Below, one piece after another: positions 1 to 64,000 of a stretch of 64,000 nucleotides of DNA. The number at the start of each line of letters is the position of its first letter. Position 1 is the stretch's first letter. The DNA comes from Telopea speciosissima (Eukaryota > Streptophyta > Magnoliopsida > Proteales > Proteaceae), in assembly GCF_018873765.1 (NCBI RefSeq), contig NC_057919.1, positions 63,130,484 through 63,194,483 on the forward strand. Direction: 5' to 3'. Made by a program: the position numbers and the translations under genes. The notes beneath the pieces were generated by a model that was not told the DNA's origin, searched no databases, and saw only the letters and a program-made list of their open reading frames with translations.

Positions 1-30
1 ATCATCAGGCACTTGCCGTCGTCTTCACAA

Positions 31-60
31 GGAGAGGGAGAGGGAGAGGGAGAGGGAGAG
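31..60. repeat. GAGAGG simple-sequence repeat
   Basis: Short microsatellite of GAGAGG units. The rest of 1-690 shows no gene I can support: a 165-codon frame at 141-638 has no recognisable domain and lies in CT-rich sequence that looks more like promoter or 5' leader. Confidence 0.8.
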
Positions 61-759
61 AATGCCGTCGTCTCCACAAGAAGAGAGAGATCAGCCCTAG
101 TTCTCTGTTAAAAAAATCAGTGTCCTAGTCTGACGGTACATTGCGTGTAAGCATGAATGCTAGACACGTGGAAGATGCGATATCCAACGATGTTGAGGTC
201 GAAAATAAAAAAAAAAACTGTCTTACATCGATCTCGCACCGGTGGATGAAGCTTATTCCACAAATCGATCTCTCAAGGCCGCACTGCAATCCACCATCAG
301 ATGTCCGCACTGCAGAAGATTTTAATCCAGCACTGAAAGTGACCCAGCGCGTGCGCGTCAGCTATTGTAATCGTTTGTTCTCGGTGCATGCCCGACCAGG
401 ACTGACCTTAAATTGTGCCCAAAACCAGTCCTCTCGAACCCGACCCACCCGACCCACCCTTACCAACGTTTCCAATGGCTATGTTTGGATGCAAAGCAAA
501 GAAAGGAAAGGAAAAAAAATCTCTCTCTCTTTCATTGTTTTTCACGGTATCCAAACATTGTCAAAATACCTGACTTTAAATCGACCTCTTCCCCTCTCCC
601 CACCTTCATATCGTTTCCCTCCTTTCGTTGGCTGCTGATTCTTCACGCCTCACTGCTTCTTCCTTAGCCTGTGAAGTGTAGACTAGAAACCTAGTTCACT
701 CTTTCTCTAACACGGAGGAGAATCCGCTGTTCGGCTTGGACACGCTACACATTTCTACA

Positions 760-784
760 ATGCCGTCGAGCTCTGCCGATTCAG
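760..784 (+). CDS. possible orphan first coding exon (MPSSSADS...)
   Basis: An ATG opens eight codons (MPSSSADS) plus one base and runs straight into a good splice donor (TCAG|GTACTT). Upstream is a CT-rich, leader-like stretch of about 100 bp. This looks like the start of a spliced gene, but I found no matching downstream exon on the plus strand before the transposon block at 1,227, and nothing that joins it to GATB. It may be the 5' end of a gene whose remainder is lost or unrecognised, or a duplicated leader. The protein is not recognised. Confidence 0.3.
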
Positions 785-1226
785 GTACTTTCCTATCTCC
801 CTCTTTGCTAGAGTATGTAGTTCTACTTCTTCATCTGCTTCCTTTATTTCATCTGTAGAACTTTACATTATCTTCGAGACTCTTCGTTTTTATGAGCCTC
901 GTGCAGGGTTTTCTCCCCCCTCCCTTTTCCCTAATATAGTATTGGCCTTTCTGTTATCCCACCCCCTTTTGTGGGTTTAGAGGTTAGGTTTTATTGTTTT
1001 AGGTAAGTGGTCAGAGTAGCACCAACTTATATAGAAGCAACCCAGCCAGTTGCCATCCCTACACATCAAATAGTATGAAAAACTTCAACGTTATCAATGA
1101 CCATTACGTGAACACAATATTGCCTTTGAGAGTGTAAAGAGAAAGTTCCAGGCATGTTTCCCAAGTGGGAAAAGTTAGTTATGTGTCTTCACATGGTTTG
1201 TTAGGGATACATATTTTATTTAGAGC

Positions 1227-1809
1227 TAAGGATGTCAATGGATATTCGAAAATCCGTATTCAATCCGTGTTCGTATCCATTTAGGAGAACTCTAATCTGT
1301 CCGAAAACTAATCGGATACGAATATGATAATCCCCCTATCCGACTGATTATTATCCGATTCGTTAAGCAATCTGTCTCTAATAAAATGTCTAAACTATAT
1401 CTTTGTGTCCATCTATTCGATTAAGTTTTTTTTTTTTTTTTAAATTTTTATAATTTTATAAATTAAGATAATATGATTCTTTTTCTAGATTTTCTATTGG
1501 TTTATATATATTGTTTTATGCATTGTGATACATGCAATCACATATCTATTAAAATAAATACAAGATAGAATCAAAAGTAAAAAACGTAAGAAAATCAAAG
1601 ACTAAGAAGAGCAGAAGAAAGGGTAGTTGTTGAATTCTCAAGTCTCAACCCGAACCCTCATCAACAAAACAGTAAAGATGTCAACGAATAGGATATTATC
1701 CGAATCCGTCCGAAAACTAATAAGATATTATCTCAATCCATCCGAATATAATCGGATACAAATATGATAATGCCACTATCCGACTGAATTCGATCTGTTT
1801 ACATCCTTA
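1227..1809. mobile_element. hAT-like non-autonomous element, 'CGGAT' word family (family D)
   Basis: About 580 bp, beginning TAAGGATGTCAATGGAT and ending in its imperfect inverse (ACATCCTTA). Both ends consist of diverged repeats of the words CGGATA and TATCCG. The AT-rich middle contains no ORF. Close copies lie at 52,031-52,647 and 58,462-60,788, which confirms the ends. Possible flanking duplication TTTAGAGC/TTTAAAGT is weak. Confidence 0.65.
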
Positions 1810-3698
1810 TTTAAAGTTGAGATGTTTGAAATCCAAGAGCTTAAAGGTGGAGTAGTAGTGTAGTCTAATTGACAGTAGATACAATATTTACATTAATTTC
1901 CATCTGGACAGGTGAGAGATCAGCCATATATTGATGCATTGCATGAATGTATGTCATTTTTTTTCTTCATGGATGAGTAGTCAAGATTGGAAGGTCTGGA
2001 TATAGGGTGACAAAGTAATTTGATCCTGAGACAAAACAAAGATCTCTTCTCTTTCAGGTTCTTATCTATTCATTTTCATTGTTTGAATTGTATATATTTC
2101 AATATACTAGTTACGACTACATTTAACATTGCTTAACAGATATGCATAGCATCTAGAGGTCTGAAATTTATGTTTAGCTAAAGGAATTGTATTAATGGCT
2201 GAATTCGTGAAATATATGAAACCCGATTCCCAGTTTTTGAGGTCTGAAAATTTATGTTTCGCTAAACAATTTCTGTTAATGGCTCTTTCTTGATTCCCAA
2301 GTGCTCTTTTGCTGTGCTGTCCTTTATGTTTGATAATCAAATGGTAACTAGTAGTTTGATTGTTAAATTTATTAGTTGTTATAATCAAATGTACTTGCTA
2401 ATCAAAAGATAACTAGTAGCTTCCCTCTAGATGTGTGAACTGTGAATACTGACTGCCAATTTGGGTAACATTTGGCCCTCGCCTACATGCCAATGTCAGT
2501 TTTGGAGGAATATAGAGTTTTATGAAAAAAAAAACTAAAAGAGTCTGAACTTCTTTTTGGTAGTCTAAACTGGTGGAATGGGTTGCACAAATTCCTCTTC
2601 GGAATGAGCCCATTTATGAGCACTTTGGTGTGAGCCTGTCTAGAGGCTGTTTAAAGCCCGATTAGCATCACCCCGAGTATGGACCGGTAACCGACCGACT
2701 GAATATAAACATGTCCATGCCTTGCCCGTGAGGACCGATTAGTTAAACATGTTGGTTACAGTGCGGAGTATTAAATTGGTGGGGACCGTTTAGGCCCGAC
2801 CGAAACCAACCAAGACGAACTGGTTGACACCCCTTGTCCCCTTGTCATGGCTACTACAAGTGGTGGGGGAGGTTGGCAATGGGCAACTCGTGATGTACCT
2901 TGGTATCTTTTGATTCATTTCAGGTGTTAGAGTTGTTAAAAATTAAAATTTGTTTCTTTCCTTTGAAATTTGTGTTTGTGCTGAATTTGAAGGGTCTTTT
3001 GAAGGTTGAAGCTCTTCCTAGAAGGAGTTGCTTAATTTAATATTAGCAAATGAGAGATATCAGTGGAAGTCTGGAGATTCAACCCTTGAATATTTTGCTG
3101 AAGGTGTAGCCTGTATTTGCTCACTTCTTTCTTTGCAAAGACTGGTCAATATCCTTGATGTTGGATGACCAATGGATCCTTGATTAAACAACTGCAAAGT
3201 TGCAGAAAAATAGAAGGAAGAAGAAGAAAAAAATGCCTAGGAGAAAATAGTTCAAAGCAATCATATGGACTATCCCTAAGCTGGCCACCCCAATTCCATA
3301 GTATAATCCTTTAAAAGAAACTATAATTGCTTTTATTTGGAGACTGCATAATTCTACTAGGTCTCTTTTATTTTATAGGACGAATAACTCCAAGAAATCA
3401 AAGTCAAAATCAAATATAATGATTTAATTTTACTTAAAATAGTTGCTTACCAACAAAAGTCCTCAACTGAGTTTACTGCTCAGGTTTGTAAAACTATTAG
3501 CCTGCTCTAATTCAACTAAGAATTTGTTTTGCTCTTATAATTTGAATTTACTAGTATTCACATTTAATTCTCTCTTTTTTTTTTGGGGGGGGGGGGGGAG
3601 GGGGTTATGTATGTATGTATGTAAAACAGTTTGTGATACTGATTTGATGATGACAAAACATTGTGACATATTTACCTTGTGATTGTACTTGTTAAATT
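1810..3698. other. intergenic, no gene seen
   Basis: AT-rich sequence without a credible coding frame. A diverged direct repeat of about 70 bp lies at roughly 2,155-2,305. A GC-richer patch at about 2,620-2,830, rich in ACCGACC-type words, resembles the word-built elements described elsewhere but has no clear ends. A poly-G run and GTAT repeat lie at about 3,582-3,625, just upstream of the SINE. Confidence 0.5.
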
Positions 3699-3713
3699 GG
3701 AAAGAGTTATTTA

Positions 3714-3882
3714 GGATGGGCCTTGGTGCAATGATAAGGTTGTTCCATTGTGACCAAGCGGTCATAGGTTCGAGTCTGGAAACATCCTCTATGTGAAAGC
3801 ATGGGTAAGGCTGCAGACATTATGACCCTCCCCAGATTCCGCAGTGGCGGGAGCCTCGTGCATTGGGTACGCCCTTTAAATA
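3714..3882 (+). mobile_element. tRNA-derived SINE (Au-like), full length
   Basis: A Pol III A-box-like segment (CCTTGGTGCAATGATAAGG) and B box (GGTTCGAGTCT, about 3,767-3,777) are followed by the conserved SINE tail GGGAGCCTCGTGCATTGGGT. Flanking direct repeats of 15 bp (GGAAAGAGTTATTTA at 3,699-3,713 and GGAAAGACTTATGTA at 3,883-3,897) match a LINE-driven insertion. The layout and tail match the plant Au SINE family. It is not a functional tRNA, because no acceptor stem is present. Confidence 0.8.
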
Positions 3883-3930
3883 GGAAAGACTTATGTACAT
3901 GGCCCTGCAAGTGCAACAATCAATAATTTA

Positions 3931-4841
3931 GGCTCTCTTTGGCATAGTTTATATTTATATTTATGACTTATTTATGAATAAGCAATCATGATAATAGGTT
4001 ATGACCTATAAACAATAATTGTTTGGCTACTACTAGACATAATAGATTATATAATGAAAAATATATTTGGTATGCTTAAGTGAAGATATAATATGATATA
4101 TGTTAAGAGAGAGGGTGGGGGTGGTGTGGCAGTGTTTGAGGTATCGGTATCGTATCACCCGTATTGGGTGATACATAACAATTTTACTAGTTTTCGATCC
4201 CGATACTGTATCGGTGACACGGTACGGAGAAGGGGTAAAACAGTAAAAAATCCTATTTTTAAGGGAAATCAAGGACAAATTTGTCCAAGACGGCCGATCT
4301 ATGTTGATACCGTATCGGTATCATACTGTTTTGTAGGTAACTGATACATGATCCGATACCGTGCACTAAACCCATGGGGGTAGGCGGCATGGTTTGAGGT
4401 ATTGGTATCGTATCACCTGTATTGGGTGATACGTAACGGTTTTACTAGTTTCCGATCCTGATATCGTATCGGTGACACAGTACGCACAAGGGTTAAAATA
4501 ATATATTTTTAGGGGAAATCAAGGGCAAATTTATCCGATACGGCTGATCCATGTGGATACTGTATCGGTATCGTATCGCTTTTGTAGGTGATTGATACCC
4601 GATCTGTGGGGGTTAGAGAGAGAGATCATAATAGCAATTCTGCACATGTTCATTAATGGTACCCCCGCATAACAAACATAACAATTTATGGTGATAAATC
4701 ATAAACAACTCTCGAGCTGTTTATGAATTTATGCTTATATTGATTTATTTTAATGAGAAATAGGGATCATAAATCATACCAAAGACATCTATTTATGTTT
4801 GTGTCCGATAAACATAAATTTAAACTATACCAAAGAGAGCT
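3931..4841. mobile_element. PIF/Harbinger-like MITE containing two nested elements
   Basis: Terminal inverted repeats begin GGCTCTCTTTGGCATAG on the left and read GCTCTCTTTGGTATAG on the reverse strand at the right. The flanks fit a 3-bp TTA duplication. The inner part carries two copies of a TATCGG-word element (4,131-4,612). No transposase frame is present. Confidence 0.55.
4131..4612. mobile_element. two adjacent hAT-like 'TATCGG' word elements (family B)
   Basis: Two diverged copies of about 230-250 bp lie head to tail, at 4,131-4,378 and 4,388-4,612. Each begins near GTTTGAGGTAT and is built of TATCGGTATCG-type palindromic words around an AT-rich centre. Complete relatives at 51,003-51,229 and 57,580-57,907 help define the family. 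The tandem pair may come from two insertions or a duplication. Confidence 0.55.
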
Positions 4842-5544
4842 TTAGGCTATTGGGCACTGGGAAGGTTGATCTCTCCAATGCAACTAATGGATAAGTAGGA
4901 CATTCCTTTAGATTGATCATGTGACAAATTTTGGGTGATGTTAATTATAAAGCCCACAAAAGTTGACATTTTAACAATTTTCCTAAGCTTATTTTCCCAC
5001 AAAAGCTCCAAATCCGCATAACTATACATGGAAAATGGGAAACTTATCAGATCTGTCAGCAATGATGTGTACATTATGTGCTCACAAATTTTGGGAAAAA
5101 ATTAATTTGCCATTTGGCAGATATTTGGACCCACCAAGACAAGTTTATCCTAATGGAAGCAAACAGGGAGCTTGCTTTGTGAAGCAAGGTTGTAAGTGTG
5201 AAGATAACCTCTAAGGAGAAATCTCCTTTCTTCTACATAACAAATGGAATTGTTCCTTTGTTTTAGAGAACAGAGGAAAAAAACAAAACAAAAAAGAAAA
5301 GCCATTCACTTTCCTGGATTTCTTTGATGTGTGCTATGTTGTCTAACAACATCTTACCTTTCACTTAGATTTCAAAATTGGCAACTTATCCCTCATGCTA
5401 ATTAATATGCCGAATTATTCCCAGGTTTGTACTGTACTGTTTTTCCTTCATTTGCATTTATCATTCCTTGTAGTTTTACCCATGTAAATCTAGTTATGTT
5501 CATGATTATTTGAACAATTAACATCTATTTCTTCAAATTAATGC

Positions 5545-7545
5545 TTCAAAGATCTTACACATGTCTGGATTTTTAAATTTGTATAGATCTCAATTGCACA
5601 AAATTCAAATCAGCTAAACTAAAATCTAGCTCAGTCAAGCTCTAAGAATCTTGAGCCAAGCTCTAGGAAAGCACACCAAAGCTCTATTGCTTATGAGGTA
5701 TCTTCTAATCCCCTCAATATTGGGTCATCGAGTATTTAGAATCATTTTACTAAAATTACACCCTCGATGATTCAATAGCTGTTAGGTGTACATGCAATTA
5801 TTGCCATAAGGAATTTGGGTGTGCAAATAAACATGGTGCTAGTTCATTGAAAAGCTTTTGGATAGATGTTGGTAGTATCCCTATAGTAAAAAATATAAGA
5901 AATAAAAGCTTTTGAATTTTGCAGTTGAGGAGAGTGATGGCCATTATTAGTAACTTAGTTTTGAAGTTTGACCCTGAATTTTATTGAAAAGAGCTTTCTC
6001 GCATGATTATTAAGGATGAATTACCTTTCAAATTTGTAAAGCGGGATGGGTTTAGAGGTTTTTATAAGGCTTTACAACCTAAATTTAATACTTTGACAAG
6101 TAACACTGTGACAAAAGATCGCCTTCAATTATATCTGGAGGAGAAAAAAATTTAAAGAGATGTTCAAGAGAACTGCTCAATGAGTATCCCTCACCACAAA
6201 TATGTGGACTTCTATCCAAAACCTTAGTTATTTGTGCCTCACAACATATTACATTGACCAAGATTGGAAATTGCAAAAGAGGATTATTAACTTTTGCATA
6301 GTATCATCACCACATACTGGTGAAGTTATTGGTAATGCTCTTGAGTTGTGTTTGATTGATTGGGGTTTGGATAATTTGTGTATTATTATTGTGGATAATG
6401 CATGCAATAATAATATTGCAATTTCAAACTTTAAAAAGGAGATTTAATAAGAAAAATGGTTTGTTGTTAGGTAGTGCGTTCTTTCATATGAGATGTGTTA
6501 CCCATGTTTTTAATTTGATTGTCAAGAAAAGTATTGTGGAGATGTTATAACTAGAGTTTGTTCTGTAGTGAAATATGTAAGGAGTTCACCATCAAGTTCA
6601 CAACAGTTTAGGTTGTGTTGTGAGCAAGAAAGATTGAGTGTCAGAAAGCTTTGTGTTAAAATGTTTCTACTCGTTAGAACTTTACGCTTATGTTGCAAAA
6701 TGCTTTAGCGTTTTAAAAAGTTTTTGGGTGTCTAGAAGATTGAGACTTAAACTTTAGTATAACTTGCAAAGATGGGGTCCCAACTATTCAAGATTGGGAG
6801 CATAATTGTCAAGGTGTCGCCTAGTTGTCCAGACGCCTTTTTGGTGACGCCTTGATTTTGGACCCTCTCCAACGCTTTGGATTGCCTAGACGCCAAGACA
6901 ACTATGATTAGGAGAAAGCTGAAGTTTTAGATAAGATCTTGAAGTATTTTCACAATGCAACTACAAGATTGTTTGGGTCTCTTTTTGCTACTGCAAATCT
7001 TTATTGTAAAGAGGTTTATATGGATGAATCACTCTTGAACAATTGGTAAAAAAGTGCTGATGATATGGTTGATGGTATATCATTGGCACTGAAGGAAAAG
7101 TTTGACAAATATTGGGGTAGTACACATAAAGTGAATATTATATTGGCTATTGCTCGTGTTCTTGATACACGTTTTGAGATGAAATATGTGAAATATTTTT
7201 ATTCAAAAAGATATCCTCAGTCAGAGGTTGAAGTGAAAATTGAGAGGGTTAGAAATGTCATAGATCGTCTCTTGAAATATTACTAGATGCATGGGTCCAC
7301 TTATATTACAACAAGAGTTGATTCAACAAACACTTCTGATGAGGCATCAATAGATGATAATGAATTTTCAGATGGGGAATTTTTTCATACTGTAGAAGAG
7401 TGTTCCCATGTTGGATTTGAGTTGGACAAATATTGTTGGAAGGTATTCAGAAGGATGACACCCTTACTTTTGACATCTTGAATTGGTGGAAGATCAATAA
7501 TTCAAGATTTGTGATTCTAAGTAAAATGGGTAGGGATGTTTTGAA
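5545..7545 (+). pseudogene. hAT transposase pseudogene, left arm, truncated before the dimerisation domain
   Basis: Broken frames on the plus strand match a plant hAT transposase of the zinc-finger BED type. They include a damaged BED-like start (about 5,690-5,880), a central stretch with DNACNNNIA, and a frame (about 7,065-7,286) with KEKFDKYWG and ARVLDTRFEMKYV typical of the hAT RNase-H-like fold. An ILNWWKINNSRFVIL motif follows near 7,480-7,530. Homology stops at about 7,545, so the C-terminal dimerisation domain is missing. Many stops and frameshifts make it non-functional. A word-type element is inserted at 6,801-6,906. Confidence 0.75.
6801..6906. mobile_element. hAT-like 106-bp 'GGCGTC' word element with empty site (family A)
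   Basis: The ends are CATAATTGTC and GACAACTATG, the inside is GACGCC/GGCGTC-type words. It is flanked by 8-bp repeats ATTGGGAG and ATTAGGAG. The opposite arm of the hAT palindrome (about 8,370-8,395) has the same sequence without the insert, which is a natural empty site. This element therefore inserted after the palindrome formed. Confidence 0.85.
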
Positions 7546-7547
7546 AG

Positions 7548-9592
7548 GTTGTTACCTGATTCGATCTTCTGTAGGTCAATTAAGTTCTCTTCAACATCAA
7601 CAGAAACCGGTGCCTATCGTAGCCAATTTTGTGCCCATACCATTGTCTCTACCATCTTAGGTGTCAAAGAGCTACGAAACTGATCTAGAATCCTACCACC
7701 AGTTCTAAAAGCAGACTCTGAAGAAACAATTGAGATAAGAATTGCCAAAACACCCCGAGTCATCTTATTTAGAATCACAAATCTTGAATTATTGATCTTC
7801 CATCAATTCAAATTGTCAAAAGTAAGGGTGTCATCTTTCTCAATACCTTCTAATAAATATTTGTCCGAATCAGATGTAACATGGAAATACTTCTCCTCTT
7901 CTAATGCATTATGAAATCCCCTTTTTGAAAATTCATTGTCATCATCTATTGATGCATGTTGTTGTTGAATCAATTTTTGTTATACTATAAGTCGATCCAT
8001 GCATCCGGTCATATCTGAGGAGACGATCCATCACATTTGTAACACTCTCAAATTTCATTTTAACCTCATATTGAGGATATATTTTTGAATAACAATATCT
8101 TACATATCTCAACTTAAAATGTGGATAAAAAACACGAACAATAGCCAACCTAATATTCATTTTATCTGTGTAACCCCAATATTTGTCAAATTTTTCCTTA
8201 ATTGCCAAGATATACTTTGAACCATGTCATCTTCATTTCTTGACCATTTGTTTAACTGTAATTCAATCACATTAACCGTTGTAAAGTAAAGATTTGCAGT
8301 AGTAAAAACAGACCTAGATAATCTTGTAGTTGCATTGTAAAAATACTCCTATATCTTGCTGAAAATTTTAGCTTTCTCCCATTCTTGAGTAGTTGGGACC
8401 CCATCCTTGCAATCCATTCTAAAGTTTGGGTCTCTATCTTCTAGACACTCAAAAGCCTTTTAAAACTTTAGAGCAGTTTGCAACATGAGATACGTAGAGT
8501 TCCAATGAGTAGAAACATCTAAACACAAAACTTTCTTACACTTAATCTTTTTTTGCTCATAACACAACCTAAACTGTTGTGAACTTGATGCTGAGCTCCT
8601 TACATATATCACTACAGAATGAACTCTAGTTATAGTATCTCCACAATACTTTTCTTGAAAATCAAATTAAAAACATGGATAGCACATCTCATATGAAAGA
8701 ACTCACCACCTAACAACAAACCATTTTTCTTATTAAATCTCTTCTTTAAATTTTGAAATTACAACATTGTTATTGCATGCATTTTCCACAGTTTAGTACA
8801 CAAATTATCCAAACCCCAATCAATCAAACATAATTAAAGAGCATTACCAATAGCTTTACCAGTATATAGTGATGGGGCTACGCAAAAGTTAATGATCGTC
8901 TTTTGCAATTTTCAATCTTGGTTAATGTAATGTGGCGTGAGGCACAAATAACCAAGGTTTTGGATAGAAGTCCACATATCTGTGGTGAGGGATACTCGCT
9001 GAGCAGTTCTCTTGAACACATCTTTCAACTTTTTTCTCCTCCAAATACAATTGAAGGCAATTTTTTGCCACAGTGTTACTAGTTAAAGTAGTAAATTTAG
9101 GCTATAAAGCCTTATAGAAACCTCTAAACCCATCCCACTCTATAAATTTGAAAGGTAATTCATCCTTAATAATCATACGAGAAAACTCTTTTCGACAAAA
9201 TTCATGGTCAAACTTCCAAGCTAAGATACTAGTGATGGCCTTACCATCACTCTTCTCAACCGTAAAATTCAAAATCTTTTGTTTCTTATCTTTTTCACTA
9301 TAGGAATACTGTCAACATCTATCCAAATGTCTTTTCAGTGAACTAGTACCATGTTTATTTGCACACCTAAATTCCTTATGACAATAATTGCATGTACATT
9401 TAATAGCTCTTGAACCATCGGGAGGTGTAATTTTAGTGAAATGATTCCAAACACTCGATGACCCTATATTGAGGGTATTAGAAGATACCTCAGAAGCAAT
9501 AGAGCTTTGTTGTGCTTTCTTAGAGCTTGATTGAGTAGGATTTGAGTTTTGCTAAGTTGGATTTGAGTTTGGCTGATTTGGATTTTCCTCCA
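7548..9592 (-). pseudogene. hAT transposase pseudogene, right arm, near full length
   Basis: Reading the minus strand from the ATG near 9,592: a Gln/Asn/Ser-rich leader, then a BED zinc finger (VWNHFTKITPPDGSRAIKC, CNYCHKEF, and H and C further on in SSLKRHLDRC). The RNase-H-like region (AIKEKFDKYWG, about 8,208-7,942) and the C-terminal hAT dimerisation motif (SSESAFRTGGRILDQFRSSL, then PKMVETMVWAQNWL, about 7,750-7,600) follow. Domain order and span fit a complete hAT transposase. In-frame stops (one within 15 codons of the start) and frameshifts show that it is dead. Confidence 0.8.
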
Positions 9593-9899
9593 TTGAGAAC
9601 TGTACAAATTCAAAAAAATCAAGACATGTGTAAGATATTTGAAGCATTAATTTGAAGAAAATAGATGTTAAATGTTTAATAATCATGAAAGTGAATGAAA
9701 ATAGTACAACACAATCCTGGGAATTTCCCTAACCAATCATAATTCAACATAGTAATTAGAGCTTTTGTGGGATAACAAGCTTAGGAAAATTAGGTTCAAG
9801 ATGATTGGATCATGCATGCAAGCATGCCATATCCTCATCATATCAATCCCTTATACTTAAAAATAGGAACCTTAAACATGCATGCTTTACTAACACTTA

Positions 9900-10330
9900 A
9901 TACCATAAAAAATAGAGTAAATTATTAGACTTAATACCATTAAAAATAGAGTAAATTATTAGACTCTGAAGTTCATGCAGAAGGACCTCTCTATCTTTTT
10001 GTAGACTCCTCCAAACCCAAGAGCAGTTTTCCGGAAAAGGAGTATCTAAAAAGGAAGACCTGTGAAAATATTTCCCTTTAAACATTTGCACCCAAAGGGC
10101 ATTTTCATTATTAAGAAGGCCCATCCCTGCCTAGCAAATAAAGCAGAATTGAAACTTTCTAACTCATGCAAACCCAGACCGCCTTCCCTTTATTCTTACA
10201 AAGCTGCTCCCACTTCACCCAATATACCCCTTTTCCTAGATGATCTTTCCACAAAAAATGTCTGATTATTTGGTCGAGGGTCTTAAAAATATGCCCAGAC
10301 CAAACCTGGTTGGCAGACTCAAATATTTCC
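9900..10330 (-). pseudogene. LINE reverse-transcriptase tail fragment
   Basis: Minus-strand frames carry motifs of the region downstream of reverse transcriptase in plant L1-type LINEs: FLWKDHLGKGVYWVKWEQLC, then ESFNSALFARQGW and ENALWVQMFKGKYF, then CSWVWRSLQKDREVL (10,124-9,897). The order matches the family. There are frameshifts, no catalytic palm motif and no other LINE domains nearby, so it is a dead 5'-truncated and probably 3'-truncated insert. Confidence 0.65.
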
Positions 10331-10539
10331 CATGGTCAAAGGAAAAGATAGCAGCACACTTTTTCATGTAAGGGCGCCACTTTAGCAGTTTTGTACCGTT
10401 TCGCTTTGAACTGAAGTTGCAAATATGGGTTGCGACTTACAACTTGAATGCGACTTTTTTTTTTTGGGAGAGAGAATTGGCATATCTTTTTCAGATTAAG
10501 TGCTGAAGAGCCGTTTTGAGCTTCTGCGTCTATTCCTTC

Positions 10540-10757
10540 CAAAATCCAAATGGGAGGTGCTCAATTGGGTTGGCTGCAAGCGTGCGACGCTCTACTCACA
10601 CTCTCAATCTACAGTTTTGTCTCTCCCTGATTCATCATCTACAATCAAACTCCCTCGTACCCAGTTTTCTTCAGGATTTCGTCCTCTCTGCTAATCTTTT
10701 TCTGCTCTGATATTGTTCTTTCCTCTCTCTCTCATTTTCCGGGTTTGGGATTGGTGA
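10540..10757 (+). promoter_or_regulatory. possible 5' leader exon and promoter region of GATB
   Basis: CT-rich, leader-like sequence ends at a possible donor (GGGATTG|GTGAGA, about 10,756). The GATB start codon lies just after a possible acceptor (ATATATGCAG, about 14,360). Together these would make a 3.6-kb intron in the 5' UTR. This is inferred from composition and splice signals only. Confidence 0.3.
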
Positions 10758-12455
10758 GACAAATCCACTAAGTATAGTATGCCATCTCCTCTTCCATTTT
10801 GACTTACAGGTTATAATTTCATCTTCTAGGTTTGAGTTTTTTTGGTATATCTATATCATCTTGTCAACCATCTAGAGATTGACTGGAAGTATGGGGAATT
10901 GATTACAACATATTTGCTTTGTAGCCTCATTATTAAAAGCCATATATCACCATCTTGATGGTGACACAGAGATTGGGCTTTGAGTTTGTTTGGCAGTGAG
11001 TGAGTTTCATAATAATCAAGTACTTAAAGCTTCTCATACGCTCACTCAAACTCCCGACCTCCTCCTCTCAGGCCCTATCTTCATACCCTCGTCTCTAGCT
11101 ATGCCCCATACTCCCAAGCCCCCAGACATTCCCTTCTCAAGCCCTGTCTCTCCTAACCTTACCCTTAACTCTTATTCCCCCTGCCTAGTGCCGTGCAGCC
11201 CATCCCACGAAATTCTCACTACCCTCAAATCCTCTTGCCCCAGCCCCAAACTCTCCCCCACCGACTTTCCAGCACTCCCCTCCAGTGCACTATAATCTAC
11301 CCCCTACCTTCCACCCCCAGCCCCAAGCTATCACTCCCTCAAAGTCAGCAACCACCTCAATCAGCAACCTCAAGACCTATCAGTATACCACGGTGAGTTC
11401 CGTCGGCCTGGTACATCTTAAAGGTAAGACTATACAGGCAATCTGGTCGGCTTCAACTTGCCTCTCCGGTAAACCACCACCCTGGCTTGTGGTTACTAGT
11501 TTACACTGTTCCCTTTAATTACTCTGCCAATTTTGTGTTTAGCTGTACATTGTTTTAATTCACTGTTGCACACTTTCTATTGCTTTATCATTGCCTGCTC
11601 TATTACTGCTTATTGATGTACTGGTAGGTGCTTTGTTTGTGCTTTACCTCTACTAGTTGTGTTAGTTTGAGCTAGTTGTTTCATTGATCTCAAGTGCACA
11701 AGCTAGACCGAGCAGGAGGAACTATTTGTTAGCCTTGAGTTGTATTTTATCTGGTTAGTGCCTGGTTTATTAGTGCTTATGGATTTACTAGTAGATGCTT
11801 GGCTATTTTAACCACTACTTGTTTTGTCGGTTTGAACAAGTTGTAACATTGATCTCAAATGCATATGCTGGTCCGTGTAGGAGGTACTACTTGTCTCTAT
11901 TTGTTAACATGAGCTGTATTTTATCTCGTTCTGAATACCTGACTAGTCTTTTTGAGTTTATCTACTTAATGCTTTAAGTGTCCTTTCCCCTATTTTTATT
12001 TACCACTCTATTTTTGTAACTATTCCCCTGGTGCATCAGGTAGGCAGCCCACACCATCATATTATTTATTTTCAGCCAATCCTCTTTTGCATGGATTTTT
12101 TTTCTTTATTTCTTTGTACTTTTGTTTATGGCTTATCAACCTTATTCTCGGGCATCCCCTGCTTGCGACGAGCTGCATTGTCTCCCGGATTCGGTGTCAC
12201 GAATGGTTGCAGGAAATCCCCCCTATTTTGGATTAGTGACTTGTTATGGCGTGTCAATTGTAGCTAAAAAGTTGCATTTTATTTTGTCAAATTAGTGATT
12301 AGTCAGTGCATTTCTATCTTACTATATAATCAATTTCTTTGTAGACTGTTCATCACTTCCAGTATCTTAAAGAAGCTCATCTAGTATACGAAACACAAAT
12401 TTTCTTCTTCATTGAATAAAGAAACCTGGCGTTCTGAAGTTTGCTGTATAAGAAG
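10758..12455. other. no supported gene (proline-rich frames only)
   Basis: Overlapping Pro/Ser-rich open frames at 10,990-11,518 have no recognisable domain, and composition alone explains them. Two related stretches ending CTCAA(G/A)TGCA...GGAGG(A/T)ACTA (about 11,600-11,730 and 11,760-11,890) look like a diverged direct repeat of about 160 bp. Nothing else was recognised. Confidence 0.4.
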
Positions 12456-13134
12456 TGTTGAAGTACTGTTCACGTAACACTGTTCACGCTGTAGCGAGAT
12501 TAGCGCTAGGAAATCAGAACCGAGAGATGGGAGAGAAGAAGATGAAAAGAAGAATTTAATAGGGAGAAGTGGGGCTGTAAACGGATCGGATTCGGCTTGG
12601 ATAGTGCTATTTCCACATCCGCATCCGATTAGCTATCGGACGGATTCGGATCGTGCTAAACAGATACGGACACGGATATGGATACGGATCGGATATTTTA
12701 TCCGTTTACATGTAAATATAGCTTTTCGGATAGCTATAGCCTATCCGTATCCGCATCCGTTTAACTTTCAGACGGATTCGGATAGTGCTAAACAAATACG
12801 CACATGGATACGGAAATGGATTTCCGCTATTCATTTACACCCCTAGAGAAGAGGAGAACTGTCTAATATGACAGTCTCCCTCACAACACTTGTATTTATA
12901 ACCTGAAATTACAATAGAATGGGGGAACTCCTAATCTGATTAGGAATTCCTAATCATGATAGGATTCCAAGTTAAAATAGGAGAGAGCAATGAAATAAAA
13001 CTAGGACTAACAACTAGGACTCATAACTCAAATTAGAACTAGGAGTTTATAATCCTAATTATAAAACACAAAAACCAAATCACTGTTCACGTCACTGTTT
13101 ACGTGAACAGTGTTGCGTGAACAGTACTTCAACA
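12456..13134 (-). mobile_element. 679-bp solo LTR, Copia-like, with hairpin ends
   Basis: Begins TGTTGAAGTACTGTTCACG and ends CGTGAACAGTACTTCAACA. On the minus strand a TATA-like TTATAAATACAAG precedes a leader, as in an LTR promoter. The flanks AGAAG/AAAAG fit a 5-bp target duplication with one mismatch. No internal retroelement region is present, so it is a solo LTR. Unusually, the TG...CA ends extend into a nearly perfect inverted repeat of about 30 bp with several ACTGTTCACG copies. A word-type element sits inside at about 12,574-12,847. Confidence 0.65.
12574..12847. mobile_element. hAT-like 'CGGAT' word element (family D), nested
   Basis: Runs from GGGCTGTAAACGGATCGG to TTCATTTACACCCCTA, with ends inverted relative to one another. 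The inside is almost wholly CGGATACGGAT/ATCCGTATCCG words. GAGAAG-containing flanks (AGGGAGAAG and GAGAAGAGG) suggest a short target duplication. It interrupts the solo LTR at 12,456-13,134. Confidence 0.6.
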
Positions 13135-14408
13135 AAAAGCGTATGATGGAACAATTTCAACACCATGACTTGTTCCATTGCGTAGAGCAATAACTGTCCA
13201 AGTGACCCTATTGAACTCAATGTTAACCCAAGCTAGGATTCACTCTTAGATGATCCCAGAACTTAAGGCAGCTAAAGAAGAGTGGAAAGCATCTTGATTA
13301 TTAGAAGCCAAAAACAAGAATGAATAACAACCATTAAGTTTTCCATATGTTACAGAAAACAGACATCTTACAATTAAGGTGATAGACCATCAACATTTCT
13401 TCTTCTTTAACTTGGATGCATTTTCAGAGCTTGACTCATTTAGAAGGTGGGGGGTGGGGGGAACGGCATTAAGAGTATTAGATTGACATGATAGGTACTG
13501 TCACTAATTACTAAGAAGCAATCTAGAAACAAAGTAACCACCACCAAAGCAGAAGCTAAGGAAGATTGGGAGCCCATCTTGATTTCTGTGGAATTATAAG
13601 TATTGTAATAGAGATTAAGCACAGAACCCTTAGTTTCATCTCATATAAGACAAAACAGACAAAAATAACTGAACTCATCCCATTCATGCTCTTCGAATGA
13701 ATCTAAACAGACATTTCTTAAGCTAATGTCTACAAAATGAGAAAAAGTTAGGGATTGAAAGGAGAAATCCTCGTGAATTGCATAACCCTGTATCTTTTGA
13801 ACCAATACAATGAATAGTGAATTAAAGAAATTAAATTCAACAAGGAGATCTACCAATTGATCTGATGGAGGGCAGATATATTGACATGCACCATGCTTAC
13901 TAGTGGGGAATATGAACCTAAATAGCACCTTTATTTGGTTGTGTAGGACATCTAGTTATGCTTATAATTGTACTTAAGAATACAGACCTTAAGTCACATT
14001 TTTTGTACCCCACAAAAAAAAGAAAAGAATACATTATTTCTAATACCAGGTTACCAGATATTGCTTGTCTTTTCAGTTGTGGAAAAATAAAAATGATCCA
14101 TATTACACACTGTGTTTCCCTGCTTCAATAAAATAGCACCCAAAATTTTGGCTGTTGTATGGCAAAAAGAAAAAAACAAGTGAAATTGCATCCTCACATA
14201 ATCTTAATCTTTAAAAATGTGAGTTTTTAATGATTAAGCTTGGTTCTAAATAATTTATTGTGGTTCCCCCCCCCCCTGCGTTTTATTTTGTTCTTGTGGT
14301 TGTATCAGTACCTATGTTTAAATTTTGATATATTCTTTTATTTTTCATTAATATATGCAGCTTCGTGGTCGCATCTATTAGCTGGTTTTATATTCACTAA
14401 CGAATTAG
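13135..14408. other. upstream region or 5'-UTR intron of GATB
   Basis: AT-rich sequence with no coding frame of note. Short frames on both strands lack domains. The last 50 bp before the ATG follow a plausible acceptor (TATGCAG), fitting an intron in the 5' UTR. Confidence 0.4.
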
Positions 14409-17004
14409 ATGGCTTCCACATGTTTTAGAGGGATCAGAACACACCCTTTCTTCCTTTACCCTTCTGCACTTTTTGTTAGAAAAAATGGTGCCTTCTTTTG
14501 CACCATGGAAAGTGTGCAAGCCCCAACAACTACACATAAAAACCAGCAACTTGAGATGACATCTTCTCGCCATACCCAAACTAGAACTGTTGAGAAAATC
14601 TCAAAGGACTACGAAACAATCATTGGTATAGAGACCCATGTACAGCTCTCCACTCTTACTAAGGCCTTTTGTAGGTGTCCTTATTTCTATGGGTCCCAAC
14701 CAAACAACCATGTGTGCCCTATTTGCATGGGCCTGCCTGGTGCTTTGCCAGTTTTGAACTCAAAAGTCATTGAGTTTGGTGTGAAAGTGGGTCTCGCCCT
14801 CAACTGTAAACTTTCTATGAACTCAAAATTTGATAGGAAACAGTACTTCTACCCTGATCTTCCAAAGGGCTACCAGATATCTCAGTTTGATGTCCCAATT
14901 GCTACGGGTGGTTTCATTGAGTTGGATCTTCCCACCGAGTATGGTGGAGGGCATAGGAGGTTTGGGATTACCAGGGTTCATATGGAAGAAGATGCAGGGA
15001 AGTTGCTTCATTCAGGAACTGAAAGCTACTCCCAGGTAATGCTGTTTTACCCCCTTCCTTGGTGTTCATCAATATTATTTACTGTGAGAGTATGAGGTGA
15101 TTTGCTTTTTTTGTTTTTATTGTTTTGTATATCTTTTCCCCCTCTTATGTTTTATTAATGAGATTTATGGTTTGTTTGATTTACTTATATCCCCAGAATA
15201 GGCAATTGATTTTTTAACGTTGCTTATTTCAGAAATGAATAGATTTTAACTTATAACTTGGTCTTTTACATATTAGAAAGATGAAAAACCTGATTAATCA
15301 GTACTGTTTCTGTTCAGTTGGATAGTGTTTGACTTGTGGTCTTGTTGATCGTTTCTATAGGTTGACCTGAATAGAGCAGGGGTGCCTTTGCTTGAGATTG
15401 TATCTGAGCCTGATATTAGAAGCGGTCTTGAGGCTGCAGAGTATGCAGCAGAGATACAGAGGTTGGTTCGGTATTTGGGAGTGAGCAATGGCAATATGCA
15501 GGAAGGTTCACTGCGCTGTGATGTAAATGTCTCTGTCCGGCCAATTGGACAGTCAGAGTTTGGAACTAAGGTAACGCATCTTTCTTGTTTTAATAAAATT
15601 TTTTAATTTTGCTTTTCTAAGCAAACATATAAACTCAAGGAATACAGATAAATTCAAAGATTGGTGAAGCTGGAATTATATTCTTGTGGAATTGGGTTCC
15701 GAATTCATTCCTAGCTTCTTCCTTTTCTCATGGTCAATTTATTGAATAGGGAACAAATTCTGTGCTGTGGGTTGTGTTGATTTTTGTTTTAGGATTTCAA
15801 AGTAGAACTGATTATTGTTTTTCTTGAGTGCTTTTTGTATCATTTGATTAGGCAAGATGATATATGTATGACCGAAATTCTTTGATGGCTTTAGTGGGAC
15901 CATAAAAGTTTTGAGAGAGCTAGATCAAAGTAAGGGACCATTTGACTTATTGATTCTCACTGCTTCTTACCTCTTTTGTTTTATCCTGCCTCTGAGAAAC
16001 CAGAATGGAGTGGAAACTTGCATATTAATTACAAAGATAATAAGTAACACAACTAAAGCAATCATGCCCCATAACCTTGTCAATAAAATTCTATGACATG
16101 TCCACTCTTATAAAAACTGTATATAGAATATTATAATCTCAGTGGAGCAGATCCAAATCAATGGGCACACCAGTCAGTTTAGCCACCTTGCTTTTTACTG
16201 CTGGTAAGCCTTAATTTATCATTGACAAGAATTAAAACTTGGTTGGTGAATGGGCAAGATAAAAGCAGGATAAGTTCTTGTGATTGTCTATGAATGTCTT
16301 ATTATAATTGAGAATATCAATATAGTTTCTGCATAGCCTCTCACCTTCATGTGAATTTGTAGCATTCTCATTAGTTAGTTGATCTGTTCTGTATTTGTTT
16401 GGTTCTGGCAGGTTGAGATAAAGAACATGAACTCATTTTCAGCAATAAATCGGGCAATTGATTTTGAGATCTCCAGGCAGGTAGATCTCCATAGTCAAGG
16501 ACAGGGTGATCAGATTATACAGGAAACTCGACTTTGGGAAGAGGGGACTCAGGTTTGATTACTTATTTGTTCATTCAAGGACAAATAAATCTTTCCAACT
16601 TCATGACTAATTTTCTTCATTAACCTCTGTTTTATTTAGAGAACAGTTTCAATGAGGAAAAAGGAAGGGCTTTCTGATTATCGATATTTTCCCGAACCAG
16701 ATCTTCCAGAAGTTATTGTCAGTGAAGAATACATCGACACTATTTCTGCTTCTTTACCTGAACTTCCAGAAATGAAGCGCAGACGATATGAAAAAATGGG
16801 TCTCAGCATGCAGGATGTACTTTTTCTTGCTAATGACAAAAATGTAAGCCCTGTTTATAAATATGGAGTCAAGTATCAGACTCAGAACATGTATTGCAAA
16901 TGGATGACATGATGTTCATTTCTGATGTATTTTCCTGTTAGATGTTTATCAGTACGTAAACTTCTTTTGTCATAAGTATTTATCACACTGCACCCCATCC
17001 CACA

Positions 17005-17035
<31 letters not shown>

Positions 17036-20000
17036 GAAAACTATGATACTATCAGTCAGCTTTATCTGTTTCTATTTAATACCAAGTTTGTAAATTACCT
17101 AATGATCATGTGGGCTCAACTCTAACTTCTATTAGGAAATGGTTCAGGTGGCTGATTTTTTTGATGCAGCTGTTGGAAAGAGTGCTGATGTGAAGCTGGC
17201 TGCCAATTGGATAATGGGTGATATTGCTGCCTATCTGAACAATGAAAAGTTGTCTATAAATGAGATAAAACTTACACCCCAGGAGCTGGCTGAACTAATA
17301 TCTTCTATTAAAGGCGGGACTATAAGTGGAAAGATTGGGAAAGAGGTGAATCTCTGCCTTTGGTTTTTATTTTGCATGTATAAGCTAAAAACCAACCTAT
17401 AAACTATGTTCAGGTATTTTGTGCATGTATGCATGCATGTGTGTCTCTTTACCCTTCTACTATGATGGGCAGTCTTTTTCTTTTCCCTTTTTAATTAAGT
17501 TGGAAGGGATGCATCATCAAGTATCATCAACAGGCATCATTATAGGCCATAGTTATCTAGGCGTCGCCATGGCGTCCAGACTCCTTGGTCGCCTTGGACG
17601 CCTTGGGCGCCATGGCGGTGTCGCCTTGTTTTTTTACCCTCTAAAACGCCATGGTCGCCTTCCTACCTTGATAACTATGTTATAGCCTACGGACTCTGAG
17701 AAGTCCATAAATGAGTTGGTTTAGTGGTTGACCTGAGGAACAAAAGAATGGCATATGCAAAAATAATAGTAAAAATAATAAATAAATAAAGGGTAAATTA
17801 CATGTCACCCCCTGTAAGTTTCCCTATACTCAACTCACCTCCTCTTATTTGAAAATTCACTTCCGCCTTCCTCTACAGTAACAGTGTTAACTTAAAACAA
17901 ACCAAAAAGTGATATGACAAGTTTAACCTCAACCCATTCCTTTGTATAAACCAATCACTTTACACAAATCAAAAAAATGAAAAGATAATTTTAACCTCTT
18001 CTCTCTATTCTCTCCATCTTATCTCCATTCGACCTGAGTTGAGATGAAGAACCCACCCTCTGCAACCCTCCTAACCATAGTTATCAATGACGCCTTGGCG
18101 ACGCCTTGGCGTCCTGGCGGTTTTCAAGGGTCAAGGCAATTAGTCGCTTTACTGCTAAGGCGTTATTTATTATTTTATTATTTTTTTTCCATTTTATTCT
18201 ATTTCTTATATTTTTATTGGTTTTGTGTATATGATTTTCATACACTGTGATACACTGAATCTTGGCGACGCCTTGGTGTCCTGGCGGTTTTCAAGGGTCA
18301 AGGCGATTAGTTGCTTTACTGCTAAGGCGTTATTTATTATTTTATTATTATTTTTTTTCATTTTATTCTATTTCTTATATTTTTATTGGTTTTGTGTATA
18401 TGATTTTCATACATTGAATTATTAAATAACAAAACAAAATATAAATATGTAAAGTTTTATTTCATTTCTTAGATTTTCATTGGATTGTATACATTAGTTT
18501 TGTACATTGTGTTACATAGAATCATCTAAAGCAAACAAAATCGAATGAAACCCTTGACTTCCTGCTCCAGAGACTCCTGCTCCTGCTCAGCTACTCCAGT
18601 GTCTTCGATGATGAGGAATCACGACCACGAACTCTGCTCCGGTGAGAGATTGTGACCTCGAATCTTCTCCCGATAAGTTTCTTTTCTTCTATGTTCCATT
18701 TTCTTCTTCTTCTTCTTCTTTAAAGGAGGAAATAAAACCCTTGTCCTCCGGCTCCAGTGATGCCAGCTCTTGCTCAGCGACTCCAGCGCCATTTCCTTCG
18801 ATGATGATGAATCGTGACCTCGAACCCTACTCCGGTGACAGACGGTGATGAAGAAATATTCTTCTTCTTTTTTCCCTTCCTTGCGACACTTCTCTGAAGA
18901 AGGAAGGAATCAGGTAACAGAATCAAATGAATAATCGAAGGAACTGGATCGTCCTCTTCTTCCCCTTTCCCTGCGACACTTTTCTGAAGTATTCTTTGTT
19001 CCTCTTTCAATTGTCAACTGTCTGTTGCAAAATTGATTGTGTTGGTTCCGCTTTCCCTGCTACACTTCTCTGAAGACAATCATGATCTCTAGATTTTTCA
19101 GAAACAAAGGCATATGCCCTTTTAAAATTTCTGAAACCTTCAATGTTCTTGATCTGTTGCGTTTTTTCCTCCTCCTTTTTCTTCTCATCTTCCTTCTTCT
19201 TCTATGTTGGTGGCAGTAGTGGTGGCTGCTGGTGGTGTGGCTGGTGGCTGTAATTTTGTGGTATGTGATTTTGTTATTCAAATCAAATTGTGCAACTCTT
19301 AGTATGAGTCATGTAATTTTATCATTTTCTGATTATATGATTATGTAATCTAAGAATATTTGATTCTGTGTTTCATTTATTTTGTAATGTCACACCCTGG
19401 CCCGGTTAATAAGGGCCAAGTGTGACTGGATGTCTTTGACATCCAACCAATCCCAAGGATCGCAAGTGCAGTACTCCATACACAGTCAAATATCTCAAAA
19501 ACAGAATCAAACGCAGCGGAAACAATTAAATAATAGAGATAACATCGATAATAAGGGAAGTCTAAATAAAGCCTTTGTATTAATGATAAAACTTGTTACA
19601 GCTATACAGTTTACAAAAGTACCACAAGGTATAACTAAACAAGAAACTATACTATATCTATATAAAAACAATTTATAAATACAAAAGAGTGGGGGAGAAG
19701 CCTAGACTGCCAGGCCCAGATCAGGAGAAAGCACAGTCATCACATGTGCACGCAGCATTGTGCACCACATACTCCTGAGCCACAAAACCACCCTCAGAAG
19801 GGAGATCCAAGGCGGGAGCAGCACCAAGAGGAACGTCAGCGGAAGCAACCAAGTCATCTAAAAAATAAGGTTAACCACAGGAGTGAGCTCCACTGAGCCC
19901 AGCAAGGGAAACACACAAGGAGATGCATATAGTCCATGATGAATGACTTAAATCTAAGTATGCTTCTAGCATCAGATACTAAGTCTCATGGGGGTATAAG

Positions 20001-23000
20001 TGCTACTGTAGTAGGTATGATATTCTCAGTCACAGAATGAACTCATCAGTCTTCCCAAGAATACCACTCTACTACGGTGGGGACCCGCCAGTTCCGGAAT
20101 GAACACATCGGACCCCAGCGAACCCCCAATGATAACCCTATTGTTTGTTCCCATTCCGGTATGAACACATCGGACCTGGGACAGTGAATGACATTCTGGG
20201 ATGAACACATCGGACCTACCATGGGTTATCCAACCCCTCAACCCCTGTTGGTAAGGGTCATAGCACTGGGTTCATGCCAATCCTAATCAAATGCAACTAA
20301 CATGATGGCAAATGAATCATAATAGATAATTAAGCAATTGTGTCCAACAACCATAGTTCGAGAACTCGTTTCGTTTCGGTATTTTGGGCTGACCGAAATA
20401 TCCGAAATATTCGAAATTTTGGATATTTCGGTCGAAATATTGTATTTTTCTGGTAAGTTTCGATAGGTCATTTCGGTGGGTTTTAGGCCAAGTTAAGGCC
20501 TGAAACTTCATGGAAATCCTATTTTAGGCTATATAAACACATTTAAATGTTCAAATTGCAAAAATAGTCACCCAAAATGGTGTTTTGGATGTGCACCATT
20601 GATTGGCAATGTACGGTCGAACCCTAATGTATAACTTAGTTAATTACACATTTACACATACACATTGTACATTAAACAAGTAAATTGACTTGGAACTAAG
20701 TTGGAAACATAATGACTCATAAGTTAAGTCATAAATCATAATATTAAGTATATAAGACATCAAGTCAATAACAAGTTAACAAATAGCAACTTAAGAGTTA
20801 AGATTTAAGAAGATGATATCAAACATTCCAAATCACAATATGTCAATCACCTTAAAAAACCAAGCAAAAGTGCAAAACCAGAGCTGTTTCTCAGTCTTAA
20901 TTTCGACCGAGACTGACGAAACATGTTCATTTATATAAAGCAATTTCTCGAGAAACTCGAAATCACGCGAAATTTTGAAAAAATCTCAAGATATCTCGAA
21001 ATTTCGATTGAATTTTTGTATTTTTTTGATTCGAGGTGGCATTTCGTTTCGAGGAGGTCGAAATATCGCGAGATTTTGAACTATGCCAACAACATCAACA
21101 TAAATCATAAATTCCAAGAACAAGTAATCAATGCAAATGCAACATGGATATGCAACCTAAAATCATGCACAACTAATGCAAAGAAGTTAAAGCTATAAAA
21201 GTACATGATCAGTGTTATCAGTATGATGAATGACACGGCAATCATAACAAACAGAAATTAAATATCACAAACATGCCGAAATTAAAATCAAAATTCCCTT
21301 ACCTTATCTTGTAGAATATAGTAGCCCAAAGTAGATCCCCAAATGACACAAACAACCTCACCAACAGCTTACTAATAGCCCTAATTAGACATACAACAAC
21401 ATAGATAAGTAAGAGTCAAACTCTAGGTCAAACCCCTAAACAACCAAACCAATCAAACACAGCAGGGAGGAGCCGGATGGAGTCTGGCACAGGGGCTAGA
21501 TGTCCGCCTGGTTCTTGCAACTCCATCCGGCTGCCCAAAACAGCATTGGGGGTTTTGGCTGTTCTTCAAGGATCTTGACATGCATGGCCATAAAATTCAA
21601 AATTGGTTAAGGGGAAAGGAAGGGCACACTAATTGGGTTATTCCAACCCATTTGCATGGTTGGTTCAAGATCATTACAACAATTTGCTTAAATTTTTAAG
21701 CATGGGCTGAGATGAACTAAGAACTCAGCAAGAACATCAAAGAGGAAGAGATTTTGGGCAGAATCAGAATCTGGTTGGAAGGCCTACCAAGGTTTGAGAT
21801 GGAGAAGAGGCTAGCAGTCCCAATCCAAGCTTTCCCAAAGCTTCAGCTCCAAGTTCAAGCAATTCCAAAACTCTAGGTCTCCTGCTCCCTTCTTCTTTTC
21901 TTTCTCTTCTTCTTCCTCTTCTCTAGAGCAGAATCGGTTTTCCTTGGTTTTGTTTGGTAGGAAATGAAGTCTAAAGCTAAGTGTTTTCTTATATAGCTAA
22001 GGCCAACTAAGGCTTGTTTGGTATAGCTTGGACTAAAAACAGTTTATGAAATTTATTTCTTTAAACTAATTTTATATAATAATAACTACCTAATTAACTA
22101 TATTCAAGTCATAAGGGATTAGGGGTGATGTCATGTGACACAAGCGGGAATCCAGTTGGGGTTATCTACGGGAAGTTGGATTCCACACTGGGGATGTGGG
22201 TCCCACAAGAAGAAATTATCATTCTGCCCCTATTATACTATTTAAGTAAAAATACTATAAATATGCATACAAGAAGGGATTCTCACCCATAATTCAGCCT
22301 AGAATAGAATGAGGTTCGCAGGCTATCAATCCAGCTGACAAGCTTATGTGTTGTCTTCCACTAGACACCTTAGACTCATTAGAGACTAAGTTAGTTGGCT
22401 GTTCGGAATGCCTTTTATAGGCGAGTCACCAGATTGGTCTGAATTTTCAACCGAGACAACCCACAACATAGAGGCTAGCATGGGCATTGAACCAAAACCT
22501 GAAATCACACAGGTTCCAAAAGTTCAAATTTATAGTGGGTTTCACATGTAATGTTGTGATTATATGATTATGTAATTCCTTGATTGTTGATTTTACTATT
22601 TTATGGGTGGATTCTTGACTTCATTGTAATGAGTCTAATGACTGCTTTTAATGCTTCTTTAATATTTATTTAGCATATAAGTAGAATTATATTATTTTTA
22701 TTATGCTATTTGTGCTAAATAAAATGGTTATATAAAAAAAGAACACTAGAACGCTTTGTTCGCCGTGGCGACGCCTTGCGGCCGCCATATCGCCAAGGCG
22801 CTTCGGAAGGCCCTCAAACGCCTTGGTTACTTTGCCGCCTTGATAACTATGCTCCTAGCCCACCCTCTGTGACTCTGGCATCTTCCATAAGTCCTTCATT
22901 GGAGTCGATGAATAAGGTAGTGAAGCAGCTTCTGCATCTACTGCTGTAATAAATTTGTCTTTGCAAATTCTGCTTATGAAGCTCATGGTATCTGAGTTAT

Positions 23001-26000
23001 GAAAAAGCATATGAAGCTCATGGAAGAAAGATTGAATGAGCTTTTGAGAAGAAAGCTGTGATGTCCTTCTAAGTCTCCTCTTTTAGTTCTCTTTGGTCAG
23101 AACATGGAGGATCAACTGCAGTTTTTGTTTAATTCGAACCAAATGAGCATACAAAGTTGTGATGAGAATTCATCTTCCATTCCTACTTTGAAGGAAATGG
23201 CCAGCCATCGGTTGCCTAGCATGCCTCCGCAGCTTTACAAAACAAATCAACCGTGGCTATAGTGGATGACCAGTGGTTACTAGAGGGGTTCGATGAGAGT
23301 CCTCCAGCAACAATCCCATACAGTCCTCTCTGCCGGTCTCTGTTGGTGCTCGAGACTGAAGCGAGCAATATCCTATCCAAGGCTCCTAATCTCTCTAACC
23401 ACACTCCATTTTACCCCAACCTTGATCTCACCCACGGCCTCCATCGATCTTACCTAACCATAGCCATAGGTAACCCTCATCTTCTCCTATTCTTCCACCT
23501 CCCTGGTCCCAGGAAGCGAATCCCCTACGGTTTGCACTGATCGAAGTGGGTTTCATTGAGACTTGCTCGGTGCAAAACATGAATCTCAGTGGAAGAAAAT
23601 AGAGGGTTCTCTCAGATTTTCTTTGAAGTGGCTGATGTGGAGAAGAAAAGATCAAGACAGGAGAACACACGGTACCCATTTTCCTCAAAAGAAAATCTTA
23701 AGAAACAGAGCTAGATGATTACAATTTCCCCTAGTTGACAAAAATCCTAACTTTCTATTGCACAAGCAGATCAAAGAAATTGCCCAAGAACACAATGCCT
23801 CAACTGGATCATCGAAACCAGATCAAGAACCCAACTTTTTAATTCAAAGGACATAAAACCCAAGAGATTCAAATGTTAGGAAAACCACAACTATTGTGTG
23901 ATCTAGCAAAAGCAGAGGTTTTACTGGGAAGACATTGATTTGAAAAGGGTCTCAGCTACGAGGGCCTTCTCCGTACCTACGATGACGGTGCCGTGGAAGA
24001 TCATCCATGATTTGGAGATTCTGGTGAAGAGGCTCAAAGCGAAGTAGGCCAAGGATGGGAAGATGAAGGGGGATAACTTCGATGTCTACTCCGACGCCGG
24101 CTGGTCCACGGAATTGGGACCTTCAAAATTCTCAAACCCTAAAAGTCCAAAACACATAAAGCTCAAACCGAAATAGTGCTGGATTTTTGGGATTAGCGAC
24201 ATTCCTCTGTTCTTCATCCCAATCCACCGCCCCACCTCCACCCCTGCAACCTACCCATCCTCTACAAAATTATAAACCCACCTCTAGCGTTAAGTTCACC
24301 GACGAGCAGATCAGTGCCATACTCGACGAGGTCTTCCGGTGATATTTTAATCTCCTAGTGAATTCCAATGTTTCTCGATTGGCATCTGGTGAGATTTTAA
24401 TCTCCTAGTAGTTGATCTGATCTCGATCTTTGCCAATGACTAAAGCAGCAGGTCGATCGGATTCTTGAGTTGCAGGTCATGCGTAGATTGAGAGTTAGGT
24501 CAATTTTGGAGCTTTTTGATACGAGGGTAAAACAGCAAGTTTACCCTTGTCTGAGGGTAGTTTAGGGATTTAAAAAAAGTTAACTTGCTTACTTCATCAC
24601 TTAACCTCATAAAACTAATGGTGTGGACTAACTTGTAATATAGTCCTCTAATTAGGGGAGACAGAAGTGAATTTTCAAATAAGAGGGGGTGAGTTGAGTA
24701 TGGGGAAACTTACAGGGGGTGTCATGTAATTTACCCATAAATAAATAAATAATAGAATTAAATAGCTAATAAGGGGGGGGGGGGGGAGTAGATTAGAGAA
24801 GGGGGTATGCAAGACTTCTAATTCACAAATTGCAGTCTCATATCATGAATCTGATGGCTAGCATACCGGTTGTCTCAACAAAACATGGCACTAAATACAA
24901 AGTTCACTGGTGCCATGATTCGACTTTGGTTTATTAATATCAAAGTTCTTGTTTTGGTTTCACAGCCACTCTACTGCTATTACTACTACTCTAGATAGCT
25001 TGGCTATATCATATGTAAAATTGAATTTTGTACTTATGTTAAATGCTTTATTCTTTATACATGCAGATACTTTTTGAGTTAATATCCAAAGGAGGCACTG
25101 TCAAGGCACTGATAGAAGAAAAAGATCTAGTTCAGGTAAGTCTCTCCACTTTGTTGAATGGTGATAAGGTCCTATGATATGCTAATTATTTCAGATAGAT
25201 GGGTGTATAAAGACCAATGCTCTGATTAATGATGCATGAAATGTGCTAATATCTTATCTGTTGGTGTCCAAAGGATTTACAATCACAAGATAGAATGAGC
25301 GACCACATTACTTATGAAAATAATGGCCAAATTGCATATTCTTGTAGCTAATGAGTGATAAATTGTGCATTTCAGATTTTCAGTACATTGAATGGTAAGA
25401 ATGTCATTTAAGGATTATTATATTTAGATTTGGTCTAGAGAGCATATTTATGCTCACCATTTGATTTCATTTATATATAATTATGATAGAAGGACCAGAA
25501 TCTCTCATGAATGTATACTACTATCCTTGTATGATCTTCCAAAAGATTACAGAGCTCTCACATGTAGCTATGCATCACACTGTTCCTGTTTGAGCTGTGG
25601 CATGGATTCAATTATTATGTGACACGCCCAACTTTCTATACATACAGTGGAATGAGCATGACTTCTGTTGATCATCTACCTGCATATGTGGAATAGATAT
25701 CGTCATAGCAAACCTGGACTCAACTTCTCCTTGATGAAGTAGCCGTCAATTCCATATGCTTGGTCCTATAATGCTGAACTGGACTGTAGGCTATGCTAGT
25801 GGTAGTCTTATTTCCATGATGTAGATATTTCTTACGATGGAATCTGTGTAAGCTATGTTTAGCTCTTGAAGCAGTCAACAGAACCTCCTCCTTTTTAATT
25901 ATATAAGGGAAGTGATGCAGTAGTGTTATCATGGTTGGACCGGCATAACCCGATCTAGAAACCCAGATTGAGGCGAAACCAGCTTAGATTATGCTTTTGG

Positions 26001-29000
26001 TGCAATAAGGGTTGGTAGGGGTTTATTTGTGTGTTTTGAGGTTAATCTTGTAATTTCTACTTTATTTCATTTTATTTTATTATATTTTGTTTGGGATGAT
26101 TCGTAGGAGGATTTGATATAATAATTTCTTAGTTAAGAGTCCTATTTCAGTTTTAGAGGAGTCCCTATTTTTCTTTATGTGTGCTTGTAATACAATAGAG
26201 AGGATACAGAATATAAATATTGAAATTTGATTCTGCTGTGGTGTGGTTATTGGTCAAGTGACCTGCTCTCTCTTCTCTCCCAATCGCCCTGGTTTTGCTC
26301 CTTTCCCATTCAGTAAGTCTTCTGGCTCCTTTTCTCTTCCTTCCTTGCTTCGCTTTCTTCTTACTTTTCTCGTTACTTGGGTTTCCGTACTCACCTCTGT
26401 TTTGGGTGATCCTTACAGCCCTATGCTTTGATGTTGATCTCCTTGATTCCCAATTGGTTTGCTCTGAAATTTTGGACATAATCTTGTCTCTCATATGCAG
26501 CCCTACTCCTAGGGTTTTGCTTCCAAAAACCACCCCAATCGCGAAAACCAAACCTGCAACCAGGTTGGTCCTGAACCCGTCTGCTATTCTGTTTCGGCTG
26601 GTTCCTATGGGTTCTTAAGATGTTGAATCCAACGAATGTTTATTGAGGTTAGCAGGGCTGTGGGTTAGTAACCTATGCCTGAAATTTGAAGTTGATTGGG
26701 TTTATATTGAATGAGTTCTCTCAGCCGGAAGCCAAGGAACTCTTCGCTGGTTGTTTCTTCGATCAAATGTTGAAGAAGACTTGGTGAAATTATGTTATTT
26801 GTCACCATAACCCCCTCTTTCCCAAAATACCCTGCCCCTTATCTTAAATTTTGTCCCTATGTTAATGCCTAGCCTAACCCCTTCTCCATAAATATAAATT
26901 CCTCTTCTGCAAAAAAAGAAGTGAACATGACACATTTTCTGATGCAATGTGAGATATCTGCTTTATGACTATGAACTGTTTGGACCCATGCCTCAGATAT
27001 TTTGAGTCTTTCTTTCCTGGCATGAGGTTCATTATGAGATTTGGGGATGTGGATTTGTGGTGCATGGCATTTTTTCTAGTCTATTGAGGCTATGAAAAGG
27101 TTTTGATGATCTGATCTCTTCTTGTTGTAATATGGGGTATAAGGGTAGATTTGTCATTAAGGTTTCTTTATTGTTGCCCTAGAGGCATTACTGTACTTGT
27201 ACTCTATCACTTTTTTATAAATAAAGGTGGCTAGTGTCAAAGTGACTCAAGTCAGTTTTCCCCAAATCTCAACATGGTATCAGAGCTGAGATCCATCATG
27301 GGATCAAAGCCCTAATGCCCTAGCGCCTCCATCCTTCGCCCCTCTCTGTCTTTCTCTCTCTCTCTCTCAACTCTCGCCTCCCTTTCTCTCGATATCCTCG
27401 CTCATTCCCTCTATTGCCACTCTCTCTCTTTCTCGCGGCCCTTTTAGGTATGCGATTCTTTTTTCCACCCTTGGTGGTGCTTTCTCCCGCCAAGGGTTTG
27501 TCCCTGGTTGTTTTTCCATGATCTAAACCAGATCAGGTGATTGATGTTCGTGTGTTAGTTGCTGTTTGCTACAGTTAAGGTAGCATGTGTTTGTGATTCT
27601 TTCTGAAGATTAGCTCGTGAAATCCTTGAGATCATCAGTCATGGCAAATACAGAAGTTTCTACTGGATCAACTGTTTCAGATGGAGGAAGTCGTGGAACT
27701 CATGGTGACTTCCCTTCATTCCCTGTTAGGTCCATCAAATTGGATGGGAGCAACTATTTGATATGGTCCAGATCCTGCTTTCTATCAATAGATTCCCGTG
27801 GTTTTTCCGGGTATCTCACGGGAGATTCTGAGAAGCCTACAACTGCTGGTCCCTCTCTGAAGAAATGGAGTTCTGATAACTCCCTTGTGATATCTTTCCT
27901 GCTGAATTCGATGAACCCTAACATTGCAAGAGGTTATCTTTTGATGGACATTGCTACCAAGATTTAGAAGGCAGCCAAGGACACCTACTCCTAGGTAGGG
28001 AATGAAGCACAAGTTTATGAACTGAGGAAGAAGATTCATGAGATGAAGCAGAAGGAGATGACCCTTTCTCAGTATTATTCTGAGTTACAAGAATAGACCT
28101 ACTCCATGGTTCAATTTGAAGATAGTTGTTGAACTGCCATGCTTCAGCTTGTAACACAGGAACGAATGAACGTTCAGCCTTATATACTGGTACTCCATCT
28201 CGTGGTGGTTCTACACGGTTAGGTGATCGTTCTATTTCAGAGAAGGAACCTGTGAAGTGTGAGTATTGTGGAAAGGAGCATCATACCAAAGAATTTTGCT
28301 GGAAACTTCATGGGCGACCTAATAGTACTTGTGGACATGGTCGTGATCGATAAAATCAGTTCCATGCACATCATAGTGAGACTTTTGATGATACTGCTCC
28401 CATTGGTGCCTCTTTATCCCATGATGAAGTATTACTTCTGTGTCGTCTGATGACCAAGTTAGAGCCCTTATTGTCTGTTGTCGCCGTGGTTTGAGGGATT
28501 GGTATCAGATTGGCCGATTCATATCCGATACTGATTCTTGACTGATCTCGTATCGGTGGATCGGTACAGACAAGGGTAAAAATGTAAAAAATCAAGTTTT
28601 TTGAAGAAAACATGACCGATCCACACCGATATAGACCGATACCAATTACTAAAACCCTGGCTGCCACTACTGTCTCCATGCCGGTTGCATCTGATTCTCA
28701 TTCTACCACTTCAGGTGCCTTTTTCGGTGGTTGTTGTGCCTCAGTTGTGTCCATCCCTGGATAATTGACTCAAGTGCAACTTACCATATGACTGGTTCTT
28801 CAAGTCTTTTTTTCCAGTATTCTTTGTCTTCAGGTAAAGATAAAATTTGTGTCGCTGATGGTTCCCTCCTCTATTTCATGAAATGGTACTATTCAATGTT
28901 CTTCCTTGTTACCATTAGTAGTATTCCTAGGGACTTGAATTGCAAAGTAACTTTCTTCCCGCCACATTGTGTCTTCCAGGACTTGATGACCGGGGCAACG

Positions 29001-32000
29001 ATTAGCAGTGGTAAGTGCGTGATGGTCTCTATTTGCTTGACAGTGATTCAGTTTCCGCTGTTTCTACTTAGGCTCATTACACTGATTCTTCTTCTGCATT
29101 GTCCAAATTATCCAAGTAGCATCGATGTTTAGGTCATACTCTACTAGGCAGTTTAGCTAGAGTTTTTCTTGCTTTGTTTACAAAAGATAATCCCAACAAC
29201 TTTTTTTGTGTGATTTTTGTGTCTTTGCCAAGCAAACAAGAAGTGTCTATTCCAGTTCAGATAATAGAAGTTTAGTCCTTTTTCATTAATTCATTCTGAT
29301 GTGTGAGGCCCTGCCCGTTGTGTTTCTGTGACTAGATAGATATCACTAGTTTGTCACATTTATTGATTGTCATACTTGGCTAACTTGGGTCTATATGATG
29401 CGCCATTAGAATGAAGTTTTTCAATGTTTGGTTCAGACTCAGTATGATGCAAAGGTCAAGGTATTTCGCACTGATAATGGAAGGGAGTATGTGGATAGTG
29501 TTTTTTAATCTTACCTTGATGATCATGGCATCATTCACCAAACCAGCTGTGTTGATACTTCGGCATAAAATGGGGTAGTTGAACGAAAGAATCGACACTT
29601 GCTAGAAGTGGCCCAGTCTCTTATGTTTCAGATGAATGTCCTTTCTTTTTATTGGAGTGAACCTATACTAACCGCCGTATATCACATCAACCGGATGCCA
29701 TCTAGAATTTTGCAGTCTCGTAGCCCCATTGAGGTCCTTGCTTTCTTGGCTGTGTGTGTTTTGTTCGTAATCATCAGCTTCATGGGAAACTTGATCCCCT
29801 TGGCCTTCGATGTGTTTTTCTTGGGTATTCTGCTACACAGAATGGCTACTAGTGTTACCATCCACCTTCTTGTCATGTGTTGGTCACAATGGATGTTGTT
29901 ATTCATGAGACCCAAGCCTATTATCCTGTGTTGGCAGGGAGTCTCCTGCACTAAGAGGAAATGAGGAAGATGTGCCTTTGGTGGTTCCTCTTAACGGCAG
30001 TCCGATAATTCAAAGGGAGGAAAGTTTGGTTGAGAAGGGGATGACAGACAATGTGGTACCTATTAGCACTGATGCTACAGTTCAGGGGGAGCCGGAATTA
30101 ACCAGAATTTATTCTCGACGCTAGCAAGCTGAAGTTGGTCCTATTACTACCACTGCACCTAGGCAAGTTGACACGACTACCACCAATATATCTGTCCAAT
30201 CGTCTACCCCTGATCCAGGATCCCACACTCTGTTAGGTAATTCCTCACCTCCTAGTAATAGTGATCCTTCTCTTGATTTACCTATTGCTATTCGTAAGTG
30301 AACTAGAACTTGTACACAACATCCTATTTCCCATGTCGTGTCATATAATTCCTTATCCCCCTTCCTATAGAGCTTTTGTGTCTTCCTTGTGCTCTTTTTT
30401 CATTCCTTAGAATTGGTAGGAGGCCTTTTGATCCAGATGCATCACCAAAAGAGACTTATTTTAATGGGAATAAATCTAGGGTTGGGTTATATACATGTTG
30501 GGCCTTTGATCCCATGGGTTTCCAATGTAATAGGTTACTTTTATGGACTTAAAGTACGGGGTAATAGAGTTGCATACGAGATTAACTGTTTTAATTCCTT
30601 AGTTTTATTTTTATGTAATTAGTGGTCATGTGATCATTGCCATATTTTGAGTCTATTTCCTTCAGTATTTTAGTTTCCTATTCAGTTTAGGTTACCTAAT
30701 AGGTTAAGGGTTGGGTTAGGCCTTTCCTTTTTAGTGTAGGAGTCTATTTTTGAGTCTTTTATGTAAGGTTTTAAGGCGAGCAAGCATTGTACACGAATTT
30801 TGATATTAATGAAAAGCTTTTGCTGCTCTTCTTCTCCATTGAAGATTTTTGTCTTGTGTTTGGTCAAGGCTGGTGGGATTGGTGTTTGATCTGATTGACA
30901 CCTTGCGGTGCGAAGCCTGGTGGTCATGGAATGAGAACTTGCCAAAGGTGAGACGAGATGGACGGCAAAATGGAAAGCTACAATGTTTCGGTCGAGATCG
31001 ACATCTCGGTTCGACCGAGACTGAACCAAACCCCCCTATAAATTATGCTTTAACTCGACTGAGACCAGTCAAGATCTCGACTGGTCTCAGTGCTCTTGGT
31101 TGTCTTGACAGTGAAGCTCTAAGAAACTTGAAAAAATTGGTTTTGATCCCATTTTGCCAGATTGCATGGAGATACGTTCATACGTCAACATTCATCGAAT
31201 TTGCAATATCTACAACAAATCCAAAGAAGTTTGAAGAAGATTTGAACATTCCAAGGTAAACCATTTTTCCTTAAATTTCTTGTTTTTTTTTTTTCCAAAA
31301 AAATATGTTCAAATCTTGGTGGTTGGGTGTCAATTTAATATATGTTACACAACTTTGGCCAATCTATGACTTGATGGAGTCCGAATTATTTTTTTGTTGA
31401 TATATTTTTTTAAATTTTCTAGAAAAAAAATGAATTTCTTGTAAAAAAATTTGAAAAAAATAGGATCAATAGTGATTGTTTGGAAGTAATTTTTATGTAT
31501 GTTGGACACTATTGGATGCTCTACGACAGAGGCTAACTTGCTTTGAAACTATGATATGGGAAGCCTATGTGTACGTGTAATGCATCAACAACACTATGAC
31601 ATGGGAAGCCTATGTGTCACATACAAAGGCTAACTTGCTTCGAAATTATGGCTTGGAATCATAGAGGTATATGTGAAGATTGATGTATTTTACACTTCTA
31701 CATTTCTAATGGTTATTTAAGTAATAAAGTTGTTGTACATTAATTGTATGCTTTGATTGCTTTGTATTACTAACTTATGTGTAGAATATGGCCTATTAGT
31801 AGTTTAGTACGTCGTAGCCTACCAACCTAGGGTCCGAAGTCAAACTCCTATTTGGATTTTGATTTTGGAAAACTTGATAGTGCCATTGTGTTTAAATGAC
31901 CCAAAATAGGCTGTACACCAAATTTCATGATCAAACTAAGTAAAAAACCCACCGAAACCATCAAACGAGTTCCAAAAAAAAAAAAAAAAAAGTTCACCAA

Positions 32001-35000
32001 CTCGCCTCGGTTTTTTGGCTAGGCGAAACCAGTACAAAAACCGAGTTCTCAAACCATGTGGGTGGTTCGTTGGTGGGATTGGTGTTTGATCCAATCGACA
32101 ACTTGCTATGTGAAACCCAGGTAGTTCTTTTGAAGCTCTCCTTCAAGTTCTAGTTCAAGATTCAAGTTTTATTCTAGTTTTACAATCAAGCAAGCTGCTG
32201 CTAAGGAAAATCTGCAAATGAAGTAAGTTTGAATCATCCCCAAGCCTTACCATTCTTCTTCTAACCTTTCAGACACCCAAACCCTAAATTCCCCCCCCCC
32301 CCCCCTTTTTTTTTCCAATTTTCTTAGGACCTAAATTCTGCCCAGACCAAATCAGCCATCCAAATCACACCACAACCTGATCGAGTTCTCCTCTCATACT
32401 AAGGAACACTCGACCCAAGTCCCATCCCAAGCTGACCATCCTAAACCCTAAATACCTCTCTTTTCCTCGTTTCAAAAACCCAAAACCCTAACCAGTAGCT
32501 TGCTGCCGATTCATTATAACCTACTTCTATCCATCAAAACTTAACGTACCCTTCACTGATAGACACCCCTACATCAACTTGACCTAACCCTACCATCAAA
32601 CCCTAGATCCCATTAAATCCTAACCCTAATTTAACTAAAAACACCTATTTTGATCTATTCGAACCACCTTGTTCATGGCAGATCCTGGTTATTGGCTTCT
32701 AGTTGGTCTCCTACCAATCTAGAACTACATTACCTATACAAGTCCTCGATGGAAAGATGTCATGAATGAAGAAATGAGGGTACTTGGAAAGAATGACACG
32801 TGGGATTTGGTTTCTCTTCCACCACATAAGAACCTGTGGATTGCAAGTGGTTATTTACTGTCACACCCCAACCCGCACCCCAGGGTTTTGGTATGATTAG
32901 GATGCTTCCTAGCATCCCAAACTACCACCAGAATCTCGATGCAGTGACCTGTATCACAATCAACTAAAATACAACTCTTATGTACATCAGAGTGCAGAAG
33001 AAGACACATTTACAGTATAAGCAAATGTAAAATCAAGAGTGCGGAAGCGTTTACCAACGAAAAAAGGGTTCAAAAGTCTTAAGTGATAGATAATATTGTA
33101 TATGACATTTTACCTTAACTACAAAATAGAAATAGCAGTAATATTACAGAGGTATATAATGCAAAAGATAAACCAAAAGAACAAAAGATGAAATTTGTGG
33201 CCCAATGGCATAGTCCTTGAGTGTACACCAACATCAAAGTTCTAGGCCGCCAGCTCCGAACGGTTCACATCAAGGAGTACCATCAAAACATCACCTGTAT
33301 ACATCTAAAAAGTTTGCGCAACGAGGGGTAAGCTCCACTGAGCCCAGTAAGGGGATGGGGATGCACACACAACAAATACACATAGTCCATGATGCATGAA
33401 TGTTATTAATATATTTCCATTTATCACACAATCTAGGTCACTAGGTACTTGCTACTACAGCAACTCGGGATACATCGTCGGGTCACTTACGGTCATCATT
33501 GTGATGTATCCTCAATTGCTGCCTTGGAGCCCTCGCCGGACATGCACGATACTACCCAGTGGCAGACCCCGATAATCAATGAACATCCCTGACCTGGCCT
33601 CGTTCGCTCCTCAAGCACACAAGGGGCCTTGGTTACCCAACACCTAAACCCCTGTTGGTAAGGGTCGTAGCAAGGGGAACATAATCTTAACCGAAATACT
33701 ATATGAAACTATCGTGTCGAGAGGTATTCCGAGTACGTCAATGTCCCATACCATCTAGTACCCTGGTACCAGCACGACATTGCCAATTATAAACATAATG
33801 AAAGCATTAATAAGCCACATTCGCAATGCATAAGCATCAACCAACATCCGCATAATCACTAATATAGTTATATACTGCAAGGATGCAACATGTATGATTG
33901 AAGATATACATCTATGCTAAATGCAAGGCAATCCCAAACAACAAACAAACCCTTACCCACTCACCGAATGTTTGTGTATTGAGATTTGTATTCACGGTTC
34001 GATTCCCGTTTAGGTCGCCTTTCCGTACGCGTACTGATGCCTAGGGAGCTGTGCAAGAGTGTTAGAAGTAGTAGAGAAGGTCCCAAGGGAAGCCCCTTAG
34101 GTTACATAAGGCTGTAGGCCTTAAGAGCAAGACCAGATGCAAGTACGGTTTCAAGCAAGACTTGCATCCGCCCTTACATTTGTTCCATTAGGCCTGCCCG
34201 GGTAACATCGGATTCAAGGGCGGTTTTAACCAGAACCTTGCATCCGATCGAGGTAAGATCGAGTATTAAAGGGTTTGTCCTCCCCAATTCATACCACTTG
34301 GGTTTTCAAGCCCCAAGGACTAGGGAAGGGTGTCTAGGGTCCACTAGGGCCTGATTACCATATTCAATTCATTGGTTTTAGGGGACTCAAGAGATTGAAT
34401 CCCCAAAGGTCAAATTCTAGGGTTTTGGGTAATGAAACCCTAGGTCAGCAACAAGGGTTGCAAGGAAAGGTCTTAGGTTTGTATTTAGATGGTAAAGTCT
34501 TACTAATGAGGTCCAACATTAAACCAAGATCACACTTTGAGTTCCAAGTTGAACCCTAAGTTAATCCCAAAACCATAAGTTCCCAACACCTTAAATAAAT
34601 GGGGGAGGGAGTTTTCATGTACTTCCCTAGCCAAGAGGAGGAAGCATCCTAGGGCATTATTAACCTAGTTAACAAGTTTAGAAGTCATTAAAAGTCGTAG
34701 GTAACCTTCCATTATAACCCTTCAAGGGCCTACCTAAACCTCCTTGAAGTAGCGAGGTCACCGGAGTAAACTGGTTTCTAACATTGCTGTCAAAACACAT
34801 TCTCAGGGTTTGGGCCCACTTTCGAGGGTCTTCTTCTCTGATTAGGTCCAAGGTTCATTCATAAGAAATGTAGCCCTTTAAGTCTAGTTTACAACACAAC
34901 TTGAATCGCGTCAATACGATATGTATAGACAAAGTTATGGCCAAAATGGTGAGCAGGGGTCAAGTGCTTAACAATTCCGGGTAGGTGCGGATGCAAGGGC

Positions 35001-38000
35001 GGTTTCATGCAGGATTTGCATTTGGCCTTGCATCCGATCGCACCCAGAACACAATTTTCTTCCCCAAAACTTAACCAAGTCGATCCCTAAGGCCCTTAAT
35101 GGCTCCAAGGCCTTGTAGGGATGGTTTCTAAGGTTCATTAGATCCTATTAACCCTAATGGCACAGTGAATCAAGGCATCTATGGTCCATACCCGATTACC
35201 CAACCCAAACTTGGGTTTTGGGTGTAAAACCCTAGGTTTTCATGGCTTGGTCAGGAGGCACTACAATGGGAGGTGCAAAGGCATCCTAAGGGACTACAAT
35301 AATGTCCCCAAACAAGAGCATTGGGTCCTAAGTGGAACCCAAGGCTATTCCCAACCCCAAAATCCAAAACCTTAAATTAACAATTAGAGAAATGGAGAGG
35401 GAGAGTTGGGAAGATCACTCACCACCAATGGAGGGAGCAAGAACGAAGGTTAGGTGAGCCCCCTTGACCTCCTTCCTTCTCCTTCTCCTTCCTTTTCTTT
35501 TCTTCTTTCCTCTTCTTTCCCTTCTCCATGATTTGGTCCCTGGAGAAATGAGGAAGAGCTAAAGAGCTCACCTCATCTTCTTATTTCTCTTCTTTCCCTC
35601 CTTCCACGATTTTGCTTGGATGAGAAATGAAATGAGTTTTAAACTCAAGTCCCCTTTTTATAACATGAAATGGGCCTTAGGGTCTATTTGGGTGGCAACT
35701 CTAGGTTCCAAAACTCATTAAAGCTTAGTTAAGCCATGTGGGGCCCACCTATATGACCCAACATGGTGGGGGACAGATGGGGGTGGGGTCTACCATGTTC
35801 GAGGATACACCAATGATGCCCGGGACACAGGACAAGTGGGTCCCATAAGATTCCCTTCTCAAAAAGAGGTTTAACAGCACTGGCAGATGCAAAAGCAGTC
35901 TTGCATTCATACTTCCATTTGTCCCTAGAGAAATGGCTTTGCACTTCATGCTTGGCTCTGGGCTTTGGCCCGCATTTCAAGGACTTTAAGGGGGGTATGT
36001 ATACATTACATCTAGGGTTAAAAGCTCACCCTTGGGTGGTGTCATTGACCATCAAGGCGAAATTCCATCCTTTGATCAAGCTTTCCCCTTGACTGCTATG
36101 ACCCAAGGTCACAGGTGTTGACCGTTGGCAGCGTCGCCACACCTACCAATGAAAATTCAATTTAGTCCGTAAAATTAGGGTGTAGTTTGTACGCAGGTAT
36201 AACATTCCCTTAACCTTATAAGAAATTTTGTTCTCGAAATTTGACGTGTCTGGGGATTCGAGCAATTGGGGATATCTCGACTACATTTCTCCCTCTCGTT
36301 ACTAGGCGTCCCTTTATCAGAGTGATTAATCTGCCTTGCCTCCCTAATTGTGATAGTATAGTTGCGAAGATCGCGCCCTTTGCACCCCAAAACCTCTCCA
36401 GATTCCTCTTCATTGTCAAGTCAACAACAAGCTAATGTGGCTCGTGAGTTAAGACAAGTATCGGGGCGGGAGTATACTCTCTCCACGCCGATACACGGAA
36501 TACTCCATAAATACCTGCCAATGATGGTGGCAGTACCAACCCGTACACTACAGCTCCACTCTTGCCTTTTCTTCTCTCGAATACCATCTATCGACTTCAG
36601 TAACGCTGCATCAGTAGAATTAGGCTTCTCAGATCCTCTCCACCGGTGACGGTTGTACCCCTAAGGTTGCAGGTGACCTAGTGATACATTCTATCAGTCG
36701 TTCAAACTCCACTCTTTAGCAATATCTATCCCTACATAAGTGGCCTGAGACAACTCCGAGTTTGATTGATTTAAAGTTCAACGTATCTAAGGGCTTTGGG
36801 AGGGTCAAACTTCGAGCATATTCCTCAAGAATCAACAGGTCTAACTATCTTTGCGTATCACGCCCAGTATTATACTTCCATAACTTGAGTTGCAAGGTAT
36901 AGGTCTGTACTATTTTTGCTTACAAGGCCTTTGCTATGAGGACTTTCACTTTTGATTCTCCAATACTTAACTTAACTTTAACTTAACTTTAGAATGAATT
37001 GGAATATTGATGGAATCCCTGATGTTCGCTCCCAATAATGGAGGGGACATTCGGTGACCCATTACTCCACTCATACCTATTATTGAGTAAAGTTTTGTCA
37101 AATCCTTCAGTGCCAATTTTCATAACTCTTACCACGCAAAACAACAAACTAAGACCGATGTAATACTTCACACCAGTTTACGCTTCCGGATCTGAATTGT
37201 TCTATCTATCAGTTTATGGTTGTAAAACCTTACCGAAACTCAACAATGTGACTACGTAGCATGGAAGAGAAAGTAAAACCTCCTCCCCAACTACTAGACT
37301 AAGTAACAAGCCCTTCAATGAGTCCCTTATCGACAGTCAAGCTAAGTACAAGAAATTACTACTAAATTGAGTGCTAAACCCCAAGATTGACAATGCAAGC
37401 GCAGGTCAAAGGTCGGTGCGTATGATACCTAACACAGTAAGATTTGTACTAATGCCATATTTGCAACACAAGAGAAACAATACGTTCCAGGCATTAATGA
37501 GTTATAAAAGGTACCTGTCGTTGCACCCGCGAGTGACTATCCACTCTAGAATCATGGTGAGACGTTGCCTTGGGATCTACTGTCCTGTTGTGGTTTCTCG
37601 GGATACAAGACATTCAGATACGACACGTGTTGCTGCTGAGTTAGGGTTCACGAGAAACATTGACGAATCCATGTAATATAAGAGACACTCAAATTGGAGG
37701 AATTGAGTTCCTTTTTCTAGTACATTTAACATAAACCCATCAGATTCCGGCATGGAGAAAGTGGATTTCACTTGCTGAACACCCATTGACCAAAGGGGTC
37801 GAGTAAGTGGCAGGGGTGGGGTAGAAGGGGGTTTCAGTGGTGGGGGCTGGGGTCACTAAAATATAGGAATCGTTTGAACAAACTTTGGAATGCAGCGGGT
37901 TTCGTTCAATGCAGAGCGGGGGTAGGCTGCAAAAGGTTTCGTTCATTGCAATATAGGGGATGGGCTGCAGTGGGTTTCGTTCAATCTGGAGCATAGTTCA

Positions 38001-39770
38001 AAAACCCGTTTCGTCTCTGTCGAAGTCTCGAATATTTCGAGTATTTCGGTTGAGTCGAAATGAAACGCAAGTTCAAATTGAAAAAATGCACTATTTCATA
38101 AATTTCAGTAACTCGTTTCGGAAATCTCGGTAATTTCGGTCATCTCTTTTTGAAAATTTCTGTTATTTCGTCATTTACACCCACAAATGGCCAAGCAAAA
38201 CTCATAGAAAAAATACCATATTTCAACAAATTTTGTCGAAATTTTCGGTCAGACCGAAACACCGAAACGAAACGAGATTTTAAACCTTGATCTGGAGTGA
38301 TTATTTTAACGAGAAATAGATATTAGACTATTTATGGATTCTAATTTTCTTTTACTGGTTTTTAGTATTATCTACACCAAACCTCCTACAATTATTTGCA
38401 ATGGAAAAGGCTTCCAGTCCAGAATGCTTTTTAGCTCTGAATGCCATAAATTAGCATTGCAGGGGAAGAATCCAACATGTATTGAACCTACCCTACGGCA
38501 CCACCTTCTTCAATAGACCCATAAATGCTGCAGATGTGGATACTTCTCACTGCACAACAGGTTGGGGGGGGGGGATGGGAGGAGACAGAGTGAGGGTGGG
38601 GCTACAGGATTCATAGCAGGGAGTTGAGGGAGAGAGAGGGCGGTGGAAGGGGGGAGACATGCAGAGGGCAAGGCAAGGGGAGGCTGGAGGGAGAAGGGGA
38701 GCTCATGTAGGGATTTGGTACGGTTTTTTCTTTTTTAGTGAAATTTCTATAACTAACCTCAAAATATTGAACAATATGAACAAAAAATATAGGCCAAAAA
38801 AGAGTCAAAAGTGAACCAATCTATTTCACTCTTCATAGTGCTATGGAAGATTACCCTATAAATAAAGGTGGCTAATGTCAAAGTGACACAAGTCAGTTTT
38901 CCCCAAATCTCAACACTTCTTTATGACTGCTATGAACTGTTTGGATGATACCTTAGACGTCTAAGTTTTTTCTTTCCAGACCTGAAGTTCCTTAGAAGTT
39001 ACAAGCCATTCAAAATTTCATTTTCCACTTTTTTTTTTTTTTTTGGTTATCAGCAAACCTTTCAGTGCTCCATGGTGTCAATTGAGCTTTTCCATGGTAT
39101 GTTAGAATGGATCATGGTGCCATCTGTGTTTGCAGTTGTGCTTCCATGTTTGATTATTAGGTAAATGGTTCGCTGGGCCATGCATTTGGTTGTTCTGTAG
39201 GATTTACTTCTATGTGATCTTATTCACCTTTTTTTGCATAGTTGGGTTTCATTAGTTACTGCTCGGATTGTGGTTTCTGTATTTTTTAAAATAATATTCT
39301 GTTGTATAGATCATGCTCATGAAACAAATTATGACAACCCTTCGAATGTGAGATTGTGATGGTCAAAGAAGTATGTAAAGAGTATTTTCTTCCATTGAAT
39401 GATTCGATGTTTCTATGGGGATATGGAAATAACAGATAGTGGATCCTGCTGAGATTGAGAAAATGGTGGATAAAGTGCTTGCAGAAAATCCAAAGCAGCT
39501 TCAACAATATCGTGGAGGCAAAACTAAGTTACAAGGATATTTTGCTGGTCAGGTACAAATCCCCCCTCCCTGGCTGTAGAGTCAGATATTAAATATGGAG
39601 AAATCCAGAGTATGACTTTTGGTTCAGTTATTCTCGTAATTATTTCATATTTGTTTTGAACAGTTTTGGTTCAAACAAATTACTTTCAGGTGATGAAGGA
39701 ATCAAAAGGTAAAGCCAACCCACAGCTTCTAAACAAGACCCTTTCAGAGAAATTAAATGGCAAAAGCTGA
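14409..39770 (+). CDS. GATB: glutamyl-tRNA(Gln) amidotransferase subunit B (organellar), 8 exons
   Basis: GatB is part of the GatCAB complex that converts misacylated Glu-tRNA(Gln) to Gln-tRNA(Gln) in plastids and mitochondria. Exons: 14,409-15,035; 15,361-15,570; 16,412-16,552; 16,640-16,843; 17,136-17,345; 25,067-25,135; 39,436-39,552; 39,690-39,770. All introns are GT-AG and phase 0. The product is 552 aa, the normal plant length. A Ser/Arg-rich leader of about 60 aa looks like a transit peptide. Conserved motifs follow: [11 protein letters not shown], four cysteines in FCRCPYF...VCPICMG (zinc site), [64 protein letters not shown] and [14 protein letters not shown]. The C-terminal GatB/Yqey tRNA-binding domain occupies exons 5-8. 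The first ATG fits the leader. There is no internal stop. Introns 5 (7,721 bp) and 6 (14,300 bp) are swollen by transposons. Confidence 0.95.
17548..17679. mobile_element. hAT-like 132-bp 'GGCGTC' word element (family A), in GATB intron 5
   Basis: Ends CATAGTTATC and GATAACTATG, flanked by the 8-bp repeats TTATAGGC and TTATAGCC. The inside is a degenerate palindrome of GGCGTCGCC, CCATGG and GACGCC words. No coding capacity. Confidence 0.85.
19388..22546 (-). mobile_element. 3,159-bp solo LTR, Ty3/gypsy-like (LTR1)
   Basis: Starts TGTCACACCCTGG and ends GTGGGTTTCACA (TG...CA), with a perfect 5-bp duplication TGTAA on both sides (19,383-19,387 and 22,547-22,551). It shares short conserved boxes with the LTRs at 32,859 and 42,869, for example GAGCTCCACTGAGCCCAG and ACCCCTGTTGGTAAGGGTC, in matching order. 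No gag-pol region, so it is a solo LTR. A hAT-like element is inserted at 20,352-21,085. Confidence 0.8.
20352..21085. mobile_element. hAT-like 734-bp 'TTTCGAAA' word element (family C)
   Basis: Ends CATAGTTCGAGAACTCG and CGAGATTTTGAACTATG, with a perfect 8-bp duplication CCAACAAC (20,344-20,351 and 21,086-21,093). The first and last 150 bp are built of TTTCGGT/CGAAATATTCGAAA words, and the middle is AT-rich. Deepest level of the intron 5 nest. Confidence 0.9.
25136..27117. other. GATB intron 6 upstream of the Copia element
   Basis: No gene seen. The stretch about 25,925-26,780 has LTR-like composition (AT-rich part, then CT-rich leader-like part) but no ends I can define. Open frames at 26,165-26,618 on both strands have no domain. 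A tract at about 26,957-27,030 (CTTTATGACTATGAACTG) is repeated just after the Copia element at about 38,918, so it was a local duplication of about 160-bp spacing before the insertion. Confidence 0.4.
27123..27274 (+). repeat. Copia 5' LTR (152 bp)
   Basis: TGTTGTAATATGGGG to CCAAATCTCAACA, with a TATA-like TTTTTTATAAATAAAGG. It directly abuts the primer-binding site. The 3' counterpart survives only as about 59 bp at 38,857-38,915. Confidence 0.75.
27275..27286 (+). other. Copia primer-binding site (initiator tRNA-Met type)
   Basis: TGGTATCAGAGC directly after the LTR end is the complement of the plant initiator methionine tRNA 3' end, the usual Copia primer site. Confidence 0.85.
27641..28353 (+). 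pseudogene. Copia gag pseudogene
   Basis: Begins [16 protein letters not shown]. The gag domain signature ([19 protein letters not shown]) lies at about 27,735-27,795, and a CCHC zinc knuckle ([14 protein letters not shown]) at about 28,259-28,300. A stop after the DIATKI stretch (27,967) and later stops and frameshifts inactivate it. Confidence 0.8.
28484..28660. mobile_element. 'TATCGG' word element in Copia (family B)
   Basis: GTGGTTTGAGGGATTGGTAT to ATACCAATTACTAAAACCC, with GATCGGT/ACCGATC words inside. It interrupts the gag-protease linker. The target duplication is not clear. Confidence 0.6.
28740..29964 (+). pseudogene. Copia protease and integrase pseudogene
   Basis: Protease-like [18 protein letters not shown] at about 28,758-28,815; the usual DSGA active site reads DSSA. 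Integrase core motifs are spread over about 29,290-29,740: [11 protein letters not shown], then [20 protein letters not shown], then [11 protein letters not shown]. Several stops and frame changes, so it is dead. A linker with [13 protein letters not shown] at about 30,320-30,370 precedes the next insertion. Confidence 0.8.
30405..32715 (+). mobile_element. inserted LTR-like sequence splitting Copia pol
   Basis: Copia pol homology stops near 30,405 and resumes near 32,718 with [17 protein letters not shown]. The inserted 2.3 kb has LTR-like features, such as ACGAATTTTGATATTAATGA followed by a leader, and no coding domain. A segment starting GGTGGGATTGGTGTTTGAT occurs twice, at about 30,870 and 32,073, on either side of a word-type element. 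I could not fix its ends or target duplication. Confidence 0.45.
30925..32058. mobile_element. hAT-like 'TTTCGGTCGAGA' word element (family C)
   Basis: Ends CATGGAATGAGAACTTG and GAGTTCTCAAACCATG. Near each end are GTTTCGGTCGAGATCGAC and CTCGGTTTTTTGGC words. The flanks CTGGTGGT/TGGGTGGT fit a decayed 8-bp duplication. Largest member seen, with an AT-rich middle. Confidence 0.5.
32718..32858 (+). pseudogene. Copia reverse-transcriptase start, cut off by a gypsy-type LTR
   Basis: [20 protein letters not shown] then TWDLVSLPP is the standard start of the Copia RT domain. The frame breaks in the GCKW motif region, and the sequence ends abruptly at the inserted LTR at 32,859. No RT catalytic motif or RNase H appears later. 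Confidence 0.75.
32859..36204 (-). mobile_element. 3,346-bp LTR, Ty3/gypsy-like (LTR2), minus orientation
   Basis: Starts TGTCACACCCC and ends GCAGGTATAACA on the plus strand. It shares conserved boxes with LTR1 and LTR3 (GAGCTCCACTGAGCCCAG-like at about 33,330; ACCCCTGTTGGTAAGGGTC at about 33,648). Right next to it (36,205-36,217) is a purine tract on the minus strand, as expected for a 3' LTR, and no 5-bp duplication joins its two ends. It is therefore the 3' LTR of a truncated element. It carries four copies of an imperfect palindrome containing GATGCAAG/CTTGCATC (near 34,136-34,185, 34,205-34,250, 34,985-35,040 and 35,884-35,930). Confidence 0.7.
36205..37690 (-). pseudogene. gypsy-type internal region remnant
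   Basis: On the minus strand a frame ending VKFREQNFL, the purine tract and the LTR follow in that order, the usual 3' end of a plant Ty3/gypsy element. Upstream, frames are too broken to name integrase or chromodomain. The right boundary is uncertain and no second LTR was found. Confidence 0.4.
37860..37990. repeat. short tandem repeat, GGGTTTCGTTCAAT unit
   Basis: Three diverged copies of a roughly 45-bp unit with GGGTTTCGTTCAATG and GGCTGCA, directly left of a family C insertion. Confidence 0.55.
37992..38289. mobile_element. hAT-like 298-bp 'TTTCGAAA' word element (family C)
   Basis: Ends CATAGTTCAAAAACCCG and CGAGATTTTAAACCTTG, with perfect 8-bp repeats ATCTGGAG on both sides (37,984-37,991 and 38,290-38,297). 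The inside is GTCTCGAATATTTCGAG-type words. Confidence 0.88.
38857..38915 (+). repeat. Copia 3' LTR remnant
   Basis: TATAAATAAAGGTGGCTAAT through CCAAATCTCAACA matches the last part of the 5' LTR and abuts the CTTCT target duplicate. Confidence 0.75.
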
Positions 39771-42732
39771 TAATTTCAGGGTTGGGTTAATGCATATGGT
39801 TTATATATATGCCAACATAATATTTTTCATCATTTTAAGTATGTTCCCGCATTGGCTTTAGAAAGTCCATGTGTATCTCACCTATCATATGACCCAGTGG
39901 TGGAGCTGTGGGACATTGGCTCAGTCCTACCAAACTTTCTGTCAAAATTTGGTGGCAGCAAAATACAAACCATCTTCCAGTCTGTAGGAGCCAGTTAAAG
40001 TTGGACTTGGTGGTCAGCTCCTGTTACTGAGCCTTTGTCCTTACAAATGTCATCTGAAGAAAAAGAGTTCATAGAAATTGTGAATGCTATCTATCATCTG
40101 CTATAAGAAAGTGAACAAGTCAAATAATTATAACCCAATGCTTTTAGCATCTGTTGTGAGTCCTTTGGCTCAGATCAGTACTGTATTATCTGTTTTCATT
40201 TCTTATGTAACCTTCATTTATTAATTCAATGAATTTATATTTAAATCCAGCTAGTGAGACATAATTCTTGTTTTGCTCCTGTTTAATTGGACAGTAGCCT
40301 GTGCTTGATGTTTGCTCCCTTGATGTGCATTACTTGAACTAAACATTGGTGGTCCTAAGATTCCTGGGTAATGTGATGAAATTTAATCTACATTTCAACT
40401 TTTGCAAAACTTAATCGGCTTTAATTTTCATTTTTTGTTCTGATATCAAAGATATAAATATATTTTTTCTTTTCTTTGGGAGGGGGGGTGGGGGTTGGGG
40501 GAAGTTAAAATAGGTTGAGACCTCTTGGTTTGTCTGTATCTGTCATCAAATTATGTGATTATATTTGTCTAATCTTCAGGAGAGTTTTCACCATTACTCC
40601 TTCAACTAAACATTGGTATGAACGTAAAAAGAAGGTCCATATTTAAAGCGGGTTATTTTATCTGAAAGAAAAGAATGGTTTTCCTCCCTGTTAACAATAG
40701 CCTTTCTCCATGGGCCATGGTTATCTTTTGTCTCATGGATTTCTGAATTTTCTGTTTTTTACTAGTGGGTAGGTGGGCTATTGTTTGGTTTGCCAGGTTT
40801 TAATTTTGTGTTCTATCCCAACCATGTGGCCTTTGAAGGTTGTCCCTCGTATTGTTAATGGTCCTACTGTTTTCAAAATTAATGACTTCACAACTTTTTC
40901 AAAGCAGATTGATCAATCTCCTTAAGTTTGGTGCAATTGAGTTACCACCCTTGGCAAAAAACCAAGGGGAGAGAACCGCGTCGTGGTCCTCTATTGCCGA
41001 GCTGCCTGAACTGCTTTGTGTGCCCTAGATACAACAAGGTGGTGAAAAGACTGCCTTACCCCTGCCCGAGTGCCTTTCCCGAGTGGGTTAAGACGGTCTT
41101 TTCCACCTTGTTGTGTGTGGATGGGTTGGACGGAAGTAGGGGCAGCTCGAAAGTAGAGGATCTAGATCCGGAGAGCCTATTTCCATGGCTTGCAGATAGG
41201 ATTCTTAACATCTGAGTGAATTAGGGGATGACATAAACTCCTTTGACAATGTCATTCTCTATGGATTATTAGAATAGCCAACATGGTTGTCAGATTATTT
41301 TCCATTTAAAAAGAGTGTTACAATTGCTTATGCACAATGGATAATGGAATAAGAACTCGATCGAAACCTGTCGAAACCACCGAGTTAACTTGCTTTTGCA
41401 ATTTTTCGAGATGATTTGAAGGATGATTTTAAAAAATCCAGGGTTTCGATCAAAATGCAATGGTTTCGACATGTTTCGACCAAATTTTGGTAGTTTCGAC
41501 CTGAATACGTATATAAGTATCACTTATCCCCCGAACTTGTAAAAACCTAACTGGAAACTAGGACAAACATTTATATATTCTAGAAACTAGCCCAGACACT
41601 TATTTATGCCTAATATCGTTTAATATTTTATTTATTTAATATATTATTCATAAACAAGCAATTACTCCCTATTTGAATCTAATAAAAATAGTTAAAAAAT
41701 CAAATTCCAAAAGGATAAAAAGGCAACCCCCCAGTTCAAGAACAAAAACTGGATTTTCGGCGGTAGGTGAAATTTTCAACTTTTTAATGTTGTGGTTTTT
41801 CTCAAATCTAAAAACTTCATAAATTTTAATATAATAAAGTTAAAAATCAAAAGTGTGGTAAAATATTCATTTGTTTTGATGTCTAAAAAAATATTTTCAT
41901 TCAGAGCGATTTTAAACAGCATTCGTGCATACCAAATTAAGTTTGACCAAAATCTGATTTTTATTGAAGGAGTTATGTTCCACTCAAACCTTATTTGATA
42001 CCATGTCCAAGAACAATATACAATATCAAACTTGGATCAAAATCACAAGTATTATTTTTAGTGTTCTCTATGTGAAACTAATGCATGGATTGGGTTTAAA
42101 ATGTCAAAAATAGGCAGCACAAAAAGAATCAATTCAAAAAATAACTTGTGGGCCCCAAAACCAAGGTTCGAATTAGCTTGGGGAAAGTCCCAGGTTTCAA
42201 CCAAGATATGGTCGAAACCGAGACGAACTCGGTTTCATTATCATCTATTGATGCATGGATTGGGTAATGCAAATTTTTTTTTTGTGGATCTCACATGTTT
42301 TCTTTTTTATTCATAGGTAATAATCTACCAAAGATCATGATTTTAAGAGCGAACATCTTCCTCCATCTAATACCTTCATCTATTTTGTAGATCAATCCCT
42401 TTCTCTTTTTTGTTTTTTTGGACAATTTCTTAGATCTATAAGATAAAAACGGAAATTACAAGATAAGTAGGTTTCAAATTTGTTTTACAACCACTACTTA
42501 TCCATTTTGAAAATATTTACTCGATCCCCAAACTTGGTTAGTACTCATGCCACAGAAGAATAAAATAAAAAAAAATTTCTAAAATTACCCCAAAAATATG
42601 TTTTAAACAACAATGAGAAAATAGAAGGAAGGGGCGCACAATTTTCTTTACCTGTTTTTTTTTTTTTTAGTTATTTTTTATTGTTTTTCTCATTCGTTTT
42701 TTTTTTTTTTTACGGAGTTTCCTTCCACCCAC
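39771..42732. other. GATB 3' flank, no further gene
   Basis: Begins with the GATB 3' UTR; no single clear poly(A) signal. Open frames here lack domains, and the frame at 40,928-41,215 lies inside a hairpin element. TTTCGAC-word fragments occur near 41,350-41,505 and 42,165-42,240 without definable ends. Confidence 0.5.
40980..41180. mobile_element. MULE-like foldback MITE (family F1)
   Basis: Long hairpin. The left arm (ACAACAAGGTGGTGAAAAGA) pairs with the right arm (TCTTTTCCACCTTGTTGT), and outer parts (CCTCTATTGCCGAGCTGCC with GGCAGCTCGAAAGTAGAGG) also pair. The right end GATCTAGATCCGG resembles the GGATC end of the family. The loop has CTGCCCGAG-type sequence. Confidence 0.55.
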
Positions 42733-45700
42733 GTTTTGAGATTAAATATGTGAAATATTTTTATTCGAAAAGATATCCTCAATCGGATGTAGAAGTGAAA
42801 ATTGAGAGGGTCAGAAATGTCATAGATTTTCTCTTGAAATATTACTAGATGCATGGGTCGACTCATAGTGTTAAACTCATGCCCAAAACCTGGTTTAAAG
42901 CTCGGTCCTGACTGGTCTGATTTGAACTTGTGTAGAATCGACGACGGAATACGCCAGAGACTTGTGGGCAATGATACTCAAGCCATCTCACAAGGTCATC
43001 GACTGTAGGTCAGGGGAAGTCGTCGAGGATAGATTCATCGACAGAGATAGGGGGAAGTTTGTCGACAAAGGAGTATTCCTAACACCCTCCGCAAGTGGAC
43101 CTACAAGGCCCGTATCGGTTCCCTCCGCTACTCTACAATGACTGGGGGTAAGTCACTATTCATATATTTCATGCTTGGGCATGATTAGTAATCTATAATC
43201 ATCAAATTGGGCTTGGGACTATAGAAACCTTCAATTTAGAAATAGAATTGGACTATGGGCCTGAATGAGTTAAAAAGCCCAATGACTTAAACTAGGACCT
43301 TAGGTTAGTGTCTAACCAAACAACCCCTAGCCATTTAGACCTAAAGACCTAAACACAACCAAACATGCCCTAGCTCCAAGGTGAGGTAAATAGGGAATAA
43401 AGCAAATCACTATTCACTTCTCATTCCAAAAACCCTAAATCGATTTGAGAAGAGGAAAGAAGAAGGAGAAGAAGAAGAAGAAGAAGAGAAGGGGAAGGAG
43501 GAGAAAGCACTTATCCCAACTCATCCTACCTTGGTGAGCACTTCCATTCTCTTGCCTCTCTTTCTCCCTCCTTGCTTATTTATGTTTTGGACTTAGAATG
43601 CTTGACCTTTAATGGAGCTTACTAACTTATGTGCATGTGCAGATGTGCTTGTGTACATGTACCTGTGCAGATGTGCCAGTGCCTTCCCGAGGACACAGGC
43701 ACATGCATTCCACCCTGACTGGAGGATGCACACCTGCCTGTGTATATGTACCTGTGTCTTCCCGAGGACATAGGCACATGGAAGCCTGCTAGACAGGCAG
43801 ATGCACTTCTGGGTTGTATCAGCCTGTCAGCCTGTCTGATGCTGAGTTCCAAATCCCATTTTGGTTTTGAATCCCTTAGTTCTTAGCTCAAAGGAATCAT
43901 ACCTAATGGCTTCATATGGTCTCCTAGTCATGAGGAACACCTCTATTTAGGGTTTAATGGGTCTTAATCACTTGATTCTATGAACTCTAGGGTTTTGATG
44001 GATTCTTTAACACATCAAGGGAAGATGAGTATGTGGAGATGAACATAGAGGCATAAGGACTCATTCAAGTCCACAAATGAGGCTTAGTACCTCACCAAAA
44101 GAGAACCATTTGTGAATCTTCAAAGAAGACCTTTAATCTCTTGTTCTAAACCTAGGGTTTCACCATAAATGAGTTTGCTTGTGATTCAAAAGGGGGATGA
44201 AGGTTTCATGGGTTCACTTAACCTTACATTAATGGCATCAATGTATCCCATAATGACACAGGCACATGTACACAGTCAGATGTGCATCTACCGGTTTGTA
44301 ATTGTGACATGTGCCTGTGTCCTGTTTTGTACTTATGTACGATTGATGGTTTCCTCCCTTTCTGGGGACCTATGTATCAATTATTTACTTGTTTTGGTGT
44401 GTATCTAGGGCACCCCAAGCACGGGGGTCGTACCACATTTTAGAACGCCAAATTACTTATCGTAAAATCAAACCGAAACTCAAGGTGAGGATATTGGATA
44501 CCCCGACCTATCTTGGATTGTTATGCCTTGTTGTGTGATTGTCGTATAAGTGCTTCTTTGTTTAATGGTTGAGATAGTTTGATAGAAATGCTTGCATGTT
44601 GATGAGATTGAATGAGAAAATGGTTGTGTAATGAGAATGAGAATGCGAATGTGATTGAATGGTGAGATTGGCATGTGTGATAAGAATAAACATGGTTATA
44701 TGTGTTGAGAATGAATATGACTATGTATGTGAGAATGGATGTGGTTTTATGTTGAACGGGAATGGTTAATGGTTATGAAATGTGTGAGAATGATGGGATC
44801 TAAGTGCCGTAGTGTGCGCCGGACTTGCGATCGATAACTAAATTGTGATTGAATGTGTACGTGTAAGCTAGAGGGGGCGAAAGGATAGTAAGCCAGGGTG
44901 GAGGGACTATGGACTCGACCTCTGGCCTACACGTGTTCATACCCTCTTAGGCATTAGATGTTGTTGGTTAGGTTGATACCCTACCCAGTGCTACAACCCT
45001 TGCCAACAGGGGTTTACGTATTGGATAATCCCCCATGGGAAAACCAGCGATTCCGGTTGAGGACTGGGTTCCGATGTAGGACCAGAACCGTGGCAGTGGG
45101 ATTAACTTTGAGGGGTTTACTGGGTAAACCAGCGATTCCGGTTGAGGTATTGGGATCAGTGAGTCCGATCGAGAACCGGTACCGGTAAGTTTCCTGCGCA
45201 ACTCGGGTTTAACATCGCCGGATAGGCCATCCAGGTGTGAGTGATGGAGGGCCGGGGATGCTACCTAAGGTGTTGCAATAGCACTATACCTGACCTAGAA
45301 TTAGATGTTAGATGAACATTATTTAATGCATTCATGCGTCATGATATCTGCCATCCATGCATATTGTAACCATTTGCATGATTCGATTTACTCATTGGGC
45401 TCAGTGGAGCTCAGTCCTCGTGGAAACCTCTTTTTAGATGTTGATGCAGATGTAGTGGAGCCAGGTGGCTCAGAGTATGTGGCCCCTAAGGGCGACAATG
45501 GTGAGGACTGGTGGACCCCTAAGGAAGGGGGCATGGACCAGACTACTACTGCGAGATGTGCTACTAAGGAGAGTAGCATTGTTGGATACTGGGTCGATGG
45601 CCGCATTTTGATGTTTTATATTTTGCTACAATGATATCTTACTACTTATTATTTTAATTCCCGTCATGAGAGATGTATTATCTAAATAATATGTAATACA

Positions 45701-46440
45701 TAAGTCCAGATGGGAAAGGATCGATAATTGTTATGTCTTGTTGTGATGGAATGATAACCTTGAATAAACTGCCACAATTAATGTATTTATGTTATCACAT
45801 AGTTTCCGCTACTCTGAATATGATTATATATATTTCCTCTTGTCTTTTGATTTATCACTTGTGGTGTGGATGAGTTAGCTTAAATACTGCATTAGTGATC
45901 CTGGTGGGTGTGTGGACTGTATTTGTACGCTCCGATCATGGATTCTGGTGGTACAGGAATCAGGGTGTGACACATAGTACAACAAGAGTTGATTCAACAA
46001 CCACTTCTGATGATGCATCAATAGATGATAATGAATTTTCAGATGTGGAATTTTTTTCATGCAGTAGAAGAGGAGTGTTCCCATGTTGGATTTGAGTTGG
46101 ACAAATATTTGTTGGAAGGTATTCAGAAGGATGACACCCTTATTTTTGACATCTTGAATTGGTGGAAGATCATAATTTAAGATTTGTGATTCTAAGTAAG
46201 ATGGCTAAGGATATTTTGAAAGGTTGTTACTTGATTCGATCTTCTCAAGGTCAATTAATTCAACATCAACAGAAACAGGTGTCTGTCATAGCCAATCTTG
46301 TGTACATACCAATGTATCTACTATCTTAGGTGTCAAAGAGCTACAAAACTGATATAGAATCCTACTGTCAATGCTAAAAGTAGACTCTGAAATAACAATT
46401 GAGACAAGAATTGCCAAAACTGATCTAGAATCCTACCACC
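42733..46440 (+). pseudogene. second copy of the hAT inverted-dimer junction, split by a solo LTR
   Basis: 42,733-42,868 plus 45,973-46,440 together match the left arm and the symmetry centre of the palindrome at 7,160-7,750: the KYVKYFYSKRYPQS-coding stretch, the LNWWK region, then the same switch to inverted C-terminal sequence after GATATTTTGAAAGGTTGTTA. The inverted configuration therefore exists at two loci. Confidence 0.75.
42869..45972 (+). mobile_element. 3,104-bp solo LTR, Ty3/gypsy-like (LTR3)
   Basis: TGTTAAACTC to GGGTGTGACA, with a perfect 5-bp duplication CATAG (42,864-42,868 and 45,973-45,977). The reverse complement carries the same boxes as LTR1 and LTR2 (here GGGCTCAGTGGAGCTC at about 45,397 and AACCCTTGCCAACAGGGG near 44,995). 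No gag-pol. It has its own repeated words, CAGGCACATG/CATGTGCCTG (about 43,625-43,835 and 44,257-44,325) and GTCGTCGA/TCGAC near the left end. Confidence 0.85.
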
Positions 46441-46599
46441 ATTCTTAATAATGCATTTTGAAACCCGATTCTTCTCTTTTTTAGAATGCATTTTAAACCT
46501 AGAATCTATTCCAAGAATACATACCTAAACCTTAACCTCACTGTTCAAGAAAAGAAAGTTTGGGGTGGGTGGGTGGGTTGGGGGGGGGGGGTGGTGAGC

Positions 46600-46760
46600 G
46601 GAAAATTATCGCCCCCAGTACTGGGGGAGGTCAAGTGCTCATCATGCTGTTGGGGCACCGCCCATGTGTGCACAGTGGGCCCCACCATGCACACATGGGT
46701 GGTGCCCAACCGCACGATGGCACTTGACCGCCCCTGGTACTGGGGGCGATAAAGATCCGG
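46600..46760. mobile_element. MULE-like foldback MITE (family F2)
   Basis: Ends GGAAAATTATCGCCCCCAGT and ACTGGGGGCGATAAAGATCC. Long arms (GGTCAAGTGC..., CACC.CCCATGTGTGC) pair nearly throughout. Flanks TGGTGAGCG/GGGTGAGTG fit a 9-bp duplication with two mismatches. Same ends as F6 and F7 but almost wholly different arms. Confidence 0.75.
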
Positions 46761-47241
46761 GGGTGAGTGGCCTGGAAAGTTAAAACAGTTAGGTAGAGAG
46801 GGTTACAGCATAACATGCAAAGATACTATAATGGGTTTTTTTTTGTTGGTAAGATACTATAAAGATACTATAAAGAAAGATACTATAAAGTTGAAAAGAG
46901 AATCATCCACTAGGAAATTGAAATGGCTGCCACCAATACTTTTAAGTTGCTTGAGCCTAAGCCATTCATGACAGGTAGATCGAGGAGCAGCAATTGTGGT
47001 CCCAAGTCCCAAATCCATCTTTCGTTTCACATGGCAAAGAGAATACTTATGCGTGGAGCTTATGGTGGTGAGTTGGGTAGATGGAATCCTTGCATGCATA
47101 TATGCATGCATGTTTCAATATACAACACATAAAAGTTATCATAAACTTTCTAGATCCCATTCCTTTCCCTTTATTTTACACGGTTGTTCTGTTTTTTATT
47201 AATTCGAAGAAAATTATAGGGATAATTTCTTAGATCCATAA

Positions 47242-47632
47242 AATAAGTAAATTACACGTCACCCCTGGTTTTCAAACGAAATTCAGATCACCCCGTGATT
47301 TTTGAAAAAACTTAAATCACCTTTTGGTTTAAACCCTAATATGACAAATTAGTCCCTACCGATAGTTTTATGTTGTTAAGTGATGATGTCAGCCAGTTAA
47401 ATAAATTTAAATTCCTAAACTACCATTGACCAATGTTGAAGATGAAGGAAGGGTAGAATTGTAAATTTAATTCTAATGTTTTAGTGCAAGGGTAAAATAG
47501 TCCTTTCACACCAATAAGGAACAGCAGACTAACACTGTTACTGTAGAGGGGATGATTTGAGTTTTTTCAAAAACCAAGGGATGATCTGAGTTTCATTTGA
47601 AAACTAGGGGATGACGTGTAATTAACCCATTA
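47242..47632. mobile_element. MULE-like MITE, about 390 bp
   Basis: Inverted ends GTAAATTACACGTCACCCC and GGGGATGACGTGTAATTA resemble the GGGTAAATTACATG ends of the MULE in GATB intron 5. Arms of about 80 bp include TTTTTGAAAAAACT. The target duplication is unclear. Lies between the LTR3 locus and the glutaredoxin array. Confidence 0.6.
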
Positions 47633-48182
47633 TATTATAAAATAAGTACGTTTGATTTTGTTTTACACTATTTTGTCTTGTAAACCTACTTGTCTAGTGA
47701 TTCTTTTTCTTATCACTCTCAAACGCCATGAAGAGAAAGCATCAAACCAGTAGGAATCTCTTACAAAAACTTGCATGTTATTTAAAGATCGAGTTTTCCT
47801 TCACCCAAACATGGGACTTAATTTTCAATAGGGGGAGTAATGATGAAATCACAATGGTGGTGAAGAAATTCTATGAGTGAATAAAACTTTCCTCTATGTT
47901 AAATAGTCATTTTTTTTATCAAAATTTGACTATGCTTTGATGTGATTGATATAATGCTTGCTTGTATGATGAAATTTGAACATTCATTTTTACTAGACTA
48001 TTTAGAAGAAGCATAATAATCCATTTCATAAGGTAAAAGAGAAGGATACATGGATATAGCAAGCTAATAAATAGTTAAGGAGGACAACAACTTGATACAA
48101 TACCACAAAGCTTCATACGTAAACTAAGTGCCTTAAAAGAGAGCATATGCTTTTAATATGGTATCAGAACCGCAGCAACCAT

Positions 48183-48530
48183 TTAAGACATAACTTGATA
48201 AGGTCTGATCAACCGAGCAAGAGTACCGTTAAGGTGGAGGGACATAATTTCGTTCGTCGATCCCATCAACTTGCCACCGATGAAGATCGCGGGCACAGGT
48301 GTGCTGCAACCCATCCTCACGAGTGCCCTCTCCATTTCTTTTCCTTCAGGGTCATGGTCGAGCTCGTGAACCATGGGGTTCACACAAAGTTCATGGAAAA
48401 GAGTCTTGACGGTGTAGCACATGCAACATGAACTCTTACTGAATATCACAACTCCCTTCTCTGAGGCCAACCTCATTACCTTCTCCATCTTCTTTTGAAC
48501 TTTTGGAGTAGTTTGATATCTCAAACTCAA
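48183..48530 (-). CDS. CC-type glutaredoxin (ROXY/GRXS-like), gene 1, type a
   Basis: 115-aa single-exon thioredoxin-fold protein. The active site is CCMC in SKSSCCMCYTVK (about residues 34-37), with the N-terminal EKVMRLASEKGVVIF strand, a VPAIFIGGKLMGS glutathione-binding segment and NEIMSLHL. The length is typical of the land-plant CC-type class, which regulates TGA-type transcription factors in nucleus and cytosol. The C-terminus ends IRPYQVMS instead of the ALWL motif used for TGA repression by ROXY1, so partner choice may differ. The first ATG gives the usual family N-terminus. A TATA box lies about 120 bp upstream. Reads as intact. Confidence 0.92.
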   Translation of the reverse strand: MSLRYQTTPKVQKKMEKVMRLASEKGVVIFSKSSCCMCYTVKTLFHELCVNPMVHELDHDPEGKEMERALVRMGCSTPVPAIFIGGKLMGSTNEIMSLHLNGTLARLIRPYQVMS

Positions 48531-48650
48531 TTTTGGAATGTAACTAAGCTTTTGAAAATGGTGGAAGATAGAGAGAGCTCTTGAGGGTAGCTAGAGAAAT
48601 TTCTTGGATTTGTATTTGAGCTCTAGCTTGAGTTGGGAGGTGGCTAGAGA

Positions 48651-48664
48651 GCTCTATTTATAGG
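48651..48664 (-). promoter_or_regulatory. TATA box of glutaredoxin gene 1
   Basis: CTATAAATAGAGC on the minus strand, about 120 bp before the ATG. The same motif precedes genes 2 and 3. Confidence 0.75.
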
Positions 48665-49030
48665 GATAGGGAAGGGTTGGACTACTACTACTACTTAGAC
48701 TACTTAGACTACTTATTTCACTCAAAGGAGAATGAGAATGTACTTTAAAGGATATTTGCCTAAAAGAATCTCAAATAAAGTTTTCTCAATTCTCCCATAG
48801 AATGTTGGAAGTGGAACCCCAACAACCCAAGTTGCAAAACATACCTTTTTATGGTTCTTGCTTAGACAGGCACACACAGGCCAATAAGCCCTCCACAGGA
48901 ACTACTGATTTGGAATCTGTGTTGTCCTAGTAGAATTATAATAGAGGCATGAGAAGATTCCTACCCTATGCATGGAACCATATACTAGGGGTCCTATGGT
49001 CTCAGATCTTCAGGGTTCCCTACTTGACCC

Positions 49031-49180
49031 TCTAATGAACAATTTTAATCTTCTTTTGAGGGAAGGTCAGAAATTCGACAGAGAATAATACTAGAAAGCC
49101 AAAAGTCTAATGAACAATTTTAATCTTCTTTTGAGGGAAGGTCAGAAATTCGACAGAGAATAATACTAGAAAGCCAAAAG
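49031..49180. repeat. perfect 2 x 75 bp tandem duplication
   Basis: Two back-to-back copies (49,031-49,105 and 49,106-49,180) with no mismatch. They start TCTAATGAACAATTTTAATC and end AAAGCCAAAAG. They lie upstream of glutaredoxin gene 1. A GATA microsatellite follows at about 49,246-49,265. Confidence 0.9.
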
Positions 49181-49351
49181 GTAATACGTACGTGTTTAGT
49201 ATTGTAACCATTTGTTTGCCTTTCGTCATTGTTAATACTTTTAACGGATAGATAGATAGATAGATACCGTGGAAGACAAAGACGAAGACCGAAATGATTC
49301 TTTCGAATCATAAAAATAGATGGATCAAATTTATCTTGTGATTTTTGAAAG

Positions 49352-49486
49352 GGGTGCTATTCTCTGTGCCACAGCCCAGCCTGCGCCCAGGCACATGGGG
49401 GTGGGCACAATGACCACCCTGCCCCCTGCACAGGTTGCCCATGTGCCTAGGCGCAACCTGCGCTACAGCACAGAGAAAATTCTCTC
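49352..49486. mobile_element. MULE-like foldback MITE (family F3), 135 bp
   Basis: Arms CTATTCTCTGTGCC...CAGGCACATGG pair with CCATGTGCCT...GCACAGAGAAAAT. Flanks TTTTTGAAAG and TTTTTGAAAA give a 10-bp duplication with one mismatch. The centre GACCACCCTGCCCCCTGC matches the loop core of F6. Confidence 0.75.
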
Positions 49487-49936
49487 TTTTTGAAAACACC
49501 ACCTTTCATTGTTACATGGATAATTACCCTTTATTAGAATATAAAAATTCTATAAGTATTAACAAAAACATAAATTCATGGGGGAGAAGGAGAGGGAGGT
49601 TTTCCTAGACAATCACCCTGAAGGAGGCAATCTTGTAACCCAAAATATCTGTCACATGGTAAGTTGGCGATGGCTGAAATTTTGTGGATTAGTGGGCCCA
49701 ACGTCCTTTGTTTGTATGTTTAGTTAGGTTAGATAGTAATTGGCCATGTGACAAAATAAAATTTTAAATTTTATTTTTTGCTAAAGATCAGAAAATGAAT
49801 TTTATTACTATAATAAAATCAAAAAAAGAAATACACCATTGAACTACTAATCTACCTTTGGCTTAGCCATCAACAGAGAAGTGTAGTCCAATAAAAAAAA
49901 CCAAAGTTACGAGAACCTATATCCGAGTCTTAGAAG

Positions 49937-50260
49937 AGCATTCTAGTTAATATCATCAATTATGACAGAAGGGGGATTATCCCAATCTCTAGAAGTCGAA
50001 GTAACTGCTGCATGTTTCACAAGCCTGTCCACGACGCAGTTAACCTCCCAGAAACAGTGAGTAACAAACCAAGAGATGCTATCCAGGTACGATTTATAAT
50101 GCCACCATCTCCGTTGATAAATCCACGGGATATGCTGAATTTTAATGCAAATCATCACTGATTGAGAATCACATTCAACCCAGAGCTTTCTCACATTCAG
50201 AGATATTGCATGTTGGATTCCTGTGAAAAAAACATCGAACTCTGAAAAAAATTATTGTCA
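49937..50260 (-). pseudogene. LINE RNase H-like domain fragment
   Basis: The minus-strand frame has the RNase H-like tail of plant LINE-derived proteins: EFDVFFTGIQHAISLNV, LWVECDSQSVMICIK, W.VTHCFWEVNCVVDRLVKH and WDNPP. Acidic residues E and D in VECDS are kept. No reverse transcriptase is adjacent, so it is an isolated fragment. Confidence 0.7.
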
Positions 50261-50551
50261 CTCCTATTAAATTTGCAAAGGTTCGAAATTTCAACAGGAA
50301 AATAAAAATCTTAAAGAATGATTTAAAAGCACAGATAGATGAAATTACGATAATAAAATGCCACCACTTGGAACAATCTATGATTGAATTTTAGTCTGAA
50401 ATTTCATAGGTTACTAATCCACCATTCGATTATATATCTTTAGATATAGTAACCATATGATTCATGCTTTATACTCTAGAGCTCTATTGAATGGTTGTAA
50501 GTTCTTAGGTATTATTATACATAGAAAAAAAAACTGTAGTTGAATCATTTG

Positions 50552-50709
50552 GGCTATGTTTGGAAGCCGAGAAAAGAAAAGAAAAAATTCAAAAAAATTT
50601 AAATTTGAATTTGAGGAGAGAGAGATAGACACATAAATCAATCATTTTATCATCATGATTTTTTTTTTGTCTTTTTTGTTTTTTCTTTTCTTGGCTACCA
50701 AACATAGCC
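50552..50709. mobile_element. 158-bp PIF/Harbinger-like MITE
   Basis: Inverted ends GGCTATGTTTGGAAGCCGAG and TTGGCTACCAAACATAGCC, with a 3-bp TTG on both sides. A related, more decayed element (TGTTTGGAATGCATTTTTGG to CATACCAAACATAGCC) follows at about 50,750-50,896. Diverged relatives occur near 46,440-46,540, 54,775-54,910 and 62,690-62,820. Confidence 0.7.
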
Positions 50710-51002
50710 TTGAGTACATTTATTATCATTCAAAAAGATGATTTGTTAGGCAATGTTTGGAATGCATTTTTGGAATAGATTCAGTATCTAGAACACACTT
50801 TGAAACCCGATTCTTTTATATTAATTTTCTCTCTTGATGATAAATTCTAGATCCGGCCAGAATCAATCCCAAGAATACATACCAAACATAGCCTTTGTGT
50901 TCTAATCAATCTGTTAGATGGAATCCACCTAACAGTAACTTATGATATATAATTCTATAATTCTCACAAGACACATGACCAATTGTGCATTTGTGCCCCA
51001 GT

Positions 51003-51229
51003 CATGGTTTGAGGTATCGGATCGGATCGGATCGGCCGATTTTGGCCGGATTGGATTGGTATCAGCTGAGACCGATCTCGATACCGATCCGATCCAGCTG
51101 TACAGATAGGGGTAAAAATATATAAAAAAAAGCTGTTTTTTTAATAAGAAAATAGGAACAAAAATGTCATATTTGTTCGAGTTTGGGCGATCCAATCCAA
51201 TCGAGCCGATACCGAAATCACGAACCATG
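51003..51229. mobile_element. hAT-like 227-bp 'ATCGGATCGG' word element (family B)
   Basis: Ends CATGGTTTGAGG and CACGAACCATG, flanked by 8-bp repeats GCCCCAGT and GCCCCAGC. Inner words are ATCGGATCGG and CCGATACC. Best-preserved family B member. Confidence 0.85.
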
Positions 51230-51284
51230 GCCCCAGCCCCTGGCTTGGAGAGTTAAACAGTTTTAACTTTTAAGTAGGGGGTGT

Positions 51285-51470
51285 TACAGGAATTTAGCTT
51301 GTCTCCAGGGAGGCGTGCGCCCAGGGTGCTACCAAAGGGCATCCACCGGTTAAATTGTGTCACACACTTCTCGATATACATCTAGGGATATGTGCGATAC
51401 AACCCAATAGCTAGCAGCACCCTGGGCGTTCCCTGCTCCCTAGAGACGATCCTGATCCGTGAGGGCCAAG
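51285..51470. mobile_element. MULE-like foldback MITE (family F4)
   Basis: AATTTAGCTTGTCTCCAGGG and CCCTAGAGACGATCCTGATCC ends. Arms with CGCCCAGGGTGCT pair along most of the length. Closest relatives are F5 (55,071) and F9 (62,988). Target duplication not seen. Confidence 0.65.
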
Positions 51471-52030
51471 AAACTCCCATAAAGGATGAGAGAGAATCTT
51501 CTCTAACCTTGAAAACCTGATTTGGCTTCCACTAATTAATACTTTGAAGTTGCCCATATCCCAAACTCCCCAAATCCATGTCACGTATGCGTGGAGCTTA
51601 GTGTGGTATAGATAGATGGAATCGTTCCATGCTAGCTAACTTCAACTAATTAATATAAACACAGAAAGGGTTCCATGCATGTGTCAATACAACACACAAA
51701 CGTTATCTTAAAGTTTCAAGATCCCATTCCTTTCCCTCCATTTTACACCTTCTTCTTCTCTGTCTCTCTCAAAAAAAAATAATTTTTTGAATTAAAAAAA
51801 ATGAAGAAGAATATTAGGGCAAAAGATTTGCATGATGAGTTGATGACGGCGAACGAATTTGGACACCAAGAAACATAAACGGTGGGTCCCACATAATTCT
51901 CTTTTCTAAAAACCTATTTTTTTACGGATTAGTTACCTTTCGCTTCTTCCATGTTTGCATGTGCGGGCGTCATAAGGATCCCTTGCTTGAAATATTATAG
52001 AACTTATCAGAAAGTATGGACTAGTATGGT

Positions 52031-52647
52031 CTGATGTCAATGGATATTCAAAAATTCATATTCGATCTGTATTTGTATCCATTTAAGTGAAGTCGAATCT
52101 GTTCAAAATTAATCGGATACGAATATGATAATTCCCTTATCCGATTCATTTAGCAATCTGACAGTAATAAAATGTCTGAAATATATCTTTGCGTTCGCCT
52201 ACCTGATTAAGTTACATTATTGGATTTTGTTTTCTTATTTTTATAATTTTATCAGTTAAGATAATGTGATTCTTTTTCTAGATTTTTCTATTGGTTTTTA
52301 TATATTGTTTTATGCACTATGATACATGGAATCACATATCTAACAAAATGAATACAAGATAAAATCGAAAGTATAAAAACATAAGAAAATCAAAGACTAA
52401 AAAGAGTAGAAGAAAGGGTAAGTTGTTGAATTCTCAAGTCTCAACCCTAGCTCTCACCAACAAAATGGTAAAGATGTCAACGGATAGTCAAAAATTTGTA
52501 TCCAATCCGCGCGTTTATATCCATTTAGGAGAACCCATATTTAAAAAAATAATACTATCTGAAAATTATCCGAATCCGTCCGAATATAATCGGATACGAA
52601 TATGATAATTCCACTATTTGATCGAATTCGATCCATTTAAATCCTTA
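52031..52647. mobile_element. hAT-like family D element in glutaredoxin unit 2
   Basis: Uninterrupted relative of 1,227-1,809, about 617 bp. TGATGTCAATGGATATTC to CATTTAAATCCTTA. Flanks AGTATGGT/GGTATGGT fit an 8-bp duplication. It gives an empty-site comparison for the Pack-MULE at 58,791. Confidence 0.65.
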
Positions 52648-53254
52648 GGTATGGTATCGATCTCTGACAAAAGTTTACATGTTATGTAAGGACTGAGTTT
52701 TTCACCCAATCATTCATGGGTTTTGACACTTAGATAAGACTTTTAATTTTAAAATAATCAAAAAGACATTTCGGACCTTCATCAATAGGGGGAGTACGTA
52801 ATGATGAAATCACAATGGTGGGTGAATAAAACTTTCGCCTATGTTAAATAGTCATTTTTATCAAAATTTAGCTATGCTTTGTATTCTTCAATCATGATGT
52901 TAACTGGGATGTTCAAATGAGACCCATATACAGATTTTGTTGAGTTTTATTTCTCCTTTACTTGATTCGCTTATTTGTTTAGGGTCATGCCGAAGGTGGA
53001 ATAGTAGATCAACGGTGTTTATCTTTTACAAATATACTTTTGTTGAGCTTTACCAAAAAAAAAATTGAACATTCTTGTTCCTCTTTATATGAGTAAATAT
53101 CCAAGAAGAGACGTAATAATCCATTTCATAAAGAGAAAGAGAAGAATACATGGATGTAACAAGCTAATAAATAGCCAAGGAGAACAACTACTTGGTACAA
53201 TAAAGGGCTTCATAGGTAAAATAGTGCCTAAGGAGAGGACACATGCTTTTAATA

Positions 53255-53266
53255 TGGTATCAGAGC
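53255..53266 (+). other. Copia-type primer-binding-site remnant in the glutaredoxin 3' UTR
   Basis: TTTTAATATGGTATCAGAGC lies 10-30 bp past the gene 2 stop codon. TGGTATCAGAGC is the Copia primer site. Copies sit at the same place after genes 1 (48,159, changed to AGAAC), 3 (56,507, TATTAGAGC) and 4 (61,413). Confidence 0.6.
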
Positions 53267-53275
53267 AACAACCAT

Positions 53276-53626
53276 TTAGGATATGACTTGATATGGTCTG
53301 ATCAATGGAACAAGTGTGCCACCAAGGTGTAGGGACATAACTTCATTTGTTGATCCCACCAATGTACCACCGATGAAGACTGCTGGCACACCTGTGCTGC
53401 AACCCATCCTCATAAGTGCCCTCTCCATTTCCATTCCTTCGGGGTCCTGGTCGAGCTCATGAACCATGAGATTCACACAAAGTTCATGGAAAAGAATCTT
53501 GACCGAGTAGCACATGCAACATGAGCTCTTACTAAACATCACAACTCCTTTCTCTGAGGCCAATCTCATCACCTTCTCCATCTTCCTTTGAACTTTAGGA
53601 TGAGTAGTTTGATTTTTCAAACTCAA
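53276..53626 (-). CDS. CC-type glutaredoxin, gene 2, type b
   Basis: 116 aa, single exon. The active site is CCMC in SKSSCCMCYSVK, with VPAVFIGGTLVGS and NEVMSLHLGGTLVPLIRPYQV. Differs from genes 1 and 3 by one extra residue (TTHPKVQ) and the LGGTLVPL tail, which define type b with gene 4. All catalytic and glutathione-binding positions are kept, and a TATA box lies about 95 bp upstream. No ALWL end. Reads as intact. Same family role as gene 1; expression unknown. Confidence 0.92.
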   Translation of the reverse strand: MSLKNQTTHPKVQRKMEKVMRLASEKGVVMFSKSSCCMCYSVKILFHELCVNLMVHELDQDPEGMEMERALMRMGCSTGVPAVFIGGTLVGSTNEVMSLHLGGTLVPLIRPYQVIS

Positions 53627-53716
53627 GCTTGAATTGTGACTAAGCTTTTGAAAATGTTGGAAGCTAGAGAGCTTTAAAAGGCTGAGTTTGGAACTTGAGT
53701 TTGGAAGAGGCTAGAG

Positions 53717-53730
53717 AGCTCTATTTATAG
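53717..53730 (-). promoter_or_regulatory. TATA box of glutaredoxin gene 2
   Basis: CTATAAATAGAGCT on the minus strand, about 95 bp before the ATG. Lies within the segment deleted in front of gene 4. Confidence 0.75.
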
Positions 53731-55070
53731 ATATTGGGATGGGGAAAGGGTGGATTACTACTTGACTAGTACTTATTTCATTGGAAGATCATTCAAAAGG
53801 ATTAAGGAGAATGAGAAAGTACTTTATAAGGATATTCCCATAACATTACCAAAGAAAAATTCTTTCTCAATTCTCCTTCGGAAATGGAACTGCACCAGCC
53901 CAACTTACGAAATATACCTTTTATGGTTCCTACAAGACAGAGCACACCTCCACAGGAACCACTAAATTGTAATCTGTGTAGTCCTACAAGAATGATGACA
54001 AAGATTCCTACCCTACCCATAATGGTAGGGTCCAAGGGTCTAAGATCTTGTGGGTCCCACTTGACCATCTCAAGAACAATCCGTCATCTTCTTTTAGAGG
54101 GAAAGTGGGATTGTGGGATGGGTTTCAATCATCCGAAAGAATATAATTGATTGGAAGAGAATTTGTCAGTGAATAATACATGAAAGTCAAATGGTAATAC
54201 GTGTGAAGTATTGTAACCATTTGTTTGCCTTTCTTCTTTTTTTTTTTTAAATAACAAAAAAAATATCCTACTGAGGACCCATCAGCCCGAAAGGGTTGCT
54301 CGGTTGGCATCCAAGCTCCAAAAGAAGAGGGCGGCAGGAATGAGAAGGTGGTGGAATGAGGAAATAAAGATGTCTAACATCCAATTGGGTAAGGGGAGAG
54401 TCGAACTAGAGCTTTGAAATTTTAATGAAAAAATAAAACTCCTAAAGAATGATTTAAAAGAATAAATAGATTCCAATGCATAGAACAATATATGATTAAA
54501 TTAAAGTATAAAATTTGACATGTGATTAATCCCCTATTTTCTAGATATCTAACAGTTGGAATTGCCACAAGTGCCTTCCATGTGGCATGACTAAACTTTT
54601 AGTCTAGATTATTTCTTTAACATCCATCCGATTATATATCTTTATATGATTCATGCATTATTTCCCAGAGCTCTATTGAATGGTTGATACTTCTTGGGTA
54701 TTAAATAGATTTAAAAAACGTGGTTGAATCATATGAGTAAGTTTATTATTGTTCAAAAAGATGATTTGTTAGGTTGTGTTTGGTATCCATTCTCAAAATA
54801 GATTCTGGGTTAGAACGTATTTTGGAACCTGATTCTTCTCTATTATCTTTTTTCAGAATATAGGTCTCGACCTATAATTTATTCTGAAAAAAGATACCAA
54901 ATACAATCTTAATGTATTAAAAATAATCATAATTTGTTAGCTTTTTGTCCTTTGATATGGAAATCCTCTTTTTTGATAAAAAAACCAATGATGTAATTTG
55001 TCTTAATTAATGCAATATATTTCTTCTTGCACCCAATAAAAAGGTGCACCAGCCCATGGCCTGGAAAGTC

Positions 55071-55237
55071 GGCCAGGATCTTCTCCAGGGAGCAGGGAAC
55101 GCCCAGGGCGCTGCCAGCTGTTGGGCTGTGCCGCACACATCCCTAGACGTGCATCGAGATGTGTGCGGCACAACTTAACCGTTGAATGCCCCTTGGAAGC
55201 ACCTTGGGCGCATGCCTCCCTAGAGACGAGCTAAATT
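55071..55237. mobile_element. MULE-like foldback MITE (family F5), 167 bp
   Basis: GGCCAGGATCTTCTCCAGGG to CTAGAGACGAGCTAAATT, flanked by a perfect 10-bp duplication CTGGAAAGTC (55,061-55,070 and 55,238-55,247). The arms pair. Present in the sister repeat as F9, so it predates the 8-kb duplication. Confidence 0.85.
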
Positions 55238-55392
55238 CTGGAAAGTCAAAACAGTTGGGTAGAGGGGATTATAGATGGGGCCAAGATAGGTAGAGTAGCA
55301 CCTGCGGTCCCAAGTCCCAAATCCATCTTTCGTTTAAATGGCAAAACGTATATGTATACATGGAGCTTAGTACGTGTGGTGGGTGGGTAGAT

Positions 55393-55556
55393 GGATCTTT
55401 ATCCCCTCAATTTGCCTGGCCCTCAATTTCCTCAATTCCCGCGGAGATGACCACCCTACCCCCTGCCCGAACACACTACCCGGATGGGATCCACCTCCCT
55501 CTATTAGAGGGAATTGAGGAAATTGACGAGCAAGCAAATTGATGTGATAATTTTCC
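55393..55556. mobile_element. MULE-like foldback MITE (family F6), 164 bp, with empty site
   Basis: GGATCTTTATCCCCTCAATT to TGATGTGATAATTTTCC, with a perfect 10-bp duplication GTGGGTAGAT (55,383-55,392 and 55,557-55,566). The sister repeat near 63,296-63,312 has one GTGGGTAGAT and no insert, so it jumped after the duplication. Both arms carry TCAATTTCCTCAATTCCC. Confidence 0.92.
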
Positions 55557-56402
55557 GTGGGTAGATAGTATCGTTCCATATTTGTTTCAATATATAACAC
55601 AAAAAGATTAGGATAAATTACATAGACCTACCTTGATGAATATCTAAATTACACTTTCCCCGTGTTCCTACCATTAGTAATTTTTAGAAACAGAAAGTGT
55701 AATTTAGGCATTCGTGAGGGTCTGGGGGAATGATGTGGGACTGAGCCAGTTCCACAGTGTAATGGGTTGGAGGAATAGAGGTGAGATTTAATTTTCTCAT
55801 AAACAATAATCAAAGTCCTTTGTTTTTTGTGAGGCTTTGGATAGCATAGATGTGAGATTTTCAAGTGCCACGTCAGCAGATAAAACATTTAATGCTATTT
55901 CATGAGTTTTTATAAGGTTTTTTTTTTTTTTTTTTTTTTTTGTGATGAAACAAACAAACAAGATTAGGGTAGGATCTTGAAGTGCCACATCAGCATTTCC
56001 CCATCCTACCTAAATCTCCGTCAAACAAAAGGGCCATGGGTTCTGACACTTGGGTAAGACTTCTGGAATAATGAAAAAGACATTTCAGACTTTTATAAAT
56101 AAAGTGAATAGTGATGAGATCAAGCTTTCCTCAATGTTATATAGTCATTTTTAGTAGAATTTGACTATGTTTGGTGTGATTCATATAATACCCACTTATA
56201 TAATGGAATTTAAACATTCATGTTCCACTTTATATGAGTAAACATATAATAATCCATTTCATAAGGAGAAAGAGAATGTTACATGTATATAGCAAGCTAA
56301 TAAATAGCCAAGGAGAACAACTACCTGATACAATAGAGGGTTTCTTAGGTAAACTAGTGCCTAAGGAGAGAACATATGCTTTTAATAATATGGTATTAGA
56401 GC

Positions 56403-56496
56403 TGGAAACAGCTTCTCTAGAAACAGGGATAAAGCTGCATACATTTGACTCTTCCCAGACCCTGCTAAATGCGGTAGCCTTGTGCATTGAGTACAG
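56403..56496 (+). mobile_element. 5'-truncated SINE in the 3' flank of glutaredoxin gene 3
   Basis: GCTGCATACATTTGACTC to GCCTTGTGCATTGAGTACAG matches the 3' half of the SINE at 3,714. It is flanked by about 20-bp repeats CTTTTAATA...TGGTATTAGAGC (56,379-56,402 and 56,498-56,518), so the primer-site remnant itself was the target. Absent after genes 1, 2 and 4. Confidence 0.8.
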
Positions 56497-56530
56497 CCTT
56501 TTAATATGGTATTAGAGCCGCAACAACCAT

Positions 56531-56878
56531 TTAGGACATAACTTGATATGGTCTGATCAACCGAGCAAGAGTGCCATTAAGGTGAAGGGACATAATTTCA
56601 TTCGTCGATCCCATCAACTTACCATCGATGAAGACCGCGGGCACAGGTGCACTGCAACCCATCCTCATGAGTGCCCTCTCCATTTCCCTTCCTTCAGGGT
56701 CATGGTCGAGCTCGTGAACAATGGGATTCACACAAAGTTCATGGAAAAGAGTCTCGACCGTATAGCACATGCAAGATGAGCTCTTACTAAACATCACAAC
56801 TCCCTTTTCTGAGGCCAATCTCATTACCTTCTCCATCTTCGTTTGAACTTTAGGAGTAGTTTGATTTCTCAAACTCAA
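56531..56878 (-). CDS. CC-type glutaredoxin-like, gene 3, type a, catalytic Cys lost (SCMC)
   Basis: 115 aa, collinear with gene 1 and uninterrupted. The active site reads SKSSSCMCYTVE, so the first cysteine of CCMC (the nucleophile) is serine through TGT to TCT. The glycine pair in VFIGGK is VFIDGK. In known glutaredoxins the first cysteine attacks glutathione mixed disulphides, so this protein should lack normal oxidoreductase activity, though the second and fourth cysteines remain. The TATA box is kept (57,007-57,020). It could be a protein-binding variant or a decaying copy. A SINE sits in its 3' flank. Confidence 0.85.
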   Translation of the reverse strand: MSLRNQTTPKVQTKMEKVMRLASEKGVVMFSKSSSCMCYTVETLFHELCVNPIVHELDHDPEGREMERALMRMGCSAPVPAVFIDGKLMGSTNEIMSLHLNGTLARLIRPYQVMS

Positions 56879-57006
56879 GCTTGGAATGTGGCTAATTAAG
56901 CTTTGAAAATGTTGGAAGCTAGAGAACTGTTGAGAGTAGAGAAATGCTTATGGATTTGTATTTGAGAGTAAAGTTTGGAGCTTTTGAGTTTGGAAGAAGG
57001 CTGGAG

Positions 57007-57020
57007 AGCTCTATTTATAG
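57007..57020 (-). promoter_or_regulatory. TATA box of glutaredoxin gene 3
   Basis: CTATAAATAGAGCT on the minus strand, about 135 bp before the ATG, in the same context as genes 1 and 2. Confidence 0.75.
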
Positions 57021-57233
57021 GGTTTGTTAAGGAAGCGATGGACCACTACTTGACTAATTGCATTGGAAGACTGTTCAAAGGAGAATGACAATGTACTTTA
57101 AAGGATATATGGCCCAGTAGAGTATCAAAGAAAAACTTTTCTCAGTTCTCCCAGTGATATGGAACCCAACTACCCAAGTTGCAAAATATACTTTACATGG
57201 TTATTGCAAGACAGGCACACGCAGGCCATAAAG

Positions 57234-57411
57234 GGAAAATTATCACCTCCAGTTTGTTGATCGGTCCAGTTCCCCAGTTCCTCTAATAGGGGGATGGTGG
57301 ACCCCATTTGGGCAGGGTGTTTGGGCATGGGTAGAGAGGTCATTTCAGCCCCCCTTTGTTAGAGGAACTGGGGAACTGGGCCGGTCAGCAAACTGGAGGT
57401 GATAAAGATCC
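57234..57411. mobile_element. MULE-like foldback MITE (family F7), 178 bp, with empty site
   Basis: GGAAAATTATCACCTCCAGT to GGAGGTGATAAAGATCC, with a perfect 10-bp duplication GGCCATAAAG (57,224-57,233 and 57,412-57,421). The paralogous site upstream of gene 1 (about 48,876, CAGGCCAATAAGCCCTCC) has no insert. Both arms carry CCAGTTCCCCAGTTCCTCTA. Confidence 0.92.
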
Positions 57412-57579
57412 GGCCATAAAGACCTTTTACAGGAACCACTCATGAATTGGAATCTGTGTTGTCCTAGTAGAATGATAATAGAGGGATGACAAGATTCCTA
57501 TCTATTATGCTTCCATCTTAAAATCAATTGGTTGATAGTGGGGTGGTATCTTGTGGCTCTTATACTTGATAGTCGGAGC

Positions 57580-57907
57580 CATGGTTTGAGGTATCGGATC
57601 AGATTGATCGATTCACCGGATTGGATTGGTATCAGTCGAGGCCGATCCTGAGATTTGACCGATACAATAAGGTTTGATTAGATCGCCCAACTCAGTTGGA
57701 TCGGTCAATCAGATCTGATCCTTGACCGATCCAATTAAATATTTTTTTTTTTTATTTTTTAAAGTTTTAAAGTTTTTTTTTTTAGTTTCTTATATTATCT
57801 TGACCGATACTGACCGATATTGATTGATACCAATCAATTTTGACCGATCCGATCCGGAGATCACAACACCTATCAACTCTAGTCGATACATGACCCGATC
57901 CATAAAA
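57580..57907. mobile_element. 'GATCGG/CCGATC' word element (family B)
   Basis: CATGGTTTGAGGTATCGG start as at 51,003. Inside are many GACCGAT and GATCGGT words around T-rich tracts. The right end is decayed. Confidence 0.6.
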
Positions 57908-58231
57908 AAACTATTTTGGGGGATTCCATGCATGTTTCAATACAACACAACGTTATCTTAAAGTTTCAAGATCCCATTCTTTTCCTTTTCTTTCCCTCCA
58001 TTTTACACGTTCTTTTCTCTCTCTCTCTCTCTCAAAATTTTTTTTGGATTAAAAAGAAAAATAAAGAAGAATATTAGGGCAAAAGATTTGCATGATGACG
58101 GCGAACGAATTCGCACACAGAGACACGAAATGGTGGGTCCCACATAATTCTCTTTTGGTAAAAACCTGTTTTTTTAACGGATTAGTTACCTCTCGCTTCT
58201 TCCTTGTTTGCATGTGGGCGTCATAACGAAC

Positions 58232-58409
58232 GAATCGTTATCCTCTACAGTTCCCCATCCGGTGCGATTCCCTAGTTCCTCTCACAAGAGGGGGGTGGGA
58301 CCCACCCGGAGCACCTACCCAAACAGTCTGCCCAGGTGGGGTCCACCCTCTTATTGTGAGAGGAACTAGGGAACCGCACCGATCAGGGAACCATACACGA
58401 AAAAAATTC
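58232..58409. mobile_element. MULE-like foldback MITE (family F8), 178 bp, with empty site
   Basis: GAATCGTTATCC to GAAAAAAATTC, flanked by CATAACGAAC and CATAACAAAC (10 bp, one mismatch). The sister sequence near 51,968-51,985 (GGGCGTCATAAGGATCCC) lacks it. Both arms carry TTCCCTAGTTCCTCTCACAA. Confidence 0.88.
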
Positions 58410-58790
58410 CATAACAAACCCTCGCTTGAAATATTGTAGAACTTGTCAGGAAGATATGGATTGAAGTCAACGGATATTTGAAAATATGTATTCGATCTAT
58501 ATTTGTAACTGTTTAGTTGAAATCAAATCCATTCGAAACTAATCGGATACAAATATGATAATCTCTTTATCCAATTTATTTAGCAATCTAACAGTAATAA
58601 AATGTCTGAAATATATCTTTGTGTTCATCTATCCGATTAAGTTAACATTATTGGATTTTGTTTTTTTATTTTTTTTATTTTTTATAATTTTATAAATTAA
58701 GATAATGTGATTTTTTTTCATATTTTCTATTGATTTATATATATTATTTTATGCACTGTGATACATGGAATCACATATCTATTCAAATAA

Positions 58791-60485
58791 GGGTAAAATA
58801 CAAGTACCCCCTATAATGCACCCAATATTCCTCGTATCCCCTAAGGTTCTGACAAATCCACGTACCACCCCTACTTTGCCCCCCTAATTCCAGACAAGTC
58901 CAAACCGTTAAGTTTAGGTGTTAAGTGCTAAAAACTTGACCATTTTACCCTTTCTTCTATGTTTATAAATTTGAAAAGATCTAATTGTCCTGACCTATTT
59001 GTTTATAATATGAAAAGACCTTTTTGTCCTAACCTAATTCGATAAGAACCTTTTACCCCCATTATTTGTTCTTAAGAAGCCAACCCAACCTAATTACCAA
59101 AATGCCCTTACTAGGGCATAATTACCAAAATACCCTCATCTTCCCCAAAATCCATCTTCCATTTCTGAAACTTCTCTCAAAAGATTCAACATTAATTTTC
59201 CATTTCTATGCACACTACAGTACCTTTGATTCTGAACTATATCTCCCTCACCCCTTCTTCTTCTTCCCCCATCTTCTAGGCGAAGGACTACCTGCCCTTG
59301 GCAACCTTAGCCTTTGAATCTCAGACTCTAAATCCTTCTATATCGTGGAATATCAAACTAAGACAAATACTGATCTCTATCCTACCGCCAACAACAACTT
59401 TAGGTGGTTTTATTTGATGGTTCACACGCTGTTTCTCTGTACTATTACTTGAGCTTCATTGGACTGGGGTTCGAAGACGTTATCCCAAAATCTCGGTTCC
59501 ATTGAAATATTGTTGAGAGAGATTCAACCGTCATAGAGTTTTGTTTTTCCATCCTAGTTCGAAATCCAGAGGTAGAAGACAATCTATTCTTCCACTCTTT
59601 TTCTATTGTCTTTTCCTTTTGTTATTGTTACTCCTTCGCCTACAAGTTGCAAAGAGAAATCATGGCCCGCGGCTTTCCGGCACAAGTAACGAACAAGTAA
59701 TCATGGCTTGCAGGTTTTTTCAAACCCTAAACAAGAAGATTTACCAGATCAAGCTCCCAAAAGAGATTCGTCACAGCAGATGTGTTGGTTCCTCTTTCGG
59801 CTGGCTTGTAATCCTCAATGGATTCTGCCGCATTTTTCTCAGAATTAATTTCTCTCTCTCTTGAAATCTATATCCTTCATTCTATTATTGCTACCTCATT
59901 CCACACCTTCGACTGCAACCTCAAACCCACCTCCTTTTTCCTTTTTTTTTTTTCTCCGCAATTTCTTCAACCCCCACCCTCGCCCTCGTGTTTCGCCAGT
60001 AGCCAAAAAAAAAAGAGTGAATAAAGAAGAGAAAGACGAAATTAGAGAACAAAAACCAGTCTGTGTTGGATTTTGAGAGAAGTTTTAGAAATGGAAGATG
60101 GATTTTGGGGAAGATGAGGGTATTTTGGTAATTATGCCCTAATAAGGGCATTTTTGTTATTAGGTTGGGTTAGGTTCTTAAGAACAAATAGTGGGGGTAA
60201 AAGGTTCTTATCAAATTAGGTTAGGATAAAAAGGTCTTTTCATATTATGAACAAATAGGTTAGGGCAATTAGGTCTTTTCAAATATATAAACATAGAAGA
60301 AAGGATAAAATGGTCGAGTTTTTAGCACTTAACACTTAAACTTAACGGTTTGGACTTGTCTGGAATTAGGGGGGTAAAGTAGGGGTGGTACGTGGAATTT
60401 GCAGGGGTAGTACATGGACTTGTCAGAACCTTAGGGGGTACGAGGAATATTGGGTGCATTATAAGGGGGTATGTGTATTTTACCC
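58791..60485. mobile_element. Pack-MULE: 1,695 bp, terminal repeats of about 400 bp
   Basis: Inverted repeats 58,791-59,182 and about 60,072-60,485 (GGGTAAAATACAAGTACCCC outward) enclose about 890 bp. The target duplication is 9 bp, TTCAAATAA/TTAAAATAA, and the empty site is visible inside the D elements at about 1,550 and 52,340. The centre holds a fragment resembling an F-box/DUF295 protein and no transposase. Confidence 0.9.
59690..59864 (+). pseudogene. captured fragment resembling an F-box/DUF295 protein
   Basis: The frame at 59,541-59,864 includes KIYQIKLPKEIRHSRCVGSS followed by FGWLVILN. This resembles the conserved LPE..RCCGSSHGWLV segment of plant DUF295 (F-box associated) proteins. 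Only this segment is recognisable, and the frame around it is low-complexity. Its place between MULE terminal repeats suggests gene capture. The match is by memory of the motif. Confidence 0.5.
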
Positions 60486-61433
60486 TTAAAATAAATACAA
60501 GATAAAATCAAAAGTAAAAAAACGTAAGAAAATCAAAGACTAAGAAGAGTAGAAGAAAGGGTAAGTTGTTGAACTCTCAACTCTCAACCCTAGCCCTCAT
60601 CAACAAAACAGTAAGATGTCAACGGATAGTCAAAAATTCGTATTCGATGCGCGTTTATATCCATTTAGGAGAACCCATATTAAAAAAAAAAATTACAATC
60701 CGAAAACTATTCGAAACTGTCTGAATATAATCGGATATGAATATGATAATGTCACTATCCGACCAAATTCGATCCGTTTAAATCCTTAGGTATGGTATCA
60801 AACCAAGAGGGATCGATCTCCTACAAAAGTTTACATGTAATGTAAGGACCGACTGTTTCTTCACCCAATCATTCATGGGTTTTGACACTTAGTTAAGACT
60901 TTTAATTTTAAAATAATGAAAAAGACATTTCAAACCTTCATCAATAGGGGGGGAAGTAAGTAATGATGAAATCACAATGGTGGGTGAATAAAACTTTAGC
61001 CTATGTTAAATAGTCATTTTTATCAAAATTTGGCTATGCTTTGTATTCTTCAATCATGATGTTAACTGGGATGTTCAAATGAGACCCATATACAGATTTT
61101 GTTGAGTTTTACTTCTCCTTTGCTTGATTCGCTTCTTTGTTGATGGTCATGCCGAAGTTGGAATAGTAGATCAACGGTGTTTATCTTTTACAAATATACT
61201 TTTGTTGAGCTTTACCAAAAAAATAATTGAACATTCATGTTCCTCTTTATATGAGTAAATATTCAAGAAGAGACACAATAATCCATTTCATAAAGAGAAA
61301 GAGAAGGATGTAACAAGTTAATAAATAGCCAAGGAGAACAACTACTTGGTACAATAAAGGGCTTCATAGCTAGGTAAAATAGTGCCTAAGGAGAGGACAC
61401 ATGCTTTTAATATGGTATCAGAGCAACAACCAT

Positions 61434-61784
61434 TTAGGACATGACTTGATATGGTCTGATCAATGGAACAAGTGTGCCACCAAGGTGGAGCGACATAACT
61501 TCATTTGTTGATCCCACCAATGTAGCACCGATGAAGACTGCTGGCACACCTGTGCTGCAACCCATCCTCATAAGTGCCCCCTCCATTTCCTTTCCTTCAG
61601 GGTCCTGGTCGAGCTCATGAACCATGAGATTCACACAAAGTTCATGGAAAAGAATCTTGACCGAATAGCACATGCAACATGAGCTCTTACTAAACATCAC
61701 AACTCCTTTTTCTGAGGCCAATCTCATCACCTTCTCCATCTTCCTTTGTACTTTAGGATGAGTAGTTTGATTTCTCAAATTCAA
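61434..61784 (-). CDS. CC-type glutaredoxin, gene 4, type b, TATA region deleted
   Basis: 116 aa, collinear with gene 2. CCMC is kept (SKSSCCMCYSVK). Changes from gene 2 include MNL at the start, EGALMRMGC (R to G) and FIGATLVG, where the second glycine of the conserved GG pair becomes alanine. The frame is intact, but 45 bp upstream of the ATG (at about 61,829) the sequence jumps to what lies about 285 bp upstream in gene 2. The TATA box and most of the leader are therefore gone. Expression would need a new promoter. A Copia primer-site remnant follows the stop codon as in its paralogues. Confidence 0.85.
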   Translation of the reverse strand: MNLRNQTTHPKVQRKMEKVMRLASEKGVVMFSKSSCCMCYSVKILFHELCVNLMVHELDQDPEGKEMEGALMRMGCSTGVPAVFIGATLVGSTNEVMSLHLGGTLVPLIRPYQVMS

Positions 61785-62987
61785 GCTTGAAATGTGACTA
61801 AGCTTTTGAAAATGTTGGAAGCTAGAGAAAATATACCTTTTATGGTTCTTACAAGACAGAGCACACCTCCACAGGAACCACTAAATTGTAATATGTGTAG
61901 TCCTACAAGAATGATGACAAAGATTCCTACCCTACCCATAATGGTAGGGGTCCAAGGGTCTAAGATCTTGTTGGTCCCACTTGACCATGTGAAGAACAAT
62001 CCATCATCTTCTTTTGGAGGGAAAGTGGGATTGTGGGATGGGTTTCAATCATCCGAAAGAATATAATTGATTGGAAGAGAAATTCGTCAGTGAATAATAC
62101 ATGAAAGTCAAATGGAAATACGTGTGAAGTATTGTAACCATTTGTTTGCCTTTCTTCATTTAAAAAAAAATAAATAAAAAATCCTACTGAGGACCCATCA
62201 GCCCAAAAGGGTGGCTAGGTTGGCATCCAAACTCCAAAAGGAGAGGGCGGCAGGAGTGGGGAGGTGGTGGAATGAGGAAATAAAGATGTCTAACATCCGA
62301 TTGGGTGGGTAAGGGGAGAGTCGAACTAGAGCTTTGAAATTTTATTGAGAAAATAAAACTCCTAAAGAATGATTTAAAAGAATAAATAGATGCCAACGCA
62401 TAGAACAGTATATGATTAAATTAAAGTATAAAATTTGACATGTGCCTAATCCCCTATTTTCTAGATATGCAACAGTTGGAATTGCCACAAGAGCCTTCCA
62501 TGGGGCATGACTAAACTTTTAGTCTAGATTATTTCTTTAACATTCATCCACTTATATATCTTTATATGATTCATGCATTATTTCCTAGAGCTCTATTGAA
62601 TGGTTGATACTTCTTGGGTATTAAATAGATTTAAAAAACGTGGTTGAATCATATGAGTAAGTTTATTATTGTTCTAAAAGATGATTTGTTAGGCTGTGTT
62701 TAGTATCCATTCTCAAAATAGATTATGGGTTAGAACGTATTTGGAACTTGATTCTTCTCTATTATCTTTCTTCAGAATAAACCTATAATTTATTCTGAAA
62801 AGAGATACCAAATACAATCTTAATGTATAAAAATAATAATAATAATTTGTTAGCCTTTTGTACTTTGATCGGGAAATCCTTTTTTTTTTGGTTAAAAAAG
62901 AATGATGTAATTTGTCTTAAATATTAATGCAATATATTTCTTCTTGCATGTAGTAAAAAGGTGCACCAGCCCATGGCCTGGAAAGTC

Positions 62988-63155
62988 GGATCAAGATCTT
63001 CTCCAGGGAGTAGGGAATGCCCAGGGCGCTGCCAGCCGTTGGGCTGTGCCGCACACATTCCTAGGCGTGCGCCGAGATGTGTGCGGCACAACTTAACCGT
63101 TGGATGCCCCCTGGCAGCACCCTGGGCACGCGCCTCCCTGGAGATGAGCTAAATT
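62988..63155. mobile_element. MULE-like foldback MITE (family F9), sister of F5
   Basis: 168 bp between CTGGAAAGTC and CTAGAAAGTC (62,978-62,987 and 63,156-63,165). Same insertion as F5, copied with the 8-kb unit. It offers a direct comparison of arm evolution since that duplication. Confidence 0.8.
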
Positions 63156-64000
63156 CTAGAAAGTCAAAACAGTTGGGTAGAGGGGATTACAGCTGGGCCA
63201 AGATAGGTAGAATAGCACCTGCGGTCCCAAGTCCCAAATCCAGTTTTCGTTTCAATGGCAAAACGTATATGTATACGTGGAACTTGGTATGTGTGGTGGG
63301 TGGGTAGATAATATCGTTCCATATTTGTTTCAATATATAACACAAAAAGATTAAGGTAAATTACATAGACCTGCCTTGATGAATATCTAAATTATACTTT
63401 CCCCCGTGTTCCTACCATTAGTAATTTTTAGAAACAAAAAGTGTAATTTAGGCATTCGTGAGGGTCTGGGGGAATGATGTGGGACTGGACCAGTTCCACA
63501 GTGTAATGGGTTGGAAGAATAGAGGTGAGATTTAATTTTCCCATGAACAATAATCAAAGTCCTTTGTTTTTTGTGAGGTTTTGGATAGCATAGGTGTGAG
63601 ATTTTCAAGTGCCACGTCAAGACAAAGTATTTAATGCTATTTCATATATTTTTGTAAGTTTTTTTTTTTTTTGTTTTTTTTTTGTGATGAAACAAACAAA
63701 CAAGATTAGGGTAGAATCTTGAAGTGCCACGTCAGCATTTTCCCACCCTACCTAAATCTCCGTCAAGCAAAAGGGCCATGGGTTCTGACACTTGGATAAG
63801 ACTTCTGGAATAATGAAAAAGACATTTCAGACTTTTATAAATAAAGTGAATAGTGATGAGATCAAGCTTTCCTCAATGTTAAATAGTCATTTTTAGTAGA
63901 ATTTGACTATGTTTGGTGTGATTCATATAATTCCCACTTATATAATGGAACTTAAACATTCATGTTCCACTTTATATGAGTAAACATATAATAATCCATT

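Follow-up and report, generated by a model that had tools for sequence, protein, structure and literature searches.

The family of hairpin elements to which F2, F6 and F7 belong is probably best explained as a Mutator-like foldback MITE whose arms form a hairpin and whose two ends are fixed and unequal, in which rare template switching from arm to arm has rewritten short tracts in source elements that were then amplified. Transposition copies the elements unchanged and the arms decay independently after insertion; since elements are copied as they are, left-arm states are common to the copies of a subtype and so, on their own side, are right-arm states. The comparisons between subtypes support founding changes that affect the two arms together, each in a short tract at whose borders left/right differences are retained, and exchange between arms is seen in two single copies. 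The polarity given to such changes is read by parsimony among the subtypes of one genome. Table 1 collects the features concerned, with positions in the window, by which is meant the whole 64,000-nucleotide stretch of DNA that was analysed.

Table 1 Hairpin elements and related features in the window.
Feature	Positions	Strand	Description
F1 core	41031..41114	+	Hairpin with weak loop-core match at 41033-41087
F2	46600..46758	+	Copy of subfamily C1; both ends exact; target duplication 8/10
F3	~49360..49477	+	Other multicopy family; loop core alone common (AATGACCACCCT.CCCCCTG)
F4	54771..54909	+	AT-rich hairpin in duplicated segment; no family match
F5	55095..55215	+	Hairpin in duplicated segment, pair of F9; non-member
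F6	55393..55556	-	Copy of subfamily B; both ends exact; 10-bp target duplication GTGGGTAGAT
F7	57234..57411	+	Copy of young subfamily A1; both ends exact; target duplication GGCCATAAAG on both sides
F8	58232..58409	-	Diverged relative: family loop, homologous arms, different outermost bases
F9	63013..63135	+	Duplicate of F5; non-member
Empty target site of F6	63300..63309	+	Single GTGGGTAGAT in duplicated segment; alignment 55241-55720 vs 63151-63470

The 11-bp ends that the initial annotation had described as common to F2, F6 and F7 are exact in all three, and they are unequal and fixed by side, GGAAAATTATC standing on the left and GGATCTTTATC on the right (the end pair of the family is also given as GGAAAATTATC / GATAAAGATCC). 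The repeats flanking F7 and F6 are each perfect over 10 bp, and the flanks of F8 (CATAACGAAC / CATAACAAAC) agree at 9/10. When 197 genome copies were used as blastn queries against the window, with E up to 1e-3, only F2, F6, F7 and (at 71%) F8, out of the nine hairpins that had been proposed as one family, were matched over most of their length, the similarity of F8 to an F7-type copy being 71% over 154 bp. The proposal thus stands for F2, F6 and F7, on their ends, and for F8 as a distant relative, but not for the other five. F1 and F3 are matched in the loop core only: for F1 over 35 bp at 83% (E 5.1e-5, 4/197 queries), by which its membership of the family is not shown, and for F3 over 28 bp at 93% (best E 1.65e-5, 15/197 queries). 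F3, to which the initial annotation had ascribed the loop core of F6, F7 and F8, is of another multicopy family: the 39 other places scored for it, out of 2716 candidates, are 89-91% identical to it. F4, F5 and F9 gave no match to the family with these queries. The same search found one further weak match in the window, at 24766-24807.

F6 and F7 have a common loop and common arms, and F2 (C1 type, almost fully palindromic) joins them by its ends only. The statement that its arms differ almost throughout was borne out by blastn, in which 0/80 C-type queries matched F6 and 1/80 matched F7, while 84 of the 85 queries matching F2 were C-type or C-like. Homologous arms and loop do not, then, unite the three as one family, the C type of F2 being unmatched by blastn apart from single queries; what unites them is the exact ends on defined sides. 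The arm words named for F6, F7 and F8 were likewise found in both arms of each, and subfamily B, to which F6 belongs, carries the motif TCAATT three times per arm. In the A1 majority sequence (F7 type) the arms are identical at positions 7-53, with the loop core in between; F7 is 97-98% identical to the 39 other full-length places that were scored out of 2265 candidates, and has three private C>T changes, all in its left arm. The 39 other places scored for F2, out of 642 candidates, span 133-159 of its 159 bases at 85-95%. When the window was scanned for hairpins, the scores were 94 for F2, 54 for F6 and 81 for F7, the maximum in three base-shuffled windows being 29, and with RNA parameters these three and F8 fold as hairpins whose arms are long relative to the loop.

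F6 can be recognised as an insertion because a paralogous segment lacks exactly the element and one GTGGGTAGAT, at 63300-63309; in a comparison of 54300-56200 with 62300-64000, window positions 54386-56200 match 62306-63942 in two pieces (91.6 and 94.9%). Comparison of F5 with F9, which had been put forward as informative about paired change of arms, gave 21 differences when flanks were included, too few sites to say much, and these are mostly one-sided, although four of them form two partner pairs changed on both sides.

Genome-wide, 340 places carry a left and a right end, both exact, with 120-150 bases between them (a spacing that excludes F7 itself, which has 156), as against two left-left and three right-right pairs at the same spacing and none for a reversed control end pattern. 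MULE target duplications are 8-11 bp long, usually 9 bp, and the 9-10 bp of this family fall within that range, as the initial annotation had suggested. Taking the better of 9 or 10 bp for each of 197 copies, 75 have no mismatch and 43 have one (shuffled pairing: 0.36 and 0.22); the duplication is exact over 10 bp in 34/197 and over 9 bp but not 10 in 41/197.

The arms were compared in 209 copies, less nine duplicates, giving 81 of C type and 119 others. They came from sampling in contig order, from similarity searches with F6, F2 and F7 and from a C-type pattern, and so form a non-random sample; a first copy set, which was hairpin-filtered and biased, was left out of the arm counts. Five of the 119 were set aside in the motif, private-variant, nearest-neighbour, tree and split-subtype analyses, namely four C-like copies (L063, L176, L186 and L192, which are hence in neither set) and one false match in the window (minus strand, ~41157) that is still present in the raw arm-length table. 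The groups used for private variants and majority sequences are rough (L151, L167 and L175, for instance, are misfiled), and for the C block and split-subtype analyses C was classed arm by arm.

Mean arm identity is 0.744 within copies and 0.575-0.592 between copies (in 99 copies, of which 13 had been picked up through their similarity to F6), so that the earlier statement of better agreement inside a copy than from copy to copy holds as an average. For individual arms it is misleading: the nearest arm is the same-side arm of another copy in 161/198 cases and the copy's own partner in only six, own partners likewise being nearest for 7/162 C arms and 7/228 others. The initial annotation had named a grouping of left arms apart from right arms as the observation that would tell against paired remaking, and on the pooled trees and nearest neighbours the outcome does tell against it: 104 of 116 cherries in FastTree trees join same-side arms, nine join opposite sides of different copies and three join a copy's own pair. 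Side changes 18 times on the C tree (47-61 in 30 shuffles) and 25 times on the non-C tree (65-85 in shuffles). With coarser first clusters, own arms were closer than re-paired ones (A/E, p 0.0002; C, p below 0.0002; B, p 0.045), and in coarse cluster C (17 copies) own-arm identity, at 0.804, exceeded both left-left (0.785) and right-right (0.751). Splitting the subtypes removes this excess for C and B: in none of C1, C2, C2r, C3, A, B and D does a copy's own pair of arms lie closer together than re-pairing would give (permutation p between 0.06 and 0.995), the own distance in C3 (0.185) lying slightly under the left-left distance (0.193, p 0.13). The excess persists in E, a mixed group of leftover copies (47 copies, p 0.002), and in group F (8 copies, p 0.03). 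The higher agreement of arms within a copy is thus mostly subfamily structure.

Arm shortening, measured in 79 true members of the 119 non-C entries, is one-armed in 24 of the 28 shortened copies. Private variants, too, are mostly one-armed: they number 280 in left arms and 285 in right arms, and in nine cases the two arms of one copy have the same variant, where 6.0 are expected. In subfamily A1 (22 copies) 19 differences are one-armed and one is paired, the latter probably a parallel mutation, as its site is altered in 6/22 copies. Private transversions do occur in both arms above chance (6 vs 1.3 expected, p 0.002). For variants in up to two and up to three copies, respectively, the observed counts compared with those by re-pairing are 14 vs 3.9 and 32 vs 7.9 for both-arm transversions, 14 vs 9.3 and 31 vs 15.1 for transitions, and 0 vs 2.9 and 1 vs 14.6, fewer than expected, for indels. 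Part of the both-arm excess comes from misfiled copies and unsplit subtypes, but more frequent copying may also contribute. Deamination was rejected as an origin for changes seen in both arms, since transitions of the private kind are not above chance (3 vs 2.55), although those in up to three copies are.

The paired changes stand out when subtypes are compared. An inner 12-bp block of the C copies has the same class in both arms in 72/72 copies, classes having been called arm by arm with classes 1 and 2 (one G apart) merged, and nine of the 81 C copies not being classifiable in both arms. The sister subtypes C2 and C2r differ in this block in both arms, and beside it they keep unequal states, column 28 being A on the left and T on the right in 6/11 and 8/10 copies. 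In C1 the left arms have A at column 38 (30/35) and, at column 46, an additional G (32/35), the latter absent from all 92 non-C1 arms; both left-type states are found together in the right arm of 10/35 C1 copies, and of these, leaving L129 aside, eight out of nine retain a right-arm deletion only five columns away. The C2/C2r block and the C1 right-arm tract are accordingly multi-base, arm-matching changes with unchanged flanks, of the kind expected of template switching, and an inversion of the interior between the arms, also expected of it, is found in L129. In that copy, one of 35 of C1 type, left and right states are swapped relative to the ends at four of five sites (the fifth being right-type in both arms) and the 9-bp target duplication is intact: its interior is flipped. 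L203, again a single copy, is bounded left and right by a right-type end, together with an inverted duplicate (~88%) of 204 bp of flank. As to where the C2r block came from, templating by a short hairpin from ATCGTGC in the same arm is no more than suggested: a perfect repeat of at least 7 bp is present in 10/21 class-2r arms, which is weakly above shuffled blocks, these being as long as observed in 10% of trials (median).

Several other ways of arriving at matching arms must be weighed. The initial annotation had supposed that the arms are remade as a pair, and if each transposition or repair overwrote one arm with the other, in every copy, one could account for the higher identity within copies, the own-arm excess in groups E and F and the both-arm excess among variants in two or three copies. 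This is, however, extremely improbable, given how seldom an arm's own partner is its nearest relative, the three left-arm changes of F7 that are missing from its right arm, and the predominantly one-armed private changes of A1 and arm shortenings; moreover, whole-arm copying planted in 10% of copies raised own-partner matches two- to fourfold, to 14-23/162 and 20-31/228. Arm conversion in each copy is ruled out as a general rule by this planted control taken together with the nearest-neighbour, tree, private-variant and split-subtype results, although arms may be copied in a few percent of copies. What survives of the supposition is the short tracts that founded subtypes and the two single-copy exchanges. 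It might instead be that only well-paired elements transpose, so that a substitution in one arm comes to be compensated in the other. Subfamily majorities do pair better than copies (A1 without a mismatch over 47 bp, B with ~3 mismatched columns, C1 with ~5), and variants in a few copies occur in both arms above chance, but the C2/C2r changes are clustered in each arm over a stretch of 12 columns, none of the classifiable copies among 81 has the block in a single arm, and the C1 right arm carries an insertion and a substitution together, all of which makes selection for pairing unlikely.

Recombination between elements, by which a central segment containing both inner blocks would be swapped between subfamilies in one tract, draws on the behaviour of block class on a tree built without the block, where it changes 22 times (42-48 in 30 shuffles) and is thus partly independent of its arm, and on the existence of chimeric elements (L202, L204 and L205). 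Yet all 21 class-2r arms among the 81 copies are in a C2 frame, so that no donor is seen, the C1 right-arm tract is left unexplained, and the origin of the donor's own matching arms is merely displaced; we consider this rather improbable. A further suggestion starts from the arm motifs CCAGTT, TCAATT and CCATTT, present in up to three degenerate units per arm (A/E, B and D types), which might be putative transposase binding sites, about three per arm, all of whose units change with the transposase. In 89/114 copies the main motif is the same in both arms, with 404 units of it and five of another, a contrast that is partly built in since the main motif was picked by its count; it differs between arms in 5/114 copies and is absent from at least one arm in 20/114. 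But stretches outside the motif co-vary too, A1 having TTTGCTGACC in both arms where the A/E cluster majority has CCTGCCC in both, as do the C subtypes in a motif-free block, and such coevolution seems very improbable as the explanation.

Under the preferred explanation, that of template switching, a tract of some 10-40 bp in one arm would rarely be overwritten by the complement of the other in a source-element lineage, most likely by switching across an extruded hairpin during replication, and the rewritten element would then amplify into a new subfamily with arms that are matching but new. The outermost 6 bp would be spared if elements whose ends are equal fail to spread, as the near absence of such elements leads us to infer. 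Now and then the hairpin may also flip its interior, or copy an end and flank across, of which we have one copy each.

By its size and its MITE types the genome looks like that of a plant. The family resembles non-autonomous foldback MITEs of plant MULEs in its 9-10 bp duplications, its hairpin arms, its being too short for a transposase gene and its hundreds of copies or more, and differs in having unequal ends fixed by side. In Galileo (P superfamily, Drosophila) the two repeats of a copy are 98-100% identical and exchange between them has been proposed (PMC3573991); the repeats of copies 1 and 2, but not of 4 and 5, are closer within than between copies (PMC2775673, Table 2), and in Galileo and Foldback-like elements the ends are more conserved than the rest (PMC4168063). 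Galileo, however, has long repeats, whereas here arms of ~50-75 bp group by side and tracts are a few tens of bp. Tm1 (Mutator/Foldback, root-knot nematodes) has composite Foldback-like inverted repeats with asymmetric outer motifs at its two ends and 9-bp duplications; it differs in the variable length of those repeats and in its animal host, and the parts of the paper considered do not mention block-wise paired arm changes (PMC3169594). Template switching between inverted repeats is described in yeast genes, where it homogenises the arms and inverts the spacer (PMC8604942), and in RNA hairpins, whose arms are made to match in short multi-base tracts (PMC8794818); short arm-matching tracts and, for yeast, spacer inversion are seen here too. 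Those papers concern genes rather than the origin of transposon subfamilies, the words "transposon" and "transposable" being absent from the main text of PMC8604942. Among the titles and abstract openings of the matches listed in a search of open-licence literature, none dealt with arm-to-arm rewriting in plant MITEs.

What can be said of the family is, then, that two causes of matching arms, membership of the same subfamily and copying of one arm from the other, have been separated. The hairpin may further be the engine of subfamily birth, with arm-to-arm switching rewriting an internal block in both arms and the unequal ends that transposition requires halting homogenisation at their border; this is a tentative reading, in which we would place slightly less than even confidence, but if it is true the family is a record of switch points, readable in hundreds of copies. 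Its unequal ends and side-specific states are built-in markers with which the tract length and rate of arm copying could be measured within one genome, and the family could tell whether it is hairpin copying or slow compensation that makes new MITE hairpins.

The ends GGAAAATTATC on one side and GGATCTTTATC on the other are common to F2, F6 and F7, as the initial annotation had stated; the highest score in a control scan of three base-shuffled windows was 29 (compare the table). The wider proposal that all nine hairpins of the window, F1 – F9, form one family holds for these three through their ends and for F8 through its arms and loop, but not for F3 and F1, where the match with the family is confined to the loop core, nor for F4, F5 and F9, which were compared with the family and did not match. 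The loop core said to be common to F3, F6, F7 and F8 was indeed found in all four, although F3 belongs to another family. In F3 and F1, hairpins of other families with different ends and arms, the core AATGACCACCCT.CCCCCTG lies at the centre as it does in F6 and F7, a core that may predate the arms or may pass between families. Two further features of the window are tabulated: an inverted repeat unrelated to the hairpin family, and the sole reading frame of at least 220 aa, which covers the first part of a GatB-like protein (match to Asp/Glu-tRNA amidotransferase subunit B, E 6e-63, under the curated cut-off) and probably forms a single exon of an organelle-targeted gene.

Features located in the window and, in the last line, elsewhere in the genome
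Feature	Position	Strand	Description
F2 (subtype C1)	46600-46758	+	both family ends; hairpin score 94
F6 (subfamily B)	55393-55556	-	both family ends; hairpin score 54
F7 (subtype A1)	57234-57411	+	both family ends; hairpin score 81
F8	58232-58409		loop as in family; homologous arms 71%; outer bases differ
F3	49360-49477		loop core only
F1	41033-41087		loop core only
Duplicated segment	54386-56200 and 62306-63942		first copy holds F6; two pieces, 91.6 and 94.9%
Inverted repeat	58849-59182 and 60071-60404		334 bp, 94% complementary, 888 nt between
Reading frame	14409-15095	+	GatB-like
L203/L206	G000 C3:18143890-18144046		at exact centre of a 204-bp inverted genomic flank repeat

Hairpins of the F2, F6 and F7 types are transposons. 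Perfect 10-bp repeats flank F7 and F6, and in the second copy of the duplicated segment, whose first copy also carries F4 and F5, the target GTGGGTAGAT is single and the element absent, so that F6 is either younger than the duplication or was cleanly lost from one copy. A search of the genome (822.9 Mb, 1287 contigs), which by its size and MITE types is probably that of a plant, bore out target duplications of 9–10 bp: at the better of 9 or 10 bp, the flanks of 197 copies agreed exactly in 75 cases and with one mismatch in 43, as against 0.36 and 0.22 when flanks were re-paired at random. This length is the usual one for MULEs, and the length alone suggests assigning the family to them. The F7 type (A1) is young, as all 39 other scored places among 2265 candidates were full length and 97–98% identical to F7; the B and C types are older or more diverse, with identities of 83–87% to F6 and 85–95% to F2 respectively (39 other scored places each, among 2836 and 642 candidates). 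Arms can be aligned among the A, B, D, E and F types, often with three units per arm of a subfamily-specific motif (CCAGTT, TCAATT or CCATTT); the main motif was equal in both arms in 89 of 114 copies (404 units of it there, 5 of another), unequal in 5 and absent from at least one arm in 20. C-type copies share the family's ends but not its arms, and are palindromic nearly end to end.

Each side of the element has its own fixed end, the two being unequal, and equal ends are rare: the exact pattern of left end, 120–150 bases and right end (a spacing that omits longer copies such as F7) occurs at 340 places in the genome, and its reversed control at none, against 2 places with left ends on both sides and 3 with right ends at the same spacing. 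One of these five, L201, comprises two left halves. No target duplication was visible by eye there or at the chimeras L202, L204 and L205, in which two left or two right halves from different subfamilies are joined, probably by rearrangement between neighbouring copies; the fifth, L203, is taken up below.

That arms agree better within a copy than across copies is correct as a mean, identity among 99 exact-end copies (taken with no pairing filter) being 0.744 within copies and 0.575–0.592 between them, but just 6 of 198 arms had their own partner, i.e. the other arm of the same copy, as nearest arm; for 161 it lay on the same side of a different copy, and for 31 on the opposite side of one. 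The corresponding numbers (same-side, opposite-side, own) were 127, 28 and 7 for the 162 arms of 81 C copies, and 173, 48 and 7 for the 228 arms of 114 non-C copies. Sister pairs in FastTree trees were likewise mostly same-side (C: 49, with 4 opposite and 1 own pair; non-C: 55, with 5 and 2), and side changes on the trees numbered 18 against 47–61 for C and 25 against 65–85 for non-C (30 shuffles each), while a planted control, with one arm copied whole onto the other in 10% of copies, raised own-partner hits to 14–23 (C) and 20–31 (non-C). The proposal that arms are remade in each copy fails as a general rule.

Within coarse clusters, own arms were closer than arms re-paired between copies in A/E (p 0.0002), C (p < 0.0002) and B (p 0.045), though not in F and D, and in C their identity (0.804) exceeded left–left (0.785) and right–right (0.751). 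This excess was mostly gone once subtypes were split arm by arm, own and other left–right distances then being 0.177/0.182 in C1 (35 copies, p 0.06), 0.165/0.168 in C2 (11, p 0.31), 0.215/0.201 in C2r (10, p 0.995), 0.185/0.199 in C3 (9, p 0.13), 0.196/0.197 in B (43, p 0.29), 0.191/0.164 in A (10, p 0.85) and 0.340/0.278 in D (6, p 0.81); it persisted in E, a mixed leftover group (0.440/0.489, 47 copies, p 0.002), and in the F type (0.378/0.416, 8 copies, p 0.03). Same-side distances lay below own left–right distances in C1, C2, C2r, A and B. Arms thus descend side by side, and agreement within copies is mostly a matter of subtype membership.

Decay after insertion is mostly one-armed. Variants private to one copy (280 in left arms, 285 in right) coincided in both arms 9 times against 6.0 expected from re-pairing, comprising 3 transitions (2.55 expected), no indels (2.17) and 6 transversions (1.29, p 0.002), three of these six coming from a single six-copy group with a misfiled member. 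With variants in up to 2 or up to 3 copies, both-arm transversions rose to 14 against 3.9 and 32 against 7.9, and transitions to 14 against 9.3 and 31 against 15.1, a clearer excess, of the kind to be expected from misfiled copies or from small subtypes that carry paired changes. The 22 A1 copies show 19 one-armed differences and 1 paired, the paired site being altered in 6 copies; F7 has C>T at positions 24, 28 and 32 in its left arm only; and among 79 measurable true members, 24 of the 28 with a shortened arm have it on one side only. In L161 an inner hairpin reads ATCGTGT/ACACGAT in the left arm and ATCGTGC/GCACGAT in the right, a compensated pair within one arm, both changes being transitions.

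It is at the birth of subtypes that the suggestion of paired change stands. Majority differences in both arms and in one arm numbered 6 and 2 for B/D, 4 and 0 for C3/C4, 4 and 1 for C2/C2r, and 1 and 3 for both C1/C2 and E/F, in a comparison of rough groups with many unclear columns among the A–F types. The class of the inner 12-bp block of C copies, assigned arm by arm with classes 1 and 2 (a one-G difference) merged, agreed between the two arms in every one of the 72 copies where both could be classed (in the other 9 of 81 they could not). Between C2 and C2r the block differs in both arms, yet its flanks are unequal in both subtypes (column 28, A left and T right, in 6/11 C2 and 8/10 C2r copies; column 68, A left and G right, in 7/11 and 5/10), so both arms acquired the changed block when left and right were already distinct, in a tract of at most about 40 bp. 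In three A-type copies (L097, L115, L199), which also have a common left-arm unit loss, TTTGCTGA is restricted to the left arm and the right has TTGGCTGCCC; they are possibly a stage preceding the presence of the block in both arms.

Of the left arms of the 35 C1 copies, 30 show A at column 38 and 32 an extra G at column 46, whereas this G is missing from 92/92 non-C1 arms, 84 of which have G at column 38. The C1 right arms keep the old pair in 20 cases and have both left-arm states in 10, A with another insert in 1, A alone in 3 and otherwise in 1. As the ten include the flipped copy L129, nine are plain cases, of which eight retain the right-arm deletion at column 33; column 54 A is retained in 35/35. 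These states mark a short tract copied from left to right, and since eight such copies have a common left-arm deletion, most go back to a single event that many copies inherited. With a third left-type site, L135 may be a second copying event or an earlier stage.

Exchange between arms is directly visible in two single copies. L129 is flanked on both sides by TTAGTAGTG, and each of its own ends has one mismatch; between these ends the interior lies the other way round, 4 of 5 sites having left and right states swapped and the fifth having the right type in both arms. In L203 the arms are an ordinary left and right pair, but a right-type end stands on both sides, within 204 bp of flank forming an inverted repeat (~88%), as if the right end, together with adjoining DNA, had been duplicated onto the left side.

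Among comparable systems, Galileo repeats are described as 98–100% alike within a copy (PMC3573991), but Table 2 of PMC2775673 has this for copies 1 and 2 and not for 4 and 5; Galileo ends are conserved (PMC4168063), and the outer motifs of Tm1 are asymmetric (PMC3169594). In yeast genes, template switching between inverted repeats left arms matched over short tracts and spacers flipped (PMC8604942), and such switching can give rise to hairpins as well as repair them (PMC8794818).

Three other explanations remain, each as a rival or a partner: that well-paired elements were selected, that elements exchanged their central segments, and that a binding motif coevolved. The observations themselves cover descent by side, mostly one-armed decay, founding changes paired block by block beside unequal flanks, and the scarcity of equal ends; how replication brought the changes about, which way copying ran in most cases and why the ends are unequal are what we infer rather than observe. 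On balance, the likeliest cause of the paired founding changes is probably rare template switching in source elements followed by amplification: switching between the arms would rewrite short tracts, and the rewritten source elements would then amplify, giving subtypes their paired founding changes.
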